Origin: Bradyrhizobium sp. CCBAU 53340
Lineage (GTDB): Bacteria > Pseudomonadota > Alphaproteobacteria > Rhizobiales > Xanthobacteraceae
NCBI RefSeq assembly: GCF_015291645.1
Contig: NZ_CP030055.1
Location: 3,224,001-3,288,000, forward strand
DNA: 64,000 bases
Direction: 5' to 3'
The notes beneath the pieces are model-generated. The model was not told where the DNA came from, ran no database searches, and was given only the letters and a program-made list of their open reading frames with translations. Shown one piece after another: positions 1 through 64,000 of the stretch; position 1 is the stretch's first letter; every line of letters begins with the position of its first letter. The translations under genes and the position numbers were made by a program.

Positions 1-2
1 CG

Positions 3-521
3 ATCGTTCGTCCGCATTCCCATGAGCGGCCGGTCCTAATCCGCTATCTCAATGCCGGTGCAGACGGTCTAATGGTGCCGATGGTCGATACCGCCGAGCA
101 GGCGCGCGCCATTGTCGATGCGGTTCGCTACGCATGCCCCGCCGATCACGAAAAGCGGCTCGTCATCGCCATGATCGAGACGCCAAAGGCGATCGAGGAC
201 ATTGAGGAACTGCTCGCGGTGGAAGGGATCGATGTCTTTTTCATCGGGCCCGGCGACCTCTCACAGAACATGGGTTATCCGCCGGCGCCGCCTTTCGGGC
301 AGCCCAGGCCGCAGGCCGTTACGGAGCGCGTTGCCCACGCCGTGAAGAAGATCCGCGCAGCCGGCAAGGTTGCCGGAACGCTCGTGACGTCGGATGAACT
401 GCCTGCGCTGCTGGAGCAGGGAGTGCGGTATTTCTACATCCACTCCGACCCGTTCCTGCGTGTCGGCCTAGCTGCTGTCATGAAGCTGCTTGAACGCTCA
501 GCTCGGACAACGTACGCGTAG
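3..521 (+). CDS. HpcH/HpaI-family aldolase, 5' end outside window
   Basis: Partial gene; the reading frame is already open at the first bases. Class II, metal-dependent HpcH/HpaI aldolases cleave 2-keto-3-deoxy acids to pyruvate and an aldehyde in the cytoplasm. Visible motifs are GADGLMVPMVDTAEQA near the start, then MIETPKAIEDI (the Glu that binds the divalent metal) and FFIGPGDLSQNMG, where the Asp is the second metal ligand. The C-terminus looks complete. A short-chain dehydrogenase starts 15 bp downstream and a D-2-hydroxyacid dehydrogenase follows, so a pathway for a sugar acid or a related hydroxy acid is likely. The exact substrate cannot be read from the sequence. Family is sure, substrate is not. 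Confidence 0.9.
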   Translation: MVRPHSHERPVLIRYLNAGADGLMVPMVDTAEQARAIVDAVRYACPADHEKRLVIAMIETPKAIEDIEELLAVEGIDVFFIGPGDLSQNMGYPPAPPFGQPRPQAVTERVAHAVKKIRAAGKVAGTLVTSDELPALLEQGVRYFYIHSDPFLRVGLAAVMKLLERSARTTYA

Positions 522-536
522 TGGGAAAGGAATCCC

Positions 537-1304
537 GTGGCATTCGAAATGTTCAATCTCGCGGGCCGGCGCGCGCTGGTAACGGGATCATCGCAAGGCA
601 TCGGGCTTGCCATCGCCCGAGGGCTGGCCGAGCACGGCGCCTCCGTGGTGCTGAATGGCCGCGACCGCAACAAACTGGATGCGGCCGCGGCAAGCGTCAG
701 GGCCGGCGGCCATGAGGTCGCAGTGACGAGCTTCGATGTGACCCGGCCCGACGCCGTTCGCGGTGGAATCTCGCGCATTGAAGAGGCGATCGGGCCGATT
801 GACATTCTCGTCAACAACGCCGGCATGCAATTTCGCACTCCGTTGGAGGACTTTCCCTCGGAGAAGTGGGAGGAGTTGCTCAAGACCAACGTCTCCAGCG
901 CCTTCTACGTCGGTCAGGCCGTAGCACGCCATATGATCTCACGCGGGAAAGGCAAGATCATCAATATAGCGTCGGTCCAGAGTGAATTGGCGCGGCCCGG
1001 CATCGCGCCGTACACCGCGACGAAGGGAGCAATCAAGAACCTGACGCGGGGCATGTGTGCCGATTGGGCGAGGCACGGTCTGCAGGTCAACGCGATCGCA
1101 CCCGGCTATTTTAAGACTCCCCTTAACCAGGCTCTGGTGGACAATCCCGAGTTCTCGGCATGGCTCGAAAAGCGCACGCCAGCATCGCGCTGGGGCAATG
1201 TCGACGAACTGATCGGCACCGCCGTGTTCCTCTCCGGTGAGGCGTCGTCCTTCGTCAACGGCCATACGCTCTATGTCGATGGCGGCATCAGCACCTGCCT
1301 GTGA
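537..1304 (+). CDS. SDR-family oxidoreductase, gluconate 5-dehydrogenase-like
   Basis: Classical short-chain dehydrogenase of 255 residues, the normal family length, which oxidises or reduces a hydroxyl or keto group with NAD(P) in the cytoplasm. The cofactor loop TGSSQGIG is at residues 16-23, NNAG at 93-96, and the catalytic Ser146, Tyr159 and Lys163 (YTATK) are all present. The sequence ends with the usual G-H-x-L-x-V-D-G-G block. The start is a GTG with GGAAAGGA just upstream, 15 bp after the aldolase stop, so the two are probably one transcript. The closest subfamily by eye is gluconate 5-dehydrogenase or 2-deoxy-D-gluconate 3-dehydrogenase, which suits a keto-deoxy sugar acid pathway. 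The substrate is inferred only. Confidence 0.92.
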   Translation: MAFEMFNLAGRRALVTGSSQGIGLAIARGLAEHGASVVLNGRDRNKLDAAAASVRAGGHEVAVTSFDVTRPDAVRGGISRIEEAIGPIDILVNNAGMQFRTPLEDFPSEKWEELLKTNVSSAFYVGQAVARHMISRGKGKIINIASVQSELARPGIAPYTATKGAIKNLTRGMCADWARHGLQVNAIAPGYFKTPLNQALVDNPEFSAWLEKRTPASRWGNVDELIGTAVFLSGEASSFVNGHTLYVDGGISTCL

Positions 1305-1371
1305 TCTAACGCCTCACCGCCTTCAAACAACACCGCCGCCTTGGACCGGCCTTCACGAAGGATTCCGCGCG

Positions 1372-2316
1372 ATGTCGACGAAGCCCGAAGTATTGATGAT
1401 CGGAGCCTATCCTACTTGGGATATGGTGGACCTTGAGGCGCGCTATATCGTGCACAAACTCTGGGAAGCGGCTGATCGCGACCGCCTCATCGAAGCGCAT
1501 CGCAGCACGATCCGGGCGATTGCCACCCGTGGTGAACTCGGCGCATCCGCCGACCTGATGAAGCGGTTGCCGGCGCTCGAGATTGTCTCCTGCTATGGCG
1601 TCGGTACCGACGCTATAGATCTGGCCCATGCCAGGACAAATGGAATCCGGGTGACCAACACGCCGGACGTATTGACCGCCGACGTTGCCGACATGGCTAT
1701 CGGCCTGTTGCTGGCGGTGGCGCGGAAGATTCCACAGGCCGACAGTTTCGTGCGCGAGGGACGTTGGACCAAGGGCAACATGCCGCTGGTGACCCGGGTC
1801 ACTGGCAAGACTGTGGGCGTGGTCGGGATGGGCCGTGTCGGCGCGGCCGTCGCAAAGCGGCTCGCCGCGTTCGATTGCGAGATTCGCTATTTCGACGTTG
1901 TCCGGCGCGCAGACCTTCCTTACGCGTTCGTGCCGAATCTCGTGGAGCTGGCCCGCCGCGCCGAGTTCCTGATCGTGACACTGGCCGGCGGCGAGAGCAC
2001 CAAAGCTATCGTCAATGCGAGCGTGCTCGATGCGCTTGGACCTGACGGTATCCTCATCAATGTCTCCCGAGGCTCGACAGTGGACGAGACGGCTCTGCTT
2101 TCCGCGCTCGAGGCAAAGGTGATCAAGGGTGCAGGTCTCGACGTTTTCTGGAACGAGCCGAATATCGATGAACGACTCAAGGTCCTCGACAATGCCGTCC
2201 TGCAACCCCACCACGCCTCGGGCACAACGGAGACCCGGTGCGCCATGGGCAAGCTTGTGCGCGACAATCTTGCCGCCCATTTCGCGGGCGTGACTCTGAT
2301 CACACCCGTTCTTTGA
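1372..2316 (+). CDS. D-2-hydroxyacid dehydrogenase (glyoxylate/hydroxypyruvate reductase-like)
   Basis: NAD(P)-dependent D-isomer-specific 2-hydroxyacid dehydrogenase, 314 residues from the ATG at 1372; the frame stays open further upstream, but that stretch overlaps the SDR gene and does not look like protein. The Rossmann motif VGMGRVG is at 151-157. Catalytic Arg233 sits in VSRGSTVDE, Glu262 in DVFWNEP, and a His in LQPHHASGT. The family interconverts 2-keto acids and D-2-hydroxy acids such as hydroxypyruvate and D-glycerate. As the third gene of the aldolase-SDR block it could reduce the C2 or C3 product of aldol cleavage. All catalytic residues are intact. The specific substrate is not determinable. 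Confidence 0.92.
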   Translation: MSTKPEVLMIGAYPTWDMVDLEARYIVHKLWEAADRDRLIEAHRSTIRAIATRGELGASADLMKRLPALEIVSCYGVGTDAIDLAHARTNGIRVTNTPDVLTADVADMAIGLLLAVARKIPQADSFVREGRWTKGNMPLVTRVTGKTVGVVGMGRVGAAVAKRLAAFDCEIRYFDVVRRADLPYAFVPNLVELARRAEFLIVTLAGGESTKAIVNASVLDALGPDGILINVSRGSTVDETALLSALEAKVIKGAGLDVFWNEPNIDERLKVLDNAVLQPHHASGTTETRCAMGKLVRDNLAAHFAGVTLITPVL

Positions 2317-2397
2317 ACGCGACCCGCGCCGTCCTCCGCCAAGCGACCTGGAGCTCTCTTGGAGTGCGGAACGTGCCGGTAGGCGCATGGTTCAGGA

Positions 2398-2673
2398 GTG
2401 TTGATAAGCGGACCGCTCTTGTCGACGAGAACGGGCGGCCCAAAACCGGGCCGGGATGCGTTGCGTGCCAGCAATCTCGCTCACAAGCGCACGGGCACCG
2501 CAATTGCCATATCGAATGAGGTCTGGCAGCTCGTTAGTATAATGGTGCCCGTTGCGATCGGCATCGTGTTTTCCGCAACGGGCTCGTTCAGGATTGCTCT
2601 TCTTACGCAGGCGGCCGATCCGCTGATGGCCGCGGTACTTACGATTTTCGTGCGCTATGAGCCCGAAAGCTGA
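2398..2673 (+). pseudogene. Probable C-terminal remnant of an MFS transporter
   Basis: An open frame of 91 residues from GTG 2398. Only the second half (from about 2490) looks like protein. It reads GTAIAISNEVWQLVSI and then two hydrophobic segments, typical of the last transmembrane helices of a major facilitator such as sugar-acid/proton symporters. The first 30 residues show no membrane segment, and a full MFS protein is over 400 residues, so this is most likely a 5'-deleted remnant of the transporter of the preceding sugar-acid genes. It could also be a chance membrane-like frame. Confidence 0.4.
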
Positions 2674-2902
2674 TGTGTCTCGGGCAAGGAATATTTGGCA
2701 CGAATGGTCGCAGCATTCGATACCGTGACGGGGCCTATCAGGCTGGAGAGGAGCAGGAGTGCCTGCAACGCGTGTCGCCTTGGCACTCTACCGCGCCCAT
2801 AGCGAACCCCCTGGCCGGCTGGCGCTCCCATGACCAGGAATAGCGGATGGACGACCCGGAAGGCAGGCCCTCGACGTGCAGGAAAAGCGCGCTGCCCCGC
2901 TC

Positions 2903-3832
2903 TCATAGCGCGAGAACGAGTCGGCCGGCACCGCGAAAACCTGATTCAGCGTCGGCAATCGCGGTCAGAGCCTCGCTGAACGGCTTCTCTAGACCGACGT
3001 TTGGCCGTAGCACGCCCTCCGTCGCAAGCTGAGCGATCTCGGGGAGGTGCTCCGTGCCCATCGTCGCGAAGGCAAGCTTGTATCGGCCCGACAAAATCCC
3101 GCGGATTGCTCTGCCAGGTGTGGGGTTGATGTCGACGAATACTCCTCCGCGCTTGAGCATGGAAATTCCTTCGCCTACGGGCATCGTTCCGGCCGTATCG
3201 AAAATCGCATCGAACTTTCCCGCCTCTCGGTACGAGGGGCTATCAGCGTAGTTGAATACCGGATCAACGCCGGTGGCTTTGGCCGCTGGCATGGCGGCCT
3301 TGCCGCATGAACCAGCGACCGCCGCGCCTCGTGCCAGCGCCAACTGCACTGCGAACGCGCCGACCGCCCCGCTACAGCCGTTGATGAAGATGCGCGACTC
3401 GCTGCGAACTTGCGCCTTGTCGATGATTGCAGCCCAGGCTGTCGTTGCCGGAATGGGAAGGCAAGCAGCCTCGCTGAACGAGAGCCGCTCCGGTTTTCTG
3501 GTCAGATATCGGCTATGGACCACGATCGACTCGGCAAAAGCGCCCGCGATCTTGAAGTCCATCGTGCCGAAGACATCGTCTCCAAAATGCACGTTTGTTA
3601 CGTCCTCGCCGACGGCCTCCACGGTCCCGGCGTAGTCGGAGCCGACCCCCTTCGGAAATGCCCTGCCGATGATCAGTTTCATGGCGCCCCGACGGAGCTT
3701 CCAGTCGAGGGGATTGATGGCGACAGCTTTTACCTTGACGCGCACCTGGTCGCGCTCGAGCGGCGGTGGCGTGTAGTCGCCGAAATACATCTCCTCGGGA
3801 CCACCATAACGATCGTACTGCACTCTCTTCAT
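2903..3832 (-). CDS. Zinc-independent MDR oxidoreductase (NADPH:quinone reductase-like)
   Basis: Medium-chain dehydrogenase/reductase of 309 residues, beginning MKRVQYDRYGGPEEM. The N-terminal GroES-like domain lacks the cysteine cluster of zinc alcohol dehydrogenases. It is followed by a nucleotide-binding domain with GCSGAVGAFAVQLA around residue 150. Members reduce quinones or enones with NADPH. It is co-directional with the azoreductase gene, whose stop lies 19 bp upstream of this start, so both are probably transcribed together as a two-gene quinone/azo-dye detoxification operon under the divergent TetR regulator. The protein looks complete. The true substrate is unknown. Confidence 0.9.
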   Translation of the reverse strand: MKRVQYDRYGGPEEMYFGDYTPPPLERDQVRVKVKAVAINPLDWKLRRGAMKLIIGRAFPKGVGSDYAGTVEAVGEDVTNVHFGDDVFGTMDFKIAGAFAESIVVHSRYLTRKPERLSFSEAACLPIPATTAWAAIIDKAQVRSESRIFINGCSGAVGAFAVQLALARGAAVAGSCGKAAMPAAKATGVDPVFNYADSPSYREAGKFDAIFDTAGTMPVGEGISMLKRGGVFVDINPTPGRAIRGILSGRYKLAFATMGTEHLPEIAQLATEGVLRPNVGLEKPFSEALTAIADAESGFRGAGRLVLAL

Positions 3833-3851
3833 GTCTGACTCTCGGCGTTTG

Positions 3852-4466
3852 TCAGTAAACTACCGCGAGGTTCTCGATCTCGGCAGCGGCTGCAGCCAAC
3901 GCTGCGGTCCGGTTCTCGGGGCTGCGTCCAAGGCCCTCGGCACGGATGACTGTCACGTCGCTGACTCCGAGAAAGGTGAAGAAGCTCTTCAGATATTTCT
4001 CCTGATGATCGAACCCGGCGGCGGGCTGACCGTCAAGATAGAGATTGCCGCGCGAGGAAGCGATGATCACGCGTTTGCCCTGTGCAAGTCCTTCGACGCC
4101 GTTGGCGGTGTAGCGGAATGTCTTTCCTGGGACGGCCACGCGATCGAGCCAGGCCTTGAGCTGTGACGGAAGAGAAAAATTGTACATCGGCGCGCCGATG
4201 ACAATCACGTCGGCGTCGACAAAGTCATCGAGGGCTTTGGAATTGCGCGCTGCGCTCTCCTTCGTAGCAGCATCCTCCGGAGCCGAGCCCCGCTGAACCA
4301 GTAGCTCCGGACCCGTCAAGTGTCCGATTGGCTCTGCGGCGAGGTCGTAGCGAACGACCTGTGTATCGGGATTGAGGACGGTTAGTCGCTCCACGATGGC
4401 AGCTGAGAGTTGCCGGCTGGCCGATTGGCCGCCAAGGATGCTGGCGTCGACATGCAGAAGTTTCAT
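3852..4466 (-). CDS. azoR: FMN-dependent NADH-azoreductase
   Basis: Flavodoxin-fold protein of 204 residues, the standard AzoR size. It opens with MKLLHVDASILGGQSASRQLS, the FMN phosphate-binding loop of the family, and carries the APMYNFSLPSQLKAWLDRV motif and a second flavin loop near IIASSRGN. AzoR proteins reduce azo compounds and quinones by two-electron transfer and protect against thiol-reactive quinones. The gene is the first of a two-gene operon with the downstream MDR oxidoreductase and is divergent from a TetR gene. The 203-bp gap between them carries two matching inverted repeats, so repression by that TetR protein is likely. Confidence 0.93.
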   Translation of the reverse strand: MKLLHVDASILGGQSASRQLSAAIVERLTVLNPDTQVVRYDLAAEPIGHLTGPELLVQRGSAPEDAATKESAARNSKALDDFVDADVIVIGAPMYNFSLPSQLKAWLDRVAVPGKTFRYTANGVEGLAQGKRVIIASSRGNLYLDGQPAAGFDHQEKYLKSFFTFLGVSDVTVIRAEGLGRSPENRTAALAAAAAEIENLAVVY

Positions 4467-4485
4467 AGTCCTAGTCCCTTCATAT

Positions 4486-4502
4486 GGCCCCGCGACGGGG
4501 CC
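4486..4502 (-). promoter_or_regulatory. Short GC-rich hairpin in the azoR leader
   Basis: Perfect 7-bp stem GGCCCCG/CGGGGCC with a CGA loop, 20 bp upstream of the azoR start. It would lie in the 5' untranslated region of the azoR transcript if the promoter is near the inverted repeats further upstream. Read on the plus strand it is followed only by three T. Function unknown; it may affect translation or be incidental. Confidence 0.4.
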
Positions 4503-4590
4503 TTTGATCGCGAGTTGCCTTGCGGCCGCTCAGCGAGGAAATCTTCCCCAGCCCGATAAATGCGGAGCACGCATCCCCGTAGAGGCCAGA

Positions 4591-4633
4591 AAATTACAGT
4601 CTGTGTAATTTTTAAATATTACAGCGACTGTAA
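4591..4633. promoter_or_regulatory. Two tandem TetR-type operators, TTACA-N5-TGTAA
   Basis: Two inverted repeats of identical form, TTACA-N5-TGTAA, at 4594-4608 and 4619-4633, centre to centre 25 bp. The first extends to 8-bp arms (AAATTACA/TGTAATTT), the second to TTACAG-N3-CTGTAA. They lie between the azoR start (4466) and the tetR start (4670) in an AT-rich stretch that should hold both promoters. This is the usual layout for a TetR repressor controlling itself and the divergent gene. The pattern is read directly; the binding protein is inferred. Confidence 0.82.
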
Positions 4634-4669
4634 AGTTACAAGGGGTGCGGTAAGTGTTATTTGTAGGTC

Positions 4670-5263
4670 ATGAAACAGGAATCATCGGCTCCGGATGGCT
4701 GGCGTGAAAGAAAGCGTCGCGAGACGCTGCAGCGCATCGCCGAAACGGGGCTTAAGCTATTCGTCGAGAATGGGTACGAGGCGACAACGCTTGAAGCGAT
4801 CGCGGCAGCCTCCGGCATATCGGCACGGACATTCTTCTATTACTTCAAATCGAAGGAAGACATTCTGCTCGCTTGGCAGCAGGGAATGCCGGAAGCCGTC
4901 CGGGCGGCGATTCTTGCTGAAGCCCCCGACCAGCGTCCCGTTCACCTCGTGCGCAATGCGTTCTTGAAATTGGCGGTCCATTTCAGCTCCGAGCACGCCG
5001 TGGCGATCGATCGGATCGTGCGCTCGACCGAACAGCTAAGGGCGAGCAATCAGGCGAAGTTCTTGTCGATGGAGAAAGCGGTATTCGAAGCTCTATCGGA
5101 GCACTGGCCGCAAGCACGCCGGCGCAGGGCCCTTCAGGTCGTCGCAATGGCCTGTGTCGGGGCCATGCGTCTTTCCGTTGACGCGTGGGCAGATGAGGGA
5201 GGTCAGAAGCCGTTGGCGAGCTTCATCAGACAGATCTTCTCTGCGTTGGAGGATGAACTTTAG
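4670..5263 (+). CDS. TetR-family transcriptional regulator
   Basis: 197-residue regulator with an N-terminal helix-turn-helix of TetR type (residues 15-60, with TTLEAIAAASGISARTFFYY) and a variable all-helical ligand-binding C-terminal domain containing two cysteines or none near a hydrophobic pocket that cannot be assigned. It is transcribed away from the azoR operon, and two TTACA-N5-TGTAA dyads lie 36-76 bp before its start, so it is most likely an autorepressor that also represses azoR and the MDR oxidoreductase. A quinone or azo compound is a plausible inducer by analogy. The ligand itself cannot be read from the sequence. Confidence 0.92.
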   Translation: MKQESSAPDGWRERKRRETLQRIAETGLKLFVENGYEATTLEAIAAASGISARTFFYYFKSKEDILLAWQQGMPEAVRAAILAEAPDQRPVHLVRNAFLKLAVHFSSEHAVAIDRIVRSTEQLRASNQAKFLSMEKAVFEALSEHWPQARRRRALQVVAMACVGAMRLSVDAWADEGGQKPLASFIRQIFSALEDEL

Positions 5264-5486
5264 CAATAGCAAGACGCCGGCGTTTATGTTTTTCAAGGTT
5301 GCCTATAAGGGAGGAATATTTCTCCCGAAAGTGTGCCCTGCTAAAACGCCAATCCGTCGCTTCGGCATGCTCTCCGCCGCGACAGGTAGTGTTTTGCGTC
5401 GACCTCCCACAGCCGGCGCCTCTCTAGCTAATAGCAAGGGTCGGTTGGCCGATTGAGTTGTTCGCGACGGTGGAGCTCCCTGACGG

Positions 5487-6379
5487 TCAACGGCGTCGCT
5501 CCCTTGCGGCGCCAGGACCGGACCCGACGCCGTTGAGCTCTTCCATTGCACTATCCGGCAAATTGAGCTCGAATGCAGCGAGATTTTCATGCAGATGTGC
5601 GACAGACGAGGTGCCGGGGATAAGTAGAATGTTGGGCGAGCGACGAAGCAACCAAGCAAGCGCTACCTGCATGGGTGTTGCACTGAGGCGAGCGGCGACA
5701 TCCGTTAGGGTGGCCGATTGAAGGGGAGAGAACCCTCCGAGTGGGAAGAACGGGACGTAGGCGATGCCGTCCCGTGCGAGTTCGTCGATCAAGGCGTCGT
5801 CGGACCTGTGAGCCAAGTTGTATTGGTTCTGCACGCAGACAATCTTGCAGATCTTGCGTCCTGCCGCGATCTGTGAAGGAGTGACGCTGCTCAGCCCAAT
5901 TTGCTTTATTAGGCCCTGGCGTTGGAGATCTGCCAAGACCGTCACCGGTGCTTCGATGGCCTTGGCCGGGGCATGAGGGTCCATCATGACGCGGAAATTG
6001 ACGACATCGAGCGCGTCCACGCCGAGGTTTCTCAGATTGTCGTGGACCGCCTGGGTCAGCTCTTCACGAGAGAAGGCCGGATGCCATGAAGCGTCCGCGC
6101 CGCGTCGAGCGCCAACTTTAGTGACGATGACGAGGTCCTTGGGTAGGGTTGCAGCGCCTCTCGGATCAATTGGTTCGTGACGTGCGGACCGTAAAAGTCG
6201 GAAGTGTCGATATGATCCACGCCCCACGCGACGGCTTCGCGCAGGACAGCCAACGCCGCCGCGCGGTCTTTCGGAGGACCGAACACGTGGGGACCGGCAA
6301 GTTGCATGGCGCCGTAGCCAAGCCGCTTTACGCGGCGGTCTCCCAGATCGAAGCTGGCAGCTGAGTCGGTTGTGGGCAT
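5487..6379 (-). pseudogene. Aldo/keto reductase broken by a single-base frameshift
   Basis: The N-terminal 80 residues are in one frame (MPTTDSAASFDLGDRRVKRL to LIREALQPYP). The remainder continues in a second frame (KDLVIVTKVG to the stop at 5487). The join is near 6138-6143, in CTACCCAAGGAC; one missing base restores REALxPYPxDLVIVTKVG, the normal family reading. The catalytic Asp and Tyr of DTSDFYGP and the Lys of TKVG are all there, and the C-terminus is normal, so only the frame is broken. This is either a recent mutation or a sequencing error. The family reduces aldehydes and ketones with NADPH. The gene is divergent from a LysR regulator. Confidence 0.85.
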
Positions 6380-6466
6380 AGGTCGTCTCCGTAATCGATG
6401 ATCTGTAGCTAGATGTTGCCGGGCCGCTCGATAACTAGGTACTCTCCGAACGGGGCGTTCGGAGAA

Positions 6467-7372
6467 GTGAACAGTGAAAGTCGATCTGGGGAACTGAGCG
6501 CCTTCGTGACCGTCGCGCAGGCTGGAGGCTTTCGGGAGGGAGCTCGGTCGAGTGGGGCCAGTGCCTCAGGGCTCAGCGAAGCCGTCACCAGGCTGGAAGC
6601 GCAACTTGGCGTCAGGCTGTTGAACCGAACGACCCGGTCCGTCGTGCCTACCGAAGCGGGGCAGCGCCTCCTCGAGCGGCTCGGGCCGGCATTCGCCGAA
6701 GTGGAAGCTGCGGTCGACGTGGTCAATAACTACCGCGACAGGCCTGCAGGTATTCTGCGTCTCAACGTACCCGTTAGCGCGGCGCGTCTCGTGCTGCCGA
6801 CAATTGTACCGGGCTTTCTCGCGGCTTATCCCGACATTCGGCTGGAAATCATTGCCGAGGACAGTTTCATCGACGTTCTGGCGGCGGGCTGCGATGCCGG
6901 CATCCGATATGACGAGCGTCTGGAGCAGGATATGATGGCAGTACCGATTGGACCTCGCATTCAGCGCTTTGCGACCGCTGCCGCTCCAATCTATCTCGAT
7001 CGTCACGGCCGGCCCAATCATCCTCGCGATCTGCTCAACCATGCTTGTCTTGGGGGGCGTTTTTCGTCCGGTGCGCTGGTGGCCCCGTGGGAGTTCGAAG
7101 GTGAGGGAGAAATCGTTCGCGTCGAGCCCAAGGGACCATTGTTGGTCAGCGCGGGGACGGCGACAGACCTTGCTGTTGCCGCGGCCATCGCCGGTACTGG
7201 CATCATCACTCTCTTTGAAGAATGGCTGCGCCCCTATATCGCCAGTGGTCAGCTCGAGCCGGTCCTTGAGCCCTGGTGGCAAAGCTTCTCCGGTCCATTC
7301 CTCTACTATCCCGGCCGACGACTCGTGCCAGCGCCGTTGCGCGCATTCATCGACTTCGTGAAGGGTGAATAA
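6467..7372 (+). CDS. LysR-family transcriptional regulator
   Basis: LysR-type regulator with the N-terminal winged helix (GELSAFVTVAQAGGFREGAR, then LNRTTRSVVPTEAG) and a C-terminal periplasmic-binding-like effector domain containing ADLILR-type substitutes such as GCDAGIRYDERLEQDM. The frame is open to an ATG at 6413, but the GTG at 6467 has GGAG before it, fits the usual distance to the helix-turn-helix and leaves an 87-bp divergent promoter region, so it is preferred. About 301 residues. It is divergent from the frameshifted aldo/keto reductase, the usual target arrangement for this family and subgroup (CrgA/PecT-like short effector). Confidence 0.88.
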   Translation: MNSESRSGELSAFVTVAQAGGFREGARSSGASASGLSEAVTRLEAQLGVRLLNRTTRSVVPTEAGQRLLERLGPAFAEVEAAVDVVNNYRDRPAGILRLNVPVSAARLVLPTIVPGFLAAYPDIRLEIIAEDSFIDVLAAGCDAGIRYDERLEQDMMAVPIGPRIQRFATAAAPIYLDRHGRPNHPRDLLNHACLGGRFSSGALVAPWEFEGEGEIVRVEPKGPLLVSAGTATDLAVAAAIAGTGIITLFEEWLRPYIASGQLEPVLEPWWQSFSGPFLYYPGRRLVPAPLRAFIDFVKGE

Positions 7373-7795
7373 TCCTACCCGCCGTGTGGATCCATTTCCT
7401 ACTCCCGTAGCGCGCTCGCCAGCAGCAAGACGCTCCCTGGTTGAGCGCTCAAAGCTGCGCGCGGAGCTTTACGGCGATAGAGGAACGTGGCGAAACGAGA
7501 TACCGGCCTCGTATCAAGTAGCAGAGAGCTCCGATGACTTTTCCCAGAGGAGGAGGGGGAGGCGCGAGATATTGTGGCCAAATGTTATACGGGTCCGCAA
7601 TGGATCGCGTCAGTAAAACCAAAACCTCGGACATTCGAAATTGCCGATATGAGCAATAGATTCCCCCGATGGTCCGCGCGGTAGCACGCGAAAAGGCGTT
7701 CATCAGGAATTGTCGATGGCACTTGAGACATTCACAGTTCGAGTTGGTGCAACGGTCGGTGCCCCGGAATCCTTCAATAGTCATCACGGCTTTAC
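7373..7795. other. Gene-free region before the glutathione transferase
   Basis: No frame here resembles a protein. The right end runs into the repeated promoter at 7796. Several short frames on both strands have shadow-like composition. Confidence 0.5.
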
Positions 7796-7829
7796 TTGAC
7801 GCATATCAAAATCGGACATATATCAATTT
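7796..7829 (+). promoter_or_regulatory. Tandem-repeat promoter, copy A (glutathione transferase)
   Basis: -35 TTGACG at 7796-7801, 17-bp spacer ending ATCGGACA, -10 TATATC at 7819-7824. The spacer and flank hold two direct repeats, GACGCATATCAAAAT then GACATATATCAATTT. The same architecture recurs at eight or more places in the window. The transferase starts 60 bp after the -10. Confidence 0.75.
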
Positions 7830-7888
7830 CCGGCTTGCCGCAGCGAAGGTCGGTAGCGCGGTTGTCCCTGGCTAGACAAGGAAGGCTG

Positions 7889-8500
7889 ATGAAACTGTAC
7901 TATGCACCAGGCGCCTGCTCGCTCTCGCCGCATATCGCCCTTCTGGAGGCTGGTCTTCCGTTCGACATGGTCAAAGTCGATCTGCGAACGAAGAAGCTCG
8001 AAAGTGGGGAGGACTATCTGGAGGTCAATCCCAAAGGCCAGGTCCCCGCGTTGCAACTGGATAGCGGCGAGGTCATAACAGAGGGGCCGGTCATCGTTCA
8101 GGTGATCGCCGATAAGGTCGGCAATGGCCTAGCTCCGGCCCGTGACAGCGCCGAGCGCTACAAGCTGCTCGAATGGCTCAACTTCGTCACGACGGAGCTG
8201 CACAAGAACTTCGGCCCGCTGTTTTCACCAATACTAGCCGACGACGCTAAGTCATTCTTCAGGGACCGCGTCATCGCCAAGCTAAAGTATGTCGACAGCC
8301 AGCTTGCTGGCCGCAATTTCCTGATGGGCGATCAGTTCACGGTCGCCGACGGGTACTTGTTCACAATATTAGGCTGGACCGATCCCTTAAAGTTCGATCT
8401 TTCGGGTATGGGGAGCCTGCTCGCCTACAAGGCTCGTATAGCTGCGCGCCCGAAGGTGAAAGAGGCCCTCGTTAAGGAAGGTCTGATGAAGGCGGGGTAA
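7889..8500 (+). CDS. Glutathione S-transferase (bacterial beta type)
   Basis: 203 residues from ATG 7889, which follows GGAAGG; an in-frame ATG further upstream lies inside the promoter copy A and is rejected. The start MKLYYAPGACSLSPHIALLE carries the conserved Tyr, Ser and Cys10 of the beta class, and NPKGQVPAL gives the cis-Pro of the thioredoxin fold. The C-terminal helical domain has the usual DxFTVAD-like QFTVADGYLF. It conjugates or reduces electrophiles using glutathione in the cytoplasm, and in catabolic islands such enzymes often dehalogenate or isomerise pathway intermediates. It stands alone, driven by the tandem-repeat promoter. Confidence 0.93.
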   Translation: MKLYYAPGACSLSPHIALLEAGLPFDMVKVDLRTKKLESGEDYLEVNPKGQVPALQLDSGEVITEGPVIVQVIADKVGNGLAPARDSAERYKLLEWLNFVTTELHKNFGPLFSPILADDAKSFFRDRVIAKLKYVDSQLAGRNFLMGDQFTVADGYLFTILGWTDPLKFDLSGMGSLLAYKARIAARPKVKEALVKEGLMKAG

Positions 8501-8742
8501 GGCGCGACGCTCGGGGGAGGGCGCGTCGAGAGCGTCAATCCGTTTGGAGGGCGCGGAGCTGAGGGTAGAAGGCGATGAGGTCCGCGTAATCAAAGAGGAC
8601 GCGGAGAAGGCTCGTGCTGGTGCATTTCACGAGACTTTTGGCAGTGCCTAAACACAAGGCGCACGTCTGCGGAGGAGCGTGACCTGTCGCGTGAGAGGCG
8701 GCGCTTGCTCTGCAAAGATCGGCGCTCAAATCGGAGGAGACA

Positions 8743-10326
8743 ATGACCCTTAACAGGAACGAGTCAAACGACAGCGTCGGCCAAACCTCCTTCAACGTTG
8801 ATCAAGAGCCAGACGTAGCCGCGTCGCGCCGCCAATTTCTCAAGACAGCTGCGGTCGGCGCCACAGTCGCTGCGGCTGCTGGGCCGCTCATGCCATTCGG
8901 CGCGAATGCGCAGCCTTCCGGAGAGCAAGGCAGTGACGGCATCTTGAGCCGGCTGCAGGGCTCTGAGACTGATCGCAACCGAAGGATACTACTCAAAGGC
9001 GGAATCGTGCTGTCCATGGATCGATCCGTTGGCGACTTCATGAACGCCGACGTATTGATTGAGGGAAAGACGATTAGGGCTGTCGGGCCAAACCTTTCGG
9101 CCCCCGATGCCATTGTTGTCGACGCCACGAACACAATTGTTATGCCCGGCTTTGTCAATACACACCACCATCAATTTCAAACGAACACACGTGGCTACTT
9201 CGCCGACGCGTTCTATTTTACCTCTGGACGTCGACCGGACTACCGGCGTGCGTTCATGCCTGGCGGCATCCATGAGAAGTATACACCCGAAGACGCATAC
9301 ATCGGCCAGCTCGTTGGCGGGCTCACCAACATATCCGCGGGTGTCACCACAGTGTGCGACACGTCGCAGGTGTCAATCACGCGAAAACATACGGACGCTT
9401 GCATAGATGCGTTCAAGGAGTCCGGTCACCGCACCGTCTTTGTCTTTACGAGTGGTCCGGGCAACGCCGCTAGTATGGCGGACTATGCATTTCCTCAAGA
9501 TATCCATCGCATAAAATCCCAATACTTCAGCTCCGAAGATCAGCTCATGACGCTCGGCTTGGGCGCCTTTCCTCCCGACGTCAAAGCGGTTTTCCCGCTC
9601 GCTCGCGAAATTAAGATGCCAATTTACGTTCATGTGACCGGAGCAGCCCGAAGTGCGGTGGTTGAAGAGTTAGGAATACTCGCCGACTGCACCATCATTC
9701 ACGCGATGGACCTGCCAGAGAGCGCGTGGCGGCAGATCGTGGACAACGGTGCGAAAGTGTCCATGTCCTCCGTTACCGAACCTACTGTGGCAAACGGAAT
9801 TCCGGCAATCATGGAGGTGATGAAGTACGGCATCATGGAGCGGGCGAGTTTCAGCACCGATGCCGAGGCCTTTATGACTGCCGACTTCTTCTCTCAGATG
9901 CGCGGCGCATTTATGCTTCAACGACTTCTTGCTGTACAGCTCTCTGATAACGGTCAGCGTGATGTACCCCGGCCGATCACTTGCCGCGAGGTTCTGGAGA
10001 TGTCGACGATGGGAGGCGCGGTCGGTGCGAACCTGGCCCACAAAGTTGGCTCCCTGACTCCGGGTAAAGAAGCAGACGTCATCATGCTACGAGTCGACAT
10101 GATAAATGTGTGGCCGATCACCAACGTTCCGGGAGCGATCGTAACGCTGATGGACACCAGCAATGTGGATACGGTCTTCATCGCGGGTAAAGTGAGAAAG
10201 TGGCGAGGCAGACTTGTCAACGTCGATATGGTGAAACTGCTCCGCTCGCTCGAGACCTCTCGAGACCAATTGTTTGCTCGCGCCGGCTGGAGGGTCGAGC
10301 CCTTCGGAACATGCTGCGAACGTTAG
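8743..10326 (+). CDS. Tat-exported amidohydrolase (TrzA/AtzA-like superfamily)
   Basis: 527 residues. A twin-arginine signal lies at 29-57 (SRRQFLKTAAVGATVAAAAG, then an A-N-A cleavage site), so the protein is exported folded. The amidohydrolase domain shows the first metal-binding pair in VMPGFVNTHHHQFQ (His141, His143), a further His in MPIYVHVTG, another in CTIIHAMD, and the Asp in FSTDAEAFMTADF. The C-terminal LTPGKEADVIML strand is typical of cytosine-deaminase/chlorohydrolase relatives. It would hydrolyse a C-N or C-Cl bond in the periplasm. A clear SD (GGAGGAGA) precedes the ATG. Downstream lie an outer-membrane barrel and a Tat-exported oxidoreductase, suggesting a joint periplasmic pathway. 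Substrate unknown. Confidence 0.9.
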   Translation: MTLNRNESNDSVGQTSFNVDQEPDVAASRRQFLKTAAVGATVAAAAGPLMPFGANAQPSGEQGSDGILSRLQGSETDRNRRILLKGGIVLSMDRSVGDFMNADVLIEGKTIRAVGPNLSAPDAIVVDATNTIVMPGFVNTHHHQFQTNTRGYFADAFYFTSGRRPDYRRAFMPGGIHEKYTPEDAYIGQLVGGLTNISAGVTTVCDTSQVSITRKHTDACIDAFKESGHRTVFVFTSGPGNAASMADYAFPQDIHRIKSQYFSSEDQLMTLGLGAFPPDVKAVFPLAREIKMPIYVHVTGAARSAVVEELGILADCTIIHAMDLPESAWRQIVDNGAKVSMSSVTEPTVANGIPAIMEVMKYGIMERASFSTDAEAFMTADFFSQMRGAFMLQRLLAVQLSDNGQRDVPRPITCREVLEMSTMGGAVGANLAHKVGSLTPGKEADVIMLRVDMINVWPITNVPGAIVTLMDTSNVDTVFIAGKVRKWRGRLVNVDMVKLLRSLETSRDQLFARAGWRVEPFGTCCER

Positions 10327-11307
10327 AAGACTACGGCACGAATTCAAAGAGACCGATTGATTCTCCGGACCGTGATGTCCGATTGTCCATCGGGCGGATA
10401 TGGTCGAACACGCTGCCTAGCAAAGGAAGGGCCTGGTAGCTGAGACCGTCCGGCAAATCTGAGCTATCCCGATTGAGGAGTCGCTCCGGACAAGGCTCAA
10501 ATGTAGTCTCGGCGGGACGAGGCGTAATGTCATGCAGAGAAGTACCGGCGCAGCCTGAGCGGTAAACAGCGACAAGGATTGTGACGATCGCCGCGGCCCA
10601 GGGCAGGGTTGTTTCGGCAGCAGCGGGCCAACGTCGCCACGCGTCACCGAGACCCCCCAGCTCGCCGATAATCTGTTTTTCTGGAAACTCCCGTGTAATT
10701 TTCGGGGGATGATCTTTCTGTTTCGCGTTCTCCGTCGAACCGGTCTCGCAAGCCTTTGGAAGCGGGCGCAGGGGCAGTGGTAGGGACTCTTGTCCGTTCG
10801 AGGCAAGCACTCGGAAGGTGGTCCTCACATTCACCGCGCCATTAGCGCTGCTGCGTCTGCGATCGCGAGCGCTTTTCTCACCCTATGAGTTGCATCGCGG
10901 ATTCTGCATGCCGCGTCGGAGCATGCGTGCGATCGACGAAGTGGGAGGGCATGCCAGTGATAGCCGCGAAGGACATAGGCGGGCGCATGAGCTGATGCCT
11001 GGGCTTGTAAGGCTCGCAGGGCTGCATTGCCGAGGCAGTGCTCGAACTCTCGTCGAGAAGGCGAGTGGCACAAAAGGTTCGACTTCATTCAGAGCGGTCG
11101 CTCGTACTGTTGCCGATTTATGACTCCGCCGTGGATTCAATGGTGAGGACCTAGATTGGGTTCTGAGAACCACAAGCGAGCGGCTCCTTGGTGTCAATTC
11201 AGAGTGTTCGCGGTCCGACTGCAAATCAGGCGCGGCAAATGGAGGAAGCATAGGGTGAGGCCGATGCATCATGCACGGTCTTGGCCCGTTCATATAGAGG
11301 GGGACAA
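10327..11307. other. Long gene-free region before the porin gene
   Basis: Almost 1 kb with frames of up to 167 codons on the minus strand, none of which has a convincing start, ribosome site or recognisable motif. The composition (many Arg, Pro, Ser) is that of shadow frames. It may be decayed sequence; no hairpin or repeat stood out. Confidence 0.45.
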
Positions 11308-12405
11308 ATGTTAAACTATGAGAGACTACGGGCGGCAGCACTTTCCATCGCCATGATTGGGTCAGCTAGTATGGCAAACGCTGCGGACCTTTCGGTGAAG
11401 GCGAAAGAGGCGCCACCGGCAGACCCTCCATTCTTCCTGGTGAACGACAATCGGCTGACGTTTTCCTGGATGCCACAAGGCACGGAGCCAGGGGCTTATT
11501 CGCGGCGTCCCGACGGGTCAATTGATGGTAAGACTGCAAAGCAGGTCTACTCCTTCACACACTTCGACGTTTGGGCCTATGGCACCAACTCGTTCAATAT
11601 TTCTCTGCTTAAGTCGGATCACAATAACCCGGCACACCCGTGCACAAATGCCGGGATAATCCAGACGAGCTTTACCAGTCCGGTGGTTGCAGCCACTTGC
11701 TCGGGAGCAAGCGACGTTACCGGGCAGTTGCGCTCGACCTTCGGGTGGAATGAACTCTTCAACACGAAGACGTTCACTGCGGGGCCCCTGAAGAACATCT
11801 CATTCGTCGTCGGTTTGGATGGCGGCACCGAAAACAACTTCTTGTCTCCGGCCAGGCGTGACGTCGTCGCCGGTCTGCAATTCCAATTCGATTTGCCATA
11901 TAAGGGCTTCTTGAATGTCGCGCCGATGGCGTTCTGGGAGTTCTCCAACAATAGCGCGTACGCTCAATGCGGAAGTAGTTTCGCCGGCACTATTCCGGGT
12001 GTGAACTGCCTGATCGACGGCACCAGAAGATACAATCCGACATGGTCGATTGAGGCCAACTACTACATGGATCTCGGATTTCTGCCAGAAAACATGCAAT
12101 TCTTCTCAGTTAGCGGCCGTACTGCAATTATCGGAAAGAGAGGAAATGAGGCCAATCCGCTCCCTGGCCTCAGTACCGCTGTACAGTACTTTTCCGAGCC
12201 CATCCGCCTGACCTTCGACGCGAGCAAGGCGGTTTGGGGAGCCAAGTACTCACATTTTGTCGACCTATGGGTGTCTTACCGATACTGGCAAAACAAGTTC
12301 GGACTTGACCACAGCGTGAGCAGGACCTGCAACGTTTCTCCAGGCGTGAGCAACAACACTTGCACCGAATCCACTGTCTACGCTGGCGTCACGGTTAAAT
12401 GGTAG
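11308..12405 (+). CDS. Outer-membrane beta-barrel protein, possible channel
   Basis: 365 residues from ATG 11308, preceded by GAGGGGGAC; the longer frame start at 11281 has no ribosome site. A Sec signal peptide is clear (RLRAAALSIAMIGSASMANA, cleaved before ADLSVKAKEAP). The mature part is rich in alternating aromatic strands (FTHFDVWAYGTNSFNISLL, FSVSGRTAII) and ends in VTVKW, an aromatic C-terminal residue as needed for barrel insertion. Length and pattern suit a 12-strand nucleoside-channel or meta-pathway (phenol) porin-like barrel. It sits between two Tat-exported enzymes and so could admit their substrate through the outer membrane. Two cysteine pairs in loops are unusual. Confidence 0.8.
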   Translation: MLNYERLRAAALSIAMIGSASMANAADLSVKAKEAPPADPPFFLVNDNRLTFSWMPQGTEPGAYSRRPDGSIDGKTAKQVYSFTHFDVWAYGTNSFNISLLKSDHNNPAHPCTNAGIIQTSFTSPVVAATCSGASDVTGQLRSTFGWNELFNTKTFTAGPLKNISFVVGLDGGTENNFLSPARRDVVAGLQFQFDLPYKGFLNVAPMAFWEFSNNSAYAQCGSSFAGTIPGVNCLIDGTRRYNPTWSIEANYYMDLGFLPENMQFFSVSGRTAIIGKRGNEANPLPGLSTAVQYFSEPIRLTFDASKAVWGAKYSHFVDLWVSYRYWQNKFGLDHSVSRTCNVSPGVSNNTCTESTVYAGVTVKW

Positions 12406-12466
12406 TTGCGGCGACGTGGCGCGTTGAGCGGCCAGCCTTTAGCACCAAATAGCGATCTCGCGAAAA

Positions 12467-12487
12467 GGGGCTTCCGATGGAAGCCCC
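12467..12487. terminator. Hairpin after the barrel gene
   Basis: Perfect 9-bp stem GGGGCTTCC/GGAAGCCCC with a GAT loop, 62 bp after the barrel stop. There is no T-run on the plus strand, but TTTT follows on the minus strand, so plus-strand termination would be weak. It also lies 200 bp before the GMC gene. Confidence 0.5.
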
Positions 12488-12688
12488 TAAAGCTCCTGAC
12501 CGATTGCTGCTGGATGGCTTGGTGCAGTGGACGGAGCGGCGTACCTTCTGAGTGCAACGCAGCACATCTGCATATTTGGACCAGTCAGCAAGGTTTACGG
12601 GGGCCATTCCGGAGCAAGCCACGGTTCTCAACGTGAGCCCGGCCTGGAACGTGCGCAGCTGGTACCAAATTCAATGGAGGTTAATTCC

Positions 12689-14436
12689 GTGTTAGATAAA
12701 GATCCGAGCCGTAACACCAGCCACATTGATCGGCGCCAAGATGTACTCGAGGGCGCACTTCTACGCGGCTCGATCACCCGCCGTGCATTTGTCACAATGT
12801 CGCTGGCATTGGGCTTTCTTTCAGCCAGTCGTATCGGCGCGCTCGCGCAAACGTTGGACGAAATTAAAACCAATCAGGCAGCACGAGCCAAAGCGTTGTC
12901 CGGGAGCTACGACTACGTTGTATGCGGAGCAGGCACCGCAGCGTGTGCGCTCGTCGGCAGGTTGGCCCTTGACAGCAGCAAGAGCATTCTTCTGATCGAA
13001 GCGGGCGGATGGGACGACGCGCCGTCGATCCTCAATCCCAGCATCTGGTTCACCAATATTGGCACCGAGCGAGCCTGGAGCGACGTAACGCCACCGTTCG
13101 CCGGCATCAACAACCGTTCGATCCTCGAGCAAACAGGTAGGGTGTTGGGTGGGGGCAGCAGTATCAATGCCGCCTGCTGGGTGCGCCCGTTCAAGGATGA
13201 TTTCGAATTCTGGGCTAACGAAGCCAAGGATGAGAGGTGGGGTTATGAGCATGCACTTTCCATATATCGCCGGGTCGAAAATTGGCGAGGCACGCCGGAT
13301 GACAGATATCGCGGTAAAGATGGACCTGTTTGGTGCCAACCTGCAAAGGACCCTTCGCCGGTCGCGCCGGCGATGCTCGAGGCTTGCCGAGCACTCGGTC
13401 TCCCTGTGATAGAAGACTCCAACGGCAAGCGTGAAGAGACGGGCGAAGGGTTCGCTTACTTCAATCACATTGTCCGGGACGGCCAGCGACAAAACATGGC
13501 GAAGTCCTATCTCTACCCTGTGCTGAATAAAAAGAACGTCACGCTGTTGGTTGATACCCAGGTCGATCGCCTTTTAATCAAGAACGGAAAGGTTAGCGGA
13601 GTCGAGTTCGTCCGCGATGGGAATAGGCAAATCGTTGCGGCAGAGCATGAGGTCATCGTTTGTGGCGGCGGCATCAACACGCCACGATTGCTGATGCTGA
13701 GCGGCATCGGTGACGAGAAGCATCTCAGGTCCGTCGGAATCGAGCCCGTGGTTCATAGCCCCGAAGTAGGCAAGAATTTCCAAGACCATATTCTACACCG
13801 GGGCTGCCTCTGGGAGGCCCAGAAGAAGGTAGAACTACGAAATTCGGGGGCGGAAGTACTGGGTTATCTGAAGAGCGACCCGTCTCTCAATCGTCCCGAC
13901 ATAAGCGTGGTCCAAGTGGAATCGCCAATCACGACCGAGGTCATATCAAAGAAGTATAGCCGCCATCAACGAGCTGGGCGCTCTGTTCAGCTGTAGTCGC
14001 GCCGAAAAGCCGCGGTCAACTCAGGTTGAAATCCAGCGATCCAAGGGACCGACCCATTGTCGAACCGAATTACTTGAGTCATCCGGAGGACGTTGCGGCG
14101 CTGATGCGGAGCATTGAGGTTTGTCGACAGATTGGAAACTCGGCGGCGATGCGTCCGTTTGCGCTACGTGAGGTCGCCCCTGGCAAGGATCTTAAAGGTG
14201 AGGAACTTGCCAACTTCGCCCGCGACGGAGCTTCGACATTTTATCATGCTAGTGGAACGTGCCGCATGGGCGCAGATCCACAGGCAGTTGTCGACGCGAA
14301 GCTGCGCGTCAATGGAGTCAGCAACCTTCGCATTGCTGATAGTTCTATCATGCCGCGGATTCCCGGTGCGGCCTTGATGGCTGCATGCGTGCACATTGGC
14401 GAGCGTATGGCAGAGATACTTTCGGCCCCAGCCTAG
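12689..14436 (+). pseudogene. Tat-exported GMC oxidoreductase broken by a frameshift
   Basis: Start GTG 12689 has GGAGG eight bases upstream. The product has a twin-arginine signal (ITRRAFVTMSLALGFLSAS, about residues 29-54) and the FAD-binding VVCGAGTAACALVGRLA at 77-93, followed by GGGSSINAACWVRP. The frame is lost near 13958-13962; adding one C to AGCCGCCA restores YSPPSTSWALCSAVVAPKSR and joins the second half (SSDPRDRPIVEPNYLSHPED, then the catalytic His in YHASGTCRMG). The Asn or His usually found near the C-terminus appears replaced by Ala in PGAALMAACVHIGE. The family oxidises alcohols, sugars or amines in the periplasm. Without the frameshift it would be about 580 residues. A recent mutation or sequencing error is possible. 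Confidence 0.87.
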
Positions 14437-15605
14437 CGGAGAGATTGATCGATAAGTCGCGCCCGGCTTGATGGCATGTCGATTTGTCGTTCTTCCGCGT
14501 TGTTCTAATAAGTCGAGCCGCCCGGACGTGCTGCCTAGTCGTTCGGATCGAAATACGTCGCGGCCCCAACGAGGAATGTGGATCGCGAAACGGGCCGTGA
14601 GAGGACACTACGGCGATTGAACTGGTTTGATGGTCGCTGTGATCCGCGAGTCAGCCAAGGCTGCTTCGGCCGAGCCCATGACGGGGCCGGGCGCGTTGCG
14701 TCGGCGGTGCCTTCACCGAAGGGCTGCGTGGGACTCGAATGATCCGGATGCACCTCAAGATTGAAGTACGCATGTGGCCGAGGATTTGGCGGTCTACCTC
14801 GTGCCTCGGTTGGTCGTGGCACTTCATAATCGAGCCGCGCGCGCCGACGAAGCCGGTGGAGAACGCGATCCATCTCGACAAGAACCGTACAATCCCGTAT
14901 TGATCCTTGGAGATTCAGCTCACGGTCGGCAGTAGCCAGACAGGCTGACACAAGGCTAGTGGCGCGCCCGTGCCAAGTCGCTGTATGAAACAGGTGGCTC
15001 CCCAGCCGGTTTGAAGGGGCATCGTACAGTCCGTTCCCAGCGGGCGATTCGACCATCGGCATTGTTCGCTACAGTCCACGGGCGTCGCTGTTGCCCGCGC
15101 CGCCGCTCGTCAGAAGTCACGCGGCGACAGCGCCCATCGCTGCTTCCATTTCCACCAGCAGTCCCTTTTCAGTGTAACCGTCGGAGTAAGGCTCGCGGAA
15201 TAGTCGCCGCCGGAAAGCCGTTTAAGCAGCGGATTTAATACGCGCCTTCGATCCCCAAGGCAGCCGTTCATTGTTCCGGCGTGGGGTGTAATTGGCGGTG
15301 CCGGCGAGGTCGTTAGCTGGCCAGACTTGCGGATCGTGCTTCGGTCATGATCGAGGGATGCCTCAACGCGGCGAAGTAGTTCCATGATCGGAGCACGCGA
15401 AGAGCCTCACATGCGTCCGGAGGAAAGTCGCGCAACGCGCGTTCTGCCGTATTGGTTGAGGGCAGATGCGGCCGTCATATCAGCGCACCAGCTGCCTCGA
15501 CGCCGATGCCTACCTGCAAGGATTGCGTGTCTTTGCGCGTTCAACCGGAAATGTGCTCGAACCACCAAATCCTGTTCGCGCCGAGCTTTCCTGAATGCCT
15601 CAGAC
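14437..15605. other. Gene-free region, no recognisable content
   Basis: About 1.2 kb with only shadow-like frames (up to 175 codons, minus strand, Arg- and Pro-rich). No motif, hairpin or repeat was recognised. Probably degraded sequence. Confidence 0.45.
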
Positions 15606-15645
15606 TGGACATAACATAATTTCGGTCGTATCATAATTTCGTGAA
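15606..15645 (+). promoter_or_regulatory. Tandem-repeat promoter, copy H
   Basis: -35 TGGACA at 15606-15611, 17-bp spacer, -10 TATCAT at 15629-15634. The direct repeats read GACATAACATAATTTC and GTCGTATCATAATTTC, 18 bp apart. It precedes a very short frame at 15698 and, 250 bp further, a regulator gene. Confidence 0.65.
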
Positions 15646-15697
15646 AATGCGCATATTCTTTTGAAGAGTTGCCAAGGTAGAGAGGGAGGAGTCTCGA

Positions 15698-15745
15698 ATG
15701 CCGTCGTTAGCGAAAAAGTCTGCCTGTAAGCACCGTCTTTCTTAG
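15698..15745 (+). other. 15-codon frame with a strong ribosome site; gene remnant or leader peptide
   Basis: ATG 15698 follows GAGGGAGGAG, the strongest ribosome site of the neighbourhood, but the frame stops after 15 codons (MPSLAKKSACKHRLS). After the stop, another frame continues with FDFYDAIRPVRDGSP. It may be the start of a gene destroyed by a frameshift and deletion, or a leader peptide. It lies directly downstream of promoter copy H. Confidence 0.35.
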
Positions 15746-15897
15746 CCGGTTTGACTTCTACGATGCGATCCGGCCGGTAAGAGACGGCAGCCCTCTATGT
15801 AGCCGCGCTGGACGGCCAAAAGTCGCTTCTTTCTTTTTCATGGGTCTGACGAAACCCCAATGCATTGGTCACACGACCACACACGCGGGAGAAGCAA

Positions 15898-16419
15898 ATG
15901 TCCCCGAGTCGCCTCCTGTTGCGATCGAGTCCTGGTCCTAGTCGTGAAGCGGACCATAGAGGAAGCACAGTTGATACGCTGGCCCGGGATGCCATGGGAA
16001 GAAACAGATCATTTGTAGTTCCAGGAAGCGTGGATCAGACCGGCGAGGAGCGTGGGCTGGAGCAGTCGGCTTTTGATGATGGCCATTGTTGGCCAGGAGA
16101 CATTCAGAAGAGCCGGGAGAAGATGGTTCGACTACTGCGCCTATTTTCATCGCCCCGGAAGCGGCTGGGTCTTACCCCCGATGAGGTGCTCATCTTCCTT
16201 GCGATCGGCTATCTTTGCACGACGACTACGAACTGTGTTGTTCAACTCACGCCGATCGGCTTAATCGATGTGGCGACGTTGCTCGGAATCCCGAAAGAAA
16301 CGGTTCGTCGAAAAACGGGCAGGTTGGCAGATCTTGAGTACGTGAGCTGCACTCCGAAAGGGGTCATGATCAAGCAACCCAAGGTGTGGTGTGATATGTT
16401 GAATCGTGCTCTTGCCTGA
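15898..16419 (+). CDS. Winged-helix DNA-binding protein, putative regulator
   Basis: 173 residues from ATG 15898, with GGGAGAAG before it. The N-terminal 75 residues are low in recognisable structure and rich in Arg, Ser and Asp. The rest is a compact helical domain with a helix-turn-helix (LIDVATLLGIPKETVRRKTG, then LADLEYVSCTPKGVMI as the wing), resembling MarR- or Crp-type winged helices; the central LFSSPRKRLGLTPDEVLIFLAIG is the connecting helix. The family cannot be named with confidence. It lies downstream of tandem-repeat promoter copy H and upstream of the molybdenum hydroxylase operon, so it may regulate either. A minus-strand terminator follows it. Confidence 0.7.
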   Translation: MSPSRLLLRSSPGPSREADHRGSTVDTLARDAMGRNRSFVVPGSVDQTGEERGLEQSAFDDGHCWPGDIQKSREKMVRLLRLFSSPRKRLGLTPDEVLIFLAIGYLCTTTTNCVVQLTPIGLIDVATLLGIPKETVRRKTGRLADLEYVSCTPKGVMIKQPKVWCDMLNRALA

Positions 16420-16444
16420 AATCCTCGATTGCTGCCCTCTAGAC

Positions 16445-16473
16445 AAAAAAAAGGCTGCGCGCCTGCCGCAGCC
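16445..16473 (-). terminator. Intrinsic terminator of the 16.9-19.5 kb operon
   Basis: Read on the minus strand: stem GGCTGCG/CGCAGCC (7 bp, 7-base loop) followed at once by eight T. It lies 430 bp after the stop of the minus-strand molybdenum hydroxylase large subunit and also just after the plus-strand regulator, so it ends the operon coming from the right. Confidence 0.8.
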
Positions 16474-16903
16474 CAGTCTTGGGAGTAAGCCTACACGGAG
16501 GATAGCTCGGTCACTTCGACGCCAGCACCGAAGAGCCGCGATCTTTCATTGCAGCCCGACGGATTCAGGTGAGGTAATTTGACATAGAACGAGCTTTAGA
16601 TGTGGTTCGTAAAACCCAGTTTGGGGGGCGGGACTAATTTAGTTTATCAAACCGCGGCTAATTTAATATCGGTCGGGCCGGGAAAGAAGGCCATCAGTAC
16701 TAGGCAGGCCCTATAAAGGGTGCCCTTCACAAGATCTTCGCTCGGGCTAAACCTCAATCACCAAGTGTGCGGGTGCGGAAAAAATGAGGCGGAGGGACAA
16801 CGAGGCGTCCAACCGAGCTTCCCTTCGAACCGGTTGCCAGGTCTGTCGTCGTCTCCACGAGAGGAGATGGTTGCAATTGCAGAGCGGCGAGTAGGGGATG
16901 ACG

Positions 16904-19030
16904 TTAGGCTTCGAACAACGCGCTCATCAGTTGTTCTCTGCTCAAAGGCAATGAGCGGACACGGGCGCCGAGCGCGACAGCCACCGCATTGCCGATCGCA
17001 GCTGCGGTCGGGCCGAGCGCTACCTCGCCAATACCGAGCGACAGGTCCTTTGGGCTGCCGATTAGCTTGACCTCGATCTCCGGTATCTCGCTGAACCGTA
17101 GCACCGGGTAGTGTTCCCACGCGTTCGAATTTATGACCCCGTCTTCGAATCGCACGCGCTCCTTAATTGTCCAGCTCGCCGCTTGGATCGCTCCGCCTTC
17201 GATTTGATTGATCGCGCCGTCAGGATTGATGACGAGACCGGCATCTGCTGCAATCCAAAAGCGCTCTAGTCGTATTTCTTCGTCGACCAAAAGGTCAACG
17301 ACCATGGCAAGGTAAGCGGCGCGGTTCTTGTAGCGGCTAAAGGCGAAACCTCGGCCCCGACCGCTCCCGATCTCGCCCGGTCCGCGCCAGCCGGCCATCG
17401 CAGCCGCCGCCTCGATTACCTTCCGCCCGCGGAGATCGGACAGATTTTCTAGTCGATAGTCCACAGGATCTCGCCCCACGAGCTCCGCCAGCTCGTCCAT
17501 CATTGATTCAATGGCGAATACATTTGCGAGCGCGCCCAAGCCCCGCATGGACGAACTGCGCACCGGGGGATCGGTCACAAGCCGATGCAGGACGTGCCGT
17601 CGCGGAAAGTCATAGATGGGAAAGCCATTGCGGATGCCACCGCCACCGCTGGCGTCTGAAATGTCGACTGGCGCGGACGGCGAGGGCGGATTTGGTATAA
17701 GTTGCGCGCTCAGAAGGTTAACCCGTCCTCCCATGCCCGGCCGTGTGCCGTGCACGGGGCTTAAAATATCCATACCCCATGTGAGCGGCTTTCCGTCGTC
17801 GCCAAGACCTACATCGATCGTCACTTCTGCGGCGGGACCAAGAGGAGACGAGGTCATCTCATCCTCGCGCATCCACATAACCCTGATCGGGGCGCCAGGC
17901 TTGGAGCATGCGATCAGTGCGGCCTCGAAAGCCGCGTCGTCGGCCCCATTGTGTCCGTAGCAGCCCGCTCCCTGGCGGTGGATGACGTTAATTGCGGAAG
18001 GATCCAGGGCGAGTGCCGTGGCGATCGCGTTGCGAAGTGGATTCACGCCTTGCGCATGGGTCCAGACAGTAAGGTGCCCAGCCTCAAAAAGGGCGATCGC
18101 ACAGGACGGTCCGATCGAGGCGTGAGCGAGCCAGGGCCGCGAGTAAGTCGCGGTGACCGTTCTGGCGGCCATTGCAGGCTCTGCGCTCTCTTCATCGCAC
18201 AACGTGCGCGCCTTGATGGTGCGCTTGCGTAGGGCGCTCGGGTCTTCGTCGCCCCGCTGCAGAGGGGCCCCACCGGTCCAGCTGATGAAGCGTTCGCGAG
18301 CATGCCAAGCACTTACAACATCTTCTTCTCGCTCTCCAACGAGCGCGGCAAAGTCCCCCGTCCTCACTATCTCGACCGCATCGACGTAGCGCTTCGCCAG
18401 CTTGGTTCTTTCGAGCCGATCTATACGTGCACCTGGCCAAGGCTGGTGCAGCACGCGCGCATGCAAAATGCCCTTGAACCATATGTCATGAATAAACCCT
18501 GCGCCGAAGACCTTCGCGGGAAGGTCTATCCGCTTAAGGCTGGTTCCGATTACCTTGAAGCTGGCCGGCGACTTGACCATCGCGGATCCGGTAGCGGGTC
18601 GATGGAGATTGACCACACCGGATAGGCTCCAATAGCTTTCGCCCGTCTCTTGACCGTCCCGCAGGAACGCGCCATCCATGATCGAAATCGCGTCGTTTTG
18701 GCAATTGAGCTGTTGCGCAGCTCGGCTGCAAAAAATCTCGCGGACTTCGGCGGCCACCAACCGGACAGCAGCCCCAGATTTCTCTATCGATATGCTACCG
18801 GCCGTATAATGCTCATCAGGACATCCATCGGTGTCGCCGGATACGACGTCGAGCCGGTCCGGCGAGACGTCCATCTCTTCAGAAACTAGCTGAGCAAGCG
18901 CAGTTAGCACACCTTGCCCCAGCTCCACTTTGCCCGTCGCGAAGCGGACTCGTCCGCCCGGTTTGATCGTGATCCACTGGTCGAGCCATGGATTGTCGAC
19001 CAAAATCGGCGGAAGATCGTTGGAAGTCAT
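16904..19030 (-). CDS. Molybdenum hydroxylase large subunit (isoquinoline oxidoreductase-like)
   Basis: 708 residues from ATG 19030, whose ATGA overlaps the stop of the 2Fe-2S gene; the frame is open 29 codons upstream but that part lies inside the 2Fe-2S gene. The family binds molybdopterin and hydroxylates aromatic N-heterocycles or oxidises aldehydes. Visible features are FATGKVELGQGVLTALAQL at the N-terminus, GPSCAIALFEAG and the Mo-cofactor loops around GCYGHNGADDAAFEAALI, and the C-terminal GIGEVALGPTAAAIGNA with the catalytic Glu. Unlike the two other large subunits in this window, it has no Tat signal. No FAD subunit is present, as in IorAB, where electrons leave to cytochrome c. Confidence 0.9.
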   Translation of the reverse strand: MTSNDLPPILVDNPWLDQWITIKPGGRVRFATGKVELGQGVLTALAQLVSEEMDVSPDRLDVVSGDTDGCPDEHYTAGSISIEKSGAAVRLVAAEVREIFCSRAAQQLNCQNDAISIMDGAFLRDGQETGESYWSLSGVVNLHRPATGSAMVKSPASFKVIGTSLKRIDLPAKVFGAGFIHDIWFKGILHARVLHQPWPGARIDRLERTKLAKRYVDAVEIVRTGDFAALVGEREEDVVSAWHARERFISWTGGAPLQRGDEDPSALRKRTIKARTLCDEESAEPAMAARTVTATYSRPWLAHASIGPSCAIALFEAGHLTVWTHAQGVNPLRNAIATALALDPSAINVIHRQGAGCYGHNGADDAAFEAALIACSKPGAPIRVMWMREDEMTSSPLGPAAEVTIDVGLGDDGKPLTWGMDILSPVHGTRPGMGGRVNLLSAQLIPNPPSPSAPVDISDASGGGGIRNGFPIYDFPRRHVLHRLVTDPPVRSSSMRGLGALANVFAIESMMDELAELVGRDPVDYRLENLSDLRGRKVIEAAAAMAGWRGPGEIGSGRGRGFAFSRYKNRAAYLAMVVDLLVDEEIRLERFWIAADAGLVINPDGAINQIEGGAIQAASWTIKERVRFEDGVINSNAWEHYPVLRFSEIPEIEVKLIGSPKDLSLGIGEVALGPTAAAIGNAVAVALGARVRSLPLSREQLMSALFEA

Positions 19031-19512
19031 GATGCGGCTTTCTCCGCTCCTCGGGCAAGGAGCTCCGCCGCGCGCTCGACGGCCCGCAAAATTCTGAGGT
19101 GCGCCCCGCAGCGGCATAGATTGGGTTCTAGGGCAGCACGGATTTCCTGGCGATTGGGGCGCGGACGCCTATCAAGAAGCGCCTTTGCCGAAATCATCAT
19201 ACCGGACAGACAGTAGCCACACTGTCCAGCTTGTTCCTCGAGAAACGCCTGCTGTAGCGCGTGTGGCTCCCCGAGCTTACCAAGACCTTCCAAGGTCGTG
19301 ACCGGCCGCCCAACAGCTTGCAAGACCGTCGTCGTACATGAATAGGTCGGCTCCCCATCGAGGAGCACCATGCAAGCGCCGCACTGCTCTTGCCCACAGC
19401 CAAACCGCGCGCCAGTCAGCCTGAGATAGTTTCGCAACGCCGTCAGAAGTGGTGCGTCTTCTGCAATGTCGAGCTTTGCGAAGCGGCCATTGACTTCCAG
19501 TTCAACCATCAT
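19027..19512 (-). CDS. 2Fe-2S subunit of molybdenum hydroxylase (IorA-like)
   Basis: 161 residues. Plant-type 2Fe-2S domain with FGCGQEQCGACMVLLDG followed by a fourth Cys in YSCTTTV, then the second cluster motif CGYCLSGMMISA and NLCRCGAHLRILRAVERA. This is the electron-transfer subunit partnering the large subunit directly downstream, with a 4-bp ATGA overlap indicating translational coupling. All eight cluster cysteines are present. Promoter copy I lies on the same strand 450 bp upstream. Substrate is unknown, but isoquinoline, quinaldine, nicotinate or an aldehyde are the established choices for this two-subunit arrangement. Confidence 0.93.
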   Translation of the reverse strand: MMVELEVNGRFAKLDIAEDAPLLTALRNYLRLTGARFGCGQEQCGACMVLLDGEPTYSCTTTVLQAVGRPVTTLEGLGKLGEPHALQQAFLEEQAGQCGYCLSGMMISAKALLDRRPRPNRQEIRAALEPNLCRCGAHLRILRAVERAAELLARGAEKAAS

Positions 19513-19929
19513 TTTTCACCGACACTTGATTTATCTGCATAGCAACGACGGCAACCGTTCGATTTCGTCGGTAACGAAGGAGAGGGGCCTCGTAGTTCCA
19601 TAAGCGCGCTTGCTGTGCCGACGCCGGGATCGCGTGTCTGTGGTCCGATTGAGCCTACCCTCAGATATAGGGAAACCTTCGGCGGGCATGCCGAAGGTTT
19701 CCGTAGTCGCGCAAAACTTGGAGATGAGAGCCCATGCTCTCTTATAGGTTCGTTGCTCCCCGTCCTCGTAGTCCTAAGTGCAACCTCCTCGACCAAACTA
19801 TCTGATTTCGACTTACAACACGTGCCTTCAGCCTGACAGATTAGTGACCGCCGCCTTGTTTCTCACGCCTGCGGTTCGCATTCAGTTCGACTCTCTAGAT
19901 GTCGACAGTTTCGCGCGGGAGCAACCTGC
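19513..19929. other. Gene-free leader region of the 2Fe-2S gene with a long hairpin
   Basis: No protein-like frame. It holds the perfect hairpin at 19671-19702 listed separately and ends at promoter copy I. If the operon starts at copy I its leader would be over 400 bases long. Confidence 0.5.
19671..19702. repeat. Perfect 13-bp inverted repeat (hairpin)
   Basis: GGAAACCTTCGGC and its exact complement are separated by only six bases. Neither strand has a T-run after the stem, so it is not a standard terminator. If transcription starts at promoter copy I it lies in the leader of the 2Fe-2S gene. Confidence 0.7.
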
Positions 19930-19965
19930 CAAAAAATAGTACATGTACGATTTTGCGCGTGTCAA
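19930..19965 (-). promoter_or_regulatory. Tandem-repeat promoter, copy I (weaker)
   Basis: On the minus strand: TTGACA (19965-19960), then CGCGCAAAATCGTACATG and TACTAT as a possible -10 with an 18-bp spacer. The AAAATCG core is shared with copies A to D, while GTACATGTAC is a palindromic variant also seen near copies E and J. It points at the 2Fe-2S gene. Confidence 0.5.
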
Positions 19966-20147
19966 TGGTTTTGTGAGCCCCCCTGCCGGATAGGTCCGTG
20001 CAACTGCAGGCGCGTGGGCGAGCGTAGCTGACGGGTCACCAGTAGCTGGCACCCGGAACACCGCGTGCCAAACGCCGATCGACAAGTTGTCCTGTTCACT
20101 CCAACACACGTTGGCTTCGCCTTGATCGCCAGTCGTCGGGCTCTGCG

Positions 20148-21026
20148 TCATGAAGCAAGACTGCGTGCAATTGTCTCGAACGTGGCGGGCTCGCGACCCA
20201 GGAGCATGCGCATGACGTTGTTGTTGCCCAAAAAGCCGTGTCGATCGTAGTGCTCGTTCATGGCGTGCCAGTCTGCTAACCCTTCGGGAGAGCGGGCGGC
20301 GAGGCGGGGCGTCAATTTTACCTCGAACGTACGGATCTGAACCGGATCCAGCGATAGGCCGCGCAGGCGGCCAATCGTGCGCACCATATCTGCCATTGAA
20401 CCTTGCGTGCTGCTCAATTCATAGCTGGCGTATTCGTGGCCTCTCTCTGCGATCGACTTTACTCCGACCTCAGCCAATTCACGTAAATCTACGAGCGAGA
20501 ACAAGCGGTCGGGATTGAACGGGATTGGAATCCGCCCTGCCGGCGAGTTGCCGCCATAGGAGCGATATACCACCTGGGCGAACATCGCCGGCTGCAATAT
20601 GGTCCAACTCAGCGAGGTACTACGGATTGCGGCTTCCGCCTCGGCCTTTCGCATGTGATGGCGTAGGCCGGGCGTATGGGGATGAAGGACCGATACGTAT
20701 ACGAACTTCCTGACCTTTTCGTTCTCGGCGGCGCGCGCAACCGCTATAGCATACTGGGCTTCGGCACCGACCATGGCCGGGGGAATTAAATAGACCGCGT
20801 CCGCGCCCTTAAGAGCCGCTTGGATTGTTTCCACGTTTGAGAAGTCCGCGTGAACCACCTGGTCCGCAGAGCCGCCGATTACCCTGGCGCCCGAGTCGCT
20901 ATGTGTCGTCGCTCGCGTCCGAAACCCGGCCGCGCGTAGAGCGCGCAGCACGTATCCACCGCTGATGCCCGAAGCGCCGAAGACGACCACCAGTCGATTA
21001 TCCGCATGGCTGCGCTCCGAAAACAT
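20148..21026 (-). CDS. NmrA-like NAD(P)-binding protein (atypical SDR)
   Basis: About 292 residues from ATG 21026; a TTG eleven codons upstream with AGAGG before it (21059) is an alternative start. The N-terminal LVVVFGASGISGGYVLRALR is the glycine-rich nucleotide loop of atypical short-chain dehydrogenases. Further on are VHADFSNVETIQAALKGAD, FVYVSVLHPHTPG and WTILQPAMFAQV, typical of NmrA or NAD(P)H:quinone-reductase-like members. The classical catalytic Tyr-x-x-x-Lys is missing, as usual in this group, which may sense redox state or reduce quinones. It lies between two molybdenum hydroxylase genes on the same strand. Confidence 0.85.
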   Translation of the reverse strand: MFSERSHADNRLVVVFGASGISGGYVLRALRAAGFRTRATTHSDSGARVIGGSADQVVHADFSNVETIQAALKGADAVYLIPPAMVGAEAQYAIAVARAAENEKVRKFVYVSVLHPHTPGLRHHMRKAEAEAAIRSTSLSWTILQPAMFAQVVYRSYGGNSPAGRIPIPFNPDRLFSLVDLRELAEVGVKSIAERGHEYASYELSSTQGSMADMVRTIGRLRGLSLDPVQIRTFEVKLTPRLAARSPEGLADWHAMNEHYDRHGFLGNNNVMRMLLGREPATFETIARSLAS

Positions 21027-21264
21027 CACCTTTTCATCTTTCACATTATTGTCTTTCAAACAGGAAGCCTCTGCTCGAAGGGTTCCGTCGATGCGTGGCC
21101 GATATGAGAGGCCGAATGACGTGGTCGTGCGATGAATTCCTTGCGAGGAGCGAGACTAGCTCTATCTCCGGTGTTGTGGCGTGCTCACTGGCCATGGCGG
21201 CAATACGTCGGGCTGATGTTCAGGTTGACGGCACCAGCCCGCCAGGGCCTTTCGCTGCTAGCGC

Positions 21265-23424
21265 TTAAGCCTCTACGATCGGAAGTCGCTGGACGTGTTT
21301 GCCGGTCAGCTTCCGCCAAGCGTTCGCGACGGCGGGGCCGACCGGTGGCACGCCAGGTTCGCCTGCGCCGGTTGGCTTCTCGCCGGAATTGACTATCGAC
21401 ACTTCTACCTCGGGCATCTCATTGATGCGCAACACGCGATAGTCATTGAAGTTCGACTGTAGAACACTGCCGCCGTCCGCCAGTGCGATCTCACCGAACA
21501 GGACCGCGCCCAGTCCAAACGCGATACCACCTTCCATCTGAGCTCTAACCGAATTCGGGTTGACGACAACGCCGCAATCGACTGCACACCAGACTTTGTG
21601 CACGCGGGGGGTGCCGTCAGAATTACGCGACACTTGGGCAACCTCCGCGACGTGGGTACCGAAGGACTTGACCACTGCAACGCCCATCTGATGGCCTTCT
21701 GGGAGGCGCTTGCCCCAGTTTGCCATTTCCGCTGCGCGCCGCAGCACGCCTTTGTCACGCTCATCGGCAAGGTGTGCGAGGCGGCCCTGCACGGCATCCT
21801 TGCCTGCCATCTGCAACATCTCATCCACAAACGTCTCGACAGCAAAGCCGGTGTGTGTGTGTCCGACCGAACGCCAGAACATGGGCGGAACGGCCAGGAC
21901 AACATTGTGGGCCTTTACTCTCAGATTCGGGATGGCATAGGGCAGATCGTCGGCGCCTTCTACCATGAAGTGCTCAACATCTTCGCCAGGAGTGAGACGC
22001 TGGCCGACAATCGCATGATCCCAGCCGACGATCATGCCCTTGCTGTCAATGGCGCCCCGCAAGTTATGGAGGAACATCGGCCGATAAAAACCTCCACGGA
22101 TGTCGTCTTCACGGGTGTGGAAGTGCTTGACGGGCCGGTTTCCTCCAGCCGCTTTGAACACCTCTGCGGCGTGGCTCATGCCGGGGCCACCGAAGGTAGT
22201 TCGGCGACCAAATCCGCCCCCGGTGAGCTGAGCGTTGAGGCGGATCTTGGAAGGATCGAGCCCGAGCACTTTGGCCGCCGCCTTCAAATCGACGCCAGGC
22301 ATTTGCGAGCCGCAGAATATGTCGAGCCTACCATCGTCCCGCGGCACGAACAGCTCGTCCATCGGCTCCATTGGTGCGTGCGCTAGGAAAGGAAAAAGAA
22401 TGCGGGACTCGTGCGTTCGGACGCTTTTGTCCGCCAACACTCTGTCGACATCGCCCGTTTTGACGGCGACTATACCTGCTTCTCCCAGTTTCTCGGCATA
22501 GGCGGCCGCCAATTGTTGGGAGCTCCGCGTCTCCGCCTTCGACAGATTCCATTCGACCTTGAGCAGGTCGCGCGCCTTGATAGCCGTGTAGGTATCGGTC
22601 GCATAAACCGCAACGCCTGTGGAAACCGCCTTCACATCGACCACGCCCGGAACCTTACGCGCTTCTGAATCATCGAACGACCGCACGCTGGCGCCGAATT
22701 GATCGGGGTGCTTGACCAATGCCACCACCATGTTCTCGGCTTCGAGATCCAAGGTGAACACCGCTTTGCCCGTCGTTTTGTCAGGGATGTCCAGCCGCGG
22801 AAGCTCCCGGCCAATCAACCGGAAATTCCTAGCATCCTTCAGCACTGGATCGGCTGGCGGGGTCTGCTTTGCCGCTCGCTCCGCGAATGCGCCGAAGTCG
22901 CCCTTCCTTCCGGAGGCGGAGTGCCCGATCACGCCCTTCGAAACAGTAATTTCGGCCGCCGGTACGCTCCACTCCTGCGCCGCTGCAGCCACCAACATGG
23001 CGCGGGCCGTGGCGCCGGCTTTACGATATTGCTCATACGAGTTGGCTATGCCGGAAGAACCAAAAGTCCCCTGCAGGAATATGTTCCGACTGACCAGTAT
23101 GAGATTGGCGTAGACCTTGTCATCGATAGGTGAATGAACGACCCTAATCTGCGACCAGTCGGCGTCGAGTTCCTCGGCAACGAGAGCGGCCAAACCTGAA
23201 TGGATTCCCTGACCCCATTCGAGATGTTTTGAGAGGATAGTAATCGTGCTGTCCGGTCCCACCTTGACGAAGGAATTCATGGAAGAATGTCCGGCCGGGC
23301 CGCCTGGAAGAGCGTCTAAAAGTGCGGCGCGGGCCATGCCCTTCGGCATCACGGCAAAGCCAATGACGAGGCCGACGCCCCCAAGGAACGTTCTGCGCGA
23401 GGAAGGAAGGTCTTGAACGCTCAT
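21265..23424 (-). CDS. Tat-exported molybdenum hydroxylase large subunit without 2Fe-2S partner
   Basis: 719 residues with a twin-arginine signal (SSRRTFLGGVGLVIGFAVMP, residues 8-27). The body is of IorB/aldehyde-dehydrogenase type: LSKHLEWGQGIHSGLAALVA, GGGFGRRTTFGG in the molybdopterin pocket, and PTGAGEPGVPPVGPAVANA with the catalytic Glu near the C-terminus. Such proteins oxidise aldehydes or hydroxylate heterocycles in the periplasm. No 2Fe-2S gene adjoins it; the nearest is at 19027-19512, in another transcript unit beyond the NmrA-like gene. It may share that subunit, or its own was lost. The protein is full length. Confidence 0.9.
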   Translation of the reverse strand: MSVQDLPSSRRTFLGGVGLVIGFAVMPKGMARAALLDALPGGPAGHSSMNSFVKVGPDSTITILSKHLEWGQGIHSGLAALVAEELDADWSQIRVVHSPIDDKVYANLILVSRNIFLQGTFGSSGIANSYEQYRKAGATARAMLVAAAAQEWSVPAAEITVSKGVIGHSASGRKGDFGAFAERAAKQTPPADPVLKDARNFRLIGRELPRLDIPDKTTGKAVFTLDLEAENMVVALVKHPDQFGASVRSFDDSEARKVPGVVDVKAVSTGVAVYATDTYTAIKARDLLKVEWNLSKAETRSSQQLAAAYAEKLGEAGIVAVKTGDVDRVLADKSVRTHESRILFPFLAHAPMEPMDELFVPRDDGRLDIFCGSQMPGVDLKAAAKVLGLDPSKIRLNAQLTGGGFGRRTTFGGPGMSHAAEVFKAAGGNRPVKHFHTREDDIRGGFYRPMFLHNLRGAIDSKGMIVGWDHAIVGQRLTPGEDVEHFMVEGADDLPYAIPNLRVKAHNVVLAVPPMFWRSVGHTHTGFAVETFVDEMLQMAGKDAVQGRLAHLADERDKGVLRRAAEMANWGKRLPEGHQMGVAVVKSFGTHVAEVAQVSRNSDGTPRVHKVWCAVDCGVVVNPNSVRAQMEGGIAFGLGAVLFGEIALADGGSVLQSNFNDYRVLRINEMPEVEVSIVNSGEKPTGAGEPGVPPVGPAVANAWRKLTGKHVQRLPIVEA

Positions 23425-23827
23425 CGCACCATCTCTCTATGTTTGCCGAAGGACTTCGTTGCAGGGATCACACCTGTATGAAATGGGTCTATTATTGCCG
23501 TCGACACTATCTCAAAGACGCCGCGATATGGTCCGCGTGCAGATTCCGAAATTGCAGACCTAATTCGGCGTTGCAGGTGCCAAGAGGATATATTGTAGGC
23601 CAAGCGAATGTTTGTCGTTTTCCGGCCGTTTACGCGCAGGTTGTGCGCCTAACGCGCTGAATATATCGCGCGATTGGCGAAATGAGCCACAAACCGCCGA
23701 ATTGACGTCCTGCTGAATGGCGCGTGATGGCGGCAATCGATACGGCAGTGTTCGCTCTTGGAACTGCGACATATCTTGGCTCTCTAGTAATAGCGCCATG
23801 AGCTGGTTAAGCAGGTGCTTGGACGCG
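23425..23827. other. Gene-free region between two minus-strand genes
   Basis: About 400 bp without a convincing frame. It must hold the promoter of the large subunit starting at 23424, but no copy of the tandem-repeat promoter was found here and no clear terminator for the esterase gene. Confidence 0.45.
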
Positions 23828-25372
23828 CTAGGTCCGATGAGCGCGATTAGCAAATTCGAACATGTCGAGCCGCGCAGTCGTGCGGTCAGATTCGGTTATC
23901 GCGCCCGACTCGTTGAAGTTCATGATGGCGTTAGGTTCAGTCGAACTAGCTGTCCATTGTGGCAAACCACAGCCGTTAGGATCGCCTGTCTTCACGAAAT
24001 TGATCCAATATCCGTTCATGGCCTTTGCCATCTTCCGGTCGTCATCCGTGAAAGTTAGAGGCTCGTTGAAGAGGGTACTCGTCCAGTCTGCTCCCATTGA
24101 TGTCGCAGGAGTTTGCGACAGGTTGTCGAGCATAAAGGGCAGCTCGGAAGCATGTAGAGCTCCGGCAATCTTGGCACGAAGGGCATATGCCCTATACGAA
24201 AAGCGGTATGAATAGACGGGCTGTCTCAGTTTCGCGAAAGAGCGGGCGACCGCGCGAGTTGGTTCGTAGTAGAGCGCCTCGGTCAACAGGCGCGCGGCTC
24301 GCTCCGGCTCGGGGTATAGCGATTCGAAAGCTCGGAGCAGCGGCTCACGATTGGCGCCCAAACTGCCAAGAAGTCCCTCTAAATCGATGCCTCCAAGAAA
24401 TACCCGTGCTTCGTAATCAGTCGTGCCAACGATGATCGGAACAGGGCTGAACGCCCCTTTCTCGAAAGCGCGCCCGAACGAGTCAGTCATGATCTTCCCG
24501 TCGATCATGGGGCCAGCGAATGTTGTGCGCTGGGGCGAGTTTTGTCCGAGCCCGCTGACGATCGTCTCGCCGGGTAAGGCCCGTAGGCCTGCTGCATCGA
24601 GTTGCCCCAATCGAAAGTGTTCTAAAAAAGCCTCGCCCAGCGATTCGCCCGTACGCGCCACTCCCGCCTGATGATGCAGCGGGGGCTCTCGATGCATTCC
24701 GTGCGTCGACGATTGCAAGATGGCTTTCTGAAAGAGCCCTCTGGCTTGGGGGGCTATCAGCATTGCCGCAACGCTGCGCGCGCCGGCCGACTCGCCGCAG
24801 ATCGTGACGTTCTCGGGATCTCCACCAAATGCTGAGATATTGCGCTTCACCCAGCGAAGCGCCGCAATTTGGTCCATGAAACCGTAGTTTCCGAGCGGCT
24901 CGTTGGTGTGCGCTTGCGTCAGTGAGGGATGGGCGAAGAATCCGAAGCGACCGAGCCGGTAGTTGAAGGACACGAAAAGAATCCCCGCGTTCGCGAATGG
25001 CGTGCCGTCGTAAAGCAGGGTGCCACTCCCTCCATTGAAGAAGCCGCCTCCGGGAATAAACACCATCACTGGACGCTTGGTCCTCTGGGATCCGTAGGGG
25101 CGCCACACGTTGATAGTAAGGCAGTCCTCGCTTGTTCCGTTCACGGGTGGCGTGAATGGAACGTCCGATTGAAAGCATGCTGGGCCAAACTCGTCGGCGG
25201 TGCGAATGCCCTGCCAAGAGATCGCGGCTTGCGGTGGCCGCCAGCGCAATGGCCCCAGGGGCGGCGCTGCATAGGGTATCCCCCTGAATACCTCGGTCCC
25301 TTCCTGTGAAATCCCACGGACCTTACCAGAATCGAGTGCAACGACTGGCCCGCTGGCTGCGTTAGACGCCAT
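23828..25372 (-). CDS. Type B carboxylesterase
   Basis: 514 residues from ATG 25372, which has GGAGG five bases upstream; the frame is open 39 codons further but without a ribosome site. Alpha/beta hydrolase of the carboxylesterase type B family: GKVRGISQEGTEVFRGIPYA at the N-terminus, SEDCLTINVWRP, the oxyanion hole in FIPGGGFFNGG, the nucleophile Ser in TICGESAGARS, and the His-containing GALHASELPFM near the C-terminus. It hydrolyses esters, here possibly an aromatic carboxylic ester or a carbamate, to release the acid that downstream oxygenases use. No signal peptide is visible. It is divergent from lpxK. Confidence 0.92.
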   Translation of the reverse strand: MASNAASGPVVALDSGKVRGISQEGTEVFRGIPYAAPPLGPLRWRPPQAAISWQGIRTADEFGPACFQSDVPFTPPVNGTSEDCLTINVWRPYGSQRTKRPVMVFIPGGGFFNGGSGTLLYDGTPFANAGILFVSFNYRLGRFGFFAHPSLTQAHTNEPLGNYGFMDQIAALRWVKRNISAFGGDPENVTICGESAGARSVAAMLIAPQARGLFQKAILQSSTHGMHREPPLHHQAGVARTGESLGEAFLEHFRLGQLDAAGLRALPGETIVSGLGQNSPQRTTFAGPMIDGKIMTDSFGRAFEKGAFSPVPIIVGTTDYEARVFLGGIDLEGLLGSLGANREPLLRAFESLYPEPERAARLLTEALYYEPTRAVARSFAKLRQPVYSYRFSYRAYALRAKIAGALHASELPFMLDNLSQTPATSMGADWTSTLFNEPLTFTDDDRKMAKAMNGYWINFVKTGDPNGCGLPQWTASSTEPNAIMNFNESGAITESDRTTARLDMFEFANRAHRT

Positions 25373-25587
25373 CGGCTCCTCCATTTTCGAATGCGTCCCG
25401 CCAGCTGCGTCTCGCCACGAGTTCTTCTCGAGAAATTGCGGACGACGATGTCCAATTTTGCTCCGGACCGAAGGAAGGCGCGTCTTCATAAGTTCGGTAC
25501 TGCTCCAATATGAAGCAGGGGCTCGCCGCTGGTTTCATCTGTTCCGCAAGGCCCAGCCTAAGCGGCCACGGCCAGCGTGGGCTATTT

Positions 25588-25624
25588 TTGACATATGACA
25601 AATTCGGACATATTGCAATTTGAT
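25588..25624 (+). promoter_or_regulatory. Tandem-repeat promoter, copy B (lpxK)
   Basis: -35 TTGACA at 25588-25593, 17-bp spacer, -10 TATTGC at 25611-25616. The direct repeats are nearly perfect: GACATATGACAAATT then GACATATTGCAATTT. It points at lpxK, whose ATG is 144 bp after the -10, and lies 215 bp upstream of the divergent esterase. Confidence 0.78.
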
Positions 25625-25759
25625 CTCGCTCGTTCTTTCTTTCGGGATTTCGATCTCTAGATCGGGTTCAAGCCACGGTCGCGCGACTCGCGTTGAGTCC
25701 GACATCGCCCGCGCTTGAGCTCTGTCCGCTGCGCCTTCAGATCGACATGGGAGCCAACA

Positions 25760-26815
25760 ATGCATGAGCCTGCCTTCTGGTACCAGCCACGCTCGCCGTT
25801 GTCGTATTTGCTCCGCCCGTTAGGAGGGCTATATGGCGCAATCGCCGCCCGGCGTATGGCGCGTGAGGGCCTCGAACCTTGCATCCCCGTGATCTGCGTC
25901 GGGAATTACCACGCCGGCGGCGCAGGCAAGACCCCGACCGTGCTCGCATTGACAAGCCTCTTGCGTGAGCTCGGCGAGAGCCCAGCTGTGGTGAGCCGCG
26001 GTTACCGTGGCCGGCTAAGGGGCCCAGTAATGGTCGATCGCCAGCATCACAACGCCTCCGATGTCGGCGATGAGCCGCTGATGATGGTGAATGAACTGCC
26101 AGTCGCGGTGGCGCGAAACCGTCTCGGCGGCGTCGCGCTCGCCAAGTCTCAGGGCGCGACCGCCATTTTACTCGACGACGGCTTTCAGGACCCGCGCATC
26201 ATGAAAGATGCCGCGCTAATTGTGATCGACAGCGAACGTGGCCTTGGCAACGGCCAGGTGTTTCCGGCGGGTCCGCTTCGCGGGCCGCTGAAACCGCAGA
26301 TCGCGCGAACTGATGCGTTGGTCCTGATAGGCGATGGTCATGCCGCGGACTATGTGGCGGCTGAGATCGCGATGCGCGACAAGCCGGTCCTGCGCGCGCG
26401 TCTGAAGCCTGACTCCGCCACGGTTGCCAAGCTGGTCGGCAAGCGGGTCCTGGCATTTGCCGGCATCGGGGATCCCGAGCGCTTCTTCCGAATCCTACGG
26501 TCGAACGGCATCGAGGTCGCATGCACGCATCGCTTCACAGACCATCACATGTTCTCCAAGGCCGATATTGAAGCGCTCTCCGCCAGGGCGAAGCGCGAGC
26601 AGCTCACGCTTGTGACCACGGAAAAGGATCTTGCGCGACTGCTCGGCAGCAATCTGTACGACCAGGCCATGCCTTTCGCGGTCGAGATCGAGTTCGACGA
26701 TCCGGCAGGGCTCCGGGCAGCGATCAGCACTTATCTGTACAGGGCCCGCGAACGGTGTCGCTTGGCTGAGCGGCTTCAGGCCAGCGTCCACGCGCTGGCC
26801 GGTTTCACCGTCTGA
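25760..26815 (+). CDS. lpxK: Tetraacyldisaccharide 4'-kinase
   Basis: 351 residues from ATG 25760, preceded by GGGAGCC. LpxK phosphorylates the 4' position of tetraacyldisaccharide 1-phosphate in lipid A synthesis at the inner membrane. The N-terminus MHEPAFWYQPRSPLSYLLRP is typical, with the Walker A motif VGNYHAGGAGKTPT at 47-60, LLDDGFQDPRI as the LpxK signature and the C-terminal TDHHMFSKADIEALSARA. The gene looks intact. It is out of place among catabolic genes, standing alone rather than next to other lipid A genes, and it follows a copy of the tandem-repeat promoter. It is probably a second lpxK or one acquired with the island. Confidence 0.93.
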   Translation: MHEPAFWYQPRSPLSYLLRPLGGLYGAIAARRMAREGLEPCIPVICVGNYHAGGAGKTPTVLALTSLLRELGESPAVVSRGYRGRLRGPVMVDRQHHNASDVGDEPLMMVNELPVAVARNRLGGVALAKSQGATAILLDDGFQDPRIMKDAALIVIDSERGLGNGQVFPAGPLRGPLKPQIARTDALVLIGDGHAADYVAAEIAMRDKPVLRARLKPDSATVAKLVGKRVLAFAGIGDPERFFRILRSNGIEVACTHRFTDHHMFSKADIEALSARAKREQLTLVTTEKDLARLLGSNLYDQAMPFAVEIEFDDPAGLRAAISTYLYRARERCRLAERLQASVHALAGFTV

Positions 26816-27153
26816 ACCACGCGCGTTCGAATTTCGCGAGCGTGCTCGTAGCGACTGCTTGCAAGGCTGTTCACTGTTCTCGAACGCGCTCCACAGCAAC
26901 GCTCGTAACGCGATGACTATAGCGATGCGACTACCGTATTCGGTACCGCGTAGCGTCTGCAATATGCGCGCGACAAATGCGTATCGATGGACGCCGGGGA
27001 TTGATCGCGCCACGATCAATCCTGAGAACGGTTCCCATCCTTTGATCGATGGTTTCGTCGAGATCCGGCGCCAGCCGCGCTTCCCTACGAACTTCGGAGC
27101 TTTCTGTTGTTGCTCTCGCACGCGCGCCGACGCTTTGCCGCCGCGCGTTATTC
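26816..27153. other. Gene-free region before promoter copy C
   Basis: No frame with protein character except a long upstream extension of the M24 frame that lies outside any family match. Nothing else recognised. Confidence 0.45.
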
Positions 27154-27188
27154 TTGACATATATCAAAATCGGACATATTACAATTTC
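27154..27188 (+). promoter_or_regulatory. Tandem-repeat promoter, copy C (M24 and ABC operon)
   Basis: -35 TTGACA at 27154-27159, 17-bp spacer, -10 TATTAC at 27177-27182. The repeats read GACATATATCAAAAT and GACATATTACAATTT, 17 bp apart, the best copy in the window. The M24 gene starts 72 bp after the -10 and an ABC importer follows. Confidence 0.8.
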
Positions 27189-27254
27189 GCGGCATCCGGG
27201 TCCATCGTGGCATCGGATGCGGCGCCGACTTCCTATTTTGTTGAGAGGCTCCCC

Positions 27255-28574
27255 ATGTCGATGCCGGCGTTCATGCCAACTGCGCGCGCAATTCCTTCGG
27301 ATGCAGTACCGACAAGTGCGCTCAAGCAGTATGTACCGCATCTCAGCATCGCCGAGCGGGATAGGCGATGGGCCCAGGCCAGGAGCAGGATGATGTTTGC
27401 CGAGCTGGACGCCCTGGTCTTTCTCGGCAACGACATTTACTTCGGCATGGGCATGGCAAACCTCAGGTACATGTTTCAGCTGGATGCGCAGATCGGGGGC
27501 GATGCTCTCTTCCCAGCCGTAGGTGATCCGGTTGTCTGGACCGGCATCATTCACATGAACCGGCCGTTCAATCCCTTCGCGGCGATCCAGGATTGGGTTT
27601 CCGACGTTCGCGGGCGCGCCGGAATATCGGGGATCGTCGACGAGTTGCGCGGTCGCCGTCTTGAGCGCGCGCGAATTGGGCTGGTGGGCTTTTCGTCGAC
27701 CATTCAGCGTACCCCGACCTTGCTGCACCGAGAGGTCGAGGCTCTCAAGTCGTCCCTACCGGGTGCGACCTTTGTTGACGCCGGCTGGCTCATCGAGGAG
27801 ATGCGCGTCGTCAAGAGCGAAGAGGAGATTGGCATGCTACGCAAGGCGGGTGGTATCGCCCGCAAGGCCGTAGACGCTCTGATCGCTACCGCTCGCCCGG
27901 GAGTACCTGAGGCGGTTGTGTTTGCAGAGATGATCAAGACGCAGATCGCGAACGGCGCCGAACCCAACATCTTCAATCTGTGGGCGGCCGGCCCCGTCGA
28001 GCACCCCGCGAACGAACTATGGCACACCCTGCATGGGTCGGATCAGCCGATTGCGCCGACCATGCGCCCGTTGGCTTCGGGCGATATCATCATATCGGAA
28101 CTCCACACCAAGTACGGCGGCTATCGCTGCCATACCGAATACACGGTGTATCTCGGCCGCCAGGCGCCGAAGCAATTGCTTCGCATCTGGGATGTCGCAG
28201 TCGAGTGTCTGCAGGTTAGTAAAACCGCATTGACGCGAGGCCGGACCATTCGTGAAGCCGTTGCAATGATCCGCAAGCCGGCCGAGGCGGCAGGACTAGA
28301 CTGGGTCGAACTCGGTTTCCACGCCATGGGAACGGCGTCGCCCGAACACCCCAGCGTGGTCTACCCAAGCGGGTACGGCGTTGATGCAATCAACGGTGCG
28401 CGGGTCGACGATATGGAGCTCGAAGTTGGGATGGCCTTTGGGAACAACATCAACCTGCACGACTCAAACTGGAAGGTCGATGTCGGGGTGATGCTGGCAG
28501 ATTTCATGGTTGTTCGCGACAAAGAGGCCGAGGTGCTGGTCAATACGCCTCTCGAGTTGGCTCAGATCGCCTAG
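27255..28574 (+). CDS. Creatinase/Xaa-Pro peptidase-fold (M24) protein lacking metal ligands
   Basis: 439 residues from ATG 27255; the frame is open upstream, but across promoter copy C. It has an N-terminal creatinase-like domain (about 1-190) and a C-terminal pita-bread domain. In metal-dependent aminopeptidases the second domain carries D-D-H-E-E. Here the first Asp position is in ISELHTKYGGY (Glu), the second in CHTEYT (His), the His is kept in FHAMGTASPEHP, and the Glu of the FxIEP motif is Asn in FGNNINLHD. It is therefore probably metal-free, like creatinase, acting as an amidohydrolase on a C-N bond. It heads the operon of an ABC importer that may bring in its substrate. Confidence 0.85.
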   Translation: MSMPAFMPTARAIPSDAVPTSALKQYVPHLSIAERDRRWAQARSRMMFAELDALVFLGNDIYFGMGMANLRYMFQLDAQIGGDALFPAVGDPVVWTGIIHMNRPFNPFAAIQDWVSDVRGRAGISGIVDELRGRRLERARIGLVGFSSTIQRTPTLLHREVEALKSSLPGATFVDAGWLIEEMRVVKSEEEIGMLRKAGGIARKAVDALIATARPGVPEAVVFAEMIKTQIANGAEPNIFNLWAAGPVEHPANELWHTLHGSDQPIAPTMRPLASGDIIISELHTKYGGYRCHTEYTVYLGRQAPKQLLRIWDVAVECLQVSKTALTRGRTIREAVAMIRKPAEAAGLDWVELGFHAMGTASPEHPSVVYPSGYGVDAINGARVDDMELEVGMAFGNNINLHDSNWKVDVGVMLADFMVVRDKEAEVLVNTPLELAQIA

Positions 28575-28584
28575 GCTTCATCGC

Positions 28585-28735
28585 GTTTGCAGCGGGCCCA
28601 GTTTTGGAGGTGAGCAATGCCTATGCCTAAGAGATTCGCTCGGCGTGGGTCTTGCCAGACTTGTTCTGATGTATGGGCTCGCGAGTTCAGCGGCCGCTGC
28701 GGCGAGCCGAGTTTCCTTAAGAAAGTGGTGTAAGC
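28585..28735 (+). pseudogene. Remnant of a carboxymuconolactone decarboxylase-like gene start
   Basis: The stretch around 28586-28660 (TTTGCA, GCCCAGTTTTGGAGGTGAGC, ATGCCT and the following codons) closely resembles the leader and first codons of the gene at 39976 (from 39947 on). The ribosome site GGAGGTG and ATG are kept, but downstream the frame (MPMPKRFARRGSCQTCSDVW) diverges and the rest of the gene is missing. It looks like the 5' stump of a deleted paralogue between M24 and the ABC genes. Confidence 0.5.
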
Positions 28736-29587
28736 ATGCTCGATACGCGCGTTGGGAGCGGCTTGCCGTCCGAAGGCCTGCCGGCCTCCGCCAATACCGT
28801 GCTCTCCACCGTCGAGGTGAAGAATCTCAAGCACGTCTATGTGCCGGCAAATAAGCGGCCTGTCGTTGCGCTCCAGGACGTGTCCCTCAGCATCAGGGCC
28901 GGTGAGTTCATCTCCCTGCTAGGACCTTCCGGTTGCGGAAAATCCACCTTGCTCTACCTGATCGGCGGTTTCCTGCCCGTCGTCGAAGGGAGCATTTCCG
29001 TCGACGGCAGCGACATTAGAGGACCTGGGCCGGACAGAGGCGTAGTCTTCCAGAGCTTTGCGCTGTTCCCTTGGCGCACGGTATTGCAAAACGTCACCTA
29101 CGGGCTGCGAAAGCAGGGAATGTCGAAGGCCGACGCCGAGAGCAGAGCTCGCGAATTCATTAGGTTGGTCGGCCTCAATGGCTTCGAGGACAGTTTTCCC
29201 TCGCAGCTGTCGGGCGGTATGAAGCAGCGAGCCGCGATCGCGCGTACGCTCGCGATCGATCCCAAAATTCTTCTGATGGACGAGCCGTTCGGGGCGCTCG
29301 ACGCTCAGACGCGCAGCCTGATGCAGGATGAGTTGCTGGGTATATGGCGGCGGTCTCCTAAGACGGTTATCTTCGTGACCCACGACGTGCAGGAGGCTGC
29401 TTATCTCTCGCAGCGCGTGGTCGTCATGTCGGCTCGCCCCGGCCGGATCAAAACCATCGTTCCCTGTAATTTCGACCGGTCCGATCCTTCGTTCGTGCGA
29501 AGCGCCGAATTCGTGGCGAAAGTCGACGAGCTTCAGGAACTGGTCCGAGCCGAAGCCAGGCTGGCTCAGGAAGCTGCCGGTCGATGA
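28736..29587 (+). CDS. ABC transporter ATP-binding subunit, nitrate/sulfonate/taurine type
   Basis: 283 residues, cytoplasmic ATPase of an importer. Walker A is in LLGPSGCGKSTLLYLIGG, the Q-loop in GVVFQSFALFPWRTV, the signature in LSGGMKQRAAIARTLAIDP and Walker B in ILLMDEPFGALD, followed by the switch His in VIFVTHDVQEA. The pattern FPWRTVLQNVTYGL is characteristic of the SsuB/TauB/NrtD group. The stop overlaps the start of the first permease by 4 bp (ATGA). It belongs to one transcript with M24, two permeases and a binding protein. All motifs are intact. The cargo is not determinable from this subunit. Confidence 0.95.
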   Translation: MLDTRVGSGLPSEGLPASANTVLSTVEVKNLKHVYVPANKRPVVALQDVSLSIRAGEFISLLGPSGCGKSTLLYLIGGFLPVVEGSISVDGSDIRGPGPDRGVVFQSFALFPWRTVLQNVTYGLRKQGMSKADAESRAREFIRLVGLNGFEDSFPSQLSGGMKQRAAIARTLAIDPKILLMDEPFGALDAQTRSLMQDELLGIWRRSPKTVIFVTHDVQEAAYLSQRVVVMSARPGRIKTIVPCNFDRSDPSFVRSAEFVAKVDELQELVRAEARLAQEAAGR

Positions 29588-30327
29588 AACGGACCATCGT
29601 CTACTACGCTCCGCTGCTTGTAATCGCCTTGATATGGGAGGGAGTCTCGCGTGCGGGCTTGGTCTCGACCGACATCCTCCCACCGTTGAGCACGGTAATC
29701 GTGTCACTCATCGAGCTGGTCCGCGATGGTGAGCTGCCTTCCAATGCTTTTGCCTCACTTGAGCGAGCGGGATCAGGACTTGCCCTCGCGATTGCGTTCG
29801 GCGGCAGTCTCGGCATTCTGATGGCGTGGTCGCGTGGGCTGAATGCAATCATCAATCCACTTGTGCAGATCTTCTATCCGGTGCCCAAATCGGCCCTTAT
29901 TCCGGTTACTTCCATCTGGCTCGGATTTGGTGATGCATCGAAGGTGCTGCTTGTCTTTCTCGGGTGCATGCTCCCAATCACCATCGGTGCCTACAACGGC
30001 GCACGATCTAGCGATGCGGTGCTCGTCTGGTCCGCGCGCAGCATGGGATCATCGAGGCTCGGTGTCTTGTTCGACGTCGTCGCTCCCAGCGCGCTGCCCG
30101 AGCTTCTCAACGGAGTCCGCACGGCATTGGCGCTCTCATTCGTGCTGCTGGTGGCCGGCGAGCTGATCTCTGGCCGCGACGGGCTTGGCTACCTGATCGG
30201 CTTCTATGGGGCCGCGGGCTCTTACGCTCCGATGTATGCGGTTATCGTTACGGTCGCGCTTCTGGGCTTTGGTTTCGATCGCATGTATCAGATGTTCACG
30301 CGGAGGCTTCTACTATGGCGCGAGTAG
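29584..30327 (+). CDS. ABC transporter permease 1, SsuC/TauC-like
   Basis: 247-residue inner-membrane protein with about six hydrophobic helices (PLLVIALIWEGVSRAGLV at the start). The cytoplasmic EAA loop that couples to the ATPase is in ARSMGSSRLGVLFDVVAPSA, residues about 150-170. It overlaps the ATP-binding subunit by 4 bp and the next permease by 13 bp, so translation is coupled. Importers of this group usually have two copies of a single permease; here two different permeases form a likely heterodimer. Complete, no oddity in the sequence. Confidence 0.93.
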   Translation: MKRTIVYYAPLLVIALIWEGVSRAGLVSTDILPPLSTVIVSLIELVRDGELPSNAFASLERAGSGLALAIAFGGSLGILMAWSRGLNAIINPLVQIFYPVPKSALIPVTSIWLGFGDASKVLLVFLGCMLPITIGAYNGARSSDAVLVWSARSMGSSRLGVLFDVVAPSALPELLNGVRTALALSFVLLVAGELISGRDGLGYLIGFYGAAGSYAPMYAVIVTVALLGFGFDRMYQMFTRRLLLWRE

Positions 30328-31157
30328 CGCGCATTCAGGGATCCTCGCCTCGGCAGGACTCGATCGGGTTCATCGTCGTGATGACAAGCGTCGCGAACAT
30401 CGGGCGCAATTCGATCGCGTTGGTGGCGCTCGCGATCTCCTGGGAACTGTTCGCCAGGAGCGGATTGGTCACGCCTTTTCAATTGCCGTCGTTCAGCTCG
30501 GTGGTCGCAACCATCTACGAAAGCGCCATATCAGGCGAACTCTGGCGCAGCCTGTGGCTCACCCTCTACCGTACAATGGTGGGTTTTTCGATCGCCAGCG
30601 CTATTGGCATCTTCCTAGGCGTGTTGATTGTTCGCAGTCGGGCTGTTCGGTGGTTTTTTGACCCTATCATCTCGATCGCATTTCCCATTCCGAAGATCGT
30701 CTTTTTGCCGATCATCGTGTTGTGGTTGGGTTTCGGTGATGCGACGAAGCTCTCCATGATCATCATCGATGCAATCCTTCCGGTGCTCACCGCCACGATC
30801 GCCGCTGCTACGGTAGTTCAGCGAGATCTGATCTGGTCTGCAAAGAGCATGGGAGCAAACGATACCGAACTGGTCTGGGATGTGTTGCTGCCGGCGGCCC
30901 TTCCGCAAGTACTGACAGGGCTACAGGTAGCTTTGCCGCTCTCGCTGATCATATGTATCGTCGCTGAGATGCTTACCGGCGGGGCCGGGCTCGGAGCGGA
31001 CATGATGAACGCGTCTCGCTACTCAAATTCCAGAGCAGTCTTCGCGGGCATCGTTGAGGTCGCCGTGCTCGGCTTCCTTCTGATCAAAATCCTGGGGACG
31101 CTGCGGCAGCGGCTGCTGCGTTGGCATCAGGAAGCAGCCGCACCGACGACGGTGTGA
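30315..31157 (+). CDS. ABC transporter permease 2, SsuC/TauC-like
   Basis: 280-residue inner-membrane protein. After an N-terminal hydrophilic stretch come hydrophobic helices (from ALVALAISWELFARSGLV) and the EAA loop in AKSMGANDTELVWDVLLPAA. It starts within the last codons of permease 1 and is followed, 68 bp on, by the binding protein gene. Its N-terminus is about 25 residues longer than that of permease 1, and a later start at about 30381 (MTSVANIGRNS) is possible. It is the presumed heterodimer partner of permease 1. Confidence 0.92.
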   Translation: MARVARIQGSSPRQDSIGFIVVMTSVANIGRNSIALVALAISWELFARSGLVTPFQLPSFSSVVATIYESAISGELWRSLWLTLYRTMVGFSIASAIGIFLGVLIVRSRAVRWFFDPIISIAFPIPKIVFLPIIVLWLGFGDATKLSMIIIDAILPVLTATIAAATVVQRDLIWSAKSMGANDTELVWDVLLPAALPQVLTGLQVALPLSLIICIVAEMLTGGAGLGADMMNASRYSNSRAVFAGIVEVAVLGFLLIKILGTLRQRLLRWHQEAAAPTTV

Positions 31158-31225
31158 CCAGATCCGCATCCGGCGCGCAAGGACAATCGTCGCCTGAAGG
31201 CGGCAATCAACGGGAGGATAGAACA

Positions 31226-32224
31226 ATGATGCTGCTCGCAAGAGTCGCAGCCGTAGCAGGCTTGGTACTGTCGATGGATGCCTCCGCTGGTGCGCAACCC
31301 GCGGCAATCAAGTTGTCCTGGGTTGTCCCGGTCACCAACTGGGGTTCGATCGTACTCGAGAAGAAGGACCTGATGCTGAACAACGGCAAGACCTACAATC
31401 TGGAGGTTACGCGTTTCCGCGGAACCTCCGAGGCTCTACAGGGCCTTGCTTCCGGCGATCTCAACATCGCGGACATTTCGACCACTGGCTTCGCCGTCGC
31501 CTACGAAAACGGGGTGAAGGATGTCAGCATCATCGCCGGCGAGCTAGAGGACGGCATACCCGACTATTATTCGACTGAGTTCCTCGTACGCGATAGCGGC
31601 AGCATTCGTACCGTGCCCGACCTCAAGGGTAAGACCATCGCCGTAAGCGCGCGCGGTAGTGCCAACTACATGCTTCTTGTTGCCATGCTGCGCAAGAACA
31701 ACATCGACGAACGCAAGGACGTGAACATCGTCGAGGCCGCCGCTCCGACAATGGGCGCGATGCTAAAAAGCGGGAAGGTCGACTTGATCGCCGTGACCCG
31801 TCCATTTTCGGCACAACGAGGGGTCAGGGAGGGCAATAGGGTTCTGTTCACAGCTGCAGATGCTGTGGGAGAATGTCAGGCCATCGTGTGGGTAGCGAAG
31901 AAGACCTTCATAGAGAAGAACCGCGCGGCGCTGATCGACTTTCTCGCCGACATGCGGCGGGTCGCACATTGGTTTTCGGATCCTGCCAATCACGCTGAAG
32001 TCGTAAAGATCGCGGCGAAGGTGACGAAAATGCCCGAAGCGTCTTGGCAGGACTGGCTCTTCACTAAGGCGGACTTTTATCGCGACCCCAACATGATGCC
32101 GAACGTGGCGGCGATGCAAGCCAATCTGGACCTGATGGAGAAGCTGGAGATTATCAAGGACCCTATCAATCTATCGGACACCATGGATCTGAGCCTAGTC
32201 GAGGCAGCGATGAAGCGCGAGTGA
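31226..32224 (+). CDS. Periplasmic substrate-binding protein of the ABC importer
   Basis: 332 residues from ATG 31226, with GGGAGGA ten bases before. The Sec signal is short (MMLLARVAAVAGLVLSMDAS, cleavage near A-G-A). The mature protein has the NMT1/SsuA-like fold: LEVTRFRGTSEALQGLASGD and then LKGKTIAVSARGSANYML. It captures the cargo for the two permeases just upstream. The family covers sulfonates, nitrate, thiamine precursors and aromatic acids such as phthalate, so the cargo cannot be named. The company of M24, a WrbA-like protein and an ACMSD-type enzyme suggests an aromatic or nitrogen-containing compound. Confidence 0.92.
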   Translation: MMLLARVAAVAGLVLSMDASAGAQPAAIKLSWVVPVTNWGSIVLEKKDLMLNNGKTYNLEVTRFRGTSEALQGLASGDLNIADISTTGFAVAYENGVKDVSIIAGELEDGIPDYYSTEFLVRDSGSIRTVPDLKGKTIAVSARGSANYMLLVAMLRKNNIDERKDVNIVEAAAPTMGAMLKSGKVDLIAVTRPFSAQRGVREGNRVLFTAADAVGECQAIVWVAKKTFIEKNRAALIDFLADMRRVAHWFSDPANHAEVVKIAAKVTKMPEASWQDWLFTKADFYRDPNMMPNVAAMQANLDLMEKLEIIKDPINLSDTMDLSLVEAAMKRE

Positions 32225-32505
32225 TAGTCGATCTGGGAAGGCCTCCGAGCTGGAGGAATGTTGTTCTCCGGCTCTGCGCTTGCTTAGTGCGGGAAGCGTG
32301 GGGCAGGTCTCGAATAGCCTGGTCGGGCGGGCATGAGCTCAACGGGCACGGGCCCATAGGAGTGCCCGGGCGGCGACTTCGTCCAGTGGGACTCTGATCG
32401 AAAAGCTGCCGAACAACAAATACGAGCGACCTGCAACCGTCCCTTCCATCGCGGTTTTCTGGCGACTGTAGGACCTCCCGCAATGCGGTCCGATGAGAGG
32501 TTGAA

Positions 32506-33141
32506 ATGCCGAGCGACATTGGCGTAAAGGTGATCGTCTTGTTTCACTCCCGCAGTGGGAATACTGTGCGCATCGCACAGGCCCTCGCCGATGGGGCTAG
32601 GCGAGTTCAGGGCACTACCGCGAAGGTATATCGCGTCCCGGAACTTACGGATGAAGCGGAATTGCTCGCGCACCGACATACCGGGACCGCCTTCGCGGAG
32701 ATCCAACAGTTCCCTGTGGCGCAGCCAGACGATCTAAGCGCATTTGACGTCGTGTTGATGGGAGCGCCCACGCGCATTGGCTCAATGTCGGCCGAGATGA
32801 AGCGGTTCATCGACCGCCTCGGCGAGAACTGGCAACGGGGAGATCTTCGAGACAAGATCGGTTCAGCATTTACGTCGGCTTCCACGATACACGGAGGTCA
32901 TGAGATGACGCTGATGGGTATTCTGACTAGCATGATGCATCTCGGCATGATCGTAGTTACCCCCGGCTACAGCGATCCCATTTTCAGTTTCGTTGCCGCA
33001 CCCTACGGCGCGACCGCTACGACGAAGCCGGCCGGCACTCGGGTGAGACCAAGCGCGGATGATCTTGAGGGCGCAGCCGTGTTGGGCCAGCGGGCTGCCA
33101 CTTTAGGCTTATGGCTACTACGGGGGCGCACGCGCGATTAG
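32506..33141 (+). CDS. WrbA-like flavodoxin-fold NAD(P)H:quinone oxidoreductase
   Basis: 211 residues. The N-terminal VKVIVLFHSRSGNTVRIAQA contains the FMN phosphate loop S-R-S-G-N-T of WrbA. Then come DVVLMGAPTRIGSMSAEMK and the region FTSASTIHGGHEMTLMGI, which matches the WrbA consensus for the flavin and tetramer interface. WrbA proteins reduce quinones by two electrons in the cytoplasm and protect against semiquinones from aromatic ring hydroxylation. It lies 280 bp after the ABC binding protein and 37 bp before an amidohydrolase with which it is probably co-transcribed. Confidence 0.9.
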   Translation: MPSDIGVKVIVLFHSRSGNTVRIAQALADGARRVQGTTAKVYRVPELTDEAELLAHRHTGTAFAEIQQFPVAQPDDLSAFDVVLMGAPTRIGSMSAEMKRFIDRLGENWQRGDLRDKIGSAFTSASTIHGGHEMTLMGILTSMMHLGMIVVTPGYSDPIFSFVAAPYGATATTKPAGTRVRPSADDLEGAAVLGQRAATLGLWLLRGRTRD

Positions 33142-33178
33142 ATTGTTGCTTTAAATTCTCAAACCTGGGAGGGGCGGA

Positions 33179-34165
33179 ATGCGCGTCATTGCAATTGAAG
33201 AACACTTCGTTACGCCGACATTCGTATCCGGCCTTGGCAAGGCCAGCGCAGAACGGATGCGCCAAGCCCCGGGCGGAGGCAAGCTTTTCGATAGGTTGAT
33301 GAATATCGGGGACGCGCGGATCGCCGAGATGGATGCTGCCGGCATTGACATGCAGGTCCTCTCTCTTAATTCTCCCGGGGTCGAGCAAGCCGATGCTTCG
33401 GAAGCAATCGCATGCGCGCGTGACGCAAACGATTACCTCGCAGCCGCAATCAAGGCTCATCCTACCCGTCTGGCGGGCTTTGCTTCGTTACCGATCCAGT
33501 CCCCGGACCAGGCTGTAATCGAGCTCAAGCGTTGCGTTCTCGAACTTGGTTTCAAAGGTGCCAATGTCAACGGCCACGCTCGTGGCCGCTACCTCGATGA
33601 TCCCTATTTCAGTCCGGTTCTTGCCTGCGCCGAGAGCCTCAGCGTTCCGATCTACCTCCATCCGACGCTGCCGCCGGAGCCGGTCATCAACGCGCTGTAC
33701 GGCGGCTTCCCTCCGGCAATCTCGAGCGTGTTCGCAGGGAAGGCCTGGGGTTGGCACATTGAGACCGCCACCCACGTTCTCCGGCTGGTTCTCGGCGGTG
33801 TGTTCGACCGTTATCCGGCGCTCCAGGTAGTGATTGGCCATCTCGGCGAGGGAATACCCTTCATGATCGAGCGGCTGAACCGGTCCTTTCCCGTGCAAAT
33901 GACAAAACTTAGACGGCCAGTCGCCGACTATCTTCGCCAAAACCTGCACTATACGTTTGGCGGGTTCAACTTCATGCCGACATTTCTCAATGTGTTGCTC
34001 GAAGTCGGCGTGCAGCGAATCATGTTCTCTGCGGACTACCCCTACGGGACGATGGAGGAGGGGAGGTCGTTCCTTAATAACCTTCCTGTTAGCGCGTCGG
34101 ACAGGCAGTGTATTGCCCATGGCAACGCGGAGACCCTGCTTAACCTTCCGAGCGCTACGGGCTGA
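33179..34165 (+). CDS. ACMSD-type amidohydrolase (gamma-resorcylate decarboxylase-like)
   Basis: 328 residues from ATG 33179. It belongs to the amidohydrolase subfamily of 2-amino-3-carboxymuconate semialdehyde decarboxylase and of 2,3- or 2,6-dihydroxybenzoate decarboxylases, zinc or manganese enzymes that remove CO2 non-oxidatively from aromatic acids. The start MRVIAIEEHFVTPTFV has Glu in place of the first His of the metal pair, as in gamma-resorcylate decarboxylases. The next ligand is in VPIYLHPTLPPEP, then VIGHLGEGIPFMIERL and MFSADYPYGTMEEG, where the Asp is the last metal ligand. All are intact. A gentisate pathway on the opposite strand follows. Confidence 0.92.
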   Translation: MRVIAIEEHFVTPTFVSGLGKASAERMRQAPGGGKLFDRLMNIGDARIAEMDAAGIDMQVLSLNSPGVEQADASEAIACARDANDYLAAAIKAHPTRLAGFASLPIQSPDQAVIELKRCVLELGFKGANVNGHARGRYLDDPYFSPVLACAESLSVPIYLHPTLPPEPVINALYGGFPPAISSVFAGKAWGWHIETATHVLRLVLGGVFDRYPALQVVIGHLGEGIPFMIERLNRSFPVQMTKLRRPVADYLRQNLHYTFGGFNFMPTFLNVLLEVGVQRIMFSADYPYGTMEEGRSFLNNLPVSASDRQCIAHGNAETLLNLPSATG

Positions 34166-34230
34166 TATCAATTATGCGGGCCGAAATCCGTTTCCTGCCG
34201 CGAAAGTTGAAGCGTATTTCGAGCGTTACA

Positions 34231-34812
34231 CTAGGTCTGCGCCTCATCGCGCAGTCCGGAAGGAAGATCGTATAGTGAACCGCCGTTATCGAGGTCGATG
34301 GCGCGCCTCCAAATCTCTGTTGCTCGAGACCATGGCGTTCTCGAAAGCGGCACAAGATCACCCTTCAGGGACAACACGCTGGTCTGCCACTGGGAATCGC
34401 TCAGATCCCGCCATTCAACATTGAGATGCACCGCCGAGTGCTGGAATAGATAGCGCAACGCATGTGCGGGAAGGGTCGCGCCGAACTCGACGTTCTCGTT
34501 CTGGTGTTCAGGTTCTACCAGGACCTCTTTGGCCATTCCCTTGCGTGCTGCTTCGGCGAGTCGCGCAAGGCTGCGGGCCTGATAGCCAATGTGAGCAACG
34601 ACATGGCGACGGGTCCAGCACGGAATGAGAGAGGGCGCGTCCAGAGCGCTGTCGGAGAGTTCGTTCAACTTTCGAGCAAAGTATGCCGTCCCTTGGCGCG
34701 CCCACAAAAGATCTCGCGCGGGCGCGGCCGGACAGTCGTGTCGAGAGTCCGAACCGAGCCGCTCACGCAATCGCATCCAGGCCTCCTCTTCCACGCGACT
34801 GGACATCCTCAT
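34231..34812 (-). CDS. Maleylpyruvate isomerase-like protein, truncated and missing a metal ligand
   Basis: 193 residues of DinB-like, mycothiol-dependent type maleylpyruvate isomerase (about 240 residues in the characterised Corynebacterium enzyme). The His of the N-terminal part is kept in CWTRRHVVAHIGYQA. In the motif normally E-x-W-x-H the sequence is RATEIWRRAIDLD, so the zinc-binding His appears replaced by Arg. The C-terminus stops after LYDLPSGLRDEAQ, so the last domain is missing. It is the third gene of the gentisate operon, directly after the dioxygenase, where this step belongs, but it is probably inactive or altered. A glutathione-dependent isomerase elsewhere would be needed. 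Confidence 0.8.
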   Translation of the reverse strand: MRMSSRVEEEAWMRLRERLGSDSRHDCPAAPARDLLWARQGTAYFARKLNELSDSALDAPSLIPCWTRRHVVAHIGYQARSLARLAEAARKGMAKEVLVEPEHQNENVEFGATLPAHALRYLFQHSAVHLNVEWRDLSDSQWQTSVLSLKGDLVPLSRTPWSRATEIWRRAIDLDNGGSLYDLPSGLRDEAQT

Positions 34813-34895
34813 CTTTGGTGCCCACGGGATTGTCGTGCCGGCTTCCCTGCACCTTCAGGCACGCTGGGATTAGACCCAAGGGGCCGGCGCTCGGA

Positions 34896-35978
34896 CTAGT
34901 CAATTTGAGTCCTGGCGAAGTGCAGACGCTCCATTATAGGCGCATCCGAGAACCGAAAGAGATCGAACTGCGTCTCAGCCTCAAGGGACCAGCCGACCCA
35001 GGAGGGCACGACGAAGAGGTCCCCCTTTTCCAGACTTGTCCTGGCGCAATTGAGAGAAACCGTGCCTGATCCTTCGAAGACCTGGAACACCGACGATCCG
35101 ACCTCGCGTCGTGGCGGCGTGGACGTTCCGGCTCGAATGCGGTGAAACTCGGCGCGGATTGTTGGCATAACATCACCGCCGGTAGTCGGATTGACATAGC
35201 GAATCGCTGCGTGCCCTTGCTCCACCGTTGCCGGCTGCCCCTCGTCCTCGAGAATCAGTTGCTCAGCCAGTGCGCGGTCGGTGAACTCCCATCGGTACGC
35301 ACCGAGAGGCGAACTGACGGTGTCCTTCAGCTGCGAGAGCGGCCGCAGGCCCGGATAAGACCAGAGACGCTCTCCGCGCGAAAGGCGCGGTGTTGCGTAA
35401 TCAGTCACGCGATCGGATCCGAACTCAAAAAAGCCGACATCGTTCTGGTAGGAGAACGGAATGTCGAGACCGTCGATCCATGCCATCGGAGCGTCCGTGT
35501 CATTGTGGTGGCCGTGAAAATGCCAGCCGGGGGTCAGCAGAAGGTCGCCTCGGCTCATGCGTACCGGGTCGCCGTTTACGACGGTCCATACGCCTTCTCC
35601 ATCTACGACGAACCGGAAGGCATTTTGAGCATGGCGGTGTTCTGGCGCGGTCTCGTGCGGACCAAGATATTGGATCGCCGCCCAGAGCGTTGGACTGATG
35701 TAGGCTCTGCCACCAAGGCCTGGATTGGCAAGTCCGATGGCGCGCCGCTCGCCCCCCCGTCCGACTGGAACGAGTTCACCTGAGCGTTGCGCAAGCGGGA
35801 GTAGCCGCGACCACTTCCATATGTGAGGCACCGCCTTGGGAGCAGGCACGACCGGCATGAGGTCGTCGATTTGCGTCCACAGCGGTTTGAGATATTCGGC
35901 TTCGAGCTCCGAATACAGTTGACGTAGCTCCGGAGTGTCCTCCGGCTTCATCATGTTACTGTGATCTTGATCCTTCAT
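34896..35978 (-). CDS. Gentisate 1,2-dioxygenase
   Basis: 360-residue bicupin. It opens the gentisate ring between C1 and C2 with iron(II) and oxygen, giving maleylpyruvate. The N-terminal ELYSELE-type helix (YSELEAEYLKPLW) and IWKWSRLLPLA are family marks. The iron-binding cupin has HETAPEHRHAQNAFRFVV with His119 and His121, then GDLLLTPGWHFHGHHND with the third His. The C-terminal cupin (GSSVFQVFEGSGTVSL) has lost its ligands, as is normal. It lies between the fumarylpyruvate hydrolase gene upstream and the isomerase gene downstream, the complete lower gentisate pathway. All key residues are present. Confidence 0.95.
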   Translation of the reverse strand: MKDQDHSNMMKPEDTPELRQLYSELEAEYLKPLWTQIDDLMPVVPAPKAVPHIWKWSRLLPLAQRSGELVPVGRGGERRAIGLANPGLGGRAYISPTLWAAIQYLGPHETAPEHRHAQNAFRFVVDGEGVWTVVNGDPVRMSRGDLLLTPGWHFHGHHNDTDAPMAWIDGLDIPFSYQNDVGFFEFGSDRVTDYATPRLSRGERLWSYPGLRPLSQLKDTVSSPLGAYRWEFTDRALAEQLILEDEGQPATVEQGHAAIRYVNPTTGGDVMPTIRAEFHRIRAGTSTPPRREVGSSVFQVFEGSGTVSLNCARTSLEKGDLFVVPSWVGWSLEAETQFDLFRFSDAPIMERLHFARTQID

Positions 35979-36270
35979 GTTCCTGGCCTTGTCGTCGTAT
36001 GGTGATGGTAGCGCGGGTTAGAGGGGCATGTCGGGGCAGGGGACGATAGCCGCAGCGGACCCAACCGGCGTCAAGTCATGTGTCGGCCAAGGCCATCTTC
36101 GTGTCCGCTTCCGCAACAATTGGCTCGCTGATTTGTCCTTCACCTCCGCTCTGCTCATCCGATAACTCGCCCGTCCGGATTTCAGACTGCCCTGCAGGGC
36201 AGTCGGGCAAATCGCTGCGGGCTTCGCAACTACCTCGAATCATTGGATGCAGCGGGGAGGGAAAGTCAGC
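35979..36270. other. Gap between the hydrolase and the gentisate dioxygenase genes
   Basis: About 290 bp with no recognisable gene. Neither a clear terminator nor a copy of the tandem-repeat promoter was found, so the dioxygenase may have its own promoter here. Confidence 0.4.
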
Positions 36271-36978
36271 TCATCCAACCGGCTCTGCAATGGTAGTGGT
36301 GAGCGCGCCCAATCCTTCGATCTCGACGACGCAGACGTCTCCGGGCACCAATGCGCCGACGCCTGCGGGGGTACCGGTATAGACGAGGTCGCCCGGCACC
36401 AAGCGTACAGCACGAGAGAGAATCGAGATGATCTCCGGTACTGACCAGATGAGCTCGGAAAGGTTGGCGCTTTGACGAACAGTTCCGTTGACGGATAACC
36501 TGATCCCACCAGAGGCGAGCCGACCGACCCCTGCAGCCGGGTGGATTGGACCGCATACGGCCGACTTGTCGAATGCCTTGCCCCAGTCCCAGGGCCGACC
36601 CTTATCACGCGCCTCCAATTGCAAGTCTCGGCGGGTCAGATCGTTGCCGATCGCGTAGCCCCAGATTAAGTCCCAGGCACTTTCTTCCGGCACGTTGAAC
36701 CCGGGTCGCCCGATCGCGACGACAAGTTCGGCCTCATGCTGGAAGTCCTTCGTCAGCGGCGGGTAGGGCACAATGGCCCCGTCGTCCACCACTGCATCCG
36801 CAGGCTTGGTAAAGAAGAACGGTGCTTCGCGCGAGGGGTCCTTGCCCATCTCGCGGGCGTGGGCCTCGTAGTTTCGGCCGACGCAGAAGATTCGGCGAAC
36901 GGGAAAGCGTGTGGCTTGTCCATGGACGGCTGCGCTTGAGGTCGGAATGGGGTCGAACACGAAACTCAATCTGGTCAT
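36271..36978 (-). CDS. Fumarylpyruvate hydrolase (FAA-hydrolase family)
   Basis: 235 residues from the ATG at 36978 (the frame is open another 25 codons upstream without family similarity). It has the fumarylacetoacetase fold: FCVGRNYEAHAREMG near the N-terminus, then KDFQHEAELVVAIGRPG with the two metal-binding Glu, GYAIGNDLTRRDLQ with the Asp, and DLVYTGTPAGVGALVPGD at the end. It cleaves fumarylpyruvate, the isomerised gentisate product, to fumarate and pyruvate. The KDPSREAPFFFTKPADAV stretch is typical of gentisate-pathway members (NagK-like). It is the first gene of the minus-strand block and lies downstream of the Lrp regulator. Confidence 0.93.
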   Translation of the reverse strand: MTRLSFVFDPIPTSSAAVHGQATRFPVRRIFCVGRNYEAHAREMGKDPSREAPFFFTKPADAVVDDGAIVPYPPLTKDFQHEAELVVAIGRPGFNVPEESAWDLIWGYAIGNDLTRRDLQLEARDKGRPWDWGKAFDKSAVCGPIHPAAGVGRLASGGIRLSVNGTVRQSANLSELIWSVPEIISILSRAVRLVPGDLVYTGTPAGVGALVPGDVCVVEIEGLGALTTTIAEPVG

Positions 36979-37059
36979 CCTTTTCGATATGCAATTTCTA
37001 TCGGAGCCCGTATCGGTCCGAGAGAAAGCGGAGCATCGGGCCGTCTTTAGCAACGATGC

Positions 37060-37530
37060 TTAGGGGACTGGCAGTGCCTCAGAACGTTTCGTTTGTACCA
37101 AAGCGAAGCTGGTCTCAATTGAGGCTATGCCTTCAAGGCGCGCCAGCTTCTCCCTCAAAAAGCGCTCGTAGGCCCTTAGATCGCTGGCGACTATTCGTAG
37201 CAAAAAGTCGCGCTGCCCTGTCATCAGGTAGCAATCGATAACTTCCGGCCAACTCATCACGGCTGCTGCAAAGCGGTCGACGTGCTCCTCGGTCTGACGT
37301 TCGAGTTTGACGGATGCGAAGGCGCTGACCGGCAATCCGACCTTTTCCTGGTCAATGATGGCGGCATAGCCTTTGATGATGCCGCTGTCCTCAAGCTGCC
37401 GCACTCTGCGGGCACACGGAGACCCGGACAGGCCAACCTTTTCGGCTAGGTCTCCAATCGTGATCTTGCCGTCGCATTGAAGGGCCCTAATGATCTTTTT
37501 GTCGATCGCATCTAGGTTGGCAACCGACAT
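37060..37530 (-). CDS. Lrp/AsnC-family transcriptional regulator
   Basis: 156 residues from ATG 37530 (MSVANLDAIDKKIIRAL); a start 29 codons upstream is open but unlike the family. The N-terminal helix-turn-helix (ITIGDLAEKVGLSGSPCARR) is followed by the RAM ligand domain with GYAAIIDQEKVGLPVSAF, MTGQRDFLLRIVASDL and an IETSFAL strand. It stands 82 bp upstream of the fumarylpyruvate hydrolase gene on the same strand, so it is likely the local regulator of the gentisate genes or co-transcribed with them. Effector unknown. Complete. Confidence 0.92.
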   Translation of the reverse strand: MSVANLDAIDKKIIRALQCDGKITIGDLAEKVGLSGSPCARRVRQLEDSGIIKGYAAIIDQEKVGLPVSAFASVKLERQTEEHVDRFAAAVMSWPEVIDCYLMTGQRDFLLRIVASDLRAYERFLREKLARLEGIASIETSFALVQTKRSEALPVP

Positions 37531-37823
37531 CCTCAGTCTTCCCACCTTGTCGTCATTGTAAGTGGCCAGGTCGCTACTCCTGGCTCGAGTGGTCTGAGCT
37601 CTTTGTGTGAGGGCCATGTCGGGAACCTAGTTGATGAATCGCGCCCTTGCTCCGCTTATGACCAATCCCTGGAACCGGTAGAAACAGGATTAGATCTGCA
37701 TTGCGGATCGGCGGCTTCAGACCGCCGCATGCGCGAAGCGGCATCACATGCCCCTCCGCGAATGCGAGGCCGCCAACCGTTCACACCGTCCCGCGGCCTC
37801 GTGTCGACCCATCCGGATCTGAA

Positions 37824-38405
37824 TCAGCTCCGGGTATGTGGCCAGTTATGGTTCAAGTCTTTCCACGGAATGAAGCCGACACCCGGGGCTCCCATCATCC
37901 TTGCTTTGTCCTCGGGGTACCCCTCCCAAGTGCAGATCTCGAACTTGTGGCCCTCCGGTGATTTGAAGTACACGGAAACAATATCGATATCACGGTGGCT
38001 CATCGGCCCGAAGAAGGGGATGCCTTCCTTCTTCAGACGCGCGATGTTCATATCAAGTCCTGCTACCGAGGTCCTGAAGCCATAATGCGGGGATATGTTG
38101 GGGTCGTCGGGCTGCGGCGTAGACGGGCCTGCTTCTTCCGTACATTGCAGAAGCGAGTGACCGATCCGTAGGAAGAGGTGGGGCTTACGGCCCATCTTCT
38201 TGTCCGTCTCATCGAAGCCTGCGTAATAATAGGGTTCGCCTCCCATAAACTCGCGCACGAAACGCTCCATGAGAGCTACGTTCTGGCTGGTCAATGCAAA
38301 GTGGTCCAACCCCCACAACCCAAAGGCATTGTCGACTTTTTCTTCGCGGCCGCCGACCTTGGGATTAAGGTTGGACAGGTGCGAGGCCGTTTCTTTCGTG
38401 GTCAT
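37824..38405 (-). CDS. VOC-superfamily protein (extradiol dioxygenase-like)
   Basis: 193 residues of vicinal-oxygen-chelate fold: two beta-alpha-beta-beta-beta modules, the first from GLWGLDHFALTSQNVALMER and the second from HYGFRTSVAGLDMNIARLKK. Candidate metal ligands are His in LDHFAL, His near SPHYGFR and Glu in SPEGHKFEICTWEG, the layout of glyoxalase or catechol 2,3-dioxygenase relatives. The family includes ring-cleavage enzymes, glyoxalases and fosfomycin resistance proteins, so the reaction is open; a small single-domain-pair size argues against a classical two-domain extradiol dioxygenase. Its promoter is copy F of the tandem-repeat promoter. Confidence 0.82.
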   Translation of the reverse strand: MTTKETASHLSNLNPKVGGREEKVDNAFGLWGLDHFALTSQNVALMERFVREFMGGEPYYYAGFDETDKKMGRKPHLFLRIGHSLLQCTEEAGPSTPQPDDPNISPHYGFRTSVAGLDMNIARLKKEGIPFFGPMSHRDIDIVSVYFKSPEGHKFEICTWEGYPEDKARMMGAPGVGFIPWKDLNHNWPHTRS

Positions 38406-38570
38406 CCGTCAAACTCCTCCTATGTTCAGAATATCCCATGCGCTTTTTCAGAGTGCCGTCTGCGAAGCGGGGCGGTCTTCGCTCGACTTGCGCCCACTTA
38501 AGGTCGAGTGCTCGCCGCTCAAATTTCCCCGGCCAAAGGCGTTCTCAAAGAGCGGCGCGGCGATAAAAAT

Positions 38571-38600
38571 GATATAGGACCGAAAATGATATATGTCCAG
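38571..38600 (-). promoter_or_regulatory. Tandem-repeat promoter, copy F (VOC gene)
   Basis: On the minus strand: -35 TGGACA (38599-38594), 17-bp spacer, -10 TATATC (38576-38571). The direct repeats are GACATATATCATTTT and GTCCTATATCATTTT, 17 bp apart. The VOC gene starts 166 bp after the -10. Confidence 0.72.
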
Positions 38601-38756
38601 TATTTATTGTCCGCTTCGAAGCACCCCCGGCTGTGGGCCTCAAGAAGGCCGGCCGGCATCAGCGGCGAGCCTCTATTTAGAGCGGTCCTCTACCGCCCAG
38701 CCGCCGGCACACCGGCATCGTTTATTAGGAGGGAGAGTCTGAATCGCGTCCGGTGC

Positions 38757-38790
38757 TTGACCAAGAAAAATGTACCATGTACAATTTTTG
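38757..38790 (+). promoter_or_regulatory. Tandem-repeat-like promoter, copy J (TetR gene)
   Basis: -35 TTGACC at 38757-38762, 17-bp spacer, -10 TACAAT at 38780-38785. The dyad TGTAC-CAT-GTACA at 38771-38783 covers the -10. The sequence differs from copies A to D but shares spacing and the trailing AATTTTT. It points at the TetR gene at 38974. Confidence 0.5.
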
Positions 38791-38973
38791 CTTGCGGTCA
38801 GTTTGCTGCTGAACAAGCCGAAAGTGGCGTTGGTCGCTGGGGCACTCCATCTGCAAGCAGCATTGTCAATTTCGCTATTTTTGTACGAAGCTGCCGCAGG
38901 GAAGTGGAGATCCTCGACGGGAGCGCTGATACGCTTCCATACAGGGTTCGGCAGATAGCAATCAGCGGATAAG

Positions 38974-39753
38974 ATGAAGTCAAAGGCAAAATCGAAGACG
39001 CAGCGTTCCAGCACGCGCGCTCCCTCTCGTGACAAGGAACAGCCTCACGACGTTTATCGCATCCGTGGCGCGAATGCGGATCATGTGGAGACGTTGGGGC
39101 TTAGAGAGCAGAATAAAGTCGACAAGTTTCAGCGAATCTACGCGGCCGCGCGCCGTCAGTTCGCCGAGGTTGGCTACGACGGCACGACGCTTCGCGACAT
39201 CGCCAAGGAAGCGCGCGTAGCTCTCGGGACCCTCGGGTTTTACGCCGAGAACAAGCGTGAGTTAGTGCTGCTCATATTCAATGAGTTCATGCCTCCCGTG
39301 ATAGAACGCTGCCGAGAAGCCGGCATCTATCAAGGATCGCTTGTGGACGCGGTCGTCGCTCATTTCCGCCCGGTGTACGCCGCATACGCCGCCGAACCCG
39401 ATCTTTTTCGCACCATCCTGCGCGAGAATGTTTTTCACACCACGTCTCCCCATGCGCGCGAGTTCAGTCGTATTCGTCTCGAAACCGTCAGCCATCTTCG
39501 AGACATCGTATCCAAGGCGCGCGACGCGGGGGAAATCATGCCATATATCGACGTAGACTTGGCCGCTCGCACAATCTTCTATCTCATGTTCGCGTCGGTG
39601 CGTTGGTGGCTCCATACAACCAACAAGCCATTGGTCGAGCCCGGACTCGCGGAGCTGAGAACAATGACTGCTCTGCTTCTCGATGGAATGAAAAGCGGTA
39701 AAGCGGAGGTCGCTCCGGCCACGCGCCGCGCTCCGGTTCGCAATCGCACATAG
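38974..39753 (+). CDS. TetR-family regulator with a basic N-terminal extension
   Basis: 259 residues, about 50 more than usual. The first 45 residues are rich in Lys, Ser and Arg (MKSKAKSKTQRSSTRAPSRD) and probably disordered. The helix-turn-helix is in FAEVGYDGTTLRDIAKEARV followed by ALGTLGFYAENKRELV, then a long helical effector domain of TetR type. It lies between the VOC gene (divergent, under copy F) and the carboxymuconolactone-like gene (co-directional, under copy D), and it has its own copy J. That makes it the best candidate in the window for the regulator that reads the tandem-repeat promoters, but this is only positional inference. Confidence 0.88.
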   Translation: MKSKAKSKTQRSSTRAPSRDKEQPHDVYRIRGANADHVETLGLREQNKVDKFQRIYAAARRQFAEVGYDGTTLRDIAKEARVALGTLGFYAENKRELVLLIFNEFMPPVIERCREAGIYQGSLVDAVVAHFRPVYAAYAAEPDLFRTILRENVFHTTSPHAREFSRIRLETVSHLRDIVSKARDAGEIMPYIDVDLAARTIFYLMFASVRWWLHTTNKPLVEPGLAELRTMTALLLDGMKSGKAEVAPATRRAPVRNRT

Positions 39754-39818
39754 CTAGATTGGATTCGCGCGTTATTGCCTGTGCTCGGGGGCGTCGGCCG
39801 CAACCGCGCAGCCAAATA

Positions 39819-39852
39819 TTGACACGTCATAAAATCGGACATATTGCAACTT
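39819..39852 (+). promoter_or_regulatory. Tandem-repeat promoter, copy D (carboxymuconolactone-like gene)
   Basis: -35 TTGACA at 39819-39824, 17-bp spacer, -10 TATTGC at 39842-39847. The repeats are GACACGTCATAAAAT and GACATATTGCAACTT. The gene starts 129 bp after the -10. Confidence 0.75.
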
Positions 39853-39975
39853 GAGGGGCTCGCCATCTATGAGCCGCTTGATGACTGGGGTTGCCTTGGA
39901 GCTCCCCCATCCGCGCCAGCGTCAAGCCGAGCGCGCCCTATTCCTTTTGCAACAAGCCCAGTTTGGAGGTGTGCA

Positions 39976-40569
39976 ATGCCTGCGTCTGAGAACTCATCTC
40001 GGCTCGGGACCTCGACAGCGGAAGATGACCGGATCAATGAGGCGTTTTCGGCGATCCGCGCTCGAGGCGGCGACATCCTGAACATACATAAGACATTGTG
40101 CCATTCTCCCGCGATGCTAAGAGCTCAGTCGGCCTATGCGACCGCTCTCCGCGGAGACTCCTCGATTCCCAGGCCGCTACAGCAGTTGATGATCTTGCGT
40201 ATTTGTCAACTGAACGACGGCGCATATGAATGGAGTGTGCACATCCGGGTGACGGTAAAACTCGGTGTACCCCTTTCAAAAATTGAAGCACTCAAAGCCT
40301 GGGTTGATTCAGATTTATTCTTGACCGACGAGAGGGCGGCACTTGCATTCGTTGATCAAGCTTGTGGTGCCGACGGCGTGGATGACGAAACGTTTCAAGC
40401 GGTGATCGACGCGTTTGGCGCACAGGGCGCCGTAGATTTGGCCGCCCTCGTGGCTTGGTATGTCGGGAATACGCGTTTTACCAAAGCGCTTCGAATCACG
40501 CCGGAAACGACCGGGGTGGAAATGGAGTCCGTCGACGCGAGACCCACGCGACCAACTCCGGGTGGATGA
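39976..40569 (+). CDS. Carboxymuconolactone decarboxylase/AhpD-like protein
   Basis: 197 residues from ATG 39976 with GGAGGTG before it; a longer frame from 39844 lies across the leader. The core helical pair ILRICQLNDGAYEWSVHIRV is the AhpD/CMD signature, but the redox CxxC of peroxidase members is absent; only one Cys is there and Y-E-W-x-x-H is kept, as in the subgroup of carboxymuconolactone decarboxylase-like proteins of unknown reaction. The leader and first codons are repeated as a remnant at 28585. It is driven by promoter copy D. Function in ring-cleavage product handling is plausible, not shown. Confidence 0.88.
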   Translation: MPASENSSRLGTSTAEDDRINEAFSAIRARGGDILNIHKTLCHSPAMLRAQSAYATALRGDSSIPRPLQQLMILRICQLNDGAYEWSVHIRVTVKLGVPLSKIEALKAWVDSDLFLTDERAALAFVDQACGADGVDDETFQAVIDAFGAQGAVDLAALVAWYVGNTRFTKALRITPETTGVEMESVDARPTRPTPGG

Positions 40570-40704
40570 TGATGAAGCGCGACGGCGCGCGCGGCTTCCA
40601 GGCCCTACCTGCGGGAGGACCTGAACGCCAGCGCTAAGGAAGCGGCCTGATTGCGCCGTCAATTAGCCGGCCCCCGTCCAGAATGATACGAACGTTAAGT
40701 TCGA

Positions 40705-42795
40705 CTATGCCGCGCGAATCTTGGCGAGGAAATTATGCACCTGCTCGCCGAGTCCGCGGCTTTGTATCTCCAGCGTTTCGGAAGCGAGCTTCACGCTCTC
40801 GGCCGCACCTGCTGCTGTATCAGCGTCTGCTTTTACGCCGGAGATGTTGTCCAATACGTTTTTAGTGCCCTGCGCCGCGTATTGCGTGCTTCGCGTGATC
40901 TCTTCGGTCGCCGCGCCTTGCTCCTGAACCGCAGCGGCAATCGAGGTTGCCACCTCATTGACCTCACCGATAATACCGCCGATCGCCTGAATCGCATTGA
41001 TAGCATCGCCAGCCACTCTCTGGATGTCCGCAATCTGTTCGGAAATTTCCTCGGTTGCTTTTGCCGTCTGGCTCGCCAGCGACTTCACCTCGGAGGCGAC
41101 CACCGCAAATCCCCGCCCCGCGTCCCCCGCTCTGGCAGCTTCGATAGTAGCGTTAAGCGCAAGCAAATTGGTCTGCGCTGCGATACTGGTGATCAGACCG
41201 ACTACCTCACCAATCCGGTCGGCCGATTTCGCAAGCCCCTGTACCGTGGCATCCGTTTCCCGAGCCTGGTTCACAGCACGACTCGCAATACCTGCGGCAT
41301 GCGAGGCCTGCCAGCTGATATCGTTGATCGAGGCGCTCAATTCCTCCGAGGCCGAAGCTACGCTCTCGACGCTTATGGAAGCGTCGCCGGAAGCCTTTTC
41401 GGCGACCTGAACGCGGTGGTTGGTCTGGCGCGACACGGCCGATAGGTCGCCGGATGTCTTCCGCATCTCGCCGGAGGCCTCCTTCAACTCATTAAGGGAT
41501 TTGCGAACACTGCCCTCGAATTCGCCGACATACGCTTCGATGGCGTGCTGGCGCGCGATCGCGGCGGCATTGCGCTCGCGTTCTTTGCTTTCCATCTTCA
41601 ACTTCTCGACGGCTTGATGTTTGAATGTCTCCAGGGCGCCGACGAGCGATCCGATCTCATCGCCTCGATGAGCGTAGCCCGTTTGAACGGAAAGATCGCC
41701 AGCGGCGACCTTCAACATGGCATCGCGGATCTTATGCAACGGGGTGATCACACGTCGCCTGACCATCACCATCGCGCCAACGCTCAATAGGATTGACCCT
41801 GCCAGGATCGACAGCTGCAGGACCAGTGATCTAAGGGCAACGGAATACAGGATCCGTGCGCGCTCCTTGGCGGCATCGAGGGCGGCTTCGGCAACGCGGA
41901 CCGTCGTTGACAGACGGCCAGAAGTGATGACATTCCACTGAGTCGCCGTCAGTTCGGCCTTCTGGCCCTGCTCAAGGGCAATAAGTAAGCGATCACGCAG
42001 CGAGAGCAATTCTGGGTCGAAATATGCGCTTTTGTTCGCAGTCATGGCGGTGGAAATCGCTTGTGGCAACTGCATGGTAGCGGTCGTCAATTCAAGCGCC
42101 TTCCACGCAGCGTCGACGCCGCCGTTGGATCTGATGTAGTTGTTCTTGAGCTCTGGCGTGACACGCCCTTCCATTAGTCCAGCCGTAACAATCGAAACAG
42201 CTTCGCCAGCCGTGCTTCGTAACAACCAGGCGACCTGCTTTATCGCAAGCAGTTGGTCGATCACGGCGTCCTTGTGGTTGATATCGACGGCCAGGACAGC
42301 CGACAACTTCCCCAATGTGGCAAGCAGCGCATTCGCCGTTTCCGTATACTCTTTTGCGAGCCCTGGACGACGAGGCGCCTTGGGTTGCCTTATAAGCTCC
42401 CAGAATTCCCGTTGCTGGGACAACAAAGTTTTGAAGAGTTGGTCGAATTCGGGGATCAGGATACCCTTCGACTCGAAATCGATCTTCTCAAGGACAGCGA
42501 GCGCGTTTGCCATCGCCGGTACTTCCGCGTCGCGGAGTTGCCGCAGATATTTTTCAGTGTCGCTATCGATAGGGGCGTCGGCATTGAGATAGCTGCTGGA
42601 GAGGCGGTCGGTGCGGAGATTATGCATCGCCGCGAATAAGTTTGCGGAAGCGTCCGAGATCACGGAAATTCGGCTTGCGACTAGTAAGCGCTGCCAGCCA
42701 TCCCATGCATTGAGCGAGAATACGACCACGACGCAGAAAGCTGCGGCGAAAATCACGATCTTCAGTAGCGCCGATATAGTCAACCGATTCAACAT
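40705..42795 (-). CDS. Methyl-accepting chemotaxis protein
   Basis: 696-residue transmembrane chemoreceptor. TM1 is at about 10-30, a periplasmic sensor domain of about 290 residues follows, helical and with no recognised ligand motif, TM2 is at about 325-345 and is followed by a HAMP linker ([20 protein letters not shown]). The signalling domain has the hairpin tip motif [20 protein letters not shown] and [15 protein letters not shown], which contact CheA and CheW. The C-terminus lacks the CheR-binding pentapeptide. A receptor beside catabolic genes usually senses the pathway substrate. A weak tandem-repeat copy G is upstream on the same strand. Complete. Confidence 0.95.
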
Positions 42796-42904
42796 TCGTT
42801 TCTCCAGAACCTCGCTGTAGATGAATTGCGTCGCTATCAGCCGGCGGCAGCCTCATCCGCTCCCACCGGTATCGAGAGAGAAAACCGCCTTTTTGGAGGC
42901 GAAT

Positions 42905-42940
42905 CTAAAATTAGTATATGACCGAAAAAGCTAATCGCTC
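42905..42940 (-). promoter_or_regulatory. Weak tandem-repeat-like site, copy G (chemoreceptor)
   Basis: On the minus strand: GATTAGCTTTTTCGGTCATA and then TACTAATTTTA. A good -10 (TATACT, 42918-42913) and the CGGTCATAT core match the family, but the -35 is poor (no TTGACA at 17 bp) and the first repeat is degenerate. The chemoreceptor starts 118 bp downstream. Confidence 0.4.
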
Positions 42941-43116
42941 CTTGACGTCGAGATCGCGGTAGAATGCGGAGGAGGATTAACGCCAGAGTTTCCTTTCCAG
43001 GATAGCGCGAACCCCCGGATTCATTGAGCATCCGCCCGCCTGGCGCGTATCCCAACCCGAGGCCCGGCCAGTCCTCGGCAGCCGCCGTCCTCGCCCTCCA
43101 AAGCGCCAAAAACTGA

Positions 43117-43150
43117 TTGACGACATGAAATCGGACATGTACATTTTTAG
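43117..43150 (+). promoter_or_regulatory. Tandem-repeat-like promoter, copy E
   Basis: -35 TTGACG at 43117-43122, 17-bp spacer containing GAAATCGGACATG, -10 TACATT at 43140-43145. The core ATCGGACAT is as in copies A to D. No intact gene follows for 1 kb; the next on this strand is the 2Fe-2S gene at 44164. A gene that used it may have been lost. Confidence 0.55.
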
Positions 43151-44163
43151 GGTAATCTGACCTGACCGTAATCTGCTAGGGGAGGAATGGCTGTCTCCGG
43201 AGGGGCGCGTCTTCACGCGCGGGCACTATTGCGGGCGGCGCATATGCCGACGGCATGAAGCAAGTCGTGGTGACCAGTCCATGCGGTCCGTTCGTCAAGA
43301 ATGCCTGTCACTACTTCCTTGTTTGCGGATTGAAACGTAACGCGGTCGTCTTCGTTCGGGCCCTCGGCTGAGTTATCGCGGTTCATTCACAATCAGTTTT
43401 TGTCGGCCCAACATTCAGAAGCCGAAGCCATGAAGGCTTCAAAAAGGTGCAGTGACTGCGCCGTCAGTTTTCGGTGCCCAACGTCTGACAGTAGCGCCGT
43501 CTTCTTGTTCTTGGTCATTAGCCAATTGCCATAGCTGATCGTGATGACGTCGGGTGTTCGATGAACATGCGCTTCCCGCCATTAGGCGAGCTGCAACCGT
43601 TCGTGCGCGAGGACATTCGAAACTGCGGGTGCTTGGCAATACCCACCAAGTCGACGCGATCCAACGAACAAATTTGGCAAGAAACACCCTTTTCAATGTG
43701 TAACAATGCGGCTTGGGAGAAGCGGTCTAATGAGCGCGCGGGCGAGTTCGAACAGAACGCGGCGGTTGCACGAGCCGAACAAAGTGAAGCTGGAGGCTGC
43801 CGCGCCAGGCGGCGGCGTTCGAACCGTTGCGGTTGGGCTGAATCACGTTTCTCTCGTTCGACAAGCACCGAACTTCATGGACTCGGCGCTAGTGCCATGG
43901 TCGGTACAATCAAAACAATCATGTCAGCCACCCTGCTGCGCGATCAACCCTGGGCAGTGCCACCTGATGATGGCGAAAGCCGTGGCCGGTGACCAGAAAA
44001 GGCCCTTTCGCCGGTCATCGCTGACCAGCCGACCTGCCATGAACCCTTCAGTGTTTTGGTGGATTCGGCGAACCGCATGCGCGGAGCTTTACCAACGAGA
44101 TCGATGCGGAAGTTCGGATAGTTCATGCGTGCAGGCGCTCTATGGCGCTACTTGGAGGAAGTC
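43151..44163. other. Gene-free region of about 1 kb
   Basis: No convincing gene. A GGGAGGA ribosome site is followed by ATG at 43188, but the frame stops after 23 codons (MAVSGGARLHARALL...); other frames of 60-143 codons on both strands have shadow composition. It lies between promoter copy E and the molybdenum hydroxylase genes and is probably a degraded gene. Confidence 0.45.
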
Positions 44164-44619
44164 ATGACGACTAGCTTTATGATCAATGGCAAACCGGTGT
44201 CTGTCGATGCGCCGACCGATACTCCGCTCCTGTGGGTGATCCGCGAAAGCCTCAAGCTGACCGGCACAAAATTTGGCTGCGGGGCCGGGCTTTGCGGCGC
44301 CTGCATGGTCCATATTAATGGAAAGCGCGCGTATTCTTGTCAGACGCAGCTTTCGGAGTTGGCCGGCAAGACGGTTACTACGATTGAGGGCCTCTCAGCT
44401 GACTCGAGCCATCCGGTTCAGAAGGCGTGGCTCGCTGAGAGCGTACCGCAGTGCGGCTACTGTCAGTCCGGACAGATCATGAGCGCCGCCGATTTGCTGA
44501 ACCAGAAGCCTAAGCCTACGCGTTCCGAAATCGTTGAGCACATGAGCAGCAATCTTTGCCGTTGCGGCACTTATCAGCGCATCATTCGCGCGGTCGAGCG
44601 TGCGTCGCGGGAGGCATGA
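44164..44619 (+). CDS. 2Fe-2S subunit of molybdenum hydroxylase (IorA-like), second copy
   Basis: 151 residues from ATG 44164 (GGAGGAAGTC before it). It has the plant-type cluster in [18 protein letters not shown] with the fourth Cys in YSCQTQ, and the second cluster in [12 protein letters not shown] and [16 protein letters not shown]. All eight cysteines are present. The ATG of the large subunit follows its stop by one base, so the pair is translated together. It resembles the subunit at 19027-19512 in motifs but differs in many residues, so the two sets are old paralogues rather than a recent copy. Confidence 0.94.
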
Positions 44620-44620
44620 C

Positions 44621-46828
44621 ATGAACAAGCGCATCGAGAAATCTGAAGCGCTTCTATCACGTCGTCAGGTTATGATCGGCGCGGCCGGATTGTCGTTCGC
44701 GATCGCCCTCCCAGAGAACGCTGACGCAGTCACTGTTGCATCTGATCCAAGCGGAAAGACCATGAGTCCGTGGATCAGCATTTCCCCGGACGGTACAATA
44801 AGCATCATGTCGCCTGCCGCTGAAATGGGGCAGGGCTCGATGACGGCGCTCCCCTTGATCGTTGCGGAGGAGCTTGATGCTGATTGGTCCCGAGTCAACG
44901 TCGTACCGGCGCCGATAGTAGATGAGATCTATGGCAGTCCAATCTATCGGATGCTGTATACGGCGGGATCATACACGCTCGAGGCTTACTACACTCCGCT
45001 GCGGGTCGCCGGCGCGCAGGTGCGTCGCGTGCTGCTGGAAAATGTGGCACGTAAATGGGGCGTTCCTTTCGATGAGCTTGCTACTGAACCGAGCGTGGTT
45101 GTGCATCAGAAATCGGGTCGTAGGTTGACCTATGGTGATATCGCCAAGTTCGCAGATGTGCCCGCAACGGCGCCCGAGATCACGTTGGATCAGCTCAAGA
45201 AGCCCGCTGACTTTCGCCTGATCGGCAAGGACCGCATGCGGGTCGAGCTACCTCTGAAAGTGAACGGTAGTGCGACCTACTCGATCGATGTGCAAGTTCC
45301 GGGCATGCTCTACGGCGTGGTATTGCGCGCGCCGATCGAGGGGGCAATTCCCGACAAGATCAATGAGGCTGTGGTCAAAGCGCTCCCTGGGGTAGTTTCC
45401 GTGGTTCGGCTACCGCACGGGGTGGGCGTCGTGGCCGAGACGGTTTGGGCTGGCCTCAAGGCACGCGAAGCGCTGAATGGCGCAGTCACGTGGACCCGCA
45501 CCGGCCTGGCTTGGGGCTTCGACAGCGACAAGGGGCTCGACGCCTTTGCCGCGAGGGCCAGGAATGTGAAGGGGCCCTCGCTCAATTTTAATGCGCGGGG
45601 GCAGGCGCGTGCCGAACTCGAGAAAGCGGCCAGCGTAGTCGAGGGCGAATACCGTACGGACTATGCCTATCACGCGCAAATGGAGCCACTGAATGCGGTC
45701 GCCTTTGTCGCGCCGGATGGCGGCTCAGTCGAGATTTGGGCGGGCACTCAGGGGCAGTCTATCGCGCAGACAACACCGGCCAAATTTCTCGATATCCCCC
45801 GAGACAAGGTGAAACTGAATAATTTCTTGCTGGGTGGCGGCTTTGGCCGGCGAGGCAGCCGCGACGCTGACTTCATCATGGATGCGGTCATGCTGTCCAA
45901 GGAAGTAGGGCGCCCAATAAAAACGATATGGACGCGAGAGGATGACGTTCGCAACGGCCGCTTTCGCTCTCTTTCTGCCAACTTTCTGCGCGCCGGCTTC
46001 GACGGAGCCGGCAAGCTCATCGCTTGGCATCATCGCGTTGCGGCAGATCGACTAACGCAATATCTTGATCCTGTCCGCTTCGTTGAACGTGGCGGTAGGG
46101 ATGGCATGCTGATGAGCGGCACCGACGTAGACGGCTACGACGTGCCGAATTTTCTCGTTGAGCAGAGTTATCAAGAGACTGGTGTTCGCACCAGTCCGCT
46201 TCGCGCGATTGGAGCAAACGCTAACAAGTTCGCGACCGAAGCGTTCATGGACGATTTGGCGCGCAGTCGTCGTGTGGATCCGCTCGACTTTAGGCTCGAG
46301 CTGCTCAAAGGCCCGCGTGCACGCAAGGTGGTGGAACGGGTGTGCCAAATGGCGGAATGGAGCAAGAAGCGCTCCGGCCGTGCGTTGGGGTTGGCATATA
46401 TGGACTTTCAGCACACCCACGTTGCAGGCGTCGCGGAAGTGTCGCTCGACCAACCCAGTGGCAAAATTACGGTGCATAATTTCTGGAGTACCGTCGATTG
46501 CGGGCTCGCAGTCCAGCCCGACAACGTCGTCGCTCAGTTGGAAGGCAGCATCGTTTTCGGTATCGGCTTGGCGATGAGCGAACGCATCTCGATCAAGGAT
46601 GGCGCAGTCGAACAGTCTAACTTCTATGACTATGCAATCCCGCGGATGAACGAGATTCCGGAGATTCACGTGGAGGTGATCAAGACCGATAATGCTCCGA
46701 CCGGGGTTAGTGAAGCGGGAACGCCTCTGGTTGCGCCGTGCATTTCCAACGCGATCATGGAGTTGAGCGGGGTGCGTCTGCGACACACACCGTTCTTGCC
46801 CGAGCGGGTGAAAAAGGCGATTGCTTAA
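44621..46828 (+). CDS. Tat-exported molybdenum hydroxylase large subunit (IorB-like)
   Basis: 735 residues from ATG 44621, directly after the 2Fe-2S stop. A twin-arginine signal is at about 12-34 (SRRQVMIGAAGLSFAIALPE). The molybdopterin domain shows SPAAEMGQGSMTALPLIVAE, GGGFGRRGSRDADFIMDAV and, near the C-terminus, PTGVSEAGTPLVAPCISNAI with the catalytic Glu. As in isoquinoline-1-oxidoreductase, the complex is probably exported folded, with the cofactor, and donates electrons to cytochrome c. No FAD subunit or cytochrome gene adjoins. A hairpin follows the stop. Confidence 0.92.
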   Translation: MNKRIEKSEALLSRRQVMIGAAGLSFAIALPENADAVTVASDPSGKTMSPWISISPDGTISIMSPAAEMGQGSMTALPLIVAEELDADWSRVNVVPAPIVDEIYGSPIYRMLYTAGSYTLEAYYTPLRVAGAQVRRVLLENVARKWGVPFDELATEPSVVVHQKSGRRLTYGDIAKFADVPATAPEITLDQLKKPADFRLIGKDRMRVELPLKVNGSATYSIDVQVPGMLYGVVLRAPIEGAIPDKINEAVVKALPGVVSVVRLPHGVGVVAETVWAGLKAREALNGAVTWTRTGLAWGFDSDKGLDAFAARARNVKGPSLNFNARGQARAELEKAASVVEGEYRTDYAYHAQMEPLNAVAFVAPDGGSVEIWAGTQGQSIAQTTPAKFLDIPRDKVKLNNFLLGGGFGRRGSRDADFIMDAVMLSKEVGRPIKTIWTREDDVRNGRFRSLSANFLRAGFDGAGKLIAWHHRVAADRLTQYLDPVRFVERGGRDGMLMSGTDVDGYDVPNFLVEQSYQETGVRTSPLRAIGANANKFATEAFMDDLARSRRVDPLDFRLELLKGPRARKVVERVCQMAEWSKKRSGRALGLAYMDFQHTHVAGVAEVSLDQPSGKITVHNFWSTVDCGLAVQPDNVVAQLEGSIVFGIGLAMSERISIKDGAVEQSNFYDYAIPRMNEIPEIHVEVIKTDNAPTGVSEAGTPLVAPCISNAIMELSGVRLRHTPFLPERVKKAIA

Positions 46829-46848
46829 TACGGGAAACCTCTCAGACT

Positions 46849-46877
46849 CCAACCGAACCGCTTTTGGTTTCGGTTGG
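46849..46877 (+). terminator. Terminator after the second molybdenum hydroxylase pair
   Basis: 9-bp stem CCAACCGAA/TTCGGTTGG with an 11-base loop, followed by CTTTCT. It lies 20 bp after the large subunit stop on the plus strand and ends that transcript. Confidence 0.7.
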
Positions 46878-47187
46878 CTTTCTGGTGCCTTCAGCATTGG
46901 GACCGGCTCTCTTTGGAGAGGCTTTCATCCTAGTGATCGCAAGGCTGGTACGAGGTCTTGAGGGGCGCCCCGGATGCATACGAGGAATCGTCGAAGTCCC
47001 GGATCGACGCCCAATCGGATGTGCGGTGGTTGAAACAACGAATCTTGCTTATGGGCTCGCATGCAGAAGAAGGTGTCGTCGGCCGAAGCAGGCTGTCGTT
47101 GTCGGAGGGTTTTGTGATTGTCGTCTCCAGGGCGGAGCAATACACAAGGTCGGTCGGTTAGTATCACTGTCATCACGGGTCGTTTAA
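46878..47187. other. Gap before the Bug-type binding protein gene
   Basis: About 300 bp without a recognised gene or repeat. It should hold the promoter of the next gene. No copy of the tandem-repeat promoter was found here. Confidence 0.45.
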
Positions 47188-48156
47188 ATGCAGCGGGTTC
47201 TTTACATCCTTTGGATTGTAGGTCTCTTGACAACGGGGTCGGCGGCTCAGGAGCAATATCCGACCAAGCCGGTCACGATCGTCGTTCCGACAGCTCCGGG
47301 AGCCCTTGTGGACACAATCGCTAGAGCTCTTGGACAGCGCCTCTCCGAGACCTGGAAGCAGCCCGTGATCATCGAAAATAAGTCTGGCGCCAATAGTCAG
47401 ATTGGTGCCGTGGCCGTAGCCCGGGCCCAACCCGACGGCTACGTACTGCTCATCGCGCCAGATGCTACCTTCGCCATAAATCAGCACCTCTACCCCGCGC
47501 TTCAGTACGACCCTTTCCGAAACTTTGCGCCTATCACTGCCGTAGGCCGCATCGATCAAGCGTTGATCGTTCATAGCTCCGTCCCAGCCACGAGCTTTCA
47601 GGAGCTGGTGGCCCTCGCTAAGTCCAAACCAGGTGGCCTGACCTACGGCACTGTCGGCGCGGGATCTAGCATGCATCTCAACTTCGAACTCATGCAGCAG
47701 ATCGGTCAGTTCAAGCTATTGGCTGTCCATTATCGAGGCGGGGCGCCCGCGTTGTCTGACGTACTCGCAGGAACTGTCTCGATGATGCTGGTATCGCCTG
47801 CTCCGGCAGCGGAAGCCGCGGAAACTGGTTCCGTCAGGCTTTTGGCGACTGGCGGTCTCCAGAGGCTCTCGAACCTGCCGAATGTACCCACTATTTCCGA
47901 GAGCGGGCTCGCCGGATTTGAGGCCTATACATGGGTCGGCCTGGTGGCGCCGGCAGGTACACCTCAGCCTGTTGTCGACAAGATCAACAACGATGTGAGG
48001 CAGATTCTCTCCGACGCCGACTTTGAGCGGAAATTCCTGGCGCCCAACATGCTTAAGTCCATCGCGACGTCGCCTAGCGAGTTCGCAGTTTTTATGAAGA
48101 ATGAGTCAGAGAAGTGGGGAAACGTGATCCACGAGATCGGTCTCAAGATCAACTGA
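47188..48156 (+). CDS. Bug/TctC-family periplasmic binding protein
   Basis: 322 residues. Signal peptide MQRVLYILWIVGLLTTGSAA, then the family start QEQYPTKPVTIVVPTAPGAL and VDTIARALGQRLSETWKQPV. The typical IIENKSGANSQIGAVAVARA, YGTVGAGSSMHL and VPTISESGLAGFEAYTWVGL follow. Bug proteins bind carboxylated compounds (tricarboxylates, nicotinate, aromatic acids) for tripartite transporters or for signalling. No TctA or TctB membrane gene adjoins, which is usual for orphan Bug proteins in Bradyrhizobium and Bordetella. Position near molybdenum hydroxylases hints at an aromatic acid. Intact. Confidence 0.93.
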   Translation: MQRVLYILWIVGLLTTGSAAQEQYPTKPVTIVVPTAPGALVDTIARALGQRLSETWKQPVIIENKSGANSQIGAVAVARAQPDGYVLLIAPDATFAINQHLYPALQYDPFRNFAPITAVGRIDQALIVHSSVPATSFQELVALAKSKPGGLTYGTVGAGSSMHLNFELMQQIGQFKLLAVHYRGGAPALSDVLAGTVSMMLVSPAPAAEAAETGSVRLLATGGLQRLSNLPNVPTISESGLAGFEAYTWVGLVAPAGTPQPVVDKINNDVRQILSDADFERKFLAPNMLKSIATSPSEFAVFMKNESEKWGNVIHEIGLKIN

Positions 48157-48286
48157 GAGCGGCTTGCAAGTCCGCGGTCAATTGGACGCCGGCGTCTTCC
48201 ACATGCGGACTCGATGCCGTTTGGCGACCATGCTGAAAGAGACAGCCTCGCGACGGGCGATGCCGGTATTTGCTAGGAGTGCTTGA

Positions 48287-49324
48287 ATGAAGGCAATTGT
48301 ACTTCGCGAGTTTGGACCGCCCGAAGTCATGCGCTACGAGGACGTGCCAGAGCTGGAGCCGCGGGAGGGCGAAATCCGCATCCGCGTTCTCGCGTCTACG
48401 GTGAATCGGGTACTGGATGTTTCGGTTCGTGCTGGGAATGAGCGTCATCGCGGCATTGTTCTGCCCTTAATCCCGGGGGTTGATTGTGCTGGTGTGGTCG
48501 ACAAAGTTGGCCCAGGGGTCATCGGGTGGCGCTCGGGTATGCGTGTGGCTGCTGCCGGCATGATGCCGCTCGATACATGTCGCAACGTCGAGGACTATCG
48601 CGGACCCCTCGGTATGATGGGCATTAACAGACCCGGTGGTTTCGCGGAGAAAGTCACAGTCCCGGCTGCCGTCGCAGTCGAGATCCCGTCAGATATCGAC
48701 TTTCATCATGCTGCGGTCGTCATGCGGCACGTGCCGACTGCCTGGAATCTCCTTGTCAATGTAGCTGAACTGAAACGATCCGAGACGGTGCTCATCATGG
48801 GCGCGGGCGGCAATCTCGGGACCCTCGGAATTCAAATTGCGAAAAATATAGTCGGTGCCAGGGTCATTGCTGCCGCAGGTTCGGATGATCGCTCCAGATT
48901 GGCAACGTCCCTTGGTGCAGATTACGCCGTGAACTATAACTCCCACGACCTTTATGAGAAAGTTATGGAGATTACGGGAGGCAAGGGTGTCGACGTGCTC
49001 TATGACAACGTTGCGAACCCGAAGGTATTGCCGGCAGCCTTTCGCGCGATCGGCTCTAATGGTCGCCTCGTCACGGCAGGGGCGCACGCCGGCCCGGTGG
49101 TGCCAATAGACTTCTCCCATCTTTATCAGAAAAGCATCTCAATTAAGGGGCGGCCAGGCTACTCCCGCGCCGACATTCCCAAGATCTTTGCTGCCGCCGC
49201 AGCCGGAAAAGTTCAGGCTGTAATTGAGCAAGTGCTGCCACTTTCGCGCGCGGCCGAAGCGCATCACCTCATGGAAACACAGGAGGTGCTAGGCAAGATC
49301 GTACTTGACCCGACGTTGAAATAA
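48287..49324 (+). CDS. Zinc-independent MDR oxidoreductase (quinone/alkenal reductase-like)
   Basis: 345 residues. GroES-like N-terminal domain from MKAIVLREFGPPEVMRYEDV, with a single Cys in PGVDCAGVVD where zinc alcohol dehydrogenases have a metal Cys but without the Cys cluster of the structural zinc. The nucleotide-binding motif is in VLIMGAGGNLGTLGIQIAKN. Members reduce quinones, enones or alkenals with NADPH. It lies 130 bp after the Bug gene and 59 bp before DoxX and may be co-transcribed with DoxX. Its N-terminus resembles the protein at 2903-3832, a distant paralogue. Confidence 0.9.
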   Translation: MKAIVLREFGPPEVMRYEDVPELEPREGEIRIRVLASTVNRVLDVSVRAGNERHRGIVLPLIPGVDCAGVVDKVGPGVIGWRSGMRVAAAGMMPLDTCRNVEDYRGPLGMMGINRPGGFAEKVTVPAAVAVEIPSDIDFHHAAVVMRHVPTAWNLLVNVAELKRSETVLIMGAGGNLGTLGIQIAKNIVGARVIAAAGSDDRSRLATSLGADYAVNYNSHDLYEKVMEITGGKGVDVLYDNVANPKVLPAAFRAIGSNGRLVTAGAHAGPVVPIDFSHLYQKSISIKGRPGYSRADIPKIFAAAAAGKVQAVIEQVLPLSRAAEAHHLMETQEVLGKIVLDPTLK

Positions 49325-49383
49325 GCCCCGCCTCTCACCTCTGTTCGCTGCGTTGATTGCACGAATAGAAGGAAATCCGTCAG

Positions 49384-49815
49384 ATGAAAATGTTTTTGCC
49401 GTTTCTGAAACCCCTCTATAGCGGCCTCGAACCCTTTGCTTATCCCCTGATCCGTGTCACAGCTGGGCTTCTGCTCGTCCCGCACGGCGCGCAAAAGTTG
49501 TTCGGATGGTTTGGCGGTGATCCTGCAAAGACGATTGTGGCCTTTCAGGCCATCGGCTTCAAGCCTGCCGATTTTTTCGTGGATCTCACCGGATCGATCG
49601 AGTTCGTCGGTGGCCTGCTCATCGCCGTCGGCCTTTTGACGCGCCCTGCCGCAGCGGTATGCGCTGGTCTTCTGACCGTCACCATCTACGTGACCTCGGC
49701 AAGGGGCTGGTCGGCGATGGAGTACTCGATCTTATGGACGACCGCCTGCCTTGCGATCACCGTTCTCGGGGGCGGCCGATTGTCGGTGGACAGGCTCATT
49801 TGTCGCGAATTCTGA
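49384..49815 (+). CDS. DoxX-family membrane protein
   Basis: 143 residues with four hydrophobic helices (VTAGLLLVPHGAQKLFGWFG, then FFVDLTGSIEFVGGLLIAVGLLT, AVCAGLLTVTIYVTSARG and the last near ILWTTACLAITVLGGG). The DoxX signature H-G-x-Q-K-L-F-G is present. The family is associated with quinone-linked oxidation and sulfur-stress responses but has no firm enzymatic role. A neighbour that reduces quinones agrees with this. Complete; it is the last gene of the catabolic part before the conjugation genes. Confidence 0.9.
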   Translation: MKMFLPFLKPLYSGLEPFAYPLIRVTAGLLLVPHGAQKLFGWFGGDPAKTIVAFQAIGFKPADFFVDLTGSIEFVGGLLIAVGLLTRPAAAVCAGLLTVTIYVTSARGWSAMEYSILWTTACLAITVLGGGRLSVDRLICREF

Positions 49816-50356
49816 TCAACCTAGAAACATCGCTGGGGAAAACGGTCCGGTCATCCGTCAGTCGAAAAGCGCGGTCGCGGTCAGGCCACAGGCGCACAGG
49901 CCGGTCACGACGGTGATACTCTTCCAGTGGTCGAACGGCAACGCGAGACGCACACGCAACATGCAAGGTTCGCCGATGATTGGTGACGTCCGACATCCGC
50001 TTTATAATGGCGCTGCTGAAGCGCTCGTTGCGATACGGGTGATCGTCAAGGGCATCTTGCGTTCTCTGCGCGATCTCTCTTCCGACCTGATTTTTGAATC
50101 CTGTCGAGGAGGGATGATTGGAGACTCATTTTCCACCTGCGCGTTGGTGAGCCGTGTTCGATGATGATGCATCAGGTTCCAGAGCAAGCCGGTAGAACAA
50201 GATGCTCTGCGCCGCCAGTGCACGGCATTCCAAATTGAGGAAGCGGAGATGCGAGGATGCCGACCGGCAAACGTGGGTCCACCTTCGCCGAATTGCAGCA
50301 AGTGCCGTCGACGATCGGCGAAAATCGGCAGACAAATGCCGAGATGGTCCGAATAA
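49816..50356. other. Gene-free boundary between catabolic and conjugation genes
   Basis: 540 bp with no protein-like frame. No integrase, tRNA or direct repeat suggesting an attachment site was recognised. It holds the luxR promoter. Confidence 0.45.
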
Positions 50357-51088
50357 ATGAATTCGATCGAGAACACGTTCCAGGAATTCATTGACGCAAT
50401 CCAGACAGCGGGCGATGCGAACGCATTTGAACGAATCGCCGCGCGGCTTGCGCAAAAGCTTGGATTTCAGCGATTTGCCTATTTGCGCTTAGCGGACGAG
50501 GCGCCCATGCTCATCTCGTCCTACCCGAAGTCCTGGACCAGTCGCTACTTTCATCTTGGATATCAGCAGCTCGACCCGGTGGTCCTCCGTGCCAAGGTCG
50601 AACGGGACCTGTTCAGTTGGGGCGGAGTGGCCTGCGCGCCTGCCGGCTCGCGAGCGCAGCGACAGTTCTTTGATGAGGCTACGACCTTTGGCATTCGATC
50701 CGGCATCACTGTGCCGATAAGAGGCGGTTTCGGACGAATGGCGGCCTTCACACTGGCGACGGACGATCGCAAAACAGATCTCGATCGTCTTGTTGGCGAG
50801 TTCAGTGATATCATCCACCAGGCTGGCTTGTATTTTCACGTCTATGTCGCTGCTCGGCTCGATGCTGCTTTTGTCACGCGGCAACTCATTGGAAATGAGT
50901 TGACCCAGCGCGAGCGCCAGTGCCTTGCATGGACAGCCCAGGGCAAGACGGTCGCGGATATTGCCGTTCTGGTCGCGATCGCGCCGCGTACCGCCGTGTT
51001 TCATCTCGAAAACGCGCGCCGCAAACTGGGCGCGGCGTCGATCGCCCAGTGTGTTGCGATAGCCCTACGCCGCGGCCTGTTGAGCTGA
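50357..51088 (+). CDS. LuxR/TraR-type quorum-sensing regulator
   Basis: 243 residues with the normal LuxR plan: an N-terminal acyl-homoserine-lactone binding domain (about 1-165, with the conserved Trp, Tyr and Asp in SRYFHLGYQQLDPVV and the W of LFSWGG), a linker, and a C-terminal helix-turn-helix (TQRERQCLAWTAQGKTVADI, then FHLENARRKLGAASIAQCVA). It binds DNA as a dimer when the signal is present. The luxI gene follows 198 bp downstream with a lux box between, so it is probably its direct target. In rhizobial ICEs such a pair activates excision and conjugative transfer. Confidence 0.94.
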   Translation: MNSIENTFQEFIDAIQTAGDANAFERIAARLAQKLGFQRFAYLRLADEAPMLISSYPKSWTSRYFHLGYQQLDPVVLRAKVERDLFSWGGVACAPAGSRAQRQFFDEATTFGIRSGITVPIRGGFGRMAAFTLATDDRKTDLDRLVGEFSDIIHQAGLYFHVYVAARLDAAFVTRQLIGNELTQRERQCLAWTAQGKTVADIAVLVAIAPRTAVFHLENARRKLGAASIAQCVAIALRRGLLS

Positions 51089-51209
51089 CGGCCTCTCATT
51101 CGATTTCCGGCAAAGCCAGATCGGGGAGGCGCGGGCATGCGCCTGCACGACGCATGGCGCATTGTATTCCAGCCAAGGTGATCTAACGTGGTCCGGCGGC
51201 TCTCACGCC

Positions 51210-51229
51210 ACCTGCAAAATCTGACAGGC
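51210..51229 (+). promoter_or_regulatory. Lux/tra box before luxI
   Basis: ACCTG, ten bases, CAGGC: 20-bp dyad of lux-box form (ACCTG-N10-CAGGT with one mismatch), 56 bp before the luxI start. It should be the LuxR binding site activating luxI. Confidence 0.72.
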
Positions 51230-51285
51230 GATCACGTGTCCGTTTTCTGCTGTCAAAGCCTTCCCGGTAGTTCGAGGAGGTCGAC

Positions 51286-51924
51286 ATGCATGCCATCGCG
51301 CTTCACACATCTCAATTTGGCCGCCATCTGGATTTTCTTACTTCGATGTATCAACTCCGCCGCCGAGTTTTCAAAGACCGGCTGGACTGGAGCGTCTCGG
51401 TGTCGGGTGACCTGGAAATCGATGTCTATGATACCCTGAATCCGACATATCTTCTCGTGATCTCAGATGAGAATGAGGTTCTGGGCTGCGTCAGGCTCCT
51501 GCCCACGACAGGCCCAAACATGCTCGCCGACACCTTTACCCATCTTCTGGGCAACCGGGCTGCGCCGAGTGACGTGGGCATTCTCGAAAGCTCGCGTTTC
51601 TGTGTCGACACAGAGCGCAGTGTTGACCCCGGCCAAAGCGGGTTTAATCGCGCAACCTTCGTGCTGTTTGCTGCGATGCTGGAGTCGATTCGAGCGGCGG
51701 GAGCGCAATCCATTGTGACTGTCACCGATGCGCGAATGGAGCGCATCCTCAGGCGAGCCGGTTGGCCCTTGGAGCGGCTTTGCGAGCCGCAGCCGCTTGG
51801 GCAGACCATCGCGCTTGCGGGATTTCTTCACGATTCGGATCGGGCGCTCGAGGCCATGTACCGGCAAGCTGGCGTGGACGGACCGGTTCTGATCCCGCTC
51901 GCTTCGGAACGCAAGGCCGCTTGA
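51286..51924 (+). CDS. Acyl-homoserine-lactone synthase (LuxI/TraI type)
   Basis: 212 residues. It makes the acyl-homoserine lactone from S-adenosylmethionine and acyl-ACP or acyl-CoA. The conserved N-terminal Arg and Trp are in YQLRRRVFKDRLDWSV, Asp and Asp-x-Asp region in LEIDVYDTLNPTYLL, the Arg-Leu-Leu-Pro-Thr in GCVRLLPTTGPNML and the Glu-x-Ser-Arg in ILESSRFCV. All family invariants are present. ATG 51286 follows TTCGAGGAGG. With the upstream luxR it forms an autoinducing loop. The acyl chain cannot be told from the sequence. Confidence 0.95.
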   Translation: MHAIALHTSQFGRHLDFLTSMYQLRRRVFKDRLDWSVSVSGDLEIDVYDTLNPTYLLVISDENEVLGCVRLLPTTGPNMLADTFTHLLGNRAAPSDVGILESSRFCVDTERSVDPGQSGFNRATFVLFAAMLESIRAAGAQSIVTVTDARMERILRRAGWPLERLCEPQPLGQTIALAGFLHDSDRALEAMYRQAGVDGPVLIPLASERKAA

Positions 51925-51953
51925 TCTCTGGGTAGTCGCCGAGGTCCCGTCTC

Positions 51954-52586
51954 GTGCTAGCCGATCCGCGACATAGCTTTATCGTTCTTTTGAACATCAC
52001 ACGAGGCGGCGGGGTGGACGCTCAGGCGTCCGCCCTTGGCGCTCGCGTAAATCTCGCTCTGCTGCCGGCTTGCCGCGAGGTCTTTGGCATTCCCCAAATC
52101 GCAGTTGGCCGGTATGAGCAGGGCATTCTTCCTGATCAGATTGCCGCTTCGCTAGAGCAATTCGATATCGATGCCCTTTCCGTATGGCAGGATCCCCGTC
52201 TTGCGGCACGCCTCAGGGAATCAGATGCGGGCGTCGTGTTTCTGGGCGGAGCATTCCTTGAGGAAGAGGTGCTGATCGCGGCATTGGAAGGGGCGCGGCA
52301 AGGCTATGACATACGGCTGCTCTCGGATTTGTCGGCCGCACGAGATGAACCCGACCGGTGCCTCGCCTTAGCTCGATTAGCGCATCACGGCATCCTCGCG
52401 ACCACGGTTCGACAAGCTCTGCTCGAATGGGCCGTGTGCTTAAACGATCCTGCCGTCAGCCGGAAGGTCCAGGAATTGCTCTCCTCAATGGCGCCTCCCG
52501 CAAGCTGCCGCTTGCGGACCGGGCTCTCGTGTTGGGGTGGACGGTCCCCTTCCGCCACACTGCGTGGCAAGAAGAGGCGTCGCTGA
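51954..52586 (+). pseudogene. Isochorismatase-fold protein without catalytic residues, 3' end cut by IS110
   Basis: Starts at GTG 51954, 29 bp after luxI. The fold shows ILPDQIAASLEQFDIDALSV and GAFLEEEVLIAALEGARQGY, then DIRLLSDLSAARDE, as in cysteine hydrolases. The first Asp of the Asp-Lys-Cys triad is Asn in IVLLNITRGG and the Cys position is in FLEEEV, so the enzyme is probably inactive. The last 35 codons (about from 52490) are Arg-Ser-rich and run into the flank of the IS110 transposase, so the original C-terminus is likely lost. A role in quorum-signal control has been suggested only by position. Confidence 0.6.
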
Positions 52587-53700
52587 CCTCAAACGAAGGA
52601 GCCGCCCGTGGAAACGATTGTTCGCATCGGTTTGGACACGTCAAAGAGCGTATTTCAGTTGCATGGCGTCGACAGGTTGGAACAGCCGGTCTTGCGACGT
52701 AAGTTGAAACGCAGTCAAGTTCTGGCGTTCTTCGGTCGTTTGCCGCCTGTGTTTGTCGCGATGGAGGCTTGCGGAGCATCGCACTATTGGGCGCGGGAGC
52801 TGCGATCGCTGGGGCATGAGGTGGCGATGATCCCGCCGCAATATGTCAAACCGTATGTGCAGCGCGGGAAATCCGACGCTGCGGACGCCGAGGCGATTTG
52901 CGAGGCGGCGAGTCGACCAAAACTGCGCAAGAACTTTGTGGCGGTCAAAAGTCCCGAGCAACAGGGTGCACAGATGTTGACGCGCGTGCGTACCCAGTTC
53001 ATCGGTAGGCGCACCCAGCTCGCCAATTCGATCCGCGGTTACGCCGCAGAGTTCGGCTTTACCGCGCCCAAGGGGCTTTCGCGGCTTCAGCAACTACTGA
53101 TCGATATTCGGGCCGACGCGACAGTTCCCGAGTTGGCAATGGAGTTGGTGGAAGCGTTGGCGACCGAACTGGCACGTGTAGATGATCAGATCGCCACGCT
53201 CGACAAGAAGCTCATGCAACTCCATCGGGGTAACGAGATGAGCCGACGACTGGCGGCTATTCCAGGGATTGGTCCGATTGGTGCGACGTTGTTATCAATC
53301 AAGGTCATAGACGCCCGCGGCTTCAAGTCGGCAAGAAACTTTGCGGCCTGGCTCGGCTTGACGCCGAAAAACCATTCGACGGCAGGCAAGAACCGGCTCG
53401 GTGTTATCACGCGCGCCGGTGACGAGATGCTACGAAGCGTCTTAGTCGCGGGCGCTACCGCGGTCATCGGCGACCTACGCCGGAGCGGCAGTAGGATGTG
53501 GCCCTGGCTAAAAGCTTTAATCGCGCGGAAGCCACCAAAACTCGTCGCGGTAGCATTGGCCAACAAGATGGCGCGGATCGCTTGGAAATTGATGATGAGC
53601 GGGGAGCGCTATCGACCCATTGGCAACGCCGTTCCAATGGCGACACCGATATAGGCCTGAACGAAACGCAAAGTTTGGCGTCAGCACCGCAGGTCTGACG
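52490..53700 (+). mobile_element. IS110-family insertion sequence
   Basis: The transposase gene at 52608-53654 with short flanks. Members of this family lack terminal inverted repeats and target duplications, so the ends cannot be fixed; the limits given are approximate. The left part replaces the end of the isochorismatase-like gene. Confidence 0.5.
52608..53654 (+). CDS. IS110-family transposase
   Basis: 348 residues from GTG 52608 (GAAGGAGCC before it). N-terminal RuvC-like DEDD domain: IVRIGLDTSKSVFQLHGVDR with the first Asp, FVAMEACGASHYWARELRSL with Glu, and VQRGKSDAADAEAICEAA with two Asp. The C-terminal transposase_20 domain has IPGIGPIGATLLSIKV and the catalytic Ser-containing LGLTPKNHSTAGKNRLGVIT. 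The element moves by site-specific recombination guided by a bridge RNA in several members. It is intact and may be active. It interrupts the quorum-sensing and conjugation region. Confidence 0.95.
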   Translation: METIVRIGLDTSKSVFQLHGVDRLEQPVLRRKLKRSQVLAFFGRLPPVFVAMEACGASHYWARELRSLGHEVAMIPPQYVKPYVQRGKSDAADAEAICEAASRPKLRKNFVAVKSPEQQGAQMLTRVRTQFIGRRTQLANSIRGYAAEFGFTAPKGLSRLQQLLIDIRADATVPELAMELVEALATELARVDDQIATLDKKLMQLHRGNEMSRRLAAIPGIGPIGATLLSIKVIDARGFKSARNFAAWLGLTPKNHSTAGKNRLGVITRAGDEMLRSVLVAGATAVIGDLRRSGSRMWPWLKALIARKPPKLVAVALANKMARIAWKLMMSGERYRPIGNAVPMATPI

Positions 53701-54091
53701 CTGAGGCCGGAACTTGCAGGATAGGAAGAGGTGGTGTGATCGGCGCAAGCCGAACAGCGAGAGTTTCCGCTCGGTTCACCGGCAGCAAATGCCGTTCTCG
53801 TGTTTGGATCTCACTGTTCGCGAAGCCCATCTTGGCCAGTGGTCGCAGACCCAATCGTAGGCCGGACATATGAGCGCAAGCGATCCGAGCATGCTGCCAA
53901 AGCCAATCCTTGCAAGTCGGGGGCCGTCCACATATGAACCGAGCCCGCTTCGCGGTCTCGGCCTCCGGCTTCGATCCCTGGCGCAAACACGTCGTCCACG
54001 GATCTTAAGCTCGCGTGTTGTCTGCGTGATCGATAGTGCGCGACGGCCTCGGTGACGCGCCGGCGATCCGTTTGAGACGATACTTTGAGGA
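53701..54091. other. Gene-free region after the IS110 element
   Basis: About 400 bp without a recognisable gene. A frame of 194 codons on the minus strand runs through the hairpin element at 54124-54319 and is not protein-like. Confidence 0.45.
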
Positions 54092-54117
54092 GCCGGCCGC
54101 AGGCGGCCGGCGCTTTT
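54092..54117 (+). terminator. Intrinsic terminator upstream of ardC
   Basis: 9-bp stem GCCGGCCGC/GCGGCCGGC with a two-base loop, followed by CTTTT. It shields the ardC gene from upstream transcription. Confidence 0.7.
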
Positions 54118-54123
54118 AATGAG

Positions 54124-54319
54124 CCCCCGGAAGGCGGGGTGGGCGGCGCTCCCGCATAGCCCCGAACCGGCGGTCCGCAACCACGCCTCGCTTGGGCTCT
54201 CCGTGTCGCTTGTGTGCTTGGCGCGGTCCTCCGCTGACGCTCCGGCCGTTCCGGTGCGGTCCGCCTTCATGTTCGGGGCTTTCCGGTCGCTCTTCGCCGC
54301 CCACCCCGCCTTTCGGGGG
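54124..54319. repeat. Long nested inverted repeat in the ardC leader
   Basis: Outer arms at 54124-54148 and 54295-54319 (25 bases, one mismatch) and inner arms at 54158-54167 and 54271-54280 (AGCCCCGAAC/GTTCGGGGCT, 10 of 10) fold the whole 196-bp stretch into one large hairpin, 33 bp before the ardC start. It may be a small non-autonomous element, or a structure that works as a single-stranded promoter. Confidence 0.75.
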
Positions 54320-54352
54320 CAGGACGCGGAAGAGAAGCGAGCGGAGATCGTC

Positions 54353-55321
54353 ATGTCCAATAATTCAACCCGCCATCACGCGGCGAAGCTGAAGGCAAGT
54401 CTCTACGAAGAAATCACGGCTCACATCGTCGCCGATCTGGAGGCTGGCATCTTCCCATGGGCCCGGCCATGGGGCACGAGTGGCGGCAATCAGGCTTTCG
54501 CGCTGCCGAGAAATGCGGCCACGGGCAAGGTCTATTCCGGGATCAACGTTCTGATCCTGTGGGGACGGTTGTTCGAGGGAAGCTTCGCCTCGGGGCGATG
54601 GCTCACCTTCCGCCAAGCCGCAAGTCTCGGCGGGACAGTGCGCAAGAGCGAGCACGGCGTCACAGTATGCTATGCCGATCGCTTCATTCCCAAGCGCGAG
54701 CGGGGAGACACAGGCCGTGCCTCTCAAGACCAGAAGGACGCGGAAGGGGCGGCCATTCCATTCCTGCGGCGCTACACCGTCTTCAACGTCGATCAATGCG
54801 ACAACCTGCCGGATCATTGCCTCGCCGAGGCGCGGGCCCCGCCTGAGCGCGAGATCGTGCCGCGGGCCGAAGCGCTCACGGTCGCGACGCGCGCCGATAT
54901 CCGCATCGGCGGCGCAAAGGCCTTCTATTCACCGTCAGACGACACCGTCCACGTCCCGCCACAGCCCGCGTTTTTCGAGCAGATCAACTATTACCGAACG
55001 CTGTTCCATGAGCTTGGGCACTGGACCGGCCACCTCTCGCGCTTGAACCGCGAGCTGTCAGGCGCATTTGGCTCAAAACTCTACGCCAACGAAGAACTGG
55101 TCGCCGAGCTCACCGCAGCTTTCGTTTGCGCCGCGCTGTCGATCGAGCCCACCGTCCGCCATGCCGACTATCTCGGCTCATGGCTCAAGGTCCTTCGGGA
55201 AGATAGCCGCGCGATCTTCCGCGCCGCGAGCAAGGCCTCTAAGGCCGCCGATTTCCTGCTCGCCTTCACAGACGACGGCGAAGCCTCCGCGACTGCGATG
55301 CAGCGCGAGATTGGACCGTGA
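54353..55321 (+). CDS. ArdC-like antirestriction protein with zincin domain
   Basis: 322 residues from ATG 54353. The N-terminal ssDNA-binding domain (DUF1738/ArdC-N: residues 15-145, with IFPWARPW and NVLILWGR and the block TVRKSEHGV) protects incoming single-stranded DNA. The C-terminal MPTase-like zincin domain has the zinc motif FHELGHWTGH (His219, Glu220, His223) and a downstream Glu in NEELVAELTAAFVCA. In conjugative plasmids and ICEs such proteins counter restriction of the entering strand. The longer upstream frame lies inside the hairpin and is rejected. A ParB-like gene follows 119 bp downstream. Confidence 0.92.
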   Translation: MSNNSTRHHAAKLKASLYEEITAHIVADLEAGIFPWARPWGTSGGNQAFALPRNAATGKVYSGINVLILWGRLFEGSFASGRWLTFRQAASLGGTVRKSEHGVTVCYADRFIPKRERGDTGRASQDQKDAEGAAIPFLRRYTVFNVDQCDNLPDHCLAEARAPPEREIVPRAEALTVATRADIRIGGAKAFYSPSDDTVHVPPQPAFFEQINYYRTLFHELGHWTGHLSRLNRELSGAFGSKLYANEELVAELTAAFVCAALSIEPTVRHADYLGSWLKVLREDSRAIFRAASKASKAADFLLAFTDDGEASATAMQREIGP

Positions 55322-55440
55322 CGAGGGGGCGGGCGTCGGCGGCTGCCTTCGCTCGCCCCCTAAACGGCCTCTCTGCATCGGGCTCGTTGACGAGGTCGCC
55401 CGCAATCAATGAGCCTGTTCTCAAGACAAGGATAACTGAC

Positions 55441-57171
55441 ATGGAACTGCGCAACATCGCCCTTAGCAATCTCAGGCTTACGAACGTCAATGTCCGGCAT
55501 AGCCGGAAAGCCCCTGACATCTCCGACATCCTGCCCTCGGTCCGCGCGCGCGGCGTGCTTCAGCCTTTGCTGGTCCGGCCACACGGCGACGTCTTCGAAA
55601 TCGTCGCCGGGCGACGCCGGTATTTTGCAGCAAGCAAGGTCGCAGAAGAGCAGGGCTTGACGACCGGTGCCGTCCTGCTGCCATGCGCGGTGACGGAGGC
55701 CGACAGCGATGCCGACGCTCTGGAAGCGTCCCTGATCGAGAACGTGGCACGCGCTCCCATGGACGAATTGCAGGAATACGAAGCGTTCGCCAAGCTATTG
55801 AAGCAGGGGCGATCCGTTGCCGATATCGCCCAAACGTTCGGGCAGACTGAGCGCTACGTCAAGCAGCGCCTTGCGCTCGCGGGCCTCAACAGCGCGATCA
55901 AGGAGGCCTACCGGAATGGCAATATCGAGCCCGAGGAACTGCAACTGCTCGCCACCGCCACGCGCAGCCAGCAAAAGGACTGGGTCGCGGCATTTGAAGC
56001 CGAGAAGGGGCCGGACGAGGATGCGGACGGCGCGCCAAGGGGACACCAGTTGAAGCAATGGCTGTTCGGCAGCGAACAGATCGTAACGGGCGCTGCGCTG
56101 TTTCCGGTTGAGGCCTACAAGGGCGACATCGTGACCGACCTGTTCGGCGATGCCAGCTATTTTGCCGATGCCGCTTCATTCTGGACCTTGCAGAATGGCG
56201 CCATTGCGAGCTTGAGAGAAGACCTAGCGGCGAAGGGCTGGAAGGTGACCGTGCTCGACAAGGGCACGCGCTTTCCTTCGTGTCAATATGACGAGGCTTC
56301 CTTGGAGGAGGGCGGCGAAGCCTTCATCGAAGTCCGCAACAATGGCGAGGTGGAGGTTCACGAAGGCTATCGACTTTACGTGGAGACATTCACCTCGACC
56401 AAGGCAGAGGGGGCGGATGGCACGCCGCAAGCCGCACGATCCGAACTGACAAAGGCCGCCGAGAACTATCTCGCCCTCCATCGGCATGCCATAGTCCGCG
56501 CCGAACTCTTGGCTCGCCCTGGCATCGCGCTTCGTCTTGCGGTCGCCCATATGGTCTGCAGCTCGCCGCTGTGGAGCGTCAAGCCCGACCCGCAGCGAGC
56601 GGACAAGGAAACGACCAGCCAAAGCATTGCAGCAAGTCCGGCCCAATCGGCCCTCGCTGCCGAACGGGACGCCGTTCTCGAGTTGTTGCAGCTCGAGAAA
56701 AGCTATTACGGCGCGGTCACGCGCGGCAATGGTGATGCCTTCACTGCCGCGAGCCTGCTTGCCAGACTGCTGGGGCTTCCCGACGAGGTCGTGCTGCGGA
56801 TCATGGCCCTTGTGATGGCTGAGACCTTGGCTGCGGGCTCGATCCTCACCGAGGCCGCGGGGCTGGCAATCAAGCCGGACGTGAAGCGGTGGTGGAAGCT
56901 GGACGACACATTTCTTGACCTCCTCAAGGACAGGGCGGCAATCAACGCATTACTGTCGGAGGTCGCGGGCAAGGCGGTTGCGGACGCCAATGTGTCGGAG
57001 CCCGGCAAGGTGCAGAAGAAGATCATCCAGGACTGCCTGAATGACGAGGGACGAGAGCGCACCGATGGCTTCCTGCCGCGCTACATGGCCTTTCCGATCG
57101 GCCATTATGATCCGAACAAGACCCTCGAAATCGCTCGCGCGTCCGAGGGAATTAACGCTTTGTTTACCTGA
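55441..57171 (+). CDS. ParB/Spo0J-type nuclease-domain protein of an ICE
   Basis: 576 residues from ATG 55441. The N-terminal ParB/Srx domain (about 1-120) has LTNVNVRHSRKAPDISDILP, then the nucleotide-binding block EIVAGRRRYFAASKVAEEQG and LEASLIENVARAPMDELQEY. A ParB-type helix-turn-helix follows (SVADIAQTFGQTERYVKQRL). The C-terminal 400 residues are unlike ParA partners' usual size and helical. Such long ParB-like proteins are common in rhizobial ICEs and conjugative plasmids; their role in partition or regulation is open. No ParA gene adjoins. A terminator follows. Confidence 0.9.
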   Translation: MELRNIALSNLRLTNVNVRHSRKAPDISDILPSVRARGVLQPLLVRPHGDVFEIVAGRRRYFAASKVAEEQGLTTGAVLLPCAVTEADSDADALEASLIENVARAPMDELQEYEAFAKLLKQGRSVADIAQTFGQTERYVKQRLALAGLNSAIKEAYRNGNIEPEELQLLATATRSQQKDWVAAFEAEKGPDEDADGAPRGHQLKQWLFGSEQIVTGAALFPVEAYKGDIVTDLFGDASYFADAASFWTLQNGAIASLREDLAAKGWKVTVLDKGTRFPSCQYDEASLEEGGEAFIEVRNNGEVEVHEGYRLYVETFTSTKAEGADGTPQAARSELTKAAENYLALHRHAIVRAELLARPGIALRLAVAHMVCSSPLWSVKPDPQRADKETTSQSIAASPAQSALAAERDAVLELLQLEKSYYGAVTRGNGDAFTAASLLARLLGLPDEVVLRIMALVMAETLAAGSILTEAAGLAIKPDVKRWWKLDDTFLDLLKDRAAINALLSEVAGKAVADANVSEPGKVQKKIIQDCLNDEGRERTDGFLPRYMAFPIGHYDPNKTLEIARASEGINALFT

Positions 57172-57185
57172 GTTTTGAGCCGACG

Positions 57186-57218
57186 ATTCGGGCGCGGACG
57201 GTCGCGCCGCGCCCGAAT
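57186..57218 (+). terminator. Terminator after the ParB-like gene
   Basis: Perfect 12-bp stem ATTCGGGCGCGG/CCGCGCCCGAAT with a nine-base loop, 15 bp after the stop. Only TTG follows, so it is a strong hairpin with a weak T-run. Confidence 0.7.
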
Positions 57219-57698
57219 TTGATCCCGGCCGAGTCGCAAAAGAGTCAACCTGGGGCGCGGCAAATTTCGGGAATCGAGAGCGGCGCGACTCATCCTATAG
57301 GTCGATCCGGTTGAGCGGCGCGCGCTGCATCATGGAGCCGACGATGGTGAATCCGTCCAAGCTGTTTCCCGAACCGCAAGCGGTGAGGCTTAGCCGCATT
57401 TGCCTCGCGCAAACCGTCGTCTGCCTTTCCGCGCTCGCTTCCAGCGCCGTCCTGTTGTCGAAGGTCCTGCCGACGATGATCAGCGGGTTCAATTGATCGG
57501 ACCGCCTTCGGCAGGGAAGCCGACGCCCGCGACGGACCCCTCAAAATCAGAAGCCGGACCGTGAACGCAATACCTCGCTCAACGATCCGGCCTCATCGGT
57601 AACGATCCACTCTCGGCCAGGGCAACCAATCGACCACGCAAGCTCAACGCTGCGGTGGCGCCGCCCCTTGACGCTGAAAGCGGGAGGTCAGCGAAGAC
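57219..57698. other. Region with one possible small membrane-protein frame
   Basis: No clear gene. A 54-codon frame at 57332-57496 on the plus strand (MEPTMVNPSKLFPEPQ, then one hydrophobic segment TVVCLSALASSAVLL) could encode a small membrane protein but has no good ribosome site. The rest holds nothing recognisable. Confidence 0.3.
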
Positions 57699-57764
57699 CT
57701 ACTTCTTTTTTTTCGCGGTGGTCTTTTTCGCGGTCTTCTTCGCCTTCTTCGCTTTCTTGGCCAT
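57699..57764 (-). CDS. 21-residue lysine-rich protein
   Basis: Too short for usual gene calling: 21 residues, only Met, Ala, Lys and Thr (MAKKAKKAKKTAKKTTAK...), with a strong GGAGGG five bases before the ATG. The sequence is like the C-terminal tail of histone H1-like or HU-like proteins and would bind nucleic acid by charge. The repeated AAG and GCG codons suggest expansion of a short repeat. The strong ribosome site argues for real translation. Similar tiny Lys/Ala proteins occur in rhizobia, but the function is unknown. Confidence 0.6.
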   Translation of the reverse strand: MAKKAKKAKKTAKKTTAKKKK

Positions 57765-57980
57765 GTGCCCTCCGTCAATGCATGAAGCTAAACGGTGCAC
57801 ACCGGGAATCGGCATGCACAGAAATCAGCGTAACATCGAACGCACAATATTGACCTCGCGACACGCAACGCACGCCCGTTGCGCATTCGAGTCGCACCTC
57901 TTCGCGGTGTAAGGCCGTAAGCAATGGCGGAGCGATAGCCTCGCGAGCAGCGCTCGCCGAGGCCGATTGGCGTCACTCCG

Positions 57981-58328
57981 CCGCCGTTACAGATCGCGGC
58001 AAGCACACTGTCGTCGTTCTGGTGGCAAGCACTGCCGAGGCTGTTGGAGAGAGCTTGCATCAGAGCCAGCGCGGCGCCGTCAACGACAGGTTCACATAGT
58101 CCTTCGCTGATCCGCCACGGCGGAGATGGCCGCGCCAGACTTGATGCCTCTCGTGAAGACCCGGAAGTCAGGATGGGTCTCTGCGCTCTTGTCGCGGTTC
58201 GGGATGATGTCGATCTCGGCCCGGATGGAGACGGTCCTGAGCTGGCCTTTGTCGTTGCCGCATCGTCTTGTGCCGCCCGGCCGGGCGGTCTTGTCCTCTT
58301 CTGTTGCCAGCGGGTCCGATCCCCTCAC
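57981..58328 (-). pseudogene. Inverted, decayed copy of the DUF736 gene
   Basis: On the minus strand, almost the entire DUF736 gene is recognisable: the leader (GGCAACAGAAGAGGACAAGA), a 95-bp stretch (58153-58247) identical to 58611-58705, and a diverged end (GGACTATGTGAACCTGTCGT, then GACGACAGTGTGCTTGCCGC). The ATG has been replaced (GCCCGG) and the frame is broken after the identical part. The unequal divergence along its length is unusual. Confidence 0.85.
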
Positions 58329-58705
58329 GCGTGGCGAAGAGACCTATGGGAAGCGCTCCGCCTGCAAAACCCTCACCTCCAGCTTTTTTCCCCGCCGGAC
58401 AAGTCCGGCTCCTCGCGGCCGCTTCGCTTCAAAAAAGCTTTCAGCTCAGGTGCTTCGCGTGCGCTGCGCCCCGCAAGCGGGTTCGAAGACGTTTCGCTTC
58501 CCATAACGGTCTCGCCATCGCGAGGGGATCGGCTCCTCGCGGAAACAGAAGAGGACAAGACCATGACCGCCATCGGATACGTCACCAAGAACGACAACGG
58601 CAGCTACAAGGGCCAGCTCAGGACCGTCTCCATCCGGGCCGAGATCGACATCATCCCGAACCGCGACAAGAGCGCAGAGACCCATCCTGACTTCCGGGTC
58701 TTCAC
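58153..58705. repeat. 95-bp perfect inverted repeat within the DUF736 pair
   Basis: Bases 58153-58247 are the exact reverse complement of 58611-58705, with 363 bp between. The leaders around 58296-58350 and 58490-58560 are also inverted copies of each other but with many differences. Confidence 0.9.
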
Positions 58706-58886
58706 CCAGAACGTCGAGATCGGGGCAGGCTGGATCCGCCGCGGCGAGGCCAGCGGCAAGGACTATGTGAGCCTGTCGCTGGCAGCGCCCGAGTTCGGCC
58801 CGCGCAAGCTCTACGCCAATCTCGGCCGCGCCGCCGGCCAGGACGACGACAGCGTGTTCGCCCTGATCTGGAACCCGGCGGACTGA
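58563..58886 (+). CDS. DUF736 protein of ICEs and conjugative plasmids
   Basis: 107 residues from ATG 58563 (GAGGACAAGACC before it). The start MTAIGYVTKNDNGSYKGQLR and the block IDIIPNRDKSAETHPDFRVF are the DUF736 signature, followed by GWIRRGEASGKDYVSLSL and the C-terminal YANLGRAAGQDDDSVFALIW. The family is confined to conjugative elements of alpha- and betaproteobacteria, is a small beta-rich protein and is of unknown function. A long frame upstream runs through the inverted pseudogene and is rejected. A strong hairpin follows. It is complete. Confidence 0.93.
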   Translation: MTAIGYVTKNDNGSYKGQLRTVSIRAEIDIIPNRDKSAETHPDFRVFTQNVEIGAGWIRRGEASGKDYVSLSLAAPEFGPRKLYANLGRAAGQDDDSVFALIWNPAD

Positions 58887-58891
58887 CGCTA

Positions 58892-58924
58892 ACGGCCCCC
58901 GCGAGCGTTGCTCGCGGGGGCCGT
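58892..58924 (+). terminator. Strong terminator hairpin after DUF736
   Basis: Perfect 15-bp stem (ACGGCCCCCGCGAGC and its complement) with a GTT loop, five bases after the DUF736 stop. The T-run is short (TTCTCC). It separates DUF736 from the DUF2285 promoter. Confidence 0.78.
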
Positions 58925-58936
58925 TCTCCCGCCCGA

Positions 58937-58966
58937 TTTGGACAGGACGATCCAAAGTTGTATAAG
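58937..58966 (+). promoter_or_regulatory. Promoter of the DUF2285 gene with a 20-bp dyad over the -35
   Basis: -35 TTGGAC at 58938-58943, 17-bp spacer, -10 TATAAG at 58961-58966. The dyad TTTGGA-N8-TCCAAA (58937-58956) covers the -35 and half of the spacer, so a bound regulator would touch the polymerase. Its sequence differs from the lux box before luxI. Confidence 0.65.
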
Positions 58967-58986
58967 TGTTTTAGTGGGGAGCCGTA

Positions 58987-59802
58987 TTGAACCGTTCGGT
59001 GAATTCGAAGGCAGGTCGAGACGACGATGATGTCGCTTCCTGCGCGCTCGCCGCCTATGACGGCGGCGACTGGGCGTGGGAGTTCCTGCGGCGGAACGCT
59101 GACTATGTCGCCGACTGGCGATGCAGCGTTCCCAGGCACCTGCCGTGCATCACGCTGAGCGATGGGACCAGGCTGCTGCGCCTGCGGCGGCGTTTCCTGC
59201 AAGCAGAGAGATGGGGGCTCTATGCCTTCGCCGATCCACGACTCTGCGCTCACGAGGCAACCGCATTCTGGCACGCCAACGCTTTGAAACGGGTGGTGCG
59301 CCTGAATGCAAGAAAGCCGAATGATGGCGAAGCGAGCGTCCGGCGGCTCGCTGACTTCAACGCCGACCGGTACGCAGTGATCGGCGCAGACGGCATCCCG
59401 CTCGTCGTGCTGAAGCGCAACGGCGTTCGAGTTCCCTTGGAAATCCACGGTCTTCCTGTTCTGACCACGTCCTTTACGCCTGTCTATGAGCTGCACGATC
59501 TCGACGATCTCACCGCTCAAGCCGAGCTTCTGAGACGTCTGCAGCGCTTCGCCGACGCAGACTTTAGAGCGATTCAAAAACCGTCCGCTGCAACTGACGA
59601 ACGCCTTCACCAGGCCCTGATCGCACTCGATGAGAGCCTGAAGGGCAAGACGTATCGACAGATCGCGATTGCGATCTTCGGAGAGGAGAAAGTCACCAAG
59701 GAATGGAACGGGCATAGTCAATTTTTGCGCGATCGCACCCGACGGCTGGTCGCCAAAGGCACAGAACTCATGAAAGGTGGTTATCGCGACCTTTTGAGCT
59801 GA
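58987..59802 (+). CDS. Single-ORF DUF6499-DUF2285 protein, FseA-type excision activator
   Basis: 271 residues from TTG 58987, with GGGGAG five bases before. The N-terminal DUF6499-type domain (about 15-90: GGDWAWEFLRRNADYVADWR, then FADPRLCAHEATAFWH) is fused to a C-terminal DUF2285 helix-turn-helix domain (about 185-271: SLKGKTYRQIAIAIFGEEKV, then RDRTRRLVAKGTELMKGGY). In the Mesorhizobium ICE of strain R7A these two domains are in separate frames joined by programmed +1 frameshifting to make FseA, which activates the excisionase gene rdfS. Here they are one frame. The RdfS-like gene follows 151 bp downstream, as expected for a direct target. The rare TTG start may keep expression low. Confidence 0.85.
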   Translation: MNRSVNSKAGRDDDDVASCALAAYDGGDWAWEFLRRNADYVADWRCSVPRHLPCITLSDGTRLLRLRRRFLQAERWGLYAFADPRLCAHEATAFWHANALKRVVRLNARKPNDGEASVRRLADFNADRYAVIGADGIPLVVLKRNGVRVPLEIHGLPVLTTSFTPVYELHDLDDLTAQAELLRRLQRFADADFRAIQKPSAATDERLHQALIALDESLKGKTYRQIAIAIFGEEKVTKEWNGHSQFLRDRTRRLVAKGTELMKGGYRDLLS

Positions 59803-59803
59803 T

Positions 59804-59835
59804 CGAATTTTCTCATTCTCTTTTGACGAATTTTC
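59804..59835 (+). promoter_or_regulatory. Direct repeat CGAATTTTC in the rdfS promoter region
   Basis: CGAATTTTC at 59804-59812 and again at 59827-59835, 23 bp apart, about two helical turns. There is a TTGACG next to the second repeat but no good -10 at the right distance, as expected for an activator-dependent promoter. A binding site for the DUF2285 protein is possible. Confidence 0.4.
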
Positions 59836-59953
59836 CTCGCGCGGGATGGCGAAACAGAAGCTCTAATCTTCGCCACTCCACAAAGCGCCTCCAATCTGAC
59901 GACGCTTCTTCTCGCACCTTTTGGTTGCACGGGGTGCGGGAAGGAAAGCTGGA

Positions 59954-60172
59954 ATGACGCGAACTGACGACAAGGAACCCGACAAGCCGTTCCTCAACAC
60001 GGTCGAGGCGGCCGCCTGGCTCAGGCTCACCAAGAACACGCTGGAGAAGATGCGGGTGCAGGGGCGGGGACCCACCTACCGCAAGCACGGGCGCTACGTC
60101 CGCTACCACATCGAAGATCTCGTCGAATGGTCGCATGCGAGCAAGCGGAGGTCGACCTCCGATGCCGATTGA
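59954..60172 (+). CDS. RdfS-like recombination directionality factor (excisionase)
   Basis: 72 residues from ATG 59954 (GGAAAGCTGG before it). MerR/excisionase-type winged helix: NTVEAAAWLRLTKNTLEKMR, then the wing GPTYRKHGRYVRYHIEDLVEW. In the Mesorhizobium ICE, RdfS turns the integrase from integration to excision and also drives traF and relaxase expression. The gene overlaps traF by 11 bp and comes right after the DUF2285 activator gene. No integrase is in the window. Helix-turn-helix and family are clear; the role as directionality factor is inferred from position. Confidence 0.85.
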   Translation: MTRTDDKEPDKPFLNTVEAAAWLRLTKNTLEKMRVQGRGPTYRKHGRYVRYHIEDLVEWSHASKRRSTSDAD

Positions 60173-60701
60173 TCGCACCAGACTTTGGCGCCAGGCGACC
60201 ACTCTTTCGGCGATGTGCGCGGGCATCATCACGCTTCTGATGTCGTCGGCACCCGCTACGCCGCTGCTGATCTACAACGCCACCGGCAGCGCGCCGCTCG
60301 GCTTCTATTATCTGGAGCAGCGGTTGCCGGGGCGCGGCGAGCTCGCGGTCTACAAGCCGCCTCCCACGGTCGAGCTTCTAATCGTCGCCTACCAGATTCT
60401 CCCGACGCCGGTCCCTCTGTTGAAGCGGGTCGAGGCCATCGGCGGCGACGAAATCTGCCGCGCCAAGCATCCGATCGACAGCATCGCGATCAACGGAAAG
60501 GTCGTTGCCGAGGTTCTCGAGAAGGACCGGGAAGGGCGACCTCTGCCGGCTTGGGAAGGCTGCATGAGGCTCGTCGAGGGGGAATACTTTCTGCTGCAGC
60601 CGCACCCGAATTCCTTTGACTCGCGCTACTTCGGGCCCGTGCTTCGTTGCGATATTTTGGGCGTGGCGCGCCCGCTCTGGACGTGGAATCCGGACATGTG
60701 A
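60162..60701 (+). CDS. traF: TraF-type S26 signal peptidase of the conjugation system
   Basis: 179 residues from ATG 60162, which lies inside the last codons of the excisionase gene. An N-terminal membrane segment (MCAGIITLLMSSA) is followed by the periplasmic serine protease: Ser43 in NATGSAPLGFYYLE and Lys88 in PLLKRVEAIGGDEIC form the S26 Ser-Lys pair. TraF processes the pilin of type IV conjugation systems. Its coupling to the excisionase gene follows the rdfS-traF order of rhizobial ICEs. The later box HPNSFDSRYFGPV is the family's C-terminal motif. Complete. Confidence 0.93.
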   Translation: MPIDRTRLWRQATTLSAMCAGIITLLMSSAPATPLLIYNATGSAPLGFYYLEQRLPGRGELAVYKPPPTVELLIVAYQILPTPVPLLKRVEAIGGDEICRAKHPIDSIAINGKVVAEVLEKDREGRPLPAWEGCMRLVEGEYFLLQPHPNSFDSRYFGPVLRCDILGVARPLWTWNPDM

Positions 60702-61172
60702 CGGTGGCAACGACGGGCGCGCGTCTGAAAAACGGGCGCGCCCGTCGCGTTTTCCTCGTCGGCTCTAGCTCGGATCGGCATCTGCCGCGTCCGCCCGGCA
60801 GGCAAAATTGTTTCCAGCAGTAAGGCCAACAAAGCGTCCACGAGCCGCAGATCGCGACGTTGATGATCGGAGATCGATCGCGCCAGCTCGCGCATTGGTT
60901 GGCATGCGGAAGCCGCTTTTCTTTGAACGGGGGACTTGAGGGGCGCTGCCCCTGCACCCCTGCAAGACCTTCTTTCGTCCTCCGGTGCAGCAAGTCGGTC
61001 GCACGTCGCCGCTCACGCGGCTCGGTGCAACCGCGTTGCGCACCATCGGATTCGCGCCGCTGCGCGGCGCCGAAACAAGCTCTTGCCCCCGAAACCCCGG
61101 TCTCGCCGACGGGCAGGCGGCATGGCGAAGGCCATGCGCGCAGCGCCCATCATCAACGAGCGAGACATCACT
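60702..61172. other. Gene-free, GC-rich leader of the methyltransferase gene
   Basis: About 470 bp with no separate gene. A long in-frame extension of the methyltransferase frame is Arg-, Pro- and Ala-rich and not protein-like. A 7-bp hairpin GCGCCGC-TGC-GCGGCGC lies at 61054-61070. Confidence 0.45.
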
Positions 61173-62120
61173 ATGGCAAAACTTACGAAAGCTGAGGCAA
61201 AGGCACATGCAGAGGCTGTTGAACTGCTCAAGAAAGACGCCCTCACATACGATGAACGCGTGTTTGTGCTCGACAATTGGCACGAGGGCGCAAGCCATAT
61301 CAACGGGTCGGCTGGCGCGTTCTTTACCCCTAGCGGGCTTGCCGGTGACTTCGCAATCGATGCCTATGGCGGCCGAACTGTCGACCTTTGCGCCGGGATT
61401 GGCGCACTCGCGTTCCACGTCTTTTGGAGGGCACACTACGCGCGCGGCCGTGACGAACCACAGAAAGAAATCGTCTGTATCGAGCGTAATCCTGCCTATG
61501 TCGAGGTCGGCCGCAAGGTGCTTCCGGAAGCCAGATGGATTTGTGCTGATGTGTTCGATCTGGACTTCCCAAGCTTGGGGCATTTCGGTTGCGCGATCGG
61601 AAATCCGCCGTTCGGAGCCACGCCCAGGATCGCAGGCGGACCGCGCTACACCGGGCGCTCATTCGAGTTTCACGTGATCGATATCGCCTCCGACATCGCG
61701 GATTATGGGGCATTCATCATCCCGCAGTCGTCCGCGCCGTTCCAATATAGCGGCGTGCAGTGCTACCGCGAGCGCAAGAGCGCGGACTATCTAAAATTCG
61801 CCGAGCAGACCGGAATTCACCTTGAAGCGGGCTGCGGCGTGGACTGTGCGTATCACCGCGACGCGTGGAAGGGCATCGCGCCCAATGTCGAAATCGTCTG
61901 CGCCAACTTCGAAGAGATGCCCCGCAACAAGGCTCAATCATCTGCCGGCCCGGAGGCGGAATTGCGAGCTCTCTGGAGTGAAAAGGGCGTACCGGTCGAG
62001 CGGCAGGACGCGATGATCGCCGAGATCGAGGCCAAAGCAAAGGCGGGAATTCGGTTCGACGAACGGCCCGTTCAGCCAGACTTGTTCGCTAATCTTGGCT
62101 CTGTTGCATCCAAGCGTTGA
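61173..62120 (+). CDS. DNA adenine N6-methyltransferase-like protein
   Basis: 315 residues from ATG 61173. Rossmann-type methyltransferase: the S-adenosylmethionine loop is TVDLCAGIGALAFHVF (Asp71 to Gly77) and the amino-methylating motif IV is in AIGNPPFGAT (NPPF, 144-147). The acidic residue after strand 2 is in IVCIERNPAYVEV and the Asp of motif III in WICADVFDL. NPPF-type enzymes methylate adenine N6. In ICEs such orphan methyltransferases, with no restriction gene nearby, may protect the element against restriction after transfer, together with ArdC. No target recognition domain is obvious. Start and length are reasonable. Confidence 0.85.
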   Translation: MAKLTKAEAKAHAEAVELLKKDALTYDERVFVLDNWHEGASHINGSAGAFFTPSGLAGDFAIDAYGGRTVDLCAGIGALAFHVFWRAHYARGRDEPQKEIVCIERNPAYVEVGRKVLPEARWICADVFDLDFPSLGHFGCAIGNPPFGATPRIAGGPRYTGRSFEFHVIDIASDIADYGAFIIPQSSAPFQYSGVQCYRERKSADYLKFAEQTGIHLEAGCGVDCAYHRDAWKGIAPNVEIVCANFEEMPRNKAQSSAGPEAELRALWSEKGVPVERQDAMIAEIEAKAKAGIRFDERPVQPDLFANLGSVASKR

Positions 62121-62215
62121 TGGTCGCTGTGTTGAATTTCGTCTACATCATTGCCATCTGAGCGGAACAGGCAGTATGCCGGTTTCACTCAGGCGGCATC
62201 AGCGCGCGGTGAGCG

Positions 62216-62243
62216 TTGGCGCGACGCATGAGCGTCGCGCCAA
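62216..62243. repeat. Perfect 12-bp hairpin downstream of the methyltransferase
   Basis: TTGGCGCGACGC and its complement around an ATGA loop, 95 bp after the methyltransferase stop. No T-run on either side. Confidence 0.65.
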
Positions 62244-62268
62244 GATCAAGGGACGGGGCTTCCGCCGG

Positions 62269-62296
62269 CTGAAGCCGCCAAAGCTCGCGGCTTCAG
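62269..62296. repeat. Second hairpin, 10-bp stem
   Basis: CTGAAGCCGC and GCGGCTTCAG with an 8-base loop, 25 bp after the previous hairpin. Together they could form a structured RNA or part of a transfer origin; no function is assigned. Confidence 0.55.
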
Positions 62297-62416
62297 ATCG
62301 TTGGCAAGTTTGCCCGGATCATCATGAACGCGCGCCAGAGGTCTCGAATGAAGCGACTCGATCGCTTGTGTCGCACAATCCTGCACAAAGCCGTCGCGAA
62401 CGAGAAAATGGTCGCA

Positions 62417-62812
62417 TCAGGTGACCGTAATTACCTTTGAGACGTAGGCGAGGGCGTGCAATAGGGCCATGTGAGACTTCGCTCGCTTTTCGCGCAAGAC
62501 CTTCCGTACGGAGTCGTCGGCCAAACTGTCGATGATCCTGTCGGCCTCGGCCCCCAGCTCGAGCAGTTCTCCGATCTGACGCCGTATTGCAATGCAGCCT
62601 TCCGTAATCGCTGCAAGCTGTTCGGTCGACAACTCACGGTTTGGCTCCGGACGATGCCTGTCCACGGAGCGTTCCTCAACGCTATCTCGATGCAGGCGTA
62701 TGACCTGTCCCACCTCTTTCCTCCATCGTGCAATGGTTAAGGAGTCCCGATCGCAGATGGTGCGGGCGAAGCTGGAAAGACCCGTTAAGGCGAGCACCTC
62801 GCGGAGATCCAA
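62417..62812 (-). CDS. Hypothetical protein, uncertain
   Basis: Frame of 131 codons on the minus strand, TTG start at 62812 (a GTG five codons in is an alternative), no strong ribosome site. The product (LREVLALTGLSSFARTICDR, then LSTEQLAAITEGCIAIRRQI) is balanced in charge and mostly helical, unlike the shadow frames around it. No family was recognised. It stands between the methyltransferase and the relaxase. Confidence 0.45.
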   Translation of the reverse strand: MDLREVLALTGLSSFARTICDRDSLTIARWRKEVGQVIRLHRDSVEERSVDRHRPEPNRELSTEQLAAITEGCIAIRRQIGELLELGAEADRIIDSLADDSVRKVLREKRAKSHMALLHALAYVSKVITVT

Positions 62813-63546
62813 AAAGCGAAAAGCCTATCCCAAATGCGAGCCGTCCCGTTGCTTGATGTGCGCTAAGTGCACTTGTGGTCACAAGCGAATCTGCCCCGCA
62901 CCGACGAGAGCGGGGGACCAAGTTGGTTGGCCATGAGGCGCAATCGTCCCCGGTCAGCCATCGGCAACGCGTTATGCGAGCGCATGGATGCGCGAAATAT
63001 CCATCATCAAAAGCTGAGACAACGACCGGCAATGTCACAGCCTGACTTGTGGTGCGGGACATCTGGTGAGGGCCCGAAATTCGACCGAGTTTGCCGCTTT
63101 TGCTCGCCGCGATGGCACACATTCTATGCGCGACGATCGCGTGGGAGTGTCACTGGTGGGGTTCATAACGTGCTGATAACGTATGGGCGATGCCTTCGGC
63201 CCGCGCTCTACTCGTCGCTTCGCTCCTCACCGAGCCACCCTACGGGTGTCTCGGCCCTGCGGGTAACGATCGCTATCGCGAGCGCGCGCAAACAGCGGGG
63301 CTCCGCAAGTCAACTGCCAAGTCGCGGCGGCTCCTTCGCTAGGAAAGCAAAAAAGCGAGAGGGCAAGATAAAAGCACTGGCGCTACGGAGCGCCTAAGCC
63401 GTTGTCTGCACATCCAAGATTTGGTGCTGCCCAGGTTCTTGCTGTCACCAGGTTCGACCTAATGCAATGGTGATCTTGCGCAATCACGTCTGCGTCTTGG
63501 CGAAAGCTAGTAGGCCACACATATCGGCCGCTCATTCAGATGTCGG
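62813..63546. other. Region before the relaxase, possible origin of transfer
   Basis: About 730 bp without a convincing gene. An imperfect hairpin (CCGAG-CC-ACCC-TAC-GGGT-GT-CTCGG) lies at 63230-63254. In related ICEs the origin of transfer is near the relaxase gene, so it could be here, but nothing identifies it directly. Confidence 0.4.
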
Positions 63547-64000
63547 ATGCGTGCCATGCGAGAGATCGACGACGAATTCGAAGCCAAGCTCGGACGGATC
63601 GGCAACCGCAGAGCCGGAAGGGCGCACAGCTATCTTCGACGCGTCCGTCAGGAAGCGGCCAAGGCCGGCGCCAGTGCGCGGGCAAGTTCGTCGTTCACCG
63701 GCGGTCGTATCGGCCGCGGCCGGGCGCAAGGTGCGGTGCTGGCAGGGCGCGGACGAAGTCAGGGGCAACGCCGTGTTGTGATCAAGGCCCGGATCGTCAG
63801 GATCAAGTCGGGCGATCTAGGTGCCGTGCGAGCCCACCTTCGGTATGTCCAGCGCGACGGCGTCACTCGTGAAGGCGAGCCAGGTGAGCTATACGACGCC
63901 AGCAATGACCGCGCCGACGGCAAGGACTTTACGGAACGAAGTGCCGGCGATCGCCACCAGTTCCGATTTATCGTGGCGCCTGAGGACAGCGTAGAGCTCG
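63547..64000 (+). CDS. RlxS-like relaxase, 3' part outside window
   Basis: Open to the window's end; 151 codons visible from ATG 63547 (an ATG three codons later is an alternative). The start MREIDDEFEAKLGRIGNRRA and the block RRVVIKARIVRIKSGDLGAV, then RAHLRYVQRDGVTREGEPGE and DRHQFRFIVAPED, match DUF3363-type VirD2-like relaxases, which nick the origin of transfer and pilot the strand. This is the fourth expected part of the ICE block (activator, excisionase, TraF, relaxase). The catalytic Tyr is likely in HLRYVQRDGV or upstream, not certain. No relaxase accessory gene is visible. Confidence 0.88.
   Translation, partial: MRAMREIDDEFEAKLGRIGNRRAGRAHSYLRRVRQEAAKAGASARASSSFTGGRIGRGRAQGAVLAGRGRSQGQRRVVIKARIVRIKSGDLGAVRAHLRYVQRDGVTREGEPGELYDASNDRADGKDFTERSAGDRHQFRFIVAPEDSVEL

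What the first reader, a model, noticed from the sequence alone, without database searches (positions are those of the whole stretch)
7796..43150. A recurring promoter made of two direct repeats marks an unnamed regulon
Seen: copies A (7796), B (25588), C (27154), D (39819), F (38599, minus) and H (15606) share -35 TTGAC/TGGAC, exactly 17 bp, a TAT-type -10, and two direct repeats close to GACATATnnCAAwTT spaced 16-18 bp. Weaker copies are E (43117), G (42905), I (19965) and J (38757). The repeats overlap -35 and -10, so binding would block polymerase. Inference: one repressor controls a glutathione transferase, lpxK, an M24/ABC operon, VOC and carboxymuconolactone-like proteins. Repeated intergenic sequence this alike cannot be explained by the sigma factor alone, since the spacer is as conserved as the hexamers.
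Basis: partly seen in the sequence, partly recalled or inferred. Interest (0 to 1): 0.78.

Follow-up and report, generated by a model that had tools for sequence, protein, structure and literature searches.

The report
TetR operators repeated across catabolic island
Ten look-alike promoter switches clustered in one stretch of a probable Bradyrhizobium genome are most likely all controlled by one repressor encoded among them, which would turn a set of aromatic-degradation genes on and off together; the design is familiar, but this regulator and its DNA code look undescribed.

Summary
Sites A, B, C, D, F and H are at the stated coordinates: TTGAC/TGGAC, 17 bp, TAT-type -10. In the 8.72 Mb genome a strict 34-base pattern finds these six places and no other; 0 of 264 other genomes of the genus have it. 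Likeness is confined to about 36 bp (71% identity; flanks 26-30%), so these are not copied leaders. Matrices from the six and from the weak copies E, G, I, J largely recover each other, with E, J and H below the random maximum: ten related sites in 35 kb.

The repeats are best read as degenerate TetR palindromes, core GGACAT(A/G)T, doubled in the six strong promoters. The best candidate regulator is TetR 38974-39753, whose leader carries site J. A 61% relative has two such sites flanking its gene. Distant relatives sharing its recognition-helix core mostly lie in catabolic clusters with TGGACATGTCCA palindromes; relatives with a changed helix do not. The targets suggest an acquired aromatic-degradation island. 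Binding, repression and inducer are inferred. New member of a known kind.

The parts
7796..7831 (+). Site A: -35/-10 promoter with tandem operator boxes, upstream of glutathione transferase (ATG 7889, ends 8500)
15606..15641 (+). Site H: tandem operator promoter (most diverged copy); next ORF of 100 aa or more, 15865-16419, has no family match
19932..19954 (-). Site I: near-perfect palindrome (10 of 11 pairs) with TTGACA-18-TACTAT, about 450 bp upstream of [2Fe-2S] (19512-19027) and Mo-hydroxylase (19117-16904) genes on the minus strand
25588..25623 (+). Site B: tandem operator promoter, upstream of a second lpxK copy (ORF 25715-26815)
27154..27189 (+). Site C: highest-scoring tandem operator promoter, upstream of M24 enzyme (ATG 27255) and a same-strand run of ABC transporter, WrbA-like and amidohydrolase genes to 34165
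38564..38599 (-). Site F: tandem operator promoter, upstream of VOC gene 38405-37824; Lrp/AsnC, FAA hydrolase, gentisate-dioxygenase-like and maleylpyruvate-isomerase-like genes follow on the same strand (operon not shown)
38757..38788 (+). Site J: TTGACC-17-TACAAT with a partly palindromic operator, 217 bp upstream of the TetR start (predicted autoregulation)
38974..39753 (+). TetR-family regulator (259 aa), predicted regulator of all ten sites
39819..39854 (+). Site D: tandem operator promoter, upstream of carboxymuconolactone-decarboxylase-like gene (ATG 39976, ends 40569)
42907..42929 (-). Site G: single operator without a clear -35, about 110 bp upstream of a methyl-accepting chemotaxis protein gene (42795-40705)
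43117..43149 (+). Site E: single operator with TTGACG-17-TACATT, upstream of the 43561-46828 block ([2Fe-2S] and Mo-hydroxylase genes)

Best explanation
The sites are operators of one TetR-family repressor, encoded at 38974-39753. Each operator is a degenerate palindrome, about AAAATCGGACATATnnCAATTT, laid over the spacer and -10 of a sigma-70-type promoter. Six promoters carry a second box about 17 bp upstream that doubles as the -35 (TTGACATAT/TGGACATAT), so two dimers could sit side by side and shut out RNA polymerase. A ligand, probably a substrate or intermediate of the pathway, would release the repressor and switch on the island together: transport, chemoreceptor, Mo-hydroxylases, GST, VOC, CMD and perhaps the gentisate-type ring-cleavage genes, plus the repressor itself. 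Shown here: the sites, the confinement of the strict pattern to the island, the relation of the sites to one another, and the association of this TetR clade with like palindromes in other bacteria. Inferred: binding, repression, two-dimer occupancy, ligand, and which genes respond.
For: (1) Ten related sites in 35 kb; the strict pattern occurs nowhere else in 8.72 Mb. (2) Their position over -35 and -10 suits a repressor. (3) Site I is a palindrome with 10 of 11 pairs matched. (4) TetR 38974 has no other close relative in the genome (next: 28% identity, E 1.7e-6), and J lies in its leader. (5) In Bradyrhizobium MAG L040 (61% identical TetR) the two best matrix hits of 14.6 kb (25.8 and 21.6; best of 200 random sequences 13.7) flank the TetR gene, one of them ahead of an MFS gene. 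(6) Distant relatives with helix VALGT(L/V)xxYA: sphingomonad loci L041-L046 hold 4, 7, 2, 3, 3 and 3 copies of ATGGACATGTCCAT (up to 2 mismatches); 200 control palindromes average 0.02-0.06 per locus, maximum 1-2, in the four loci given controls, L041-L044. In L041 and L042 they stand ahead of MFS/Rieske, VOC and TonB genes, and in L042 also aldehyde dehydrogenase; L041:1161 and L042:901/928 were not placed. Agrobacterium leguminum L053 has a tandem pair ahead of a Rieske oxygenase gene. (7) The 8 loci whose TetR helix reads VG(M/L/I)GT (L054, L062-L068) have 0-2 twelve-base matches, against control means of 0.46-0.83. (8) For 5 of the 10 TetR homologs with a longest contig over 20 kb, a homolog of the window's VOC protein has the same longest-contig length.
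Against: Two relatives with a VALGT helix, L047 (14.9 kb, Actinobacteria) and L050 (3.6 kb), show no palindrome: of 11 VALGT loci, 7 fit by the TGGACATGTCCA pattern, 2 (window, L040) only by the window's own motif, 2 do not fit. The window has 0 and L040 0 matches to ATGGACATGTCCAT, and the window is not enriched for the twelve-base form (4 against a control mean of 2.65); the link is the shared core and helix. With the twelve-base form 14 of 179 control palindromes do as well as the true one in L053, 0-4 in L041-L046. The right halves of the tandem boxes are poor palindromes. J and E are weak by the six-box matrix; G lacks a -35; the targets of B and H are odd or unclear. Looser patterns also hit outside: 11 of 18 places for a palindrome pattern with up to 3 mismatches and 2 of 9 for a half pattern; one of the latter scores 26.5, above site E, though inside a 278-codon open frame. 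The whole genome could not be scanned with the matrix. L044-L046 look like near copies, so independent lineages number about five. Other regulators sit in or beside the island (TetR 4670, LysR 6413, Lrp/AsnC 37060, LuxR 50357).
Confidence: 0.77

Rival explanations
1. Another regulator of the island, most likely the Lrp/AsnC protein at 37060-37617 or the LysR at 6413-7372, binds the repeats.
For: Both lie in or next to the island; Lrp-type proteins can bind arrays of A+T-rich sites (recalled).
Against: Like motifs accompany the TetR clade in L040, L041-L046 and L053. The 18 annotated features around the L053 TetR include a MarR but no Lrp or LysR, and the 10 L040 proteins scanned include an IclR and no Lrp or LysR. 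Site I is a palindrome as TetR proteins use.
Confidence: 0.1
2. The sites are promoters of a dedicated sigma factor, conserved because of polymerase recognition alone.
For: Hexamers and an exact 17-bp spacing are conserved.
Against: The spacer and the sequence past the -10 are as conserved as the hexamers; E, I and J keep the operator core with other hexamers, and I with another spacing. The hexamers look ordinary sigma-70 type. No sigma-factor family passed its cut-off among the window proteins scanned, which were not all ORFs.
Confidence: 0.05
3. The sites are copies of one leader spread by duplication or by a small mobile repeat, without common regulation.
For: Among A, B, C and D local matches run 15-39 bases at 87-100% identity; an IS110 transposase gene lies nearby.
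Against: Mean identity falls from 0.71 to 0.26-0.30 outside 36 bp; the sites lie upstream of genes with promoter-like hexamers; strict copies exist nowhere else in the genome.
Confidence: 0.03
4. TetR 38974 binds but acts as an activator, or as a dual regulator in which the upstream box recruits polymerase.
For: Tandem direct boxes are known from activators (recalled); box 1 lies at the -35.
Against: Box 2 covers the spacer and -10, where bound protein would exclude polymerase; the closest solved relatives include FadR proteins described as repressors.
Confidence: 0.08

Closest known systems
TetR family, FadR-like regulators (Bacillus subtilis FadR 3whb/3whc, Thermus FadR 3ang/3anp)
   Same: TetR fold; among the closest solved chains by sequence and by fold
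   Different: Only 24-27% identity and TM 0.53-0.61 by query; aromatic-type rather than fatty-acid gene set; FadR's operator is different (recalled); ligand unknown
MbdR of Azoarcus sp. CIB (3-methylbenzoate pathway; 4uds)
   Same: Specific regulator of an aromatic catabolic cluster (start of abstract of PMC4424350 seen; TetR family and repressor action recalled); weak sequence match
   Different: E 3.7e-5 only; works with 3-methylbenzoyl-CoA in an anaerobic pathway (abstract start)
TetR/VOC catabolic clusters of sphingomonads (Hephaestia caeni L042, Sphingomonas MAG L041) and Agrobacterium leguminum AT13 plasmid p1 (L053), for which I found no description
   Same: Same recognition-helix core; TGGACATGTCCA-like palindromes ahead of catabolic genes; VOC, Rieske oxygenase and cupin genes; L053 also has ABC, 3-hydroxybenzoate 6-monooxygenase, FAA hydrolase and maleylpyruvate-isomerase-like genes
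   Different: 33-39% TetR identity; more perfect palindromes; other tandem spacings (21 in L053, 26 and 31 in L042) against 17; Rieske oxygenases where the window has Mo-hydroxylases

Membership tests
TetR/AcrR family regulator | N-terminal TetR HTH domain | tested here: met
   PF00440 E 1.2e-12, 47.8 bits, cut-off 24
TetR/AcrR family regulator | All-helical TetR fold with C-terminal ligand domain | tested here: met
   AF2 mean pLDDT 83.4, ten helices; best PDB hits are TetR proteins
TetR/AcrR family regulator | Palindromic operator overlapping promoters, with autoregulation | tested here: inconclusive
   Palindrome clear at I and in relatives; degenerate at tandem sites and J; binding not tested
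TetR/AcrR family regulator | Ligand-released repression | not testable with these tools
   Needs binding and expression experiments
FadR (acyl-CoA responsive TetR) | Close sequence and structural match to FadR | tested here: inconclusive
   Among the best solved matches but 24-27% identity; acyl-CoA pocket not examined
FadR (acyl-CoA responsive TetR) | Fatty-acid degradation regulon | tested here: not met
   Genes next to the sites are aromatic-type catabolic, transport and chemoreceptor genes
Genome-wide regulon | Strict sites at several distant loci | tested here: not met
   All six strict matches lie inside the window; looser patterns have other hits

The most novel reading that the evidence does not exclude
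A previously undescribed TetR clade travels between alpha- and possibly betaproteobacteria as the control head of exchangeable aromatic-degradation modules. Its GGACATGTCC-like code is kept while target enzymes are swapped (Rieske oxygenases in sphingomonads and Agrobacterium, Mo-hydroxylases here), and in this island the operator has been built into the -35 and -10 boxes themselves, capturing unexpected genes such as a spare lpxK and a chemoreceptor.
Probability: 0.4. Interest if true: 0.5.

Novelty: new member of a known kind. Interest (0 to 1): 0.38.

Why it matters
It assigns a likely DNA code and regulator to a whole catabolic island from sequence alone, with a pairing that recurs in several other bacteria. 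That gives a directly testable prediction (one protein, ten promoters) and a handle for finding like clusters and their substrates.

Tried and rejected
Genome-wide regulon: not supported, strict sites are confined to the window, though the genome could not be scanned with the matrix. Duplicated leaders: rejected by flank comparison. Elsewhere in the genus: 0 of 264 other genomes have the strict pattern, and 1 of 264 has a TetR of this clade at E up to 1e-40 (G170; its contig has the same length, 15,745, as the L040 record, and the same motif hits, so it is probably the same MAG).

Searches that led little further: TetR alone in genome contigs gave nothing. The order and phylum samples gave 3 of 396 and 0 of 397 other genomes at E up to 1e-25, a five-genome family only the two relatives already known, and a sample of 394 genomes of another family 5 distant relatives at E up to 1e-30, all with the changed helix. 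A1 used 22 of the 25 relatives. Papers: seven searches were answered; I saw listings and starts of abstracts, and passages of PMC13273656 (PheR is discussed there as an IclR-family regulator, set aside). I saw no description of this regulator or operator; I read no paper whole. The GGACATGT search listed 15 of 250 papers, none on such a regulator by title, and 'tetr' there also matched unrelated words. In one search the rows L017, L018, L020, L021 and L051 were translated in the wrong strand or frame and were ignored. In one search a separate palindrome listing near the TetR genes showed nothing common to the loci.
Full report
Observation. They share TTGAC/TGGAC, 17 bases, and a TATnnC-type -10 (TATCAT in H). 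Each omitted copy is recovered by a matrix from the other five at rank 2 to 7 of the window as printed. A 34-base pattern with up to three mismatches finds 6 places in the 8,716,512-base genome, all inside this window, and 0 with the control pattern. Of 265 genomes of the genus only this one has it. Mean identity among the six is 0.71 in the site and 0.26-0.30 in the flanks; the repeat period is 17 bases in 5 of 6, while in D 15 is marginally better.

Genus. The records are unnamed. So the host is probably Bradyrhizobium.

The weak copies belong to the same set, with unequal strength. A matrix from the six downstream boxes ranks G, I, J and E at 8, 9, 10 and 15, but only G and I exceed the best of 30 random windows. 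A matrix from E, G, I and J brings 5 of the 6 strong boxes above its random maximum, H falling short. Site I is a palindrome with 10 of 11 pairs matched. The shared element is a palindrome-like block, about AAAATCGGACATATnnCAATTT, lying over the spacer and -10; in six promoters a second block sits upstream over the -35.

Looser scans. A half-site pattern with one mismatch finds 9 places in the genome, 7 of them in the window (control 3). A palindrome pattern with three mismatches finds 18 places, 7 in the window (control 3). Of 13 outside loci scored with the ten-site matrix, one reaches 26.5, inside a 278-codon open frame; the next is 15.6.

Targets. Reading away from each site: A, glutathione transferase; H, an unassigned ORF; I, [2Fe-2S] and Mo-hydroxylase genes; B, a second lpxK (the other copy, at 6.92 Mb, scores higher); C, an M24 enzyme and an SsuA/NMT1-type ABC transporter with WrbA-like and amidohydrolase genes; F, a VOC protein (no Pfam match itself; named from homologs), with Lrp/AsnC, FAA hydrolase, gentisate-dioxygenase-like (below its curated cut-off) and maleylpyruvate-isomerase-like genes following; J, TetR; D, a carboxymuconolactone-decarboxylase-like protein; G, a chemoreceptor; E, a further [2Fe-2S]/Mo-hydroxylase block. 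The set reads as an aromatic-degradation island; substrate, operon limits and response are not known. That it was acquired is inferred from its absence in the genus and the mobile-element genes nearby.

The regulator. TetR 38974 has 25 database relatives at E up to 0.001. In the genome it has no other close relative, and among 264 other genomes of the genus only G170 has one. In L040, whose TetR is 61% identical, the two best matrix hits lie on either side of the TetR gene, scores 25.8 and 21.6, against a best of 13.7 in 200 random sequences. In sphingomonads at 36-39% identity, ATGGACATGTCCAT-like palindromes occur 2 to 7 times per locus (L041-L046), against control averages of 0.02-0.06 and maxima of 1-2 in L041-L044; the window and L040 have none of this exact form. 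In L041 and L042 they stand ahead of MFS/Rieske, VOC and TonB genes, and in L042 also ahead of an aldehyde dehydrogenase gene; L041:1161 and L042:901/928 were not placed. In Agrobacterium leguminum (33%) a tandem pair 21 bases apart stands ahead of a Rieske oxygenase gene, in a cluster with ABC, VOC, 3-hydroxybenzoate 6-monooxygenase, FAA hydrolase, maleylacetoacetate isomerase, cupin and maleylpyruvate-isomerase genes. The recognition-helix core VALGT(L/V)xxYA is shared by these and by TetR 38974. The eight loci with VG(M/L/I)GT show 0 to 2 twelve-base matches against control means of 0.46-0.83. Against: L047 and L050 have VALGT and no palindrome. With the twelve-base form, 14 of 179 control palindromes do as well as the true one in L053 and 0-4 of 179 in L041-L046, and the window is not enriched.

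Linkage. For five of the ten TetR homologs with a longest contig over 20 kb, a homolog of the window's VOC protein has exactly the same longest-contig length, which suggests that TetR and VOC travel together; contig identity was not checked directly.

Mechanism. Shown: sites, confinement of the strict pattern, palindrome and helix association. Inferred: TetR 38974 binds all ten, blocks polymerase by covering -35 and -10, probably as two dimers at the tandem sites, regulates itself through J, and is released by a pathway compound. The model (mean pLDDT 83.4) is nearest to FadR proteins, which hints at, but does not show, a CoA-thioester or similar ligand.

Verdict. Most likely a real, local TetR-type regulon with an apparently undescribed operator code and an unusual -35-embedded tandem layout; not a new kind of system. 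I saw no description of it in the listings searched, a library that lacks most subscription journals.

Noticed in passing
4590-4612: A different palindrome, AAAATTAC-N7-GTAATTTT, just upstream of a second TetR gene (4670-5263); looks like that regulator's own operator.
   Followed up: no
25715-26815: Second full-length lpxK in the genome (308.7 bits; other copy at C1:6921818, 328.4 bits), sitting in a catabolic island.
   Followed up: partly
12527-14436: A GMC (choline-dehydrogenase-like) oxidoreductase gene split over two ORFs matching different parts of the same model; looks broken.
   Followed up: no
15865-16419: 184-aa ORF downstream of site H without a family match; by eye it resembles a winged-helix DNA-binding protein.
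   Followed up: no
50357-51924: LuxR- and LuxI-type quorum-sensing pair beside the island; an IS110 transposase follows at 52608 and ArdC- and ParB-like genes after it.
   Followed up: no
L015:1500-1522 (own genome C1, near 5337442): The only matrix hit above 20 among the 13 out-of-window own-genome loci scored (26.5), inside a 278-codon open frame; probably chance.
   Followed up: partly
own genome C1:7638467-7638486 (L029): An isolated palindrome AAATCGTACAGGTACGATCT resembling site I, 2 mismatches on both strands; matrix score only 10.0.
   Followed up: no
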